Source: Saccoglossus kowalevskii (taxonomy: Eukaryota; Hemichordata; Enteropneusta; Harrimaniidae). Taken from it: a stretch of DNA of 64,000 bases. Under the pieces are notes generated by a model. That model worked only from the letters and a program-made list of their open reading frames with translations. It had not been told where the DNA came from and did no database searches. The stretch is from NCBI RefSeq assembly GCF_000003605.2, contig NW_003145288.1, forward strand, positions 80,896-144,895. Reading direction: 5' to 3'. Positions 1 to 64,000 of the stretch are shown piece after piece (positions within the stretch are counted from its first letter, which is position 1; each line of letters starts with the position of its first letter). The translations under genes were made by a program, and so were the position numbers.

Positions 1-136
1 TCGTCACCTGCGCACGCGCTGGAATTGAGTCCCAAGCGACGATAACACAAAGGCTCATGGGTGGACGCTTGTTTGTAAACACTGACACGCTATGGTCAAC
101 TGACGCATGCGCAGGTGACGACTCTAACGTTTTAAA
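1..136 (-). mobile_element. TTAA-flanked MITE, family 1 copy 1 (cut by window edge)
   Basis: Left end TCGTCACCTGCGCACGCG and right end CGCATGCGCAGGTGACGA are inverted repeats, followed by TTTAAA. The middle matches the other family copies in reverse orientation (GTTTGTAAAC, GCTATGG, CCCAAGCGA). No coding capacity. Confidence 0.8.
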
Positions 137-3100
137 GGCAATAACAGAAGTGACGTAAAAGCTGCCACTGCTGCACTGCTATCACGTATTTTCTGACTCT
201 TGGGATACATACCCTGTCACAAATCACTATGAGCATTATTCCCCTTAGTTGGTACCGACTGCCAACATTTGGAGGCCTGGCTCATGGCCTGATATACCTT
301 GTCTGCGTTACACTTAGGTTGTGACGTCATACGCAAGGTGGTCGGCAATAGTCAGTCACGTCAACGCATGAACCACCTCTCTATGTTCTCAATAAACAAC
401 AACATCGCGTCTGTTCGATTCGGTGGTGACCTCGTGATTTTCGAACTTCCGAGGTCGATACAAAAATTTTACGATGTTTTTGTGCACAATGGGAAAAATG
501 CAATGAATTGTTAGTTCAGCTATCAGAGGAGTCATGTCTCATATGATGTGCGTGTATTTTTCACTTTATACTTTTGAACACAAATTTTAACTGAAAATTT
601 TGCGTCATCTAAATTCGAACTTGTCTACTTTCACACGTCACGTGAATACAACACATAACATGTAAAGTCTCAATTAACATACGGCTACCAGAAATGTTAG
701 GAATACAATTTTCAATGCATTGATTTCGCTCCAATGAGAATTCCAAATGAGCTTTATATAGTTCTATAAACATTTATTTTTCCTGGAAATATTTTTCTTG
801 TTCAGTATTAATACTGTGATATAACGGTCTGTTCAGATATTGAACCAAGATCAGATCACGTCCATTTGTTTCCAGTTCATTTGCAACCCGTTAATTTAAA
901 TATGCGACTTGTATTATGTTTTAATACTACGGTGAGCCATTTTTATTTCACGTTTTCTAGCGGTTGGACCGAGCGATAGTCAGTTTATAATAATGTGCTA
1001 TACACTTTTGATAAAATAATCTCAATGTCATATTTTTCGCTCAGTAATCGGCATTTTGACATTGAGCCATAAAAAAGAAATTCAATTTCAAAATCCAATC
1101 ATCATAATTTTTGGCGAAAGACGTTAAGTCCTCGCTTTTCACGCAATATGCGAGATCTCGCAAGACGCGGATAATCACTTATTCTGCACGTTGCGCGCGG
1201 CACCGCTTGTGGTAAAAAGTAAAACAAAAATGTCGACAACATTCCGCCGATGCCTGGCATCAAGTAAAATCGAAACTAAAAGTGAAGAGTAACACAATAC
1301 ACTATTTGTCTCCTGTATCCAATATCTTCAGTTCGTGATTTTACGAAAGGGATGTTTCGTTACCCTAGTTACCCACGACTGCAGACAAGCTCCCGTCATG
1401 CATCCTCGCCACTAAATGATACATCAGGCTGTGTCAAAAGGGGTACTCATCATTTCTTTCATCATCAAAGAGCGATATCTGTTGTTGTAGACAAAATAAT
1501 ATTTTTACTCAAAATTTAACGCAGGTCAATCAATACACTGAACTCATAGTATACTTCATACCTGTGTTAATAATACAGGGTGAATCGGTACACTCCAAGT
1601 ATCCAGCAGTTTTCATTATTCATTTGATTTTTTACATCGGCATCTTTGATCTATTAGACATACGTTGTAATATTAACGTCGCAAGATAAATAAAAAATAC
1701 CGTTTATAAAAGTCTAGCTGATTATGCACAATAATTTTATTGACTCGGTGCGTTACTCCGAGAATTCATAACGATGTTTTCTGGTTGAATTGTTCACGAA
1801 TCTGACTGAATTTAAATTGTCTTTAGTAATCTCTAGCGGGTATTCTGCCAATATGATCCGGTCATACTTCCCGGTGCACCTCGTTTCGGGGGCGGGGTGG
1901 AATATATCGTCCGATCTCTAGAGATTATAAAATAGTTCAACCATATGATTGATGATTTTATTTATCAAGTACATTCATTGACATTGAAATGATTCTATTT
2001 TGTAAATAATCTCAAATCACGTAGTTGCAGACGTCACCATCGAATCTATGAAGCAATAACGTTGCTTTAAAATGGATCTCGATAGAAGCAATAATGGTCT
2101 GATTATTTTTTTGGCGAGTAAAAATATCACTTCGGTGTTACAATAAAAATGCTAGTGCACGTGCCATTCAAATATTTGCATTCGCCTTTCACACATTTGT
2201 GGTAAGTACGCTTAGTATGCTTGCTACCAAAACAAGGTTTTTATTTTACGTTAAATCACACTCTACTGTTTCTACCAAGCTAAAATATCGAAAATACGTG
2301 TAAAACCCAAAGATGCTGTTGATAATCGATGAATTAGAAATAGCATTGCGTACGTAAGTATTACACGAATTCCGACAACGATAAAAAAAACTCACGCATG
2401 GGTACAGAACGTGGTTGGTGTAGTTTTAATTTCAGATGTGTTTCATAATTCTACAAATTATAAGTTCAGATACACATCAATAGATGTCATGTGTGGATCA
2501 AAAAACTCTGTCTCATCTGGAGCAGATGAAATATAATATTGAAAATCAAACACTAGATAGCATGTCTAAACACATTTATAGCCACGTATCATGATGTGCG
2601 TCTGATATATTAACATCGAATGTTAGAACATTTAAGAGTTGTCTTGGTTTTCAAATTAACACGTGTAATCGATGTCTGTTAGATCATCCGGTTCGTCGCT
2701 GTTGCGTCACCCTGTTTCAATTAGAGAACAATTTATTGAACAGTTTCTATATTTGTACAAATCTACCCCAGATAATTCTTTGCGTTTTAAAGTCAGCAAC
2801 ACTGTCTTTTTATTCTGTTTTCATTATAAGAACACGAAATCAACACCAACGGTCACCGAGAACACTCGGCTGTTTATTTCCGTTAGAAAACATGCCTCCG
2901 ATTCATTTCTCCCTCACAGTGAAAACTATTTTTGATGTGCGTGACATGCACTTCTGTTCAATTACGACCAATAACTCGCAGACTCGTTCGAAGTTATTTC
3001 ACTCCTCACAATACCACAGATTCAATGATACTCTAGATCGTACCAAGCGACTACGGTGTTCCGGGACTATGCAATACTTTTGTTCAACATATAGGACATT

Positions 3101-6100
3101 GATACCGTGACGATTATTAGTGATTATATTACATCTAGCTGCGAACGAGGACGAACAATACGATGATGACGTACTCCGACGAAGCCAGCTCTTGAAACAT
3201 AAAACCCCACAAACTATTGATTACGGTATAACTCATATTAGAAGAATTGAATATGCTTATTTCGTCTGACAATGTAAAGTCATTCAATTATAACAACTCA
3301 CGTACAAGCCTGAACTGAGTAAGTCTGCTTATTTCGCATAGAGAAAGACAGAACCAGGATTCGGGGGTTGATTTTTCAACACATGGTACGAGCTTAACAA
3401 TAAATAACCACTTTACTCGAGTTACCGGGATGACGGGGTCAGTGTTAGTTCTTGTGATTTATTCTACAATATGCCTTCGGTACACTCTGAAAAATGTATT
3501 ATGTATACAAATAGTTGCTACAAGTGTACTGCTTATGCTGACTTCAATGGCAACACGTTATCACGCATAACCACATTGGTATTGCTAACACGGTGAATAA
3601 AGGTGGACACAGATAATGAGAATGCTTGCAAGCACTCTTCTCTTGAAAATGACTCACAACCACCGTCGTTTGACAACAGTCGTGTTCTCCGTTACCTCGC
3701 GGGTGAACTGGATCCTCAAACAAATTTAGTAGATTGTTATCATAATCGTGATTGTGACAACAACGTACAAACAAAAACAGCCCCCCTCCCCCTTCAACGT
3801 GTATACAATACCTCGTATTACCTCCCCATGACCTTTCAACGGACGTCTGTGGAACATCCCACCCAAGACGGTCAATAGTTAATACTCCTCTGTATACAGA
3901 TGAAATATACATTCAATGACTTCGTCAATTATTTTAAGATCAAATCTCTCGAAACTCTGGTGAACTGTGGGTCATTTCATCTTTCAATATGGATTACATC
4001 ACACAGGCTTATTAGCTGCAATCCCGGGACTATAAAATATTGCCAATTGTGTCGTGTTGCTGAATGGACGCAAATGTAGAGTAGTTATTTTTTAATATTA
4101 TAATCATTGGTTTATCTTTATTAAGTAACCTGATTCATCGACCACGATTTCGTCACGGTCACGTGACATCCCAATAATAAATATGATTTATAAAAAAAAT
4201 ATTCGGCATAGATTTGAAATATTACAGGAAAATCTTACAGTATGTAAATACAGGTAGACTAGTAAAGTAAAATAACGATAATAATCAAAACTGTTACTAA
4301 TCAACTAAGACAGGGAAACTTAAATCGCCCAAAATCTCTGGTCATGTAGTTTTATATTAGTATATTTAAAAAAATCGCTATTATCAGAACTATGACGTCA
4401 TAGCTTTACATTTTCACACGATAGGTTAAAGCTTCATTTGCAACTAATTTCATTTCACCCCTCCCCATTTAACTAAATTTGTTTAATTCTAATGATGGGA
4501 ATTATAACAATAATCAAGAATGGTCCCTCAAAACGCCATCTTGGATCATTCCGACTGAGAAGGGTCTCCTCATCCAATGTGGCGCTATTATTAGAATTTC
4601 ATATTAAGCACACCGTGAAAAACCTTTTCATGCAAATAATTGGAAAACTATTAAATATTGTTTAAGTCTTTTTTTAAACAAGCACGATTATATATTTTAT
4701 TTTAAGGTGATGGTAACTTAAGTTTAATGATTTAGTTTCCTGGTAGTCAATAAAAAATGGCCTAAGAAGGTTTGTTTTGCAGGAAGAGAAAGGTTATTTG
4801 AATATCTGGTATTGTAGTTACGTCCAGAAAAATATAATTACGCGGGAGTATTATCTATATTAGACATATCTCTACATAGCGGAGAAGGTTACGCAAAATA
4901 CCACGCAGGTCACTACACAAGATACGGCACAGGATATACGTGATATATATATAGATAGATAAATTCCTAGAAATTGCATCTTTGTGTCATATGAGAACTC
5001 AACCGTAATGGTATATGTAATACAAATCCCAAGTTAGTTCTCGTGTGTTTACAACGCTAATTTGTAAGTAGTAATTTGTCGAAAGGTGTAAATATATATT
5101 CAGACGGTCTGGTTAGTTGGCGCCATCAATTTATAGCTGACAGTTCTACACTGTGCACTTGTTTACATCCGTATTCTTGCTGCTTATATTTTTAACGTTT
5201 ACTAATATGGTGCCGATGTGATGAATCCACTCAATAATTATACAGTGTGTTAGATTACGTAACTTTCTTCATGATAGTAAAGTTATAGATATCAGTATAA
5301 TACGAGTATGATATAACAATGCGAGGTTATTAGTTGCGTCAACGTCTAGTTATCCTGATAAAACTCGAAATATATCGTAATATCTCGTAATATATCTTTT
5401 AAAGAAATAATTTTAAAAAACGTTAGAACATGGAAATGACGTTTCCGCATGAACAGATTTTTTTTGTATGAAACTTACATGCATAACTAACATCGTCGAT
5501 ACACTCGCTGATCTAAATTAATTTCAAGTTCAGGGCAAGGTCAACACAATATCGCCATCAAAACATCATTCTTTTATTTCTACCATCTGTTGACACGGAC
5601 CACTCAGAAGCCAGAACCACGTCTACTTTAGGATAAACTTAATTAACATACTGAAACTTCCTTTTTGTAGTTTTTTGTTTATTTTGAAGTGGTTGCTAAA
5701 CATTATACCCAACAACTTCATTTGTCCGATAATATATTTGAAACTGACAAGGTCAAGGGTCAGCAATTTTTACTGCCAATATGTAATTAGATGTTATTCT
5801 TTTGTGGACAGGTTCATGCCCAATCTGACTATGGTCTTAACTAGCAAAGACAAAACACAAACACACTGGTTAATACAAACAAATGTTTCATTTTTGTTTG
5901 CTGACTTCACAGTGTACTTTGTTCATCTACAATTATTGTATATGAACCGAGCCAAACATTAGTTTAGTCTAATGGTGAATACATTTAATTTACATTTTAA
6001 AACGCTACAGTTATTATTCCCACGCAACGTGGTACAAGGTGTGTATTATATATACCGACCGCGTTAATATAACTTGTAAATATACTATTACTGTGCAAAT

Positions 6101-8776
6101 GTAGACAGAATACGTAAAACGCTATTTTTTGTCTTCAAAATCATTATTGTGACTACCAATATCATCATGATAACAGAGAATATTTTTATTCGAAGGTAGG
6201 ATCCACTTCAAAGACGGAAGTCTGATCTCCTACAATTTTTACTTAACTACGTTGCAGTCACTAAATGAGACAAAGCGAAGCTCGTAGATAACGTCGTGAT
6301 GCAATAATATATATTGAAAAGGTTTCCTATTTATAGTAGTAGTATTTTTTATTACATACTCTAATGCAGACACCCAGATGATCAAACCCAGACATTGCCG
6401 CAGGCGCCAACGAGCAATTATCCAAATGGCACTAGGATGCGTCATCAAAGCAATTAGTCAATTGGGAATCTTTTTTTTTTAGTTTGTTGTATTACACTAA
6501 ACTCGCAATGTAGATGAGTACTGTGATACTGTTTTTAATTAGCGTGCATGCACTCTACTTTTTTTCTTGCTCGGTATAGTGTATTTATAGCGAGTAAAGC
6601 AATCCATGTATTCGTGATTAAGCGTATACAGGATGGAGTAATTCAATTCGCGGTGTTTATTTTTATCTCGCGCATTCCCCCAAAACGTGTGGAGCAGATA
6701 GACAAGTAAAGGACGGAATGCGTTTTAAATTAAGGTTTTAAGCATACTAATATAACGTAAAAGTAAAATAAGTAATTTTGGATATATACTGACCCAACGT
6801 ATCAAATATTTTATATTTCATAAAATATAATAACTGTAAATGATGATAATGCAAATGTTGAATCAGACAAAATGATATAAATAGAAAAATTTAACACAAA
6901 CGTGTTATATCTACTAGTTTCGCGTGTTCATCATAATTATACTATTGATACGAAAGACGTCATGGACTTGTATTAGCCACGAACGGAACGTGAACCACAC
7001 TAACATATACAAGCAAACGCAATTTAGAATTGCAAAGAAAGAGGAGTCAGACGTGCAGAATATGTGCCGCGACTTTAATCAGCAGGAGGTATTGCAGGCG
7101 TATTGTCTCCATCATAGGTAAACACGTCTATTCTATGATACGTGTGTGAATGCGCCTAATTTCATTTGCTGACGTAATGATCACGTGACGTTGTTGTATT
7201 ACATACATATACAATAAGGCATTGATTTCAATAAGCCAGATTGTGTGATACGTCAACAGACAGCTGCATTCGCCAAGATGATTAGAAAATATAAGTGCCT
7301 CTATTGGAAGTATTATACATATCTTATTCATGGATTTTCCGGGTTTTATTTAATTTCATCGGGGACTGTGAAAAGCTAACGTTACGCTGAACAATTGTCA
7401 CTTTTTTCAGTCCTTATTTCACCATACAAAACATTTTTCTCCATGTATAATTATTTTAGTTCACCTGGGCGGAGAGATTACTTGCATACGAAGCTTTTTG
7501 TTAAGCATGGGTAAAATATTTTATATAAATATTCAGGGTTTATATATACAATCCTCTAGTACCTAGTTGTCGAGTACTCATTCTCCTTCTCTGGAATCTG
7601 AAAGTGAGAACGCAGTCGTGCTCGCTCACCCTTTCTATATTAACTAGGAAATCCCATTTTTTTCTGCGGTACCCATTCTGTAAAACAGCGTTGATTAAAA
7701 CGTGGGCCAAGTTAACGACTATATATTATATAAGATGTAACATGGACGAGAATTTTCAATGTTGTTGCTGGATAATGTGTCTGTCGAGGATATATTATAG
7801 TGTGATTTATAAAGTGAATTAAACACACTGTTCTTGTAATCTTTCGATGAAACAATTACATTCTCAAATACGCATGCGCGCCGATTGTTTTACTATGAAC
7901 ACTAATAATCAACGCACATGCGCACACGTGTTTTTCATTTTCATCGAACGAATATTATATAATGTGCTGTAGAATAAACAATTTTATTTTATAATACAAC
8001 ATAATTCAAGAACATTCAGTGCCTGACAACACTATGAATATATATGTTGCATGTTTAAAGCGTTGTTGAACAAACTTAAAATATACAAACTATCTTTCCG
8101 TTAAATAATACTGGGGGTATATTCTAAAAAATAATAAATGAACGATGTATGGAAGCTTGTGCACATATGCCGTGATCATATGGACAGTGTGATTTGTTTG
8201 CTTTATTGACTGACTTGATTAATGTTCTCTTTTCTAAGGAGTTGCTGATTGGCCCGCTGGGATTTACGCACTGCCGAAACCAAAACGAGGCTGCCCAGGT
8301 GCGTCTGTCTTGCGCGTTATTGACAATTTTATGACTCAACGATTGTTGAGGTGGTCACGCTAGTCGTCGCGTGGAGACGAGTGGGAAGTGAACAACCGCG
8401 CATGTTCTGGAGTTGACAACAGACTCGGAACTATTTGGCTTGTTACACAACAAATTGCTCAATATAGCTTTTCAAGTCAGTTGTGGACGGGGCAAAAGTA
8501 AGGCAGTTCACACACACAACATTTTTGCGAAATTCACTAACTATAAACGAGCAAATGACTAAGCGACCAACAACATTGTCAACACCCATCCTTTCACATT
8601 GGCGCGTCTAAGGTAGAGGGCGCGATTTATATAAAAAGTGTAATGCTAGATTTTATTTAGAAATACGGATGAAAACCGTATTTATTCTATTGTCAGTTGA
8701 AACGATGATCGTAGTTTTGTAGTCATCGCACATACTATCTATATATTTTCTTAACTGTACATGTTCTTTTTCACAG
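137..8776. other. Noncoding stretch, probably upstream DNA of gene A
   Basis: Apart from the repeat at 991-1182 I see only AT-rich DNA with short accidental ORFs. The missing first exon of gene A should be here or further left. A donor-like GTAAGT at 2202 follows an ATG at 2149, but the phase (2) and peptide do not fit. A GC-rich imperfect palindrome around GCATGCGC lies at about 7868-7932. Confidence 0.5.
991..1182 (+). repeat. Divergent dispersed repeat, copy 1
   Basis: Shares with 59639-59853, in the same order, TAATGTGCT, AAGAAATTC, TTCAAAATC, ATTTTTG-CG, AGACGTT, GCGAGATCTCGCAA and AATCAC-TATT, with indels between. Same orientation, noncoding, family unknown. Confidence 0.55.
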
Positions 8777-9106
8777 GCGCGTCCAGCGTCTGGCAAGAAA
8801 CCTCGATATTTGTCAATCTTTCAACGACAAACATTTTACAACCGACACTGTGGAACAATTCTCATTTATCCGGGCAATCAACGAATGACACTTTCAATAT
8901 AGACATATGCACGAGGACACAGGGAAGTGACGCAGATGATGGCGAAACGACTAACAACGCGTGGCCAGCTGGGAAATATTGTACATACTCCATGTTGTCA
9001 CCGTCTGTGGCCGTTAACTTCGCTCCAATAACGAATAGTACATCTAGCCCTTACAACCACGGCGTGTTAAACGCGTCGTATAATTGCCCACGTGGTTTTA
9101 CGGAAG
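8777..9106 (+). CDS. Gene A ectodomain exon, start of ApeC-like region
   Basis: Phase 1 to 1, 110 residues, acceptor TTTTTCACAG and donor GAAG|GTATGT. The first 60 residues are rich in Ser, Thr and Asn, with N-glycosylation sequons NLS, NNS and NDT; NST and NAS follow. The end carries WPAGKYCTY and, after a Ser/Asn-rich stretch of about 30 residues, CPRGFTEG. In ApeC domains a W-P-x-G-x-Y-C motif and a C-P-x-G-F-x-x-G motif normally lie closer together, so this spacer looks like an expansion special to this gene. No Met start belongs to this exon: the upstream bases in frame are intronic. Confidence 0.62.
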
Positions 9107-12100
9107 GTATGTAAAAACAATTCATTTTCAAAACTGAAGGACGTATGTATTTATTATGCGTATTAGGAAACACGCAACTATGAATGGAGAGTTCCTGACA
9201 CCCGAAGACCGTACGTGGTTCTGATTTGAATTAAAAAATACAAAAAATTAAATAGCAATTTTATATGCATGTATGTATATAATTTTTTTGATTTGCATTC
9301 TTTCATGAAATGAATTTAAGGTAAATATTTCAAGCGATATGTAATATATAATATGTATATGTTTGTTTAAATGAAAAACCTAACGTCTGCATTATATATT
9401 ACCCAGTACCTTATTGAAACTCCTATTTTGACCATTACATTTTTCAGTAGGTTTGATAGGGATTTGTAGGCAAAAAAGTGAAGATACTGTCTAGTTTCAA
9501 AATTAATGGCCTATCGTTTAAAAAATAAATAAATAAAAGACGCAAATACCATTTTCGCAATGACCTCATGCAGAGTGCTTTAACAGCATATGTAGCCTTC
9601 ATTTCATTGTGGGAGTGTATTACGCAAATTGATTATCCTTCATTTATTTCTTCAGTTATTATAATTTTCAGATCATAATTAGCATATTATGAGGTTATTA
9701 CGAGGACACCTCAAAGTATGCACGAAGACAGTACAGCGAGCGGTAGTATCGACCGAAACGCAGCGAAGGTCGATGCGACAGCGTACTGCCTGAGTGCATA
9801 CTTTGAGGTATCCTCGTAATACCCTTATTATTATACATCTTTTCCTTCCATTCCCATCATGGGAATGCCGAAATGCCGAATGCTTAGAACAGAATCGGCG
9901 AACTTCTTTGTGTGGAGTCCAGTCAAACCCTGGTGGGAGCCTTGTTTGTTTTTTTATTTTAGAGGACGCTTACGCGCGTAATCATTCCTTATTTGGAATT
10001 CGCGTTTCCTAATATAGTAGGATGAAAATACCCCGTAAAATACCGCAAAATTACGGCACGCTGTAACTTACGGCGTTTCGTTGACAGATGTATAATAATA
10101 GTATATATCACATGGGTGTTTTCAGGTGTGTTTTTTTAAATACCCAAATTGAAATATATTTTCACTTTAGCTTGCAATACAGAAGTTATTTTTCCGTGCA
10201 CCGTGATCAATTTCGTTTGCATTATTTTTTTCAATCGCTCGTTGTGCACTGGTCATGTAACATTAACGCAATGATTGATGGATATTTCAAGATTCCACGC
10301 TGAATTTATCTTCTGAAAAAATGATTAGAACATGCCAGGCAATATGTGATTTGTGCCTTGAAAGAACTGGAAGACGTATATCTCCTATAAATGTCGATAT
10401 AATGACCTCCTGATCATCCATCAAATTGCGGATTCTAGTTGGTTTTATTGATTTTTCTCTCGCGCCTCATTGAGTATCAGTCGTTCTGGGTTGGTTAACG
10501 ACACTTACTTGGTCGAGTATTACGACGTAAGAAAAAATAAGAAAACTTTCTACGCTCGTTTTTGAGATCGAGTTTTCTAAACAATTTTATTTCCAGGGTC
10601 ATTGATCTGGCCTTTCCCGACGTGGTCAAAAGAGGGTGTTTCATCTCCTTATGTATCACCGTCCCCTAATTCGACGCAGTCTTACTATTGCTGCCAAGCG
10701 ACGGGAGATACTGAGAAACCCATCCAACTACCAACAGAGAAGCCGTTTCTGCTGTTTCCCTTTGGCAATAAATGTCAGCAAGTCAAGGATATGTCAGTGT
10801 CGTTGGAAAAGATTGAATGGAACTTTAATAGAAGGTTTTACTCCGGGCCCCAAACAAGAGAAACACTACCGTTCACCGAGGAGGGAAGTAATAATAGAAC
10901 TCAGTTTTACTGTTATTATTCAAGGGAAGAGAACAAAGGTAAGAATAAATGGAGACGAATATCCGCATTGCTTCTGTCAATGTTTTTTCTTTATCTTATT
11001 TATGATAATTTTTGCAGTTCTTTTGCTACTTTATCTGAAATTGAAACAACTGATTTTCGATTTAAACTGTATTATGTGAAGACAGCCGGCCTCACACTGA
11101 TTATTGTAGCCAATACGTGCAATAAATAATATATTTTGTTTTGTGTGGAAACAATTCTGAAATATTGGAGCACTGAAGCTAGTACTTGAGAGAAACTATT
11201 CCACGTTGTCTAATCACCAATTTAAACATAATTACATTATTATTGCATTTTGATGACATAGTACTTTATTCTAGATGAATTTTAGATTTTTAGATTTAGC
11301 TAGATAAGATTCATCATGAACGGTAGACAGCCTGGAGCCCTTATAATACTTGCAAGGATCATTGAGGGGTTTTCTGCAGATCACTCAAACTGGAAATGCA
11401 ACGTTAAGCCCGTTTTATTTCTCTGACTGCGATTTCCCGAGATTTGGAAGATGATTTTTTTTTCTTTAAAAAGAAATGTTTCCAAAAATGTCAACCTCGA
11501 TAAGTGGTTCAATAATGTGATTAAACGTCGCTATTGACGCTAAACGTCTTGAACTGAGTTTTCTATACTGGAAAATATTCCGTGAACGTGTGACAGGTGC
11601 TTTGAGTCATCAAACTGACATAACTGGTCACGGGTGATCATGATTCCACCCTAACCACTCCATTCAAACTACTGATTTAATGCGAGATGTCAACACAGTG
11701 CAAACTCTACCGATGACGTAAATGGGTGACAAGAAAGCCGCCCAAAGTCGTTTAGATCTGAGTTGTGCATCAGTGAAGATTATGTTTTTTGAGAGATTTG
11801 ATATTCTAGGTGGCGAACTACTACACCGTACCCCCAATGTGCCCAATTATAGCGACATTTATTTTCCCATATACGTAATTTTGACGTCACAGGAGCAATT
11901 CTTTATTCTTGTTTATTTTCAACATATAATTCTTATTGTGATTTGGCGCACTACGAAATGAACTTTTACTTCTGCCAGTCACGTGATATTTTGTTGTCGT
12001 TTCAGCGAAACCAATTTCGAAGTACGGTTCTCACTACCGTATCCTGGACAGTAATAGTACAGATACAAAGGACGATTCGTCAATATTAATGGGAGTACCA

Positions 12101-14087
12101 CCTGGTAAGTCGATCAGGTCACTAACTTTATATTGGTAATCGTCTAAATACGTCGAATATAGTGTTGTAAAATTAATAATGCACGTCGTACGGCGTCGTG
12201 TACGATGGACGAGTTCTGAATCAATACATCATTTGTTTACACGGGTGTCGCGTGTAATGTATTTGTTTATGAAACTCAAAAATAAGTTCCGGATGAAAAT
12301 AAAATCTTGATATTTACAGACTACCCGCCACCACCTGATTACACGTACATCAAAATTATAGTGGCCGTGGTAATCGTGGGAACACCGGGAACGACATTAC
12401 TTGTACTTTGCATACTACGTACAAGAAATATACACATGAGAAAGAATTTTAGAAAAAGGGAAAGTTACAGGTGAGTTCAAAGTTTACGAGGTTTGTTACA
12501 TGAATCGCACTCAGCAGGCTGTGCTTGCACTGAGATGGCTCAACGATAGAGGCAGATCAATCGAAATGATAGCATACGAGCAATGAACGATTCGCGAGTT
12601 TCATTGTGATGATCCGTTTTTACCGGTGGTAATATTCTACAGTATTAAAACAGTACCGCTTCTCGCAATTCAACGCTTTACCTCCGTTATTAATCGCGAA
12701 TAACATATCAATAATGTATACATGCAGCGACTCCCTGGCGAATAATCTTGTTAATCCTGTCATTAAGTCAAATAAGCGCTTTGTAGCTAGAGGGCGCGAT
12801 TTGCGACAATGGTTTCTGTGTTTGAAATACATCGTATTTTTCAAGGGACTCAAATCTCTCCCTAGTTACCGTTCCCACTACACAAATATTTGAATTAGCC
12901 AGAACATATTCGCCAGTTCATCTATAAATTTGCGAGCCTGCTCAAGAATTAGGTCACCTAGGCTTTCCACAACTGCAATATGTTTATTTTGTTTTGTCTA
13001 ACTCTGGTTGTCATTTTGAGTTGAACATTGGCGGAAATGCTAACATTCACAATTTAACAATTAATTCAGTGACCCTAAAATGTTTTCTGTGAATTTAATT
13101 AACAAATCGAAACAATTTAAGTAATTGCTTTGTAAGCAGCCTATTGACCGTGTCCACCCTTAATTTATTCTTAGTGTAATGTACATGGTAATTGACATGG
13201 TTCAGCAAGCAGCCATACAAAATATTATAATTACACAAGCCGATTAATAAAATTCTCTGCTACTTGACTTTTCATGAGTGACAGAATGAGATTTAATTAT
13301 TGATGATAACTCAGTTATAAAATATGTTGTATCACTAACAACTTATATATAATATATCCGAGTTATTTCATATTATTTGTAAATATTCAGTTAAATAGGG
13401 AATATATGATTTATGTCGCTGTAAAAAATTACTAAGCACCATATGCGTTCCAGATATGTGTTCATTATTTTGTTAGATTTTGTCGGTCTGTCCCTTAGTA
13501 TGAAATAAATGAGTCGGGCTTAAAGTGTTGTAATACCATCACTCTCTCTCTTTCTCTCTCTCTCTCTTGACACAGGATGGCGTCTTTCACCTACCAGTCT
13601 TCGCTAAGCATGCGACGTTACTCCAATTCACCACCATCTTCGGACGACCATAAAAGCGAAAAACCATTGAAAGGACATAGTTTCAAGGTAATGAGTTAAT
13701 GCTACACGTTTCTGTGTTGTCCTGCACTTTTCGCAAATGATGCTTGTGTTTCCATGGTTACAAGGATCAGGTGACCAACTTACGATGCAGAGAAACAAAC
13801 AGAACCTCAACCAAAATCAGCGTTTGATAAGCTTATACCATGCATTGATTCGGTTATGTTGGAAAAAGGTTTAGAATAATGCATCTCATCCTAAAACCAC
13901 GATTAATACATAATGTTTACAGTGCACATGCCTTCGACATACAAACCGCATTTAGTCGACGTAAAACCGCATTTGGTCGAGTGGTGGCGCTATTGATTAT
14001 TAATAATTAGTATTGATTCTTTTTTTTTTCCAGTTCCACAATAACCGTTTGTCGGCCAATAGTAACAAAAAGAGATATGACATATGA
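8777..14087 (+). CDS. Gene A: ApeC-like single-pass membrane protein (six exons, 5' exon missing)
   Basis: Join of 8777-9106, 10597-10938, 12006-12104, 12320-12470, 13576-13687 and 14034-14087. All borders are AG/GT, the intron phases are 1,1,1,1,2,0, and the joined frame is open for 362 residues to a TGA at 14085-14087. Order: Asn/Ser/Thr-rich N-terminus (about 1-65), ApeC-like region (about 65-224), stalk (225-257), transmembrane helix (about 270-292), cytoplasmic tail (to 362). ApeC is a cysteine-containing ectodomain of invertebrate apextrin-like proteins; known members bind microbial surface sugars or lie in membrane and matrix proteins. The first exon shown is entered in phase 1, so a signal-peptide exon must lie upstream; I searched 1-8776 and found no convincing one. 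No clear polyadenylation signal was seen; ATTAAA at about 14338 is possible. Function is inferred from the domain only. Confidence 0.7.
9683..9834. mobile_element. Fold-back MITE of about 150 bp in gene A intron
   Basis: Two arms of about 65 bases are inverted copies: TTACGAGGACACCTCAAAGT and ACTTTGAGGTATCCTCGTAA are the middles of the outer arms, and TCGACC/GGTCGA close the inner stem around a loop of about 13 bases. The whole can fold into one long hairpin. It lies in the intron between 9106 and 10597. No ORF. Confidence 0.75.
10597..10938 (+). CDS. Gene A ApeC-like core exon
   Basis: Phase 1 to 1, 114 residues, acceptor TTTATTTCCAG and donor AAAG|GTAAGA. It carries the most diagnostic ApeC-like pattern: YYCCQATGD, then KPIQLPTEKPFLLF, then CQQVKDMSV followed by E-x-I-E-W, and near the end NRTQFYCYY. 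These correspond to the paired cysteines, the PI-LP-PF-L strand, the C-Q-x-V-x-x-M-x-V motif and the terminal YCYY of the family. The acidic W-D-D-E-D type stretches usual in ApeC are poorly kept, so it is a divergent member. One N-glycosylation site lies at NST and one at NRT. If the following intron is retained the frame stays open to 11129. Confidence 0.75.
12006..12104 (+). CDS. Gene A membrane-proximal stalk exon
   Basis: Phase 1 to 1, 33 residues, acceptor GTTTCAG and donor CCTG|GTAAGT (perfect consensus). The peptide is hydrophilic (Ser, Asp, Lys) with one NST sequon and ends in VPPG. It has no cysteine and no domain I recognise. It sits between the ApeC-like region and the transmembrane exon and reads as a flexible spacer. 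Gene B has no visible counterpart. Confidence 0.55.
12320..12470 (+). CDS. Gene A transmembrane exon
   Basis: Phase 1 to 2, acceptor ATTTACAG and donor ACAG|GTGAGT. It starts with a proline-rich DYPPPPDY, then the helix IIVAVVIVGTPGTTLLVLCI, then the basic stop-transfer run LRTRNIHMRKNFRKRESYR. The positive charges after the helix give a type I orientation, with the N-terminus outside. The exon is clearly homologous to 56671-56842: both share D-[YF]-T-x-I-K-I before the helix, GTP in its centre, T-L-L-V and I-L-R at its end. A Gly-Thr-Pro in the middle of a single-pass helix is unusual and suggests a kink or helix packing. Confidence 0.82.
13542..13567 (+). repeat. (TC)n microsatellite serving as polypyrimidine tract
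   Basis: An almost pure CT run ends 8 bases before the exon at 13576 and forms its polypyrimidine tract. Confidence 0.85.
13576..13687 (+). CDS. Gene A cytoplasmic tail exon
   Basis: Phase 2 to 0, acceptor CTTGACACAG preceded by a (TC)n polypyrimidine run, donor CAAG|GTAATG. It encodes a Ser/Arg/Lys-rich tail including SLSMRRYSNSPPSSDDHKSE. The SPPSSDD stretch is the sort of site used by acidophilic or proline-directed kinases, but no ITAM, ITIM, TIR or death-domain motif is seen. Phase and place match 57117-57267 of gene B; the sequences are alike only in being serine-rich. Confidence 0.65.
14034..14087 (+). CDS. Gene A terminal exon and stop
   Basis: An acceptor with a strong pyrimidine tract (a TTTTTTTTTCCAG run) opens a phase-0 exon that reads FHNNRLSANSNKKRYDI and stops at TGA 14085-14087. 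The phase matches the preceding donor exactly. The peptide is basic and ends the cytoplasmic tail. An alternative is that the transcript skips to a later exon, but none was recognised. Confidence 0.6.
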   Translation, partial: FHNNRLSANSNKKRYDI

Positions 14088-15749
14088 GCGGATTATATAT
14101 TGAAAAAGAGCAAACAAACACTGGACGCAGTGCGTTCACTGGAGAATTATGTGACTTTTGTATTACATGTTGCTGAGCTGCAATGAAACAATGTTGGGAA
14201 AAACAAATTTCGTCCTACCTTGTCTGGGTTGGATAAACTTATGATGTAATTTGCCTATTCACTGCTCACATTTTTCTGTGCTACTGTCGAGCTTGGATTT
14301 TTCATTTGCGGGGAAGAACCCAGAAAAAATATTACAGATTAAAACGGGTGAAATGTGTTGCTGCCTGGCGGAACACGACTAATGCCAGACGGTGTTTTTT
14401 ACACATGTATATTTATGAGCTGAATTTATGCAATCATTCCAACTCCTGATTGGTGGATATACTTGTTTATTCACGACATGACCTACTATTAAAATTTGAG
14501 AGACGTATCTAGCTGTATGTCATGACTTGCAGTTCCCAGCTAGTCTCCCAGTCTCGAAAAATACGGTAATCTCGTATTACGGTGTCGCCAAACATGTGAC
14601 CTTTCATTTACGGGTGTTGTGTTCTCACATTACGCTGCAAATATCCCAAGCGTGGAAAACAGACACGCTGCTTCCTCCTAGGTTCACGTGTAACCATGAG
14701 CGAGGCTGTCGCAATGTAGTGCGTTGAATGTTTCAGTTGCTTTCGTGATTAAGTCACGTGACAGTAATAATGCTAATATATTAAGAGAAACTAGAAAGGA
14801 TCAATGATTTATATATAGATATATATTTTAAAATTCAACCGTTTTGTCCAAACTTTGACATTATTCGTTATTATATAAAGGGGCCAAGAGAGCTGAGTGT
14901 ACCGTCTGTTTGCGGAACTAATGTTCGCGGTTGTCCTTACGTTAAGTAACACTGTACTCATAAGCACACAATTAAATACAAATCGTGTATTTTTAAACTA
15001 TAGATTTGACATGTTGTCAATTAACTGTTTATTGTATCTGAATAATGTGCATTAAGACGTTCCCCTTTTTCTATGTTCACAACTACAGTTCTAATCCACT
15101 GTATTTTAATAATTCCCGTTGTATATATTGCTTGCAGTCTGTTTACCAAAATGACGATTTTTGTACTTTTTGTGCTACACTGGTGATTATGTTCACAGAA
15201 CCGCAAACAAGTCACAAAAAGATGAAATATGTTTTTTCGAATCTTACAGTCGGGGATCTCCGAGCTAGACGATCCCCGTCCGGTAATTGCCCGACCGGCA
15301 CACGTGGCTGCTGTGTCCGACACAGTTGTTTCATTTGTTTTTGCTCACTGATAGAAGTGACTTACGTCATTGCGTGTAGTTATGACGTCACATTCAGCGA
15401 AACATCTTGTAACTGACGCATAAAGGCGAGATCATTGTTAAATTGCCACGTGATCATTTGAGCAAACAGTCACGGTGTTGGGCGCTGGTGACGATATTAC
15501 TGTCTACTAACAAAATGGTACAATGACATCAAATTGACCAACAAAGAAGACGTGGCAAGTACTGATCGCAATAGGGTACACACAATAATTTTGAAAGGTA
15601 AAGACACAGTGTCTGAATTCATATCATTAATTTATATTGACTATGGTTCAATAACATTCATACATTATATATGTATGAACACATGGACCTGTTTTGATAT
15701 GCACAAATGTAATGGGTATCCCCGCATTCTGGGCAGCAAGTGATATTTG
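14088..15749. other. Noncoding stretch after gene A
   Basis: Contains the presumed 3' untranslated region of gene A. An ORF of 123 codons at 15045-15416 has many cysteines but no recognisable domain and no convincing splice frame. A short GC-rich inverted repeat (GGGGATC / GATCCCC) lies near 15251. Confidence 0.45.
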
Positions 15750-16053
15750 TTATAAAGCGCGGCAGTCGTCGCGCTGCGCATGTGCGACATTTGTGTTGAA
15801 AAACATTGATTTTCCCACAATCCAATGTACTCTTCTATTGGAAATCACAAGTATGAGGTTTCACCTTGGCGCGACTTGCACTAATTAACGCCTTCCAACC
15901 TTCCAACCACCTAAAAAATACCTAATCATTAAAGCTTCGTAACCTCTCAGTTTGTACTCATTGATCTGCGCAACTGTCAAAGTCGCCATCTTTGTTTATA
16001 TGAGACCCATATATCTCGCGCATGCGTGGTGCAACGACTACTGGCCTTTAAAC
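15750..16053 (+). mobile_element. MITE family 2, copy 1 (about 300 bp)
   Basis: Homologous over its whole length to the reverse complement of 31772-32066. Shared blocks include ACATTTGTGTTGA, CATTGATTTTCC, ACAATCCAATG, CGCCATCTTTGTT or its variant, and ATCTCGCGCATGCGTGG. The ends are imperfect inverted repeats built on GCGCATG(C/T)GCGA with a TTTAAA or TATAAA edge. Noncoding. Confidence 0.75.
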
Positions 16054-17686
16054 TTGCATAAAATCAACAACTTAGCCGTGTACAATTGTATCGACAGAAC
16101 ACTCTACATATGGTTTCACACTGCAATGTCTAGATGACATTCCGCATAAATATGTGCGATAAGTTTGTAGCCTCTAGCGGCGAATCAATTCTGTGACGTA
16201 AATGGTTGCCAAGATGGCCGCTCATACTACCGATACGTGTTTGTCCGTCGATACAAAATAATTACAACACAACCAATCAGATTTGTCTGTTCGAACGATA
16301 TTGATTACGTACATGTACACTACGTCACGGATCCCTTTGTCGCTTGCGGGCGCTTTCTATTGGAAAGGTGTATTATTTCTGTAAAAGATTATCAATAGAC
16401 CTCTAGTCAGTTTTTTTCAGCACTGCAATATTGAATAGCGAACACACTCCGCTATAGTCTCAGGGCAGAAGTTATGACGTAAGTATAAAGAAAGACGTCG
16501 TCATTTCTTGTGGGTTGCGCCCTCTAGCCCCTTGTTGCTGATACTATAGGTGAAAAATCCACAAAGTGTAATGGTCCATTATTTAAAATACAGTGTTAGA
16601 GGGGTGAAATATTCTTAATAACGAATCACAACCAGCTGTGAACGAGCCTGATTTCACCCGTCTTACGTAGGAGACGCTGCATATTGGAAGGAGAAAATGA
16701 GAACCCTGTTTTCGGCACGTCATAACGGCAAATTAATCAAAGCCAGGAGCCTACAGGAAGACATCTTCTAAACATGTTGTAAATAACTGTCATTTCAGTT
16801 GACGTTTTGTAAACTTTATATTCATTGTAACATACTCTACCTTTTTTAAATCATTGTAACAATACATATACATTTATTGACTTCAATAAATTTAAATGTA
16901 AAAACCAATAATTGAAATGTTTATTACAGTCAATGCATCCTCCTTGCAATCTCCATGATTACCTCTATATTCGGCGCCAGGAAAAAAGAGGCTTGGGGGA
17001 GTATATTATGAAGAGTAATCAGGATATAATATGACGAAAACAGAACTAGAAAACAAAATGTATGTAAACATAAACAATAAATTATTATCATTACTTCATT
17101 GATGGTTCCATTATACCCCATAAAGTATGATCTAACAGAACATTCCAAAGAGAGAGAAAGAGAGAGAGAGAAATTTAAATTGTTCTACATTGTATTTACA
17201 AAATTGACACCAGCACTACCTGCTCGTTTAAACTAAATAAAATCCGCTGTTAGCATTATTATCCGTCACGTTTGAAACTGAATGTACATAACAATTTAAT
17301 TATTTGAAAATATCCGGGAAAAAACAACACATTTTACGTTCTAAAACATAAAATTCAGCTAGGTATGAATTTGCAGTGTAATGCATGTTCCCTTTAATTT
17401 TGAAAGGCTGGGAAAATTACACAAAAATGGTACTCGTCTTCTATATTCATATTGCTACAATAGATGCGTAGTCTATCGTGTCTAGGAACGTTACAGTGCC
17501 TACCGGGGTTAGTTATGTATTGCCACACATAGCCTGCACAGTGCTACCTTGAATACCATACTGCCAGTCTCAATATCATATTCTAAATTCAAGTTTAATT
17601 TAACGTTCGTTTTGGTTGAGCTTCACAATTTGTATTCAACTCGCATTGGCATATATTGTTGAGAAATCGACGTCTCCACAAGGTTA
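16054..17686. other. Noncoding stretch
   Basis: AT-rich with short accidental ORFs; an (AG)n microsatellite lies at 17147-17173. Nothing else supported. Confidence 0.5.
17147..17173. repeat. (AG)n microsatellite
   Basis: Imperfect AG/AAAG run. Confidence 0.85.
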
Positions 17687-17851
17687 TTTAAAGCGGGGGA
17701 GTCGTCACCTGCGCACGCGTCAGATGACCATAGCATATTGTTTATAAACAAGCGCCTACCCATGAGCCGTTGCGTTTTTAGCGTGTGTTGATATCGTGTG
17801 TTGTTATCTCAATTCCCGCGCGTGCGCAGATGAAGACCCCCGCGCTTTAAA
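17687..17851 (+). mobile_element. MITE family 1, copy 2
   Basis: Starts TTTAAAGCGGGGGAGTCGTC and ends with the inverted counterpart CGCGCTTTAAA; inner arms CACCTGCGCACGCG and CGCGTGCGCAG. The middle carries GTTTATAAACAAGCG. Noncoding, 165 bp. Confidence 0.85.
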
Positions 17852-18366
17852 TAGGGATATAAATGCTATATCGTCGCTTGGACCTTGGTTGATCTAGACT
17901 TCACCAACCGTATACGTAGACAAAAGCCTTTTTTTTTTAAATTCCAAACACATTTTGTTGTTTTCTGCAAGCGCCAACTGAAATTCATTTACACTGAGAA
18001 GCATAGACATCCGCATTTATTTCTAGTATACGGATTAAATACTTCTAATTACAAATCTTTATGACGTAATTGTGCGCTGCCTTAGTTCACCTCTAGCAGC
18101 GAAGTTGGATGTTATGGCAGGTCAATTTGGTACATATCCATATTACCCAAACTTCACTGATATTTGACAATAACTTTTTAATTACAAAATAAAAGATTTG
18201 TGTACCAGATCAGTTGAATGATTTTGCGCTCTGTAAAACTTCCCGTACTTGTCAATATAACCCTCAATTCAATGTAGCGTGTGACTACTGGCAGAACACA
18301 ACCCTTATAAACCATTATTCTGAAGCATGAAATCTTCCTTCTTTTCTAAATACAACAATATTTCCC

Positions 18367-18534
18367 TTTAAAGCAGGGGTAGTCGTCACTTGCGCATGCG
18401 TCAGATGGCCATAGCGTGTCATTGTTTACAAACAAACGTCAACTCATGAGCCTTTGCGTTTTTAGCGTGTGTTGTTATCATCGTTTGGGACTCAATTCCC
18501 GTGCGTGCGCAGGTGACAACCCTCCCGCTTTAAA
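18367..18534 (+). mobile_element. MITE family 1, copy 3
   Basis: TTTAAAGC at the left and GCTTTAAA at the right bound inverted arms (GTCACTTGCGCATGCG / CGTGCGCAGGTGAC). The middle has GTTTACAAACAAACG. Same orientation as the copies at 17687 and 18685. 168 bp. Confidence 0.87.
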
Positions 18535-18684
18535 CTAATTTTAGAAAACTTGTATAATAACAGTTGATGGTGTACACGGTCAAAGGTCATATGCACAATA
18601 AATCAATAACCAATCAATAACATGTAACGTTTAATTAGAGTGGCGATGGTGAGCAGGTTATCAAGCCACTCTAATATCCTAGTA

Positions 18685-18846
18685 TTTAAAGCGAGGGAGT
18701 CGTCACCTGCGCATGCGTCAGACGGCCATAGCGTGCCATTGTTTACAAACAAGCGTCTACCCATGGGCCTTTTCGTTTATGGCGTGGGTATCGTCGCTTG
18801 GGACTCAATTCCCTGGCGTGCGCAGGTGACGACCTTTCCGCTTAAA
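18685..18846 (+). mobile_element. MITE family 1, copy 4
   Basis: TTTAAAGCGAGGGAGTCGTC at the left, GGTGACGACC and CCGCTTAAA at the right, 162 bp. One base is missing in the right TTTAAA edge compared with sister copies. The ORF crossing it is accidental. Confidence 0.87.
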
Positions 18847-21072
18847 AATTAATGTAAACACTTGGAGTAAAGATACCCTTCTGTTAGCGTCATTCTTGCT
18901 TCATCTTTTTATGCAAGGGGAATATTGTAGCCTTTGTCCAAATTATGCGGATTGTAGCTTTTTAGTACGTTCCATGTTCTGCAGACAACAAAATTGACAT
19001 TACATTAATCTAATTATTAACTTAGTTATGGTTGAGATTTGAATAGAATTGTTCTGATAACTCATCGAAAGCACTTCTTTCAAATAAGCTAACAAAGCTT
19101 CCACAATGTCGATCCGCCCATTAATATCTGCGTGTATGTTGCGTGATTTGATCGCTGTGCCAGTATTGTAACATGTCACGTGGTTGATCAGATAAATAAT
19201 CCTTGTAATGTACATACAAGTGGCCGATGCTCGGACTCTGGTCTACTATCAATGATACAGTCATTATTTAAATCAAAATTATCAGAATTGGTTAGTAATA
19301 ACCCACTACACGTGGTCTTCTGACACGCGGGCTTCTAAAGTATCGACGGGGTCAGTGCCATCAGCTAGGAAAAAGGATTCACTCTCATTACCTATACAAA
19401 TGTAGGTTACTATCAGTTTGCGCATTGAAATCACCACATATAATACATTTACTGAGTTGATATTTACTCTTAATGTCTACAAGTTCGTTTTCTATCAAAT
19501 CAAAAATATGTTTTCATAGTAAAACTACGGTTCTTCGGGAGAGATGATGAATTACGCACAGACTAAAGCTGCAATTGTAATTTTGTTCATTGTATTTATT
19601 TTAACCAACATCACACCACGAATACTTAATATAAATTAATATATGAGTTCACCTTAAAATACTGAAGAACACTGCCATACATAAGTACTCATGCGGTATT
19701 CTCATTGTTTTCTATTTGAGATAAATGATATCACAGTAATACGGCAAAAGAGAAAGTACACATCTCATAACATGGTCGATCACACCCATAATCAATAATG
19801 GAACAGCCTTTAATATTACTGACATATGGCATGTGTGTACCAACTCTTCTTGGAGCGTAACTGTTCTCTGTAAATGAAAACGAGACATACACTCATTGCG
19901 TTGTAATCTAATAATCCCCATTATCTACTGCCTATAGCTATTATTTCCTTAAAGTTTGTGCACGTTTCTGCTGGAAGCTTCAAATTACTGAGTTTTTTAA
20001 AGACATCGCCGTAATACTGATGATAGCTTTTATTTTCCGGAAATTCATAAAATACATGTATCGAGACGTTATTAAATTACAATCGAGACTGATGTTAGTA
20101 GAAAGATTGGTAAGTCGCTCGGGAGTTTGAAAGTTGAAATCACGTGACTAAAAGCATATATAAATATACTATCAAGATGTATATGTGCTGTCCATACCGA
20201 CGGGGGCTGCTCTAAGTCCCTGGTTGGCGGGCAGGTCAACAGATCTAGATAGACACCAGAAAATTGGGTAGCCCGCTGGTTCCCAGGTTGGGCGTGGGTC
20301 AACAACACCACTCCTTTGAAAAAAACTTAGTTATGGAAACCACGACGAGTATAACTTATACCACGGACCGTGGAGTGTAAATAATTGCCAGTGATCCCAG
20401 TATGACCTCACTTGATGAAAGCCTGCTGCAGAAAATCCGGTGTGCGATAAATTGTTTACCCGGTCCAAAACAAAAATACGTATCGGGGCACAGAATATCT
20501 ATGTACGAACCAAGTGCACAATGATAGATCATATACACCATTCCCTGGCCATGGGCATAAAGAGTCTTGCATCCATTATGTTGCCCTTATAATCTCAAAA
20601 AGAGAATTCAACACCATGTTAGAGTGGGAATGGTTCAAATCCAACCACTGCAAGATCACCATCGAACAAAATACGAAACAGTTATTGAGGTAAAAAAAAT
20701 GATTGATAGTACGATCAGCTGCAGAAAATAAACATGACTTTCTCATGAGTAATTAGATATAAAAGCAAAGATTGGAGACAACAAACCCAACAGTAACATT
20801 GCTATGGGGAATGAAGGTTCGTGATGTTAACTATGATATCAAGAATATTTATGTTGAAACAGCACTAAAAGAAGAAGAAATGAAACAGTAAAAAGGCAAA
20901 ATTATAAATACACAGTCGCATCAGCTCCACGAATCCTATAAGATCAAGCATTAAAAAGTGAAGAGGAGTGCCAGACGTGATAAAATATATCCTTTGTTGA
21001 GGTTTTGGCAAATACGTTACCGTAAGAGATAAGGCTTTAACCAGAATTTCAGCTAAGTATGTTTTAAGTAAC
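18847..21072. other. Noncoding stretch
   Basis: No supported gene. The tRNA-like string GGTTCAAATCC near 20633 has no flanking cloverleaf. From about 20560 the base composition turns like that of the neighbouring pseudogene, and this stretch may be the decayed end of the same repeat. Confidence 0.45.
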
Positions 21073-24000
21073 CTAATTTATGTAAAAAACTGTGCTGATT
21101 TCATAAAAAGCACTCATATTGACCACAATCAAGACAAAATTGCAATATAGAAAATTGAAAAAAAAAAGTTGTTTGCATATTAGGATATCTTCTGGTTCAA
21201 TGATCTGAGAAAGCATAGAAGGCATCTGATTTCCAGTAAACCAGACAGGTAGGAAAACGCCATTTCCATCTTTCCATCTATGATCTGTGGGTTTGATGTT
21301 CTCCAGTGGATTCTCTATATGTGCATGCTTCCAAAGATATGCCACATAGTTACACCGTGCCAATTTCTGAACCAGAACATCTTTGCAGGGTGGAAGCATG
21401 CCGGCATCTATTCCCTTTATCTTCTGCAATGGACTTTCTTGATTGGTTGGTCTGTATTTCTGTAAGAAGATTTTCAGTCTGGCCTCATTGACGGATGTTA
21501 ATGCCCCTTGACCATAGAGTGAACATACATACTGCTCTACAAGATTTTCATCATCAGCAAAAGTGATGTTTTAGTCTGTATGCTTAGTCCTTCAAGATGA
21601 AGCGGATTCTTCACAGCTTTCTTCAATGGATTTACTTTTGCCTTCCCGAAGAAGAAGAATGATGTGTAGTCACATCCTGTAACCGGACAATGATATGCAA
21701 ACTACTGGTCCGATGTGCACGGACAACCACATTCTGTCTTGTATTGCTCTAGACAGCATTCTAATATGGTACTCCGGGTGGGTATCAGCTTCCACATGTG
21801 AGCATATGTACTCAGGTAGTTCGATTTAATCAACACTTCCCATTGGAGTGACTGTATACTGAAGGCACTGCACCTTGTGTGCAACAACAATCGACTTTTT
21901 CTTTATGATAGGTACATATTTCTCGTCCTTCTATTCCTCTATGAACAAAATGGTGAGTGCAGTTTTAACATTTGGTGATTCCAATGCATATATCTGAGGT
22001 CTTTGGGGCATAACTGATCTGCCCCAGTGATGTTGAATGATCCATCATTTGCTCCTCTTGTGTGTTGCTCAGCATTCTTTATGCTTTTGACATAACTGTT
22101 GTATACAAAGTGAATTGCACTTGCTTGTACACTACATAAATTCTTCAGTACCAGCTCTGCTAGCTTTCCAAAACTGAGAGGCAGTTCAGATGGTAGTGAC
22201 TGGATTATAAACATAGCATCGTAGAGAACTGCGTCAACTGGTGTTGGTTGTGCATGTGCAATCATATCTTCGAGATAATTGGAGAGCTTATATTTTTGTG
22301 TCGTCTTTACTGTGCCATAAATACTGGCTAATGGTAGAGGAACTGGTGTAAATGGAAAAGGAAACACCATTTCAAGCTCAATCTTTTTGGTACACGCAGA
22401 CTAATCTGCCCAGCAAATTTCTTGTTGTCTTTAGCTCAATGACATTTTCATCTTCACATTGTATTTTACTCTTTTTGGCAGCACTGGCAAAGTTTCTCAC
22501 CTTTTTTCTTTGTGGTCGTCTTTCAAACCTAGCAAGATCCGTCAGGCATTCCTGGAGAAACTTGTCTTTCCACTTCTTCCCCAAAACAAACATACTTAAC
22601 ATATCAGCTTTTACTTTATCTGGCATTTCTTTACTATCTGCCAAACAATACAAATTGATGTTTCTGATCAAAGAGCTGGCAAACGGATTCATAGTTGTCT
22701 CAATCATGTTTGAAAAATTTCCAATATCTTTTTGAAATTTACTAACTTCGGAATTTCTTGTTTCATGACCGAGATTAACATGTTTCTTTATTGCTGGTTT
22801 TTCAACGAGAGACCCAACTATAGAACTTCTTGCTGATCGTAATCGTCCAGCGTCCAGCTGCTCCTTGATGGAAAGCAGTGATTCCAGTTTGTCTTGATGC
22901 TGCATCGGCATTGATTGTGCTGTCTAGTGCTTGCTTCACTGGTTGTCTTGCAAATAAATTGGTTGACAGCCTTACAGATAGACCACCTCTTTCAAGTTGT
23001 TGTCTAATACCAGGATGGGTGGTATCCATGTTCAAAAGTGTCAGATAGTACAAAACACATGTAGCGTGCACAATTATGGCGACTTGCAGCAAAGAAAATG
23101 TCAATCATTTTTCCAAGCATTCAGATGAAAAGATCCACATCATTTGTTCGTACAGCCCTACTGAACAACATGTAGATATTAATCATGTCAATAAAATTTC
23201 TCCAAAACTGGGCATTAACACCATGTTTACCAGTCCTATCTTTAGAGCTTCAACCAACTGCCCATAATTATCATTTGCTTTTTCAAGGTGCAAGAACAAA
23301 TCTAGATGTTTGCTCTGCATAGCAGTTGCGAGGAGTGCATGCACTGTTCTTGTCTGATTATAATGTTTTCCACATTGAAATGCATTTAGAGATCCTTTTG
23401 TGAGGGCACCACTTTCCATTAATATGTGAGCTGCACCAGACCCATCAATGATGTATCCCATTGCCGACATATACCGGAACATGATATGGAATGCACCAAA
23501 ACAGAGAAATACATTGTTAAACTTAGGTCTCATAGTGTCCTGCAATTGGCAAGTTGGCTTGGCTATTGCTAGATCATAGGTTGTTGCAGTAAGGGTAACA
23601 TTCCTTTTCATAGTTTAATTCACAACATCATGTGTGTAGGGGGGGGGCTCCGATGATTGCAAATAACCTATTTTCTAAACAGAAAGACCATCATTAGTTA
23701 TTGTGGAGTTCCAGCCGGCCCACACTGGTACTTGTTGGTTTGTTTTACAAGATATTGTCTATGCAACATTTCTGGCAACACACGCATTGTAATTTATAGG
23801 CTTGTCTAATGTTTGTATACCAAAATTGAAATGTGATATCTTAAGCTTTTTTCTAACTGGTTCAAGCTCAGTATTTGGTATTTCGAGACTTCGTTTTGTT
23901 TTGTTTCTTCATAGCAGTAGGAGGAGGTGATACTGGTGATGATGCTGCTGATGATGATGAGTTTATGATGGAGGCTGTCATGGTTGCCATTGGTGTAGTT

Positions 24001-24540
24001 TGTGATGGTGACAATATAACATGAACTTCGTTCTGGATGCAGATACCCTGTGTGTCATGATACATTGATTCATCATAGTTGTCCCATGATGCTATTGTAC
24101 TTAATCCTTTACACGCTTTTAGGCCATCAGGAAGAATACGATTTGTCTCAATAATTTGAGCTGCAATATCAGTCTCGTATTCTTCTACATTATGATATCC
24201 TATACAGTGGCCAAGATGATTAACAATTTCTTGTATCTTTCTGGAACCCGTGATACTTTTTAAACCCATGCCACGTTGTGTGTGTTTAGCTGGCTTCACT
24301 GTTCCATTAGTTGCTTTAAAAATATCATCTTCAGCTGATGATTCAACATATCGCTCCACTCTCTGACTGGCCTCATCTTTTGAGCCAGTGTACATAATCC
24401 TATAAAACTCTAGTAGTTCATGAGGTATATTTGTACACTGGCCAGTATATATTGCTTCAATTTCATTTGGGTTTGAGAGTTTGTTGATTTTTTTCTCTGA
24501 GGAACAAAGCTACATTCTTTATTTCATTGTCCATTGCATC
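21073..24540 (-). pseudogene. Decayed copy of a dispersed invertebrate gene family (GCDTTS-type protein)
   Basis: Read on the minus strand from ATG at about 24536, the frame is recoverable in pieces that follow one another in the order seen in a large uncharacterised family repeated in many invertebrate genomes: GHCIGY and WDNYDE (24395-23868), VPVWAGWNS (about 23720), FGAFHIMFRY and GSGAAHIL (23611-23183), RGGLSVRLS and INADAASR (23104-22802), a Lys-rich piece (22911-22378), LYDAMFIIQSLPSE (22370-21939), VTGCDYTSFFF (about 21690), then LPPCKDVLVQKLARCNY (21429-21185). Stops and frameshifts separate the pieces, so no single protein can be made. I know the family by pattern, not by a characterised function; the GCD-T-S piece recalls PIN/FEN-like nuclease folds, which is a guess. 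Its 5' end abuts the 38-bp minisatellite. Confidence 0.72.
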
Positions 24541-24549
24541 TCTGGTCAA

Positions 24550-27220
24550 TCTGAGTGGTATTTAGACGGCCACATAGGCTCATGTGGGTTGAGTGGTATT
24601 TAGGCTGTCACAAAGGCATACATGGATTGAGTGGTATTTAGGCGGCCACATAGGCACATGTAGGTTGAGTGTTATTTAGCCTGCCACATAAGCACATGTG
24701 GATTGAGTGTTATGTAGGCTGTCACAAAGGCATACATGGGTTGAGTAGTATTTAGGCGGCCACATAGGCACATGTAGGTTGAGTGTTATTTAGCCTTCCA
24801 CATAAGCACATGTGGATTGAGTGTTATGTAGGCTGCTACACAGGCACATGTGGGTCAAGTTGTATCCAGGCTGCCGCGCAGGCAGACATGGGTTAAGTGG
24901 TATTTAGCCTTCCACATAGACACATGTGGGTTGAGTGGTATTTAGGCTGCCACATAGGCTCATGTGGGTTGAGTGGTATTTAGGCTGTCACAAAGGCATA
25001 CATGGGTTGAGTGGTATTTAGACGGCCACATAGGCACATGTAGGTTGAGTGTTATTTAGCCTGCCACATAAGCACATGTGGATTGAGTGTTATGTAGGCT
25101 GCTACACAGGCACATGTGGGTCAACTTGTATCCAGGCTGCCGCGCAGGCAGACATGGGTTAAGTGGTATTTAGCCTTCCACATAGACACATGTGGTTTGA
25201 GTGGTATTTAGGCTGCCATATAGACACATGCGGGTTGAGTGGTATTTAGGCTGTCACATAGGCACATGTGGGTTGAGTGGCATTTAGGCTGCCACATAGG
25301 CACATGCGGGTTGAGTGGTATTTAGGTTGCCACATAGGCACATGTTTATTGAGTGGTATTTAGGCTGCCACATAGGCACATGTTGGCTGAGTGGTATTCA
25401 GGCTGCCACACATGCGTTTAGTAGTATTTAGGCTGCCACACAGGCATACATGGGTTGAGTGGTATTTAGGCTGCTACATGTGGGTTGAGTAGTATTTACA
25501 TTTAGGCTGCCACACAGGCATACATGGGTTGAGTGGTATTTAGGCTGTCACATGGGCACATATGGATTGAGTGGTATTTAGGCTGTCACCAAGACATACA
25601 TGGGTTGAGTGGTATTTAGGCGGCCACATAGGCACATGTAGGTTGAGTGTTATTTAGCCTGCCACATAAGCACATGTGGGTTGAGTGTTATGTAGGCTGC
25701 CACACAGGCACATGTGGGTCAAGTTGTATCCAGGCTGCCGTGCAGGCAGACATGGGTTAAGTGGTATTTAGCCTTCCACATAGGCACATGTGGTTTGAGT
25801 GGTATTTAGGCTGCCATATAGGCACATGCGGGTTGAGTGGTATTTAGGCTGCCACATAGGCACATGTGGGTTGAGTGGCATTTAGGCTGCCACATAGGCA
25901 CATGCGGGTTGAGTGGTATTTAGGTTGCCACATAGACACATGTTTATTGAGTGGTATTTAGGCTGCCACAAAGGCACATGTTGGCTGAGTGGTATTCAGG
26001 CTGCCACACATGCGGACTGAGTGGTATTTAGGCTGCCACATAGGCACATGTGGTTTGAGTGGTATTTTGGTTGCCACATAGGCACATGTGTATTGAGTGG
26101 TACTAAGGCTGCCACATAGGCACATGTTGGCTGAGTGGTATTCAGGCTGCCACACATGCGTTTAGTAGTATTTATGCTGCCACACATGCATACATGGGTT
26201 GAGTGGAATTTAGGCTGTCACATGGGCACATGTGGATTGAGTGGTATTTAGGCTGCCATACAAACACATGCGGGTTGAGTGGTATTTAGGCTGCCACATA
26301 GGCACATGTGGTTTGAGTGGCATTTAGGCTGCCACATAGGCACATGTGGGTTGAGTGGTATTTAGGCTGCCACATAGGCACATGCGGGTTGAGTGGTATT
26401 TAGGCTGACACATAGGCACATGTGGTTTGAGTGGTATTTAGGCTGCCATATAGGCACATGCGGGTTGAGTGGTATTTAGGCTGTCACATAGGCACATGTG
26501 GGTTGAGTGGTATTTAGCTGCCATACATGCGGGTTGAGTGGTATTTAGGCTGTCACATGGGCACTAGTGGATTGAGTGGTATTTAAGCTGTCACATGGGC
26601 ATACATGGGTTGAGTGGTATTTAGGCGGCCACATAGGCACATGTAGGTTGAGTGGTATTTAGCCTGCCACATAAGCACATGTGGGTTGAGCGTTATGTAG
26701 GCTGCCACACAGGTACATGTAGGTCAAGTGGTATTTAGCCTTCCACATAGGCACATGTGGTTTGAGTGGTATTTAGGCTGCCATATAGGCACATGTGGGT
26801 TGAGTGGTATTTAGGCTGCCACATAAGCACATGTAGTTTGAGTGGTATTTAGGCTGCCACATAGGCACATGTGTATTGAGTGGTATTTAGGCTGCCACAT
26901 AGGTACATGTTGGCTGAGTGGTATTCAGGCTGCCACACATGCGTTTAGTAGTATTTAGGCTGCCACACAGGCATACATGGGTTGAGTGGTATTTAGGCTG
27001 CCACATGTGGGTTGAGTAGAGATGAGTATTTATATTTATGCTGCCACACAGGCATACATGGGTTGAGTGGTATTTAGGCTGTCACATGGGCACATGTGGA
27101 TTGAGTGGTATTTAGGCTGCCATACAGCCATACATGGGCTGAGTGGTATTTAGGCTACAAAACAGATATACATGGCTTGATTGGTATTTAGGTTGCCACA
27201 CAGGCACATGCACAGGCACA
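24550..27220. repeat. 38-bp minisatellite with higher-order structure
   Basis: About 70 imperfect units of GGCTGCCACATAGGCACATG followed by TGGGTTGAGTGGTATTTA. Variant units recur in blocks: the marker TGTATCCAGGCTGCCG begins at 24861 and 25127, exactly 266 bases or seven units apart, and again at 25725. The ends are sharp. The unit length is not a multiple of three and ORFs across it are meaningless. Confidence 0.95.
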
Positions 27221-27625
27221 TATCAAATGTAGATGACAATCTACCATATCAAATGTTGTCATCGGCCATATCAAATGTTGTTATCTACTATACAAAATGT
27301 TCTCATTAAATAACAAATGTTGTCATCTACCATATCAAATGTTGTTATCTACTATATAAAATGTTCTCATTAAATAACAAATGTTGTCATCTACCATATC
27401 AAATGTTTGTATCTACTATATCAAATGTTCTCATCAAATAACAACTGTTGTCATCTACTTCATCAAATGTTGTCATGTATAACATCACATGATGTCATTT
27501 ACCATATCAAATGTTGCCATGTATAACATTACATGATGTCATCTACCATATCAAATGTTGTCATGTATAACATCACATGATGTCATCTACCATATTATCT
27601 ATTGTCATCTACCATATTGTCAGCA
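27221..27625. repeat. 22-bp satellite, left block
   Basis: Imperfect units of TATCAAATGTTGTCATCTAC plus CA. Some units are replaced by variants with GTATAACATCACATGATGTC. It follows the 38-bp minisatellite directly and precedes the retroelement. Confidence 0.92.
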
Positions 27626-27675
27626 TCCTTTATTCTAAGTGTTTGTCATATTACCTCAAACCCTGCAAATAGCAG

Positions 27676-28493
27676 TTGCATGGAATCATGGGAAGAAACG
27701 GTGTGCATTGCCGTGTGCTAACTGTGGAAGCAGATGGTCAAAATAAAGGTGTAGAAGAGTTGGCTCAGTCAATTGTTAGTTCTAAGGGTCCAAGGCTACC
27801 ATTGTCTGATCAGACAGGGACGAACTGGATGCGTTTAATGTTCGAAAGATTTGCTGCTACCCAAAAATGGCCGCATGATAGTTGGGTGATGTATCTTAGC
27901 GCATTATTGACAGGCAAAGCTTTGTATATATTGTCTGCTTTGTCTGCAACAGAGTCCATTGATTACAATGTTGTAAAGGCAGCTTTGTTGAAGCGTTATG
28001 GCATGAATGAAGAAGGTCTTTTTGAACGACTGGTAGAGCTGTCTGAAGTTGATAGGAGTTTTGAAGGACTAAGGACTTAGTGATGAGAGAACAATTGATG
28101 AGTACTTTTGGTAATGAGTTGTCCATTTTCATAGATGGAAGGTCGCCTAAGTCAGTTAAAGAAATTGCTGACTTAGCTGATAAGTTTAGAGATGCACGCA
28201 AACAGACAGGTGGTAAAAATCTGAAATCTCGCCAGTTACAAAGTGGTAGTCAGAATCAGAGAGGTCAGAAAGGAAAAATACAGAGTCGATTTGGCCAGTC
28301 TAAGTCAAAGTCAGCCTGTTATATTTGTGGTGATCCAAGTCACTCTGCTGCCAGTTGTCCTAAGCGTTATAAAATTTCTAAGCCCCAGGTTACGTCAGCT
28401 GCTATGTTGGCATGTGATCGGAATAGAAATAATGATTCACAGAAAGTCAGTGCTAAATGTGTAGTTCATGAAGTCATGAATGAGTGGTGTTGA
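27676..28493 (+). pseudogene. Retroelement gag, frameshifted
   Basis: Two overlapping frames (27676-28080 and 28080-28493) are joined by a frameshift at about 28075. The first has the capsid-like FERFAATQKWPHDSWVMYL. The second begins with a SCAN-like helix set (VMREQLMSTFGNELSIFI, then SVKEIADLADKFRDAR) and ends in a CCHC zinc knuckle CYICGDPSHSAASC with spacing C-x2-C-x4-H-x4-C. Gag would form the particle and package RNA. A basic Gln/Arg/Lys-rich linker lies before the knuckle. The frame break prevents a full product. Confidence 0.78.
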
Positions 28494-28584
28494 AATGTGA
28501 TCATGAGCTGCCAATTATTAGTGTTGCCAGTGTTGCACCAGCTAATAGTATTGTGGTATGCCTGTTTTTCAAGAATTTATTGGC

Positions 28585-28870
28585 AGTACTGAGGTAGAGG
28601 TCCTTCGCGATAATAGATGTAGTTCAGTTGTAGTTCGGTTGTAGTTGGTAGAGGGTAGTCAATTGACTATGGAAAGTCGTACCTGTGTGATGATGGATGG
28701 TACATGTCGGAAAGCCTCAGTAGCTAGACTAACTTAATAATAAGGGTAATATCACGATTTGTTGCCTGCCCAAGGGATGGTGGTCATGACCATAATATTG
28801 ATGATACCAGAGCCGAGAGCCTTCAGTTAGTGCGAGTGTTTGTGAACCCTCCATGGATTCTAATGTATAG
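28585..28870 (+). pseudogene. Retroelement aspartic protease relic
   Basis: A stretch reading VLRDNRCSSVVV and later RTCVMMDGT and CCLPKG lies where protease is expected, between gag and integrase. The usual D-[ST]-G active-site triplet is replaced by D-N-R, and several stops follow. Identification rests on position and the short pattern. Confidence 0.5.
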
Positions 28871-28949
28871 GGAGTTTCAGTCATGTTGATAGAGGATGAA
28901 TGTGTTCCCAATTAGTTGTACCATTGTGTTACCGTGATCACGTACTAGT

Positions 28950-29182
28950 ACTTGCTCATGAGTCAGTTATGGCAGGTCATCAGGGTGCTAAGAAGGCTAG
29001 AGATAGCAACTCGGTTGTATTGGCCTGGGATGCAGGATGATGTTATTGGGTATTGTAGGTTATGTGATATATGTAAGAAGACCGCTCCTAAGGGTCGTGC
29101 TAGCAAAGTACCATTAGGCGATATGCTCTTGATTGAAATTCCATTTCAAATGATAGCTATAGATCTGAGTTGCTCAAGCTGA
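28950..29182 (+). pseudogene. Retroelement integrase zinc-binding piece
   Basis: GHQGAKKA in one frame and then LYWPGMQDDVIGYCRLCDIC in another, with one frameshift between, correspond to the H-H-C-C domain of gypsy-type integrases. It ends FQMIAIDLS, the start of the catalytic core, after which the core is missing and the sequence passes into the integrase C-terminus. Confidence 0.75.
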
Positions 29183-29420
29183 GTTAGCTAAGGCAAAGGT
29201 TAGATACAAAAAGTAATTATGATAGGAAGGCCAGGGATAGGAAGTTCCAACCTGATGACAAAGTGTTAGTGTTACTTTCCACTGACCACACTCAGTTGTT
29301 GATGCAATGACAGGGGCTATATGTTATTATGGATAATGTGTGTATGATGGATTACAGAATGTAAAGGAAGGGCAAGGTGGACATTTATCATGCTAATTGT
29401 TGAAAGCATATTATGAAAGA
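29183..29420 (+). pseudogene. Retroelement integrase C-terminal piece
   Basis: YDRKARDRKFQPDDKVLVLL is followed by a decayed GPY/F-type module (QGLYVI, DYR, KGKVDIYHAN), typical of the C-terminus of Ty3/gypsy integrases. It contains stops. It lies upstream of the reverse transcriptase, which fixes the unusual domain order. Confidence 0.65.
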
Positions 29421-29639
29421 GACAAACTGAATGACAAGAAATAAAAGTGGTTACAGGTGTGATGAACTGTGCATGCACCGCTGTTGAATATGATACTGCT
29501 GACAGTGACACAATACTGTGCGATAGTGGTGAATTTGAGTCTGTGCCAATTCAGTGAAAAGAAACAATTGTCGATTGTCATGTTGGCCATGAGTTGAATG
29601 TTGACCAGCGTAGAGAGATTGATTGAGTTATGAGAGAAT

Positions 29640-30265
29640 GTTCTGATGTTCTCAATGATTTCCTGGAATATCTAAAATTGACGAGCATGATATTAAATTA
29701 GTAACATCTGGACCAGCTAGATCAAAACCATGTCCTTTACCATTCACTATGACAGATATAGTGAGGTCAGAGGTTAAGAGCATGTTAGAGATGGTGGTAA
29801 GGAGGGGTGGTAAGTTTTGCATTGATTTTCACAAACTCAATCGAATTACAGTGTTTGTTGCAGAACCAATGCCATCACCTGAAGACCTATTTTCATGATT
29901 GAAAGAAGGTCGGTACTTCACTAAAATTGATCTAACCAAGAGGTATTGGCAGATTTTCATGAGTGAGGGGGCTAAAGAAAAGACAGCCTTTCTCACACCT
30001 GATGGTTTATTTTGACGAATGCCATTTGGGCTTGCTTGTGAATTCATCAACCTTCCCCCCCCCCGTATGATACCTATTTCGTTATTAGGGCTTAAAGGTA
30101 GAGTTGAGAATTTAATCGATGACATATTAAATTATTTAACATCTTGTGAGGAGCATGTACAGATTTTACAAGATGTTTTGGCTTGTTTAAGGAAGCCAGG
30201 ATTAACCACAAGACCTTCAAAGTGTTTCTTTGCTTTTACTAATTTAGAGTTTATTGGTGATTGAC
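29640..30265 (+). pseudogene. Retroelement reverse transcriptase, broken
   Basis: Recognisable pieces: GKFCIDFHKLNRIT (29810 on), EGRYFTKIDLTKRYWQI, KTAFLTPDGLF, RMPFGLA, and LIDDILNYLTSCEEHV with the catalytic Asp pair, ending in the KCFFAFTNLEFIG motif at 30264. In-frame stops and a disrupted stretch with a poly-C run at 30053-30064 break it. The thumb, connection and RNase H parts are absent. Confidence 0.85.
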
Positions 30266-30280
30266 AGGTCATACTTGTTC

Positions 30281-30411
30281 AACACTCTGGAGTGGCAATT
30301 TGAATCTACCAGGTGTGCTTGAGATTTACATAACAAAGGATGTCTATAACTCTGGAAGGACAATTGGAAGCTACCAGGTGTACTGTTATTTGAATAACAA
30401 AAGATGTTTAT
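30281..30411 (+). repeat. Tandem duplication of about 65 bp
   Basis: ACTCTGGA, CAATT, CTACCAGGTGT and ATAACAAA-GATGT-TAT occur in the same order from 30281 and again from 30348. It lies in the LTR-like DNA after the reverse transcriptase. Confidence 0.75.
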
Positions 30412-30470
30412 GATCTACTGACTTGCGTACGTGAAACAGCTGCTAGCAAAAATTCATTCTGATTGGCTCA

Positions 30471-30535
30471 TGTAAAAACCCAGGTGGTGTCCCTGAATTT
30501 GGGCCATTTAGGCCCATAAATAGGCTACACTGAGG
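30471..30535 (+). promoter_or_regulatory. CCAAT/TATA-like promoter in LTR-like DNA
   Basis: GATTGGCTCA (an inverted CCAAT box) at 30471, a palindrome GGGCCATTTAGGCCC at 30501, and a TATA-like CATAAATAGG at 30515 are spaced like a Pol II core promoter. They lie where the 3' LTR of the retroelement should be. Confidence 0.35.
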
Positions 30536-30804
30536 ACATCATGTTAAATGTGTGTTTCTGCTGCGATACAAGTGATACAGGCTTCAATCATCATTCTGTG
30601 AGACTTGTATGAACTGCTCTGCGATCACCTGCTTTCACCGGTGCCCTCCAGAATACCTCTGCAAACAAGACTCCTGTATATCTTCGTTGTTGTGTTCCAT
30701 AAGCCATTGACTGTCATCCAATTCAGCCTCCTGGAACTGTGAGTTATTACCAATGCATACTTCCCTAGGCAACCCCTATTTTAGTGAATTTATTCAATAT
30801 ATAA

Positions 30805-31771
30805 TATATCAAATGTCATCTACCATATCAAATAATGTCATCTATCATATCAAATGTTGTCATCTACCATATCAAATGTTGTCATCTACAATATCAAATG
30901 TTTTCATCTACTTTATCAAATGTTGCCATTTACTATATCAAATGACATCTACTATATCAAATGTTGTCGTCCACTATAGCCAATGTTGTCATCTACCATA
31001 TCAAATATTTTCATCTACTATATCAAATGCTTTCATCTACTATATCAAATGTTTTCATCTACCATATCAAATGTTTTCATCTACCATATCAAATGCTGTT
31101 ATCTACCATATTAAGTGATGTCATCTACCATATCAAATGTTTTCATCTACTATATCAAATGCTGTCATCTACCGTATCAAATGTTTTCATCCATTTTATC
31201 AAATTTTTTCATCTACTATATCAAATGCTGTCATCTACCATATCAAATGTTTTCATCTACCATATCAAATGTTTTCATCTACCATATCAAATGTTTTCAT
31301 CTACTACATCAAATGCTGTCATCTACCATATCAAATGTTTTCATCTACTATATCAAATGCTGTCATCTACTATATCAAACTTTGTCATCTACCATATCAA
31401 ATGTTTTCATCTACTATATCAAATGCTGTCATCTACCTTATCAAACTTTATCATCTACTATATCAAATGTTTTCATCTACTATATCAAATGCTGTCATCT
31501 ACTATATCAAACTTTGTCATCTACTATATCAAATGTTTTCATCTATTATATCAAATGCTGTCATCTACTATATCAAATGCTGTCATCTAATATATCAAAT
31601 GTTGTCGTCATCTATATGAAATGTTATCTACTATATCAAAAGTTGTCATCTATTATGTAAAATGTTGTTATCTACAGTATGAAATATTGGGTATAAAGTG
31701 TTAAGTTATATTATGGTATCTAACGTTTTCATCTTTTATATCAACAATAGCGTATCGAATGTCATCTTCAG
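30805..31771. repeat. 22-bp satellite, right block
   Basis: About 40 units of TATCAAATGTTTTCATCTAC plus CA, the same monomer as at 27221-27625. No frame of the + strand unit holds a stop, so long overlapping ORFs of 22-residue repeats arise; they are by-products. It decays towards 31771, where a MITE begins. Confidence 0.94.
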
Positions 31772-32066
31772 TATAAGGGCGGTGGTCGTAGCGCCACGCA
31801 TGCGCGAGATATGAACAAAGGTGGCGATTGTGCCTGTTGCGCAAACCAACGATTACAAACTGAAACGCTACCAAGCTTTAACTAGATAATTTCTTTGGTA
31901 ATTGGAAGGTATCGAATGAGTCACCGGCGGCAATGAGTATACGTTGCACACAGGTCAAAACCGTTATCGTTAATTTCATCAGAATGGCGCATTGGATTGT
32001 TGGAAAATCAATGATTATCAACACAAATGTCTCACATGCGCGGTGACACAAGCGCCGCCCTTTAAA
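31772..32066 (-). mobile_element. MITE family 2, copy 2
   Basis: Reverse-complement homologue of 15750-16053. One end reads GGGCGGTGGTCGTAGCGCCA and CGCATGCGCGAGATAT, the other GTCTCACATGCGCGG and GCGCCGCCCTTTAAAG, forming imperfect inverted repeats. Inserted at the edge of the 22-bp satellite. Confidence 0.75.
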
Positions 32067-35000
32067 GTTAGTTTTTGGTCGAAATACAGCTGTTTAATAA
32101 TCATATCTCATAGTAGTTGGTGTTCAGTGCTTTGGCCGGCATCCGTGTGGTTGTATGATTTTGAAAATACTAATTAAGCTGGTAATAGATCGACAATTTG
32201 AAAAAAAGGACCTTTTATGTATATTTAATGTAGTGTCATATTAAATATGCGAGTAGTGAGTAACAGCAACAAATACTGCCCTCTTGAGTACGCTATCACG
32301 TCGGTTGTACTTTAGTTCTGTTCTTTGAACGATGTTGTTTATATGAATGTTGACACACTTGTGGTAATGCGGGCAAATACATGACAATTGGTTTAACACA
32401 TTATGAAGTTGTCAGTGAAATCAACATCTTAACACCATTTCAAGGTCAATGTTCCTGTCACTGAATTAGACAACCGATCATACACGCATTTAATTCTTTG
32501 TCAACGAACATTTTAGACCTAGATCCACCGGTATTTCGGAATATCTATTCAAAGCCAGGTTTGAGTATTATTATGATGCCAGAATAGGGTAATGTACATG
32601 TACATTTCATTATGACTTATTCGTGGACACCTGTTACAATTTCAGCAATTATGTAGGCATACGATCGTTCATGTTCGTAAACGGTTCATTTAAGCAGATC
32701 GCCTTAAAAAAATGTTTGTTCGCACGGAAAAAGGAATACATATATAATAAAGTTTGCATTACTCAGTGTCGACGCTGTATTATCACTGTTAACGACGAGT
32801 GAAAATGAGTGAATAAATCATAATATATAAAATAATTTGCGCATCTCACTGACGTATATTTCAAGAATTCGATCGTAAAATTAGCAAATTACTTACTTTT
32901 CATCAGTACATGCTTTGAATTTCAGCCATTTATTTATGTGTAAATAATATGAAAATATTTGAGTCTCACAATACTTTCAAACTTTCCCTCTTCGACAATG
33001 TGAAATTGTTGCGTTTTTATAGAGAAAAATACAGTATTTTTACCAAGTATTTATTACAGTTATTGTTTTTTTATACATAGTTTACATAGTTACATGCTGT
33101 TTCTTTCAGTAATAATTCAAAATATAGTAAATTAATTATGTTTTGTCTTCTCAATATTCACGTATTATGAAAATTATTATCGTTGTATACATGAAATACA
33201 ATTTGTTATGGATTTTCTTAAATATATTGTCTTTATCGTAGTGTTGTCCTTTCATGTCGATAAAGCTGCCATATCACATATCAACTTCGCGAGATTAAGC
33301 ATGATTGACAAGACAAACGTAAGACAGATTGCAATTAGACGTAAATTAATCAATAAGTGGGCGTTTTGTGTGTTTTCTTGTGACTGGAAATTCATATGCA
33401 CTCGAATATCGGTCAAAATATCGCCCCTTTGCCGTAACATCACCAGAGTGTGTTGATAAACGGACGGATTATCAGGTAAGAACAAATCCCAAATAATTAA
33501 GACCGAGTGGATGACAGCGTCAGCCGTGGTTGCGAGACTTATATATACTAACAGAGCATGTATAAAGGGACATCTAACCAACAAGCACCACTTCCCACGG
33601 GACTTTGATCACGGTGTATACTCTGAATAGAAATGCTGTTGTTATTATCACAATAATATGTATTCCCTATCTATGTCGCCATATTTGATGAACAACCGAT
33701 TATACGAGCTCGACATTGTGCAGGTGAACCTCCACTCGCCCGGCATGATTTAATTCTCACATCTCTGGCCGTTGAGAGCGTGAGATCACCAATATGAGAT
33801 CAAATCGACCCTACACTCTGTATACATGTATACAAGGAAGATAGATGGAAAGATGGAAAGGTTTTGTGAAAAAAAATTCTGATATTGTAGGTTGTGTTAT
33901 TTAAAACTCGTACATTCAGCGCAGGCAGTACGTTTTGTGATGCGGAATGTTACATCCAGGATTTGAGGGCACTTTGTTTAAAATCTGAACACGTATCAAG
34001 TTAGTTTTATCCTCAGTACGTTTATATCGCACGTTGAAGGGTGGTGAGGTACACAACATTTTTGTTTACTCGAAATTCAAACACGCGCTTCGCGAGGGCC
34101 ACCGCTCTTCATTGTGATGTTAGAAAAGAGAATTCCACACACCAAAGATTTATCACAATTGTTTTGTCTCATCCAACCCCCAGCTCCATGGGAGTGTCAG
34201 ATTCTATTAATTTTGCTCAGTGTTGAATTGATGTTGCAGTTCGTAGTTAAGTATTTTTTGACGAATTCAAAGCAAGGTTATGGCAGTGTTAAATAATGTT
34301 ATAATGTAGTTCATGCCACTAATCAACCAATGACCGCTCGTTTCTCAGGTGCTTCCTGTTTGAGGGCGTGATCACCTGGGTCAAAGGCGAGACTAACATG
34401 TGGTCTTTTGTTTACTACTTACAGTAGCGGCTGCGTACCTGTGGGTTTATTCTGTGTGTATTTGGATGTTCTAATATTGGTGTTTTTCCTGTGATTTCTC
34501 TAGGTGCAATCCAAATACAGTAAGTGTGTCTTGTTTACCTGCGATTTGCAAGTTTTTGAGCTGGCCAACATGTTTTTCATGTGGTTGATTACTGGCATGT
34601 TGATTTCCCATTTTTGAGCCATGTTTTCAACTTTGTTCATCATTTTCATATATCGTCATATGTCAGCATTGTCGTCTATGGAGTTGCTATTAGTGGTGTG
34701 AGACCTACACAAAATAACGTTCAGAAACAAAACATTTAACGCATGCGCGTCAGACCTAATTGTATGCTAAAAAGTGCTGATGTCCAATCAATGATACCGA
34801 CACGAGTCAACACGTTTTCATCCAACCACGACGACCATAGCTCAATAACGTTTCTGTCATGTGTTATCAAGCCAATTTCCCCTTGGCGTCTATTTAAGGC
34901 AGGTATGTCATCTGGTGCAACAGGGAATTGCGCTTCACCGACAATTATAGACTCAGCTGGGGATTCGATTCACTTATTATTTACAAGGTTCGCGGAAGAG

Positions 35001-35689
35001 CCACTGACCTTACACGTAATCAAACGTGATGTTATTGTCAGTGTCATGTATTTGGCAACAACATGTTGACACCTTCAGATCGCAATACGAACATATTCAA
35101 TTGTCTGGTATTAACGCGATCCGCTATCGAGAAGTTTCAAAATGCGTGTGCTGAACTGTATACAAGAGATATTTATTTAGGTCATGCTACTGAAATCAAC
35201 AATTTTTTTCTCAAACTCTGATGTATCTGTCTATTGTTCATTTCATTGTTGACGCTGATCTTCAATAGTGAATATTTCATATATTTACAACATGTATTCC
35301 TGAGATACGGCGATGACGTCAGTTGTAATGCAATCCCTCCTTCTTATTATTGTGTCTATATCCCGAGGACTCGACTTCACGTGTACAGTTGCTCTTATAA
35401 GTACTGTTTCGTTCGGCATATGGGATAGATAGGTCGTGGTATGAGAGCAGACTTAAAAATGACATTCATTTTCGAAATTACTTTTACTTCCATAAATTAA
35501 AAACAACATATGAGTGATTCTTTAAATTACTTGAGCTCCGGGTGGCAATAATGACGAAAGGAGATACGAGTATGTCTAGTCAAGTCTAGGCACGCAATGG
35601 CTTCTCTGGCTTATTAGTTTTCGCCTCCAATTGTTATCGCAAACTACATCTTGAAACGTAATAATAGCAGGCATCGTCAACGCGTGAAC
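32067..35689. other. Noncoding stretch
   Basis: No supported gene. An ATG at 33208 opens a hydrophobic, signal-like MDFLKYIVFIVVLSF, and a possible donor (AAAC|GTAAGA) follows at 33318 in phase 0; no partner exon was found. The opposite strand at 33584 also opens a signal-like peptide. Both are treated as chance. Confidence 0.4.
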
Positions 35690-36468
35690 TTGGGAATTTG
35701 TTGTTAGCTTCCTAAATGTATGCGTATGATATCTCGTACACTATATATCAAAGAACCGAGAAACGCGTACGGATGCGAAGAAATGTGCAATTTACATATT
35801 ATAATGAAGCAAATAGACTCAACGGTTCAAACGTCGCGAAGAGAGATATAACGTATCTTTGTGGTAATTCCTCGTTTCTGAGGGAGGTCGGTTACGCGCC
35901 TACAATAGTATTATCCGCCTATTCCCGATAAGGACCCCCCGCGGGAGTTGAAGACCATTACTTCGAGATGTGTTTATGTCAAAACGGATTGGATCTCGGT
36001 GACCCCTGCGAATCAATACGTGTACGGGAGCATATTCTGTTCCATACTTCGTGCGGTTAGTCCCAGTTTGACATCGCGCGAACACTGGATGTTCCGTTCA
36101 CAGCGTTATAAGTACCTTGAATTATCCGTATACCCCTCTATGCCGTGCGTATCCATAGCATAAACACGTTGTATTGTTGTCTGTTCGAGCTAGCTCAGAT
36201 AATCCAATCTACGTGCTTGTTACCTGGCGGTCGCCTACTGAGATTGCAAATGAGCGCCGCGCGATTTTTTGGCGTTGATTGGTACATTATTTTTTAGAAC
36301 TCCCGATAGTGACAAGCGAAGCGCGAATGGAACTACAAATAATAAGTGCGAAAGGACATTAAATCACTATATCGCTTCTGTAAATGCATACAGGTCTACT
36401 GATGACGCGTAAAAGTTGAAATATTCACTGACAACGCAAGAATCATAATATACTAGACCAGAGAAACG
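35690..36468 (+). promoter_or_regulatory. CpG-rich stretch before gene B signal-peptide exon
   Basis: CpG dinucleotides (GTCGCG, ACGCGT, ATCGCGCG, GAGCGCCGCGCG and others) are clearly denser here than in the flanking AT-rich DNA, and the stretch ends at the first exon. Promoter or 5' untranslated DNA is a reasonable reading; no TATA box or initiator could be assigned. The short ORFs here look accidental. Confidence 0.25.
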
Positions 36469-36568
36469 ATGTTTGTTAACAACGTGTTTGAATTTGTGCC
36501 TTCCACGTCCATGTGGAAGACCCCATTAACCTTGTTGCTGTTTCACGTATGCTGGTGCGTACTCACAG
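36469..36568 (+). CDS. Gene B first exon, signal peptide
   Basis: ATG at 36469, with a second in-frame ATG at 36511. From the second Met the peptide MWKTPLTLLLFHVCWCVLTG has a basic start, a hydrophobic core and a small-residue end, as in a classical signal peptide; the first Met adds 14 residues. The exon ends in phase 1 at ACAG|GTAAGC, a perfect donor, and phase 1 is what both 55799 and gene A's 8777 require. No ORF-extending acceptor is needed upstream. No TATA box is obvious within 100 bases, but the preceding 700 bases are richer in CpG than their surroundings. Confidence 0.52.
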
Positions 36569-39500
36569 GTAAGCATTTGTTCAATTATCAAACCGAATCT
36601 ATGTGGGTTAATAGTGGTTCACGACATTTTTAAAATGTTGTTTCGTTGTTATTCTTGGAACGTATGTTTCAATCACGTAGATCGATCTACTCCACCAATA
36701 AATTGTTAGAATTCTAACACAGCTGCGGTTTCATAGTTGGCAATCCGTCCATTGAATTGCATTACAATGATGAACAACACACTTGAAAATAGACATGGAT
36801 ACAGACGTTGATTTGTATTTTTTCTGATGTATTAGAATTTGCAAGGGGGCTTTGTGTTGAAATACAAATGGCAGATGATACCATGAACATCTGAGAGTAC
36901 GACGAACGCTTCTCAAAAGCTGAAATTAATACTTCATTCATAGTACTCCAACACGCACGGCTATGAACATTTCAACATACACTATAAAAAACATAGTCTT
37001 GCTTGAATATTCAGAAAATACTTCCGTCATTATATTTCACGCTAACAAAATATCCTGATTATTGTAATAATTGGAAAGTAGTATGTTATAAATATGAGAA
37101 TAACGACTCATAATAATAATTCGTAATTCATAATCTTCAAGACGTTAAACATGTATTTATCTAAATTTATTTGCATATAGGAAACCTTCAGTTGATCTGA
37201 AATTATTGTATTTACTGTATGAGAATATTTTATTTTATATAAATTTTCCCGAAATATGTTTTTAATTGGTGTGATCCAATTCTGAACACAAACTGTTAAA
37301 AACGAAATTCTATTTCTTTGACTATGTGTTTCTTCAGGCTTAGTGCCATCTCCATTAAATTTGTAAATCTTTTTAGAACTATGACTATGGGCGTTCAACA
37401 TGTGTTGTTCTTTCATTTCTGTCGTATTCACCCTTAATTCATCAATTAAAAGTAATATTTCACATACTCTTAAACTTCTTTGCTTACTAAGCTCTGGAAG
37501 GTCGAGCCTCTTATTTTGATCGTACTTTTCATCAAAGAAAGAAGTTACAATGCCAAGATATGCTTAATCAAGAATCGTTTAATTATTTTGCTGCAATTGT
37601 GGGGGGCGTGGGGTAACAACTGAGAACGAGAAGAAGAACCGCTATTAAAAGACAGCCGTTTACCAAAATAGAAAAAAAAGTATGTACCGGATTCCATGAT
37701 GCGTGTGTTCGCTATGATAATATAACGCTTAATAATGAAGATGCTAATAGAATTGCGCATGTCAAAAATACGCACTGGCATCATTGGTACTCCGTTGACG
37801 ACTAAATGCACTACATTAGAATATGAAACATACAGTATATTGAAACGTACTATATTCAATGCTACGATATACCACTGGACATCACGTGACTTTCCTAACT
37901 TAGTATTTATCGCAAATCGTTGGCTTTGAACATATGTTAAGACCTAAATTCGAAAACTCTTAATTGCAATGAATTGAATTCGTTCTCGAAATAAACGTCA
38001 CGTAGTATTGGTCTCTGTTGTTGTGCCTTGTTGATTTAGAAACGTTTACTTCGCGATGCACTGCGATAAAACAGGCGGGTCATTCATTAAATGGGTTATT
38101 ACTGTCATTGCTGTAATAGATGGAACACCACAATCAGCAATATTGCCAGCTAATTGGCTAACCATTCAGTTGAGCATTGGAATGCACAATTCGATTTGGG
38201 GGTCACACCATTCTCCAGAGGAGACGAGCTATATTGTAGAAAAAGCATAAGTGTGCTGTATATTTTGGCATGTTATTTTTTTTACAAAATTGTTTTATTG
38301 CAGTACTAGTGATGTCGATAAGCAATGCATTTGAAATCAAACAAATGAATGTGTATGACAAAAATACCTAACGTATGGTAACTCTGTGTGAAAGTATATT
38401 ATTGATTATTGATTTAAAACAAGCCGATAGCTCATCTTGCAAGTTGAGAGTTATTGGAAAGCGTAGACTAAGTCAGGAAACTCGTTCGTTCGTGATACGA
38501 AAGTGGTTAGATGGTTTTTCATTTCAAGCAATATTCAAGTTCGTATAAAATTCATTCTGTACAGTTCATTATATGTTAAAAGCAATTCGGGAGGCTGAAA
38601 CAGCGACTGCTTATCATTTTACATGGTCTTTGGTAATAGTAGTTATGCCAGCCAGCCAGCCGGCCGTCCGCGTCCGCTAGCAATTCCGTGGAATGTTGGA
38701 AACATAGAGTTACAAGGCTTGAAGTGTCACCAAGAAAATAAACAAGCCATCGGTGTTTAAAATCTAACTTATATTTTGACAATACAACTATAACAATTTC
38801 ATCAGTGCATATACTGACTACTGAAATGGATTTCGAGCACGATTTGTTTGGGTGAAACAATACAATATATGCTATTCATAAGACTAATCATTGGCAATGT
38901 ATTCAGAAAACATTGATATATAATGCTTAATGTCTATATATCAAATGCAGTATTTTGTTGTGTTATATATAAGTATGAAAAACAAATCTTGGATAGTACC
39001 GCAACGTCAAAATATTAGCGATGATATATATTACTATAAATAGAGTCCAAAAATCAACAAAAAGCATTTTTTTAAGCTTAACAAATCGATATTCTTGGAA
39101 GGGGAAATCGAGTAAATACGTTCTTAAATGTATAGTTTAACGTTATAAAACACATGACAAAACGGGATCTTCAGGGCTATCTATTTATATGTTTCTGATC
39201 GGATCGTATTCTGGAAATACTCGCGGTAGACTGATGTCATGTTGCTAGGATTCGTACGACTCGGATGCCACTCCACGTGTGACACCCGTCATATTTAAGT
39301 CTGCGTCTTAATAGTAGTTAGTAAGCTATGGCGGACAAGTGATGTTGAGACTTTCAGAAATAAACATAAATAACACATGTCAAATAGAAGTCAGTGCAAT
39401 AAAACGGCATCTAATTACCGAGCATTTCAAGACTGTGACGCTAAGTTGATCTAAAGCATTGTTTTATCCCAATTATTGCCTAACAAGAGAACATCGTCAC

Positions 39501-42500
39501 TAACTCCGCAAATGATGAACTTCACATGACCATGAATTTTGGGAAAAGTGAACAATTTGCGAGTAGCATGCACCGAAGACAGGAACACTACTCAGAACCG
39601 ACGGTTTTCCCGTCCGATAGGATGTTATTCACCCAAACCGAATGTCGTGATATTATTTACAAATACACCAATGGCATATGGCATGTTAATTTTATTGGAT
39701 GCACTCCAGGTTAATACGTGAAGTGTGGTCAGGAATGTATGTTTCAATGAAAACTAAAACAAACATAGCAATCGCATTTAATAAAATCCGGATACTCGGG
39801 TTACCATGAAACACTCTACTGCAATTTATCTCTCAACTAGTTATCAATTTACAAAGAGCAGAAGTTGACTCGAATTGCATTTGTATGTACAGAGAGTGAT
39901 ATGTATATTGGAGGAAACAATTCTTAGGATTGTCCCCATGAGAAAATTGTGGAATTTCAAATAAAACGTTCAAATAAAAAACATGACTATTCGAAAATAC
40001 GTGAGAAACAAATGAGCGTTTTCATCGAGACGGACTTGTGATGAATAAATAATATTCTGTTTCTCAATGTATTTTTTTCTTGACCCCACGCCGATATCAC
40101 ACACTTCTTTTACCCGCACTTCTTTTAACACGTTACTTCTGTTTTGAATTCATTCATTGTCGTATTACGGTATTGCAAACTTGGATGTATTACCTCGTAT
40201 CCAACCCCAACCCGTATTGATTCCCACCCGGGATTCTGACTGTAATCAGTCTATTTACTACAGGGATTAAATCGTTACAAATTACGGACGTGAATAGGAT
40301 AATTAAATTTTACCATTAAAAGCTACCACCGAGTAGAACAAATCTGCTCTATTGAATAATAAAAGTGGTCATTGAACACCTCAGAACGGGGCGTATATCG
40401 ACCTCGTGGTTTGTTTTTCATGGTCGAATACCGAAATTATTTATTTATTATACTCACTGTAATTATTAAGATGTTGACTTTTAAAATGTTGTTTTGAGAA
40501 AATATACATGGCTGTGTTTCAGTAATAAAAACTGAAACAATATTATGCCATATCTCAAATTTTAGACCGATGACGTGCAAATGCATTTACATACATACAT
40601 AATATGCAATGAAAAATGGTGGGACTTTGACAAAGAACACTACTTGCTTGACAGACCAGTCATGTTATCCGCTCTTCCACCCCCACGTTTTCAAAACAAG
40701 AGTAAGCTTTTCTAAAAGCATAGCTGAGAATGTGCTTAAGGTTTGTAAAACCCAACGAAAATGGGCATGTAGCAACCATAACTAGATTCCATGTGTAATC
40801 CACAACTTAAGCTTCTTCCATGTGAATGAACTCAATAGTGCACGCCAATGAAAGTCCGCATGTCATTTTCTTTATTAAATACTGAATATACGTACTTTAA
40901 AATTTAAACTTTAGTGGAAAAGATAATAGAGAACGGAACAAATCCGGCATGTACACGGAACATAGTTCTCAAGCAGAAAGCATGACGACAATGTCAAACC
41001 CGGTCATTTCATAAATGTTCAGGTATGGGTTTGAAAATGTATGCGTGTGCTCAGTCTTGCTGTGCGTTTCGCACTCAGACCCAGACCCAGACGCAGATCT
41101 AAATAGTTTGTCAACGGCGTCGAGACCGTGCCAGAGAATACAACAGTTGTGGTCGACGTCTTATAAGATACTAACCATATCTTATAAGATGACTACAACT
41201 ATAGTGATAACAATCATAGATACACTCTAACTCGTGCCAATGCATATGCTAACATATATCATAGGCCAGTCTATTGCAGATTAGCACGGCACTGGCCATG
41301 CAAAAATTAGTCCTGTGAGTTGGCCTCCTTCTGTTGATCATTCGGCCCCTCAGTCCTGAGAAGCCCTATAGACCAGCAATTCGACACTATGTGAAGGGCT
41401 GTATTGGACGACTTAGGAGGCATTCTGCTTTGCAATTAAAAAAAATAAGCATGTCGATACGTCTAACTATCCCAAATACCTCATCTGGAAGCGAAATTAC
41501 AGACAATTTCCCACTAGGGTCGATCAAATCGACATTTTCCAACGTCAAATATACCCCGCCATCTTGTTCTTGACGTCGTTTCGTTGCGTAAAACTAGCTT
41601 TTGTCAACGTTTCAGTGCTGTAGGTTTTATTTTTTGCCACAAGAAGCGTATTTATGATCACTAGATTGGTCTATATACCTTTAGACTGAATACAATCATG
41701 AAAACTGCATGAAAAGCTCTCCCCGCCATAAAATTGTAGACGGGTCTCGAATTCCCGGCTTATACGACTTGTCTGGACAGTGGTGGCCGAATACTCATCG
41801 GAAGGGGCCTACCTACACAAAAAATCTTAAAATGTGTACGAATATGTGAAATATCAACTACAGTAATCCACTTTACCGTCATAGATGGGAAGAGGGGTTC
41901 TGATTCTCGTAAAAACATGAGAAATGTTTTAATAACAAAATAGACGTCAACCTGTAGTCCACGCGTGGTACCTTATATTATCTTGGGGGAAGCCATGATA
42001 AAATACCCCCAATAGCTATGCTCCGTATCCGAGAAACGGCGCATGCGTACACGGTTGTGTACATGCTAGAGAACTCGACTAATGATAACAACAAGGTGAA
42101 TGCAATTAACACTACGATTGGATAACAAGAAGTGGCGGTATTTCGAAAGCTGGCAATTTGTTGAAATTTTCAATTTTGGGAAGGTTCAATGATATTACGG
42201 TCAATTGAATGTCATTATTTTCTGCTGTCTTTTGGTGTGTTCAGTGATAATTTATTTCTAATGGAGCTAGCCAAGGCGCGGCACTTATATATAGATAGAT
42301 AGATTACATGAAATAACGTGTTAGCTGGATAGTTTTGAAGATGACACCATGATCAGTTACCATGATCAGTTTGTTGCAAGACTGTTTTTGCTATCAACAT
42401 AATTATTATGAACAACTGAGCCGCGGATAGACTTTAATTTCAAATATTGGACGGTGGTCAAATAGCTTTAGAAATTGACAAAGAAAGAAAGTTATGGGAT

Positions 42501-45500
42501 ACTAACATCGCTGCGAACCTTTTTTTTTTACTTGACAAATGCGTTACGTATATACATCGTATACTTTTTCGTGAACTTTAACACGTATTATTTCTACAAT
42601 TTGTCTCAAAAAACTCAGAAAAAATGTAATTCATCGTCAACATTCTATCGGTACAGTATTTTAGTGTGGTATTTCACCATATGTCACTCGGAAGGTTGGA
42701 ACGGTAAACTAGACTGAGCCTATGCACGTCAATTTATCTTCCAGACAAAGCCACTGAAGCGCGAAATTATCATTTCCAAATTACCCGAACCGTGCCACCA
42801 ATCAGTTATAACCCAAAGTGGCGCTTACTTTGTTAGCGCGCTGAAGTGAAATCGACAAAACTGTAAAATGAAACGCAGTGAAACTCATTATGTTCGATCT
42901 AATCGCCTGCTCTAATTTCTAATATCACATTGTGGACTTCATTTAAAGAGCATGATACAAAATGCTGTAAACATCCATTCGATTTGATAATCCTATTTGT
43001 TGTCAGATTAGTTGCTCATTCACATATTAATATCGTTATCTAGTCTGATTGATGTATTACCGCTGTGTTAGATGACCTTGCCTCAAAAATACTGTACAGA
43101 ACTCGTATATCCCTCTCACACAATGGTGATGTTACTTTTTTCCAATGAAGATATTGATTAAAAACGTGACACAACGTGAAAAAAAAATCCTTCGTGTGCG
43201 CTCTGTGGAATCGTTAAAGATAATTTGTAATTTCATCATGCTTTGCGTATTTTGAGAGCATCGCCCAACAACTGCTCTTAAAGGTATATCACCCACAAAA
43301 TTGTGTTTGAAGTCTTTAAAAAGTCAAATATTATGTGTACTGTTACGATAGTTACGATATTCTTAAGATATCTGCATCAGTATTTTCTTGCCAATAGTCG
43401 TACATCACCGGAGATTCAGTTATGTTTGAGCTTTTAGAGTCTCGGGATGTCTTCAAGCCACACGAGGGTTTATCTATCCAACTATCGAAAATTGACTATA
43501 CAATTAAACAATACTCCACCGATGTGAGACACTTTCCATTGAAACTGATCTGAAATGTACACCAGGCTTTTGAGTTTCTCACCGCATAACCATTAGTCTC
43601 CCCTCGAATTTATAAGTAGACTATCTCACTTGAATGTCACCAACGTGTCCGAGCAGAGTACGAGTTTTACTACTTTATATGTTAGTTGTGTGCAGCCCTT
43701 CGAAGCAGAAATAGATCCGCGATTGCATGACTGGATGTGCTGTAGTGAAGACAAATAACCACTTAATCTATAAACGGCGCAATATACTAGATTCCAAACG
43801 CTGTGGACTTCAGATTTGATTTGTGGTCAAATTACTCAAAGGGGGGTTTAAACTAAATGTTCCCGACAATTTAATTTTTGCTCTGCTTGGATTCAAGGCA
43901 ATGTTTTTTTAAATATATGTGTATAAACTATTCCAGAAGAATAATTCATCTTGAATTCATATGTGTAATATATTGTGGTGTTTCTTTGAGATGTCATATA
44001 GGTATCCATTTAGTTAGTTAGTCAGTTATTATAGTATACGTATTTTCGTCATAATGTCTACAATCGCCACACACATGTCCAATACAAAACGTTCGCTGTC
44101 ACTGATTCCTGTGGCTTGTTAGTTTCAAAATTTTCGTTAATCGTGATGATCTCAAATGATTGTTCAATGTTGTGACGTCATTTTGGAGGTGTATAGTGAG
44201 TACGCACGCATGGTTTCACTGTGTGGGACAGACTAGACGCGGTGAACTACAAAAGTGATGTCCGGAAATGAGAACAACATTAGCTTATAAGATAATTTTT
44301 TTTATAATCATGCCAATAATCTTAACCACAATGTTTAAATGTTCAACTACCAGCAGCTTACGTGTTTTCTTTTCATGAAAATTCGCCATAGTGACAAATA
44401 CACGTCTCTAACTTGGGTTTTATAATTTTAATCATCAAACAAGCAGAACATGTATTGTTCACAGCTGAATAATGTTTATTATAGTCTCTACAGTTGCTTC
44501 ATGTGTCTGTGTCCTACCAAATTAGGAAATGCGAATTCCAAATATGAAACCACTATTCAGTTTTTTTAAAGATGACGGACATGTTTGAAAACGAAATTCA
44601 TTGCGGGACATTTCAACAACTTGCTTAATTCTGTGTTTTAACACAAAGTGGTTAGATCGGGAAGATGCATTCTAATAATATGTTAATATTATTTATCTGA
44701 TACGGCACTTGATGTCTTTCGTCTTTTTTGCTAAACATTATTTGCAAGAAGTCAAGTAAAACATAAAAGCTAAAAACCAACAACATTTGTTTACACTTGG
44801 AGGGTAATGATAATTATAACCATAATGTTTAGCACAATCCCCATCGCTGCCATTGAACCCCACAATAAATGTTGTGATTCATTAAAATGTATCTTTTTTG
44901 TTTTTGACATCAAATTGATAAATTTATCTGTGTCTGTAAATCTCATCAATAATACCTCACTGTAATTTGAATACATGGTCATATCGTCGGAGAATATTTT
45001 CACGGCACGTGCCCTTATACTACATGCCAAGTTGAAAGTCTAAATTCGCACATCTTTGTTTAATTGCCGGTAGAACCGCGCCTTCTCCCTACATCCTGGT
45101 TAAACTAGTCTTTTTCGGCAATTCCGTGTTACAACAATTTTCTGTTAAGGCTTTAGCTGAAATTCAGTTTCCCTGTCAGCAATATTGAATTATGAAAGGT
45201 ACCAACGTTACACATATACTTAAAGCGGGGGAGTCGTGACCCGCGCATGCGTCAGATAGCCGCCGCTATGAAAGGGAAGGAAATTTCACTAATGTCCACT
45301 CAAAACCCTGAGGGACTGTGCCCTGGCCTTGAAATTATCATAAAACCCCACACATTTTGTAGAACATCGATGTTTTATTTACTCGATCAAAATTCGTTGG
45401 AGATCGAACAATAACACGTGCCTGGGACAAGTGATGACGTGCTACAGTGTGACTATTACTCACTGAACCTATCTCAGGAGATAGAACTTGCGATAAGTGA

Positions 45501-48500
45501 TCTGATTTTAAATTATTTTCGATTTCGTAAGATAAGAGATAAAACGCAATTATACATAACATTGAAGTGAAAACAGATAGTCAATCTGTTTTCTGTTGTA
45601 GTCAGAACATAAACTCACATATACTATCACCAAGGACCTTTTTTTTAACAATTGTTAATGGAACTTCTCTGTACACTATATGTTTCCCTAATGTGAAAAT
45701 TACGTTATCACATTTAGTTTTTGTTACTTGTGCAAATGTTCAATATTATTTCATACTATGTTTTTCTTCGCGTTAAATCTCCACATCACAAAATATAGTT
45801 TGACAATTTCCAAACTTATACAATATTTACAAATAGTAAAAAATCATGTGAATACAGTTTTCCGGGACTTCTACGAGCTAGACCAAGATTCCCAATGTGG
45901 TTCTCATTAAGTGTAAGGTTACTGCGTTTGGATAGTGCAATTCATTATAGTATTACACCGATCTCCATTCTTCGTTCTTCCCAATATATATATATACCTG
46001 GCCTATACTTTGATACCCCTCTCTCGATCCCGGAATTGCTAACTCTTGGGAAACATTGAATTTTTCTTTGAAATAGCTCTGGTACTAGTCATTTAGTTCT
46101 CATCGGTAACAAAAACTAGCTTTAACATGCCCGTGTGGCTAGTACCAAAGCTCCGTTCATATAAAAAAAAACATACTTTTCTGCCAGGCAGTAAGTCATG
46201 TAGCTCATTGAAGACAGTATTCTTACATATTCAAATTGTGAGACAAAATACTTTTAATTGGCATTGGCATTGACGGATATTGGGGGGGATTTATAACAGT
46301 TTCAATATTCATATCTTCAATTTGATTTACGCATGCACTGATTTATTTGAAGTCAATATTAACAATAAGTAGTAGACGAGCAACATCTGAAAAGATGCTA
46401 CAAAACTAAAGCTCTCGTTGATGAAACATATGCAATGTTTTGAGTTTAACATTCCCTCTGAACAATGAGTCATAGGTGCATCATGTAGGATAGGGATCCA
46501 CCAAGTCGCCATTGCCAATCTACGAATACTAATTCCAAAATACAAATGCATACTTTTATTGTATAACAAAATATCATGTTGAAAAGATGTTTATTTCCTA
46601 CATTTTTCTGAGATCGCCTTAATCAGGATGCCATGATGTGTTGCCATTAACAACGCTCCTTTCAAATGAGTGCTAACTTCATAGAACATTATGGGGTTTT
46701 ACAATAAGCAAACAACTTGTAATATTATCTAAATCTGCCATCAAGTACAAAGTATTACAGATTTTATACTTATCCCGTTTTTTAGTTGCTATAATCTTGT
46801 TACTACTATATCATTCTGCTATGCGTGGTTAATGCGTCTAGTATTATAATAACGTTGGTATATCTAGTACATTGTATAATGCAAAGTAACATGCTCCGAG
46901 TGCCATACAGTGTGACTTAGGTCACGTGTCACTCAACCTTTATCACATACATCGACTTTATTAATTTGTATTCGACATCTGTATATGAAATTGATTAATC
47001 TGTGACCCAGCCACATGTATTGCTATTCATACAGTCCCGTCCATCAGTAAACGTTCAGCAAGTTAATCGAGAATTCATGTATAGCGATGATAAAACACGT
47101 TCAGTAACGGCGTTGTAATGAAATCATAGAATTCCTAAAGCATCGTAATCTTCTAAATCACAGCATCATCATGGGTATTGTATATTTCTGATAGTTGTAT
47201 ATTGCATTTTATTCATTAGCCGGTGTTTATTCTATATACTAGTATGCATGTAGGTACGTTATTGAGATAGTGTATGGTCATGTTTTATTTATATATTTCC
47301 ATTAACCCGAGGGGATGGAAAAGTCTCTGGGCACACAAACCTTTTAATACTCTAAATGCACTAGACATAAAGACTTTCATGATTTAATATAATTAATAAT
47401 AATTTGAATAATACCAATTTAGGCATCATCATAATCAAATATATTTATAAATACACCACTTATGGTTCCTAACAATAATGAGATAATTGTGACATCAGAA
47501 AAAAGCTGAGTGTAGTTGAAATGAACGTAGATACACCTGTTATACTGTAAATATTTAAAGTAGATCTAAAATACTGCAGGCTAAATTATTTCAAGCATAG
47601 AAAATATATCAACAAACTATGTATTTGTAACTAAATGTATATGTTGCACTACTTGTTTGAATTGAAATATTTTAATCTAACAAAGAAAATAAAAAATGAC
47701 ATATGATTGAATATAATAGTTTTATATATTCGTTCATATTGATCATCTACATTGTGTACACTTTTAAAGTATGCCCTCGCTACCGTATTCCTTTAAAAAT
47801 CTTCTCAAATAATTCAAAATTTTCGTTGATTTTTTGACTCATTCATTGTTTATATTATCTCGTAAGTGTACAATGATTTCTCCTGGAAATTTAGGTTCTA
47901 AAACTGCCCTATATCATCAATTTTTCAAATAAAGGTTCTATGTTTTTCACTCTGCTGCTTTTCTATCCCATAAACTCTCAAGTTTTTATGTTTGATATTG
48001 CTTGTTGTACTGTTAATTTGTTACAACGATTTCTTCTACCCCCTTTTTTTAAATCGCATCTTGGTAACCACGCCATCAATCCACCCGTTAAGTCTCCTAA
48101 TATCAATTGTATGCTGTCTACTACTATGTATAAGTCGATTAGCTAGTGTCGTATCGAACTAGAAGTTTAAGTTGATACTTGGGTGCTCTCGTACTCACTG
48201 TCTTTCTCGTTACCACTATTACCTACGCCACTGTGCCAACGTCGTACTAGCATCACCGAGTTTTGTTTTAGAATAATCTCGATGCTCTAAATACACTGGT
48301 ACACTTGCAAAGCTGTAAAACAGTGTAGTCAGTCAAACAGTGATATTGCATGTACAATGAGCTGTAGTATACGTAGCAAATTCGTGTCGTCGAGAAATAT
48401 ACGGAGCCATCTCGCGACATATTTAATATTTTAATTAATTAATTGAGGGCACATTATATTGGAGAAATATTGTATATATTTGTATTGTTTAATAATTGTA

Positions 48501-51500
48501 AGGAAAACATATACATATGGTATATATACAATGAAATAAACAGCAAATAACAATATAAATAATAACCCTAATGAATGTACACTGGAAGTACAACGACAAC
48601 GGCAACGGTCTCTTTGTATACGTCTAAGTTCATTTTGTGCTTTATATGTGTGTCGATTTCATGTAATGAAATCTCCAACGCAAACTTTTACTTTACTTGC
48701 CACATCATGTATTATGCATTTTGATTGGCTCGTAGTATACCGTGCCACTATTTACTCTCCAGTCTACAGTGATAAATGCCAAATACGACAGCCTGCTTTC
48801 TATGAATTCGATGGGGGTTCCGTCACTTACTTTTTGTGGGAATTATATATCAATATTTTGCAACATAATGTCCAATTACAAATTCTCCAAAGGCAATCGT
48901 GGCTATCAGGATACCGAAGTGCAGTACCGTATTTGAGGAACACGACATTGTAAGACAGAATTTACGTTAATTTAAATCTTCTAGTGACGTTGGTGTCATG
49001 CGTCACTGTAATCGGAATTCAAAAGGAGAATATTACCTTCAATTCTATGTTACAAAACATACGCAGATTCTACTACTTTCGATCGATTGCTCTATTACTG
49101 ATTATTGAATCACCATTTCCCGATGTAATGAGTAAACTGATAGAATTTATAGTAAATAGTTGAATGGCAAGGGATTGTAATTTAGAATTCGCATCTCAGA
49201 GCAATGGGACATGTCCAGACAATAAGTAGTCGTTCTGGTTCATGTCTATTATCACATCCCATGCGCTGTACACTTTTGCTGAATTTACAATTCCCCTCAT
49301 GTGGAGCTTACAAAACCATATACGTAGTATTTTGGGGGAATTCGGCAGAAGGGCAATTGACGTTTGGAGCTATTAATTTGGCCACATATTCCACACGAAC
49401 CAAAGAACCATAGTTCAGCCATTACAAAAACAACTACTACAATGGAGCAGGCATACCAATCTGAAAAATCGGGAAGTTTTGTCTACAAACACTAGGACAT
49501 TTATTTTACATAATTACTACTAGCAATTCAATATACACAGTATTATTCCACATTTGAAGGGTTAACTATGTTGAGAATGTATATTGTTGAACATTGCGTA
49601 TCTTTCATAATTTATAAACGATCACATCAAAGTCCATTCGTTCACACAGTCAATGTTCATTGACAATGTATCTAATGTGCCTTCTGGAAGTACATATTCG
49701 AATCACGTGTCACTGTGACCCCTTAACTGTATTATAATAAGCGTTTTGTCTACACTAATGTAATTTTTAAAGTTCAACATATGTATTTGCTGCTCCCTGC
49801 TGCTGGTTCCTTATTATGTTTCCACGTGCTCCAGCTTGTCTATTATGGAATATACAATAGTATTCAAATTTGGCGTTTTAAGGCAGAGTGCGACCTGTTA
49901 AATAGGGTGAACATTTTATCACTATATTTTATTTTAAAATGCTAATTAATTGTAGATTTGGATATATATCATAGCCTTTTTTTAGTGTTGTTCCGTTACA
50001 AACCATGGTTTTAGAGAAAACTGTATGAAAAAATGACAAAAAGAACAGTTTTGGAACAATTTTCGTGGCATCGATTTAAAAGCATTACTTTGTGGAGATT
50101 AGATAGTATTCCCCCAGAATTTTCCAATAATCCGTGACAGTTAGAATTACCCATTATGTAACAACATAATATGTTCTAACCATATGTCACCGAACTATAT
50201 TTTCAGATCTGTTGCCCATAGCAACCAATGTTAAATGGCTCAAACATCTCTGTTGTCATTTGTGTTTTTTTAAATAAAACCATAGGAAATTCAAGGGAAT
50301 TTGAAAATCTGTTCTAATATTCAGGAACGACCTTATTAACAACTGAATAAATAATCAACTATACAATTCTATAAAGTTATATCAAACAAAATTGTCAGAA
50401 GACCCATCATAAAATTAAACAAGTCGTCATACATTATTTTCAGAATTCCAAAAGATTAGATAAATCGCGTTCATTCGAAATACATAGCTGTGCCATGTTA
50501 TTGGTATACTGTTTAAAAACTAAATTTAGTAAAGCCAATCGTTCCATGTGTGTGTGTGTGTGTGTGTGTATATTGAGATGCGAACCATATAGGCAATAAT
50601 TGTGACATTGTTTGAGGGATCTAATACAAGTTGGGCACAGACTGGTAAACTTGTCTGTAATAGGTGTTGATCAATTGTATTTTTACTGTAATGTCTACCT
50701 GGTCAAGTGTCCTACTTAATTTCTGCTAGCAGTAGATAATTCAATATTTACTTTATTATTGCATAGTGTAGACGGTATGTAAGATATAACTATGGTGAGA
50801 ATGTGTATGATAAGAAAACGGACATTGTGTGTCCATGCTTAATTTAAATAAGAGGGCAATCAACTGTCAATGCGTCAATATCAATGCGCTGCAGAAATAA
50901 ATATTTCGCTTGTACACAATCCGGAGGCATACATGCGGGATTTACCGCTGGAATAGTTTACCAAACATGTTTCTATCATCATTAAGGTATTTTCAAGAAG
51001 ATGGTGTGTGGGAAGAATGCGACGGTAGACAACCGAATAACAAAGTTGTTTCATGACTGGGTCGTTCCGGGGTATTCATTATTTGGACATCTGTTACAGA
51101 ACATGTCTTAGAGTATGTTATCGGTATTTTAGTTTTAGTTATGGTAGCAATGCTACAATTGAGTCTGAACAGTTGTGAACAGTTCGGACTACTTATTGAA
51201 TGTATCAATGAAAATTCACGGAACCGTCACGCGATATTTCAAAGATGTTGGCCATGTGTGAACAGTTATTTCTATGAGATATTCCCTGCAAACTGTCTCT
51301 ATTTATCACGAAACGCAATCGCTCTAGCGAACAATGGTTCGCATGTTTTTTTTTCGATTCCGCAAAGAACGTACACTTATACAAAAACACGTAATTATCA
51401 AAATGAAAACGACGTGAATTAAAAAAAGTCGAAGTGTTGTTTAAATGATTCGTCAAAAGAAGATATTATTAATTCACATACAATTTTGTTCTTCTCGATC

Positions 51501-54500
51501 TGTGTGTACGTTGACCCAAAGCACCGACCTGTAATCGCCTGATAACCACGTTCTACGTGGTATCAATCAGTATCGAACATGTTAACTCGTTATTAACCGA
51601 ATACTAAAGACACAATATTATACATTTTGAGTCATTAACTAATGAAAGCGTCTTCATCTTATACACTACTTAGTGTCTATGACGAGATTGCCATATTTGT
51701 AATATCAGTTAAGTAATATCTTCAAATCATGTGAAATGTGTAAATCATTTTCGTGTGTAACAGTCTTGTAGGATGGCTTACGGGCCGCATCTCAGGATAT
51801 TAGACAAATTAATTTCCGCTGATGGATAACTGTAATCTTCCACAAGTACGGTATCCCTGATCATACCCAAAGCATTGATTGGTATGCACTATCGATAATA
51901 GACATCGATAGTAATAATACAATTAGAGTTTCTGTTGCTACAGCAATAAAGGTATTGAATTTGATGGTAAATGTTTCCTTAGTTGTTGTTTTTGTTTTTG
52001 TTTTGGCCCTTAGCAACAGATCAATGAACCATGTGTCTATGGGGAAAAAAAGATCGACATTGTTTGAAGGGATTTTGAAATAGTTGGGTAAATTCTAGTT
52101 TGCAGGCGGGTAACTTTGATTGGGCGAATGTTGTGACTGTCGCCAATAAATGATTATACATAGATGTAATTTACTCAAGATATTCAGATATCGGTCGTTT
52201 ACAGACACGTTGCTATATAATAATAATGTCGCTGCCATGAACCTGCTTCGGATTATTGGGAAGACATGTGTGTGACAAAAACAAATAATTTCAATATTCG
52301 TCCTTTATTTCCCCCCCACATAGTCCGCTATGCAAGGGTATCCACTACATATGTCGAATTTTAAAACCACGTTGTTTTTATCTGCAAAAGTCTCAAATCT
52401 ATTTGGTCGAATGACCAAACCTCAAAGGTCTAAGTACTAATATCAGGCTTGTCATAGACATCTTAACGTTAGGAACATAATTTGTTCGACTTTTAACCAG
52501 CTGTAAATGGTATGCTATAATATTACACGACGGGATATGTGCGTATGGTAATCATTACAACACAATCGAAGTCATAGTAAANNNNNNNNNNNNNNNNNNN
52601 NNNNNNNNNNNNNNNNNNNNNNNNNNNNNNNNNNNNNNNNNNNNNNNNNNNNNNNNNNNNNNNNNNNNNNNNNNNNNNNNNNNNNNNNNNNNNNNNNNNN
52701 NNNNNNNNNNNNNNNNNNNNNNNNNNNNNNNNNNNNNNNNNNNNNNNNNNNNNNNNNNNNNNNNNNNNNNNNNNNNNNNNNNNNNNNNNNNNNNNNNNNN
52801 NNNNNNNNNNNNNNNNNNNNNNNNNNNNNNNNNNNNNNNNNNNNNNNNNNNNNNNNNNNNNNNNNNNNNNNNNNNNNNNNNNNNNNNNNNNNNNNNNNNN
52901 NNNNNNNNNNNNNNNNNNNNNNNNNNNNNNNNNNNNNNNNNNNNNNNNNNNNNNNNNNNNNNNNNNNNNNNNNNNNNNNNNNNNNNNNNNNNNNNNNNNN
53001 NNNNNNNNNNNNNNNNNNNNNNNNNNNNNNNNNNNNNNNNNNNNNNNNNNNNNNNNNNNNNNNNNNNNNNNNNNNNNNNNNNNNNNNNNNNNNNNNNNNN
53101 NNNNNNNNNNNNNNNNNNNNNNNNNNNNNNNNNNNNNNNNNNNNNNNNNNNNNNNNNNNNNNNNNNNNNNNNNNNNNNNNNNNNNNNNNNNNNNNNNNNN
53201 NNNNNNNNNNNNNNNNNNNNNNNNNNNNNNNNNNNNNNNNNNNNNNNNNNNNNNNNNNNNNNNNNCACGTATGTTTATATCTCACGCCCGCGTGCCGTAT
53301 TCATGTCTGTTTATATTTTACGCCAGCGTAACGTATTCACGTTTGTTCATATCTTAGGCCAGCGTAACGTATTCACGTTTGTTTGTGTCTAACGCCCGCG
53401 TAACTTATTCATGTCTGTTTATATCTTACGCCAGCGTAACGTATTCACGTTTGTTCATATCTGACGCCAGCGTAACGTATTCACGTTTGTTCATATCTGA
53501 CGCCAGCGTAACGTATTCACGTTTGTTTTTATCTTACGCCGGCGTAACGTATTCACGTATGTGTATATCTCACGCAGGCGTAACGTATTCACGTCTGTTT
53601 GCGTCTTGCGCCGGCGTAACGTATTCACGTATGTTTATATCTCACGCCGGCGTAACGTATTCACGCATGTTTATATCTCACGCCGGCGTAACGTATTCAC
53701 GTCTGTTTGCGTCTTGCGCCGGCGTAACGTATTCACGTATGTTTACACCTTACGTCGGCGTAACGTATGCACGTCTATTTATATCTTACGCCGGCGTGAC
53801 GTGTTCACGTCTGTTTATATCTTACGCCGGCGTAACGTATTCATGTCTGTTTATATCTTACGCCGGCGTAACGTATTCACATAAGTTTATATCTTACACC
53901 GGCGTAACGTATTCACGTCTGTTTATATATTACGCCGGCGTAACGTATTCACGCCTGTTTGTATCTTACGCCGGCGTAACGTATTCACGTATGTTTGTGT
54001 CTTACGCCGGCGTAACGTATTCACGTCTGTTTGTGTCTTACGCCGGCGTAACGTATTCACGTCTGTTTGTGTCTTACGCCGGCGTAACGTATTAATGTAT
54101 GTTTATACCTTACACCGGCGTAACGTATTCACGTCTGTTTGTGTCTTACGTCGGCGTAACGCATTCACGTCTGTTTGTGTCTTACGCCGGCGTAACGTAT
54201 TCACGTATGTTTATATCCTACACAGGCATATGTGAACACGTTATCTGTTGCACGGATTAACTCAGATCAGTATCACATGCCCGATGTATACCATACATTT
54301 GTAACTTTCTTCTTTTTTTAGCTTCATTATTTTTACGTTTTTGTGCTGTAAATTATGTACTAGTTTCGCATGCCGTTCTTGTGAAACTTCATGTTAAAAA
54401 TCCCCGAGCTTAACGTTACCGGCTTGTGTACACTTCATTACACCCGGAGTTAAGAATCCTTTTAAATCCAGATTCACATCTATCCTAAAATCCAATCGTT

Positions 54501-57267
54501 CGGATTTGTATTGAAGCATTTTTGTTTCCATGGCAACGAGATTCAGATCTCAACCAACCTCTTACTCAACGGTATCCGTCCTGAAAATGTCAGGATAATC
54601 TACAACATTTTAAGTTATAAATATTTAAACAGCTCCAAAATTATTATTTTTTTTTCAACCAGAAATATAATAGATTGGTAATAGTTTCCAAGAGAAACAT
54701 ATTGCTGAACATTTCCATGACAACCCATCCTAAAAATTATTGAGTTTTCCTACTAACATACAAACAACAAACCAACGCTATCGAAAGCATAACCCTCCTT
54801 AACATAGGGAAATATAGACGACGTTTTCGCTGAAATGTAATTTCCACTGGTAGGGATTCATCTAACGTAATTACTCTTTCAAAACTTACATTGCTATAGG
54901 GTATATTTTCATCCCAGATGAGTACATTTAACATTATTTAAATGCATCAGTGATGTCCGTATTGAAACAATGACCGTACATTTACGAAATATATCATGGC
55001 AACAAGTAATAGGGAATAAACAAACGTTTGCAAAGTGTGCGTCTCTCCTTTAGTCTTTGCAAAATCACCCTTCTTTAGGACGGCACTCAATCAGTAGTGA
55101 TTTACCCTTACCTCGCCATCTGCATACTAATGTGATGCCGCCGTCTTGTCTTGGGTCTTACTTGCAAGCCACGATCAATAGTAATTTGCCAGTTCGTCGC
55201 CTTAATATTAAACTAATTTGGTCCCATGAAGAATATATATATATATATATACACGTGATAGAATAAGACATAGGTAAGGTTGACTAAATGCAGCACATTT
55301 GTCAACGTCTTCCCATCAACACCGGGTTGGTCGTATTGGCATACATATATCCACTTAGTGAATTGAAGTATGCAACTAGATTGTGACCTGTATCTTTTTT
55401 GTCACGAACTAAAACCGCGTGAACAGTGGTAAATATCAAAGCAATATTGCAAAGTAACTTATTGAGTATGCAAATAATTTCTCCTTGTTCGCATCACTGA
55501 TACACATTATATGTCCATTATATACCGTGTACGGCTTTATTTAAGTCAAGTTTGAACTTCGGTATGCAAATTAGTAGTACGTTCAGAATTCTGCGATGCG
55601 CGACAATATTTTCCACTTAACTGTAATTTCGGTTCGCAACTATTAATCAGCGGGTAAATTATATGTATGATTCCGGTTAATTATCTATCATACCATATTT
55701 TAATTAATTTCCCAGTGACATTTCTATTTACAAATTATTTCCACATTTTATGGATTAAAATAAATGTTCATTATACTGAATTTATTATCTTTATACAGGT
55801 CGCGTTGTTTCAAACGAACCAACGGCAGCAACAACAGACCAACTGATTTTCTCGTCACCGTCAGCATCAGCACTCAATCACCAATTATCTACAGTAACAG
55901 ACAGCGTCGCATTGTCTTCATCAATCGCGACAGTACAACGGGACTTTCCGGTTAGTGCGACGATCATGTTGACAGCAATTACGACGACTGTTGAACAAAC
56001 AACTCAGTCGGACTTTCAATTCAATCCTACGTCATCGGAAGTAACAGTCCAATCAACACATGACGCAATTCGTACAACGACTGGAAACGGTAGGACGGAT
56101 ACAACTGCTATTACAGAAGCGTCGACAGCGGAAGGTAGTTCTAATTTCCTATCTCGTAATTCAGGGATGCAATTCAGTTGGGGGGTTTATCATGCACAGC
56201 ATATCCTGCTGTAATTTGTAAAACTGCAAAACACAATATCGTAAATGTGTTTTGAAATACTTTATGGGATAACAATGAAAAGTCGCGTGCATTAAAACTA
56301 TTAAAGTCTTCGTTTATGCTTCCCCACAATAATTCTTGACGCGTAAATATGTGAACTAGCTATAGGTCAATAGAGGACTAAATGTGATAAGGGATGAATT
56401 CAACAATATAAAAAAGGGGGTCCTGAATTATCCGTACATTCATAGAAATGCAGAACAACATAATCTTTGAAATATACAGTACCAGTTGGACCATTTAACT
56501 TCCGGTTTCATTGTGCGTCCTGCGAGATTTGTTTAATTATTTGTTTAAATATTTAGCAATACTTAGTTAGCGTCTTCTTAGTACTTCATTGTAAATACTG
56601 TTTGTTTTCTTTCCGAGTTTTCATTACATATAATTACTATGCTGTAACATATTTTGTATTCTGAATATAGCTCATCCATGGGACGGATATCCTTTACCGG
56701 ATTTCACCAATATTAAAATTGTCGTCGGGCTTGCTATTGGAGGAACGCCGTGCGTGACATTGCTTGTGTTCGCCATTCTTCGCTGTCGAGCTGTGTATAT
56801 TTCAAAACACAAATACAACAGCATAAATAAAGGAAACTTGGGGTAAGCACTGCTGTTTAATTTTAAATTATTTATATTTATCAGTACGATAGGGCAAAAC
56901 AGGCCTCCAATCGACATTTTTTTCACATGTTTGTTATTTCTTTTTGTCAGTTTGAGTATCTTTTGTTTTTCTTTGTCAGATGGGGTATTTTGATGTAATG
57001 GATTCATCTGGGAATGATGACACAAACAAAGTTGTATTTCTATTATTGGTGAAGTAGACAATAACTTGCAGTAATTTGTATTTCATAATAGCGTTATCAC
57101 TGGATTTATTTTCTAGTTTGTCAACTGTCTCTCTTGCTGCATCCGCCTCTTCTTATGAAACACGTGGTAATGTGAATCCTGCTATGTCCAGTAACACACT
57201 CTCACTTCCATCGTCAACGTCACATCCCTCTTCGTCTATGAGCGACGTGAATGCTAGTACAGAACAG
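36469..57267 (+). CDS. Gene B: mucin-like single-pass membrane protein, paralogue of gene A (partial at 3')
   Basis: Join of 36469-36568, 55799-56134, 56671-56842 and 57117-57267; phases 1,1,2,0, open for 253 codons. Order: signal peptide (33 residues), Ser/Thr-rich ectodomain without cysteine (about 34-145), transmembrane exon (about 146-202), serine-rich tail. The last two exons match gene A in order, phase and, for the transmembrane part, sequence, so the genes are duplicates in the same orientation. No ApeC-like exon was seen. It may have been lost, or it may lie in the 19-kb first intron, which contains the gap 52582-53265. The link between the first exon and the rest rests on phase and strand only. 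After 57267 the message may read through to TAA at 57280-57282 or splice on. Confidence 0.6.
36569..45218. other. Left part of gene B intron 1
   Basis: AT-rich, no supported exon. GCGCATGCG-type strings occur at about 42040. A short palindromic pair CTTATAAGAT / ATCTTATAAG lies at about 41160-41190. ORFs at 39526 and 41334 show no domain and no matching splice frame. Confidence 0.4.
45219..45265 (+). mobile_element. MITE family 1, copy 5 (truncated)
   Basis: CTTAAAGCGGGGGAGTCGTG, then CGCGCATGCGTCAGATAGCC match the left arm of the family and then stop; the right arm is absent. Confidence 0.75.
45266..52581. other. Right part of gene B intron 1 before the gap
   Basis: AT-rich noncoding DNA with a (GT)n run at 50546-50570. 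An ORF near 48742-48936 ends in RGYQDTEV, faintly like an ApeC motif, but nothing around it supports that. Confidence 0.4.
50546..50570. repeat. (GT)n microsatellite
   Basis: Uninterrupted TG dinucleotides. Confidence 0.9.
52582..53265. other. Assembly gap (684 N)
   Basis: Run of N. The right edge is already inside the 36-bp satellite while the left edge is not, so the gap probably hides more satellite and the array's start. Exons of gene B could also be lost in it. Confidence 0.98.
53266..54230. repeat. 36-bp CpG-rich satellite
   Basis: About 27 units of GTAACGTATTCACGTCTGTT plus TATATCTTACGCCGGC. Each good unit contains the perfect 14-base palindrome TTACGCCGGCGTAA. The unit length is a multiple of three and lacks stops in two + strand frames, giving an ORF with the 12-residue repeat YSRLFVSYAGVT. 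It lies within gene B intron 1 and is unlikely to be coding. Confidence 0.95.
54231..55798. other. End of gene B intron 1
   Basis: AT-rich noncoding DNA with a (TA)n run at 55232-55252. No exon supported. Confidence 0.45.
55232..55252. repeat. (TA)n microsatellite
   Basis: TA dinucleotide run. Confidence 0.85.
55799..56134 (+). CDS. Gene B mucin-like ectodomain exon
   Basis: Phase 1 to 1, 112 residues, acceptor TTTATACAG and donor GAAG|GTAGTT. Roughly 40 percent of residues are Ser or Thr (for example TDSVALSSSIATVQ, TAITTTVEQTTQ, TDTTAITEASTAEG). There is no cysteine and no N-glycosylation sequon, so an extended O-glycosylated stalk is likely. If the intron is retained, the frame runs on for about 26 residues and stops at 56214 before the transmembrane exon, which would give a secreted form. 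Confidence 0.66.
56671..56842 (+). CDS. Gene B transmembrane exon
   Basis: Phase 1 to 2, acceptor TGAATATAG and donor TGGG|GTAAGC. It begins AHPWDGYPLPDFTNIK, then the helix IVVGLAIGGTPCVTLLVFAI, then LRCRAVYISKHKYNSINKG. Compared with 12320-12470, the Pro-rich lead, D-F-T-x-I-K-I, the central GTP, T-L-L-V and I-L-R are kept, as are both intron phases. A cysteine follows GTP in the helix, and another lies just inside the membrane. The basic flank after the helix again gives a type I topology. Confidence 0.83.
57117..57267 (+). CDS. Gene B cytoplasmic tail exon
   Basis: Phase 2 to 0, acceptor TTATTTTCTAG, donor ACAG|GTGAGG. It encodes about 50 residues rich in Ser, Thr and Ala, including NTLSLPSSTSHPSSSMSDVN. 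It takes the position of gene A's 13576-13687 with the same phases, but the sequence has drifted and the basic character is weaker. Read-through adds VRLF and a stop at 57280-57282. Confidence 0.6.
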
Positions 57268-57282
57268 GTGAGGTTATTTTAA

Positions 57283-59638
57283 TCATTACTGAATCATCCA
57301 CGTTGATTCATAATTATAATGATGATGAATAAAGTCTCACAAATCATTAAATATAACATTTTATGTATTCATATTCAATATCCACATTACACAAGTACTC
57401 AATAGTAATACAAATATAAAAAATAAAAAACACTTGGATATCAGATTTTGAACTGCATCCCTCTCAATTTAATAATATTCAGTTAAATATATATTATATT
57501 TAAGTTAACCCATAATATCAGATTTATTTAACTCGTGTAGTAAATTTCATTTGTTCTGAGCCTTTACTCAATCTGATATTGAATGGCTCATGAATATTCT
57601 AATTATCTCATGTATAATTTATTCACAGCTTTCAGTATGACTAAAACCATCGCCATTATAATAATTTGTGAGCGCTGTTCGAAACATCGTAGAACGTCCC
57701 GGTCATTTCTATACGGAAATCGATTACCATTAGTTTACCATATTATGATGAAAAATATAGTTATTTTCAGAGAAAATCACTATATTAACAATATATTAAA
57801 CTTTGGAACCAATTCACAGTACGGGGAAAATCGTAATCATACATATGTGAAGACATATGAGGTTGAGGGAAATAAAAATGACGTCACAAACATATGCGTC
57901 TTTACATAACACGCGTATAATTCATAGTAATTAGTCAACAGCTTGGTATACTGGAATATAATAGGTGACCAATAAACAACTGCTTTATTACACTGAACTG
58001 CCATGATATCAGTATATGGAACAAATTCAGTTACTTGACTGGAAGGAAATATAACGTGTGTTCAGGATTATACACATGAAATTTGTATGTGAGGATATCA
58101 TACTAGTCAAAAAACGTTAGGGTGTTTTTTTTAATGAATACATTTTTGTTTGGTGTTAGAAAAATAATAAGAGTAGAATAGTAACATAGGTTACATATTT
58201 TTACTTATCTTCAAATAGGTACATGAAGTCTGAACGCTGTGTGGTATGAAAAATAAGAAATAGTTTACGGCAAAAATGAAATATTATACTCGTGGATGCT
58301 ACAGGAAATTAAAATGCTTGTTCAGTTAAAATAAAGTAAAAAAAATGTATGATATAACTCCGTAATATAAATTTATCGATTGCTACAACAATATGGTTTA
58401 TGACTAAAATCAAAGCACGCATATGTTATTTGGGCAAGACGTGGTCATGATAAACTAAATGTCGTCCGTGTTTGTTGAAGGTTAAATAATTGGTTGTGGT
58501 ATGCAAAATGCAGTACTACTCGAACCTCCTGAGGGGACCTATTTGGAGTGATGACTTTGTCTGTATGGGTGAATCTATTTTGTTGCATTGATATTTAGAA
58601 TCCCACACACTCGGTAAATAACATGTCTAATTTTGTCGTATTTCATATTTTGCAGATAGACATACATGTAAAAACATAGAAGCCGTCAATTGCGTCGAAT
58701 GATTCTGTCATAGACGCCCACGATGCTGTTCTAAATACATGGGACGGAAAGAAGATCGTCTTTTATAACTGAAGCGGATTCGGTTGATTATATCAAACAT
58801 TTTCTAAATGTATATATATAAACCGACATGCACGATTTTCTAGCAGAGCATGTCTGAACTGATTAAAACTGAACACGGGTTTACCCACCCGTCTGTGGGG
58901 CAATGTTTTCCGCATTGAAGCTCATGCCTGATATTTAAGACTCATAGTGCCATGGGTTATATTGCTTGAACAGCATGTGTATGCATTTACTTATATGCGG
59001 GGGTCACCTAACTCTGCGTTGTTTGTACCCGCGTAAATGCCACTACGGCGTACTCCTTGCTAGGCGTTACGTAATCAGTATCCTCTAAGGAAGCAAACCA
59101 GACGAGTAATTCAAAATGTATCAACATAGGTGCAAGCCTAGCTGCAATTTTTGTCATTTATAATAAGATTAAGTAACAAGATATATTCTTTATATCGATT
59201 TTTAATTATTATAACGATCGTTCATATGTGTTATAGCACTAAGTTTAGAAAGCAAGTGTGATGTGTATTATCGTGTTAAACCGCTTGTCAAACTTTGACC
59301 AAGTGCCTCCATTACGAATTATAGAACCAACCATTAACATAGATTGGTTCGAGATACAAAGTCATTCCTCAGTAAATCTTAATGAATCCTCAAGTTTCCA
59401 TTAGTTAGCTTATTAAACATTTATAGAGATGTTTTATTTGGCACGTACTTGTACTTATACGTCATACTTTGTAAATTGTACATTAATAGACCATTTTCCG
59501 TACACTGTGAGAATCACGCGTTATGCGTGAAATCGAACGTAAAAACAGGACAAACAAAGGTCATAGCGTCGTAGTCGCGTCAAACATCGCGTGGGATTCG
59601 ACAAACGCAAAAATATTTCGGGGACATTTCCATGCTTA
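57283..59638. other. Region downstream of gene B
   Basis: Very AT-rich. Contains the two possible terminal acceptors of gene B (57628 and 58656). The ORF at 57583-57909 has no recognised feature. No clear polyadenylation signal could be linked to the gene. Confidence 0.4.
58656..58679 (+). CDS. Candidate terminal exon of gene B
   Basis: A good acceptor (TTTCATATTTTGCAG) opens in phase 0 and reads IDIHVKT before TAG at 58677-58679, the phase needed after 57267. A rival acceptor at 57628 (ATTCACAG) reads only three codons to a stop. With so short a peptide, chance cannot be excluded. Confidence 0.2.
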   Translation: MDIHVKT

Positions 59639-59853
59639 ATAATGTGCTGTCCACATTTGATGATAGGCAATTTCGATTAAGTAAGGGTATTCGGAAGCAA
59701 TATTCATCTGTCGAAGATGGGCCGGTCTATTAAGCTGCGAAATAAAGAAATTCTAGTTCAAAATCAAATCGTTTGATTTTTGCGGCAGACGTTCGACGCG
59801 CGTCTTTCATGCATCTCGCGAGATCTCGCAATTGTTCGGAAAATCACCTATTG
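59639..59853 (+). repeat. Divergent dispersed repeat, copy 2
   Basis: Counterpart of 991-1182 in the same orientation. The best conserved parts are TTCAAAATC, the AGACGTT block and GCGAGATCTCGCAA. Confidence 0.55.
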
Positions 59854-59931
59854 ACTAGATGTAATGTGTTACAGTAGAAGTAAATAGCCTGAATTAAATA
59901 ATACATGTCGCTTTGAAGACGAGACATACAC

Positions 59932-60743
59932 TTAAGGTAGAGATGCAGGTTTGTGGGCACTTGGGAGTGATTTTAAAATATAGATAACAGGTACAAACAT
60001 TTTTGAATGCTTAGCAAGATTTAGAAAGGCTGTACATAAATAATAAAAAAGAAACATGGTGAAAAAAAGAAATGACGGGATCTCCATATTATGCACTATA
60101 TTTAACTTTTAACAAAACGATAATACATTTAAATTTGGAACTGTTACAGCCATTTTAATTATGAGCATTAGCAAACTTCTTACTGAGTGAATTGTTATGC
60201 AAATTAGCAATTATCTCAGCTTCTTTTTAGTGCCCATCCCAGAAAAAATAGCTCCTAGACGCTTTGACTTTTTGTTTTGAAATTTTCACAAATGATTGAC
60301 AATGTGTTTATCTTCAAAACGCCGTCGGGGATTGTTTTTGGTTGAACAGTATTACAACAATCGTACAGACAACTAGCCTGGGTGTTAATTTATGCATAAA
60401 CTTGAAGTAGTGAAATTTGTACCCTGCAAAATTGACAACTGGTAGACAGTTTTCAAGACGGCACTTTCTTCATAGTAAACAGATGTACCTATAGCTACAA
60501 ACCAATTTTGACATGAAACAGCAGCATGGTTTAGGAGCTATTTTTTTTTAAATCACTTTTGACCAAAAAAGCACATTTTTGTGCATATTTCAAACTACAG
60601 TTTCCATAAAAAAAATACATTTTTTTTTTAATTCATACAATAAGTTTTCCGAAAATATATAGTTTTGTGGACAAGGGAGGTCATCTTGGTTTCCTAATTA
60701 ACTAATTGAAATACCTGTCAGGTAAACTGCATCTCTACCTTAA
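59932..60743. mobile_element. 812-bp nonautonomous element with TTAA ends
   Basis: The left end TTAAGGTAGAGATGCAG is repeated exactly in inverted form at the right end, CTGCATCTCTACCTTAA. TTAA at both outer edges is the target-site signature of piggyBac-type transposons. The inside is AT-rich with poly-A/T runs and no ORF, so it would need a transposase made elsewhere. Confidence 0.82.
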
Positions 60744-61892
60744 CCAAAATACCGACACAACATAATATACTTCATTTGAAATCCAAACGCCATGTGTAAG
60801 ACCCGCCTTTCAAAAATCTTAACCACATGAAGACTGATTGAAAATAATTTATCAGCCAACCGAATATCATTAAACCAACTAACATATTTTTAATGATCTG
60901 ATTAACTTTCACGTTCTTGTTCTACGATGTGTGTGAATGTTCCTATCAAAAGCAATATTATAATGTTGTCGTTTTTTTGTTGTTTTTTTGAGCTTTTATG
61001 AAATCAGCCTGAAATGTACTGTTTTGTTAAAGAAAACAACAATGTTAATTTATTGTACGCTAAGTGGCCATTTGTGGGTGTATAGTGCGCGTGATATGTC
61101 CGAGTACGTCACGTACTACACGTGTGTAGGCTCGTTCGATGCTGGTCGTTGGCACACGAGGTCACATAATCATGCATACGAATGAGCCTAACGGATTTCA
61201 GTGGTTATTGCACGACGTGCTGTGAACGAGGCTGGGTTTGAAGTTTGAACTGGAACAAAATTACCACGTGACAAGACAATGTTCTATTATGTATCAATCG
61301 TGGTCGCTAGATTACTCAGTGTGAAGAACTTTCTAACCATTTGTATTTTAATTTAAACTGGATTTTACACGTTACCTATTTTCGCAAATAAAAACCTTAT
61401 ACCTCTATCGGGTGTGTCTAAATTGTCTTCAAGTTTGAATCCTTAAATACCAGATTAACCGTGTATTAGTGTACTGCAGATAATGCTACAGTCTACATTT
61501 AGAGTTGCGTATGACGTCATTTGTGAATTCAATATTTAATGCATTCAATCATTCGCCGACCTCCGTATTGTATTTCAGCGACAATCTGTTTTATTGAATT
61601 TCAATCTATGTGGATTACACGAAATCCTCGTTCCATTGACGACCTGATGTGTTCATTTAATATCCGAAATAATTCCCACATAGTGAGTGTGTGTGGATTA
61701 TCACATTATCTATAGTGGCAATAAGAATAGACATACGATGCCCATCAAATGTACGTGCTAAATAATACAGCGGGTGTTTTTTATCGTATTTGAGATTTCA
61801 TTTAATCGGAAGACACAATGTGCCACGGAATAGTCTCCATTACCAGAAAAAAAAGAAGGCGAATGAAATTTCAACTTTTTGATCGGATTAGA
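60744..61892. other. Noncoding stretch
   Basis: AT-rich, short accidental ORFs, nothing supported. Confidence 0.45.
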
Positions 61893-62049
61893 TTTAAAGC
61901 GGAAGGGTAGTCACCTGCGCACGCGCGGGAATCGAGTCCCAAGCGACACACGCTAAGAACGCAAAGGCTTGCGGGTAGACGCTTGTTTGTAAAAAGTGAC
62001 ACGCTATGGCCATCTGACGCATGCGTAGGTGACGACTCTCCCGCTTTAA
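61893..62049 (-). mobile_element. MITE family 1, copy 6
   Basis: TTTAAAGCGGAAGGGTAGTC at the left and GACGACTCTCCCGCTTTAA at the right, with inner arms CACCTGCGCACGCG and CGCATGCGTAGGTG. The middle is in reverse orientation compared with the 17.7-18.8 kb copies. 157 bp. Confidence 0.87.
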
Positions 62050-63890
62050 CCAAGTGTAACCCGAAGATGACAGTAATGATACCTTTTTTTTTTCTAAATC
62101 ACTTTCGAGAATATAAACATTTGAGTAAACGTGGATGTTTAGGCGTGTTTTCAACATATAGGGTGTCAATGTCCAACCGTGGGATTACAGTTATATCCAT
62201 GGACTAGAGGGGAATACCATGCAACTCATATCAACATTCCATGACTATCTTAGACCCGATATTTAGTGGTCAGTCTCTTATGCTAAGTTGAAAGTCACCT
62301 TAGCACATACAATTTAGCAATGCTACGACTCACACTCTCTACTACCTATGTAATTAATGATACAATTACGATTTCGTCACTATTTTTGAAAATATGATTG
62401 GCGCGAACAATTTTAAAAAGTTCTCCCCCTAACTTCAACCTGGCACATCAACAAAGATTACATGAATCGAAAACCCGATAAGAATTTCAGTTGGTTTAAT
62501 AATCAGCATTTGAACAGTTTTGAACAAAAATGTATTTGACAAATTGTGATCTCGGGTCGCCTTCCTATATTCATATTATAGTTCACGATATGTTCGTAAT
62601 TATTTGTATCACCTTGAACCTACAAGGTTTCAATTTGACATTACCGTCATAAACAGGAAAGAATCGATTTGGAATTTGACTAACTGAACATACCAAGAAG
62701 GGGAAAAATCACTTTGGAAATAAAGAGCTGGCTAATCAGATTGATGAAGAATGTGTAACAAAAAAAATAGGGAAAGGGAAAAGGAAAACATGGAAAGTGG
62801 AATAGCTATAAACAAGAAAAAGCAATTCGAGTTAAAAAGAATATTTTAGAAGCATTGGAAATCATTGGAAATTCCGGCTACTCGCAACCGTGCTGATATC
62901 CACAAGGAAGCACGTAAATGTATGCCTTGCAACTACGACAGGATGAAAAAACACGGGGACACGGGGTTGTTGGAAGCGATATGCGTGGTGCCACATTCCA
63001 GTTCATGTGGGCCCCCACAGCTTCAGTTCATAATTCCTAGCTGAATTGACCTCGTTTTTTTAAACTTTTTTTTCAAATAATATTTTTTTTGTGTTAAATT
63101 TGCAAATAATTTAAAGTAATTACATACAAAAAAAACCTTACAAAAAGAAATACAGAAACAAAGGATGATCTAGTGTACAAATACAGAATTTAATTACTCA
63201 ACCAATTTTCAGCTTTCTCCTATTTTTCAAAATGTAAGTTGACCTTTTTATTTCTTTTTACAATTTCATATTCAACTTGTCCATTGGAAAGGACAAACAT
63301 CGTAAATGCATAAATACACTTTGTTTTATTCTACATTGATAAATAAACTATTTGAATAAAATTATGATATGGTTTGACATTTTGTTTTCTAAAAAGTTGT
63401 ATATTCCAAAAATAATAATTTTGACAACGTTGATATACCCGTTAACGAAGAACCAGTGAAATAAGTGCATACCAATAGTAATTGGGATTATACATGGCGT
63501 TATTGGAAGAGGCGGATGTTTGAATAACAAACCAATAGGTAAAGGTTCCTGACAACGATAACGTATTGCCTATCAATAACACTCTCATTAGAAATACAAT
63601 AATATTAATTGCCAATAGTGCAATTCCAAAAATCACGAAACCTTCAGTTATCGGAGCGCAGGGTGTTAGGAGACACGGAGGCCAGACTTAGCGAGAAGGT
63701 GAAATTACAAAAATCGTCCGTTGATTGTTGATTGAGTTTAATTATAATACGACCACATTAACTAATCTGGCTAGCTTTTACAACAAATTATATTAAATTG
63801 AGAGTATCAGTTTCCTAATAATGGCCTTAGAAAATGATGTGCCTTCACAGCAACTAGATGAACATACGTAAGCAAGATGTTTAACATCAC
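62050..63890. other. Mostly noncoding stretch with a possible transposase relic
   Basis: AT-rich. At about 62885-63045 the + strand reads ARKCMPCNYDRMKKHGDT and, in another frame, WCHIPVHVGPHSFSS, which faintly resembles the Cys-rich end of piggyBac-type transposases. No start, no catalytic part. Confidence 0.3.
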
Positions 63891-63894
63891 AGTC

Positions 63895-64000
63895 ATATTA
63901 TATTAATCTCCATAATTTCTCCGCATTGACTGCTCCCCTCCATAACCTCACCAGAAAACATCAACCTAAAATGATAAGCTGGAAGGATGTCCACCAGATA
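63895..64000 (+). pseudogene. Second retroelement pol fragment at the right edge
   Basis: The frame through the window end reads YYINLHNFSALTAPL followed by HNLTRKHQPK, the segment between reverse transcriptase and RNase H of gypsy-type pol proteins (Y-Y-R-x-F-I-x-N-F-S, A-P-L-x-x-L-T-x-K). It continues beyond the window. Upstream within the window the frame is lost, so this may be a broken copy or the middle of a longer element. Confidence 0.6.

Follow-up and report, generated by a model that had tools for sequence, protein, structure and literature searches.

The window, by which we mean the whole analyzed stretch of 64,000 nucleotides from Saccoglossus kowalevskii, carries two predicted genes on its forward strand, referred to here as gene A and gene B. 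Each has an exon that encodes a transmembrane helix, located at positions 12320 to 12470 in gene A (IIVAVVIVGTPGTTLLVLCILR) and at positions 56671 to 56842 in gene B (IVVGLAIGGTPCVTLLVFAILR). Both exons are bordered by AG and GT, are entered in phase 1 and left in phase 2, and are followed by a tail exon of phase 2-0. The two copies of this module lie 44 kb apart on one strand. An earlier, sequence-only reading of the window had listed these coordinates and intron phases together with the motifs of both exons, and all are as it described them. Both gene models are predictions, in which the signal-peptide exons and the last exon of gene A were placed by splice-site scores or by eye.

In gene A, the exons of an ApeC domain lie upstream of the helix. 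The start of the domain is encoded by a phase 1-1 exon at positions 8239 to 8298 (DWPAGIYALPKPKRGCP), which has AG/GT borders and an alternative acceptor 3 bases further on (8242) that leaves the phase unchanged. This exon aligns with positions 1 to 16 of the Pfam ApeC model (16.8 bits, E = 0.0066 on 21 amino acids) and, taken alone, falls below the cut-off. The first half of the domain is carried by a phase 1-1 exon at 8777 to 9106, likewise with AG/GT borders, whose match to model positions 21 to 84 (21.9 bits) is also below the cut-off of 26.5 when considered by itself. The second half is carried by another phase 1-1 exon, at 10597 to 10938, which was identified by Pfam and by a genome-wide ApeC search and matches positions 125 to 208 (65.9 bits, E = 6.1e-18). 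When spliced as predicted, gene A scores 108.4 bits against PF16977 (E = 5.6e-31; curated cut-off, 26.5). Its predicted ectodomain is a complete ApeC domain, with all eight conserved cysteines present in an alignment with the four other ApeC genes that we found, and it bears eight N-glycosylation sequons. A search by sequence against solved structures returned no match at E values up to 1. The sequence-only reading had known of no named family with this helix. This holds for the helix itself, which has no significant match in Pfam, but not for gene A, whose ectodomain belongs to the ApeC family.

Downstream of the ApeC exons, a phase 1-1 exon at 12006 to 12104, supported by AG/GT borders and by the exon scan, encodes a juxtamembrane linker of 33 residues. 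The transmembrane exon is followed by a tail exon at 13576 to 13687 (phase 2-0), which is rich in serine and basic residues and was assigned from its borders and frame, with a low donor score of 2.9. The last coding exon, at 14034 to 14087, contains FHNNRLSANSNKKRYDI and a stop codon; its frame is open up to the stop, and it was chosen by eye with a single acceptor considered. Under the predicted splicing, the linker, helix, and tail exons all continue in frame after ApeC, and gene A has no secreted short-form ending. The protein ends with KKRYDI, and its C-terminal YDI presumably fits a class II PDZ ligand motif. There is no Pfam match on the forward strand of positions 1 to 8372 of the window, and hence no match to MACPF ahead of ApeC. 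The predicted gene A protein most likely begins with a signal peptide, followed in turn by the ApeC domain, the product of the 33-residue linker exon, the helix, and a tail roughly 70 residues long.

The part of gene B nearest its helix has a different character. A phase 1-1 exon at 55799 to 56134, found by the exon scan and by its frame, encodes a stalk in which 40 of 111 residues are serine or threonine. In the exon scan, this exon scores 64.5, and the other listed phase 1-1 candidates between 36.5 and 56.7 kb score 5.1 or less. When its own codons are removed from the table, in a scan of which every fourth row was listed, it still reaches 27.8. The acceptor of the transmembrane exon scores weakly (-1.3), and the exon was recognized by its homology to gene A. 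It is followed by a Ser-rich tail exon at 57117 to 57267 (phase 2-0), assigned from its frame and borders. A search within the window for the last exon of gene B gave several weak candidates, none of them convincing. No ApeC or other domain was detected by Pfam at E values up to 1 upstream of the stalk on the forward strand of 31.7 to 56 kb, and the joined gene B piece has no Pfam match. The same read-through method, run as a control, does detect ApeC in gene A. An ApeC domain in gene B was rejected on the basis of these scans, with one run of Ns in the long intron that was unread and could hide an exon. The likeness of the gene B helix exon to Epiglycanin_C is at chance level (E = 0.16).

Candidate signal-peptide exons with phase-1 donors precede both genes. 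For gene B, the candidate at 36511 to 36568 (MWKTPLTLLLFHVCWCVLT) is the only one between 32 and 55.8 kb, and a longer version of it could begin at 36469. For gene A, the candidate (MDIDSVLCVIVFSFLTVVS) lies 4.9 kb before the first base of the window, with a second, weaker candidate 367 bases further on. A scan of both strands of the readable contig, with thresholds that we set ourselves, yielded four candidate places, and the two highest donor scores among them belong to those in front of A and B on the right strand. Between the gene A candidate and ApeC, where the stretch of the leader intron that precedes the window was covered by the exon scan only, no phase 1-1 exon comparable to the first ApeC exon was seen among the rows listed, one in four (next best score, 5.2 versus 17.0). 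These candidates suggest that both proteins would carry signal peptides and would be located at the cell surface.

The transmembrane exons of A and B are real homologues. When aligned on their IKI residues, they are identical at 19 of 36 aligned residues with no gap in the helix. Their ungapped BLOSUM62 score is 103, compared with a mean of 26.4 (SD, 5.6; maximum, 57) for 1,500 shuffles, which were done by region such that composition was kept separately before, inside, and after the helix. A tblastn search within the window matches the gene A exon to the gene B exon with E = 5e-10 and 52.5% identity over 40 residues. The helix alone, which is identical at 13 of 22 positions, scores 58 against a maximum of 53 in 3,000 shuffles. 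The same codon is used at only 7 of the 19 identical residues, and a Nei-Gojobori count over the exons gives pN = 0.28 and pS = 0.80, whose ratio is rough because pS is near saturation and the codons are few (36). These two values indicate an old duplication with constraint at the level of the protein.

The tblastn and shuffle scores thus agree with the proposal of the sequence-only reading that the two exons are paralogous. That reading had also judged the transmembrane module to be more strongly conserved than the tail or the ectodomain, and this too is borne out: the likeness of the two tails and of the two juxtamembrane stalks is at chance level, with 314 and 960, respectively, of 1,000 shuffles scoring as high or higher. 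No sequence shared by A and B was found outside the helix exon. Within the exon, conservation is not confined to the helix, as the PDxTxIK directly N-terminal of it is conserved at least as well.

A search of the genome (572,110,611 bases in 4,830 contigs) with the module, as the sequence-only reading had proposed, found A and B and nothing convincing elsewhere. The gene B exon matches itself and gene A (E = 6.5e-6), with no other match up to E = 10 (two candidates scored). The gene A exon matches itself, gene B (E = 1.4e-5), and a third place at E = 1.18 (three candidates scored), which was rejected as the helix of a frame resembling a 7TM receptor, recognized by eye. The genome contains stretches of Ns and scoring was limited to the candidates of a first look, so further copies are possible. 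A profile search over as much of the contig as is readable found the module only in A and B; the next match (E = 0.12) was dismissed as a frame without the motif. Likewise, an ApeC-like trace at 43.8 kb of the contig (E = 0.069) was discarded as a stop-ridden sequence without a Pfam match. In the genome search, neither gene's first tail exon gave a match other than to itself.

The genome-wide search for the ApeC family returned nine exon matches, of which one is in gene A and eight (L001 to L008) form four genes within about 80 kb on contig C2226. In each of these four genes, the domain is divided between two exons, and the split falls close to the position of one of the introns of gene A. The stop codon comes one residue past the ApeC match in every case, and tblastn and motif searches of the downstream flanks, 9 to 10 kb per gene, did not reveal the helix module. 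The genome search gave a single match to MACPF, on contig C357, which is not the contig of gene A. Because their stops directly follow ApeC and the MACPF match is on another contig, the four genes are probably secreted short forms. They also differ from gene A in their DXED motifs. The second acidic motif is kept as WDDED in all four, the third is WDxED in three and WDTQD in one, and the first is looser, whereas all three are absent from gene A (alignment judged by eye). Among the five ApeC genes found, gene A alone is predicted to be membrane anchored and to lack the acidic motifs.

Proteins of the ACP group (PF16977), which include amphioxus ACP1, ACP2, ACP3, and ACP5, oyster CgACP1, and snail BgACP1, share with gene A a complete ApeC domain with eight cysteines. 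As far as the sources describe them, the functionally studied ACPs are short secreted proteins that end with ApeC, whereas gene A runs on into a helix and a tail. Peptidoglycan binding and agglutination of bacteria are reported for the ApeC proteins that have been studied (PMC9585378; PMC8361754). The absence of the DXED motifs could mean that gene A may have lost binding of this kind. However, BgACP1, in which all three DXED motifs are mutated, is reported still to bind Lys-type peptidoglycan (PMC9585378). The loss of the motif in gene A is therefore compatible with binding, and the motif does not strictly define ApeC-containing proteins. Apextrins, which consist of a signal peptide, MACPF, and ApeC, have ApeC in common with gene A but differ in that no MACPF match is found near gene A. 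Individual lancelets differ by the gain and loss of genes, and ApeC genes belong to this set (PMC12373286). A full-text search, whose coverage does not extend to the main survey of ApeC architectures, found no paper that mentions the ApeC domain together with a transmembrane segment. Gene B resembles mucin-like type I membrane proteins in its Ser/Thr-rich stalk, single helix, and short tail, but differs in that its joined piece has no Pfam match.

We consider it probable that A and B are two tandem paralogues that have a common transmembrane and tail unit and different phase 1-1 ectodomains, and that both descend from an old duplication, after which ectodomain exons were gained, lost, or replaced. 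By the classical rule of exon shuffling, exons with the same phase at both ends can be exchanged without breaking the reading frame, and the ectodomain and helix exons of gene A, like the stalk and helix exons of gene B, are all entered in phase 1. Both products would be type I membrane proteins with the same C-terminal unit, which is entered via a phase-1 intron. A tandem duplication on one strand would have come first, and phase 1-1 ectodomain exons would then have been gained, lost, or replaced through phase-1 introns with the frame left intact. Because no likeness between A and B was found beyond the helix exon, that the whole gene was duplicated, rather than the membrane unit alone having spread, is something that we infer.

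Under this scheme of duplication and ectodomain change, gene A would display ApeC on the cell surface as a membrane-anchored receptor or adhesion protein. The domain could bind microbial cell walls or host glycans, and the C-terminal RYDI could make a PDZ-type contact. Gene B would be a mucin-like protein with a stalk that is probably O-glycosylated and an anchor akin to that of A. Given that the experimentally characterized ApeC proteins are secreted microbe binders, a membrane-anchored form with a tail would be a candidate signaling or phagocytic receptor of this class. The pair also offers a clean case of a constant membrane unit with a changed ectodomain, which lets one ask what keeps the helix constant.

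The sequence-only reading had proposed that the helix itself is under selection, perhaps for partner pairing. Selection is upheld for the protein sequence of the module by the low pN relative to pS, but the conserved positions do not cluster significantly on one face of the helix. In tests that rest on two sequences only, the moment of conserved positions gave p values of 0.26 and 0.21 (two lengths) at 100 degrees and of 0.18 and 0.12 at 102.9 degrees, and the best heptad placement (6 of 6 positions identical) gave p = 0.12. It is possible that the helix is kept for pairing with a partner. Its conservation would look the same if it reflected a shared partner, a common signal for trafficking or cleavage where the protein meets the membrane, or a structurally tight unit that changes more slowly. 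That A and B, or each of them with one common partner, pair in the membrane to form a two-chain receptor, in which one chain carries ApeC and the other is mucin-like, seems unlikely to us. The extent of helix identity, the GTP with a small residue three positions on (G or C), and the fully identical heptad face speak for such pairing. However, the clustering on a face is not significant at any of the settings (p = 0.12 to 0.26), and PDxTxIK is kept at least as well as the helix, so a packing face is not singled out by the constraint. Moreover, known adaptor pairs have a charged residue inside the helix, and this helix has none. Slightly less likely still, in our judgment, is an invertebrate receptor whose two chains, one for recognition through ApeC and one mucin-like, are encoded side by side and joined by a common helix that is kept for pairing, with GTP as a hinge, while their outer parts were swapped by phase-1 exon exchange.

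Two other explanations dispense with a functional pair of genes. One copy, most likely B, might be a decaying duplicate whose likeness to the other is residual, as could be suspected from the last exon of B not being found within the window, its ectodomain lacking a known domain, and the weak acceptor of its helix exon. The open frames, the AG/GT borders, and a pN far below pS make decay improbable. Least probable of all is a single locus in which alternative ectodomains are spliced to alternative anchors. Although the exons lie on one strand, have the same phases, and are all phase-1 compatible, gene A ends in a tail and stop of its own, B is preceded by a separate signal-exon candidate, and the 44 kb between the helix exons contain repeats and retroelement-like frames.

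The window also contains sequences other than genes A and B. No RNA was found in it by Rfam at gathering thresholds or by a tRNA scan. Adjoining open frames of 165, 153, 181, 143, and 213 amino acids on the reverse strand at 21073 to 24509 resemble a broken mobile element or a multi-exon gene and have no Pfam match at E values up to 0.1. Two frames on the forward strand at 27673 to 28493 have a sub-threshold likeness to DUF1759 and to a zinc knuckle and are probably the remnant of a retrotransposon gag. A dispersed, MITE-like repeat of about 175 bases per copy occurs in both orientations at 1 to 136, 17685 to 17860, 18366 to 18543, 18683 to 18856, and 61887 to 62049, and weak matches of its translation to the gene B exon were rejected as false. 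Finally, tandem arrays are found from 24484 on (38-base unit), at 27224 to 27661 (22-base unit), at 30759 to 31751 (22-base unit), and at 53194 to 54321 (36-base unit), and the last of these is open in several frames.
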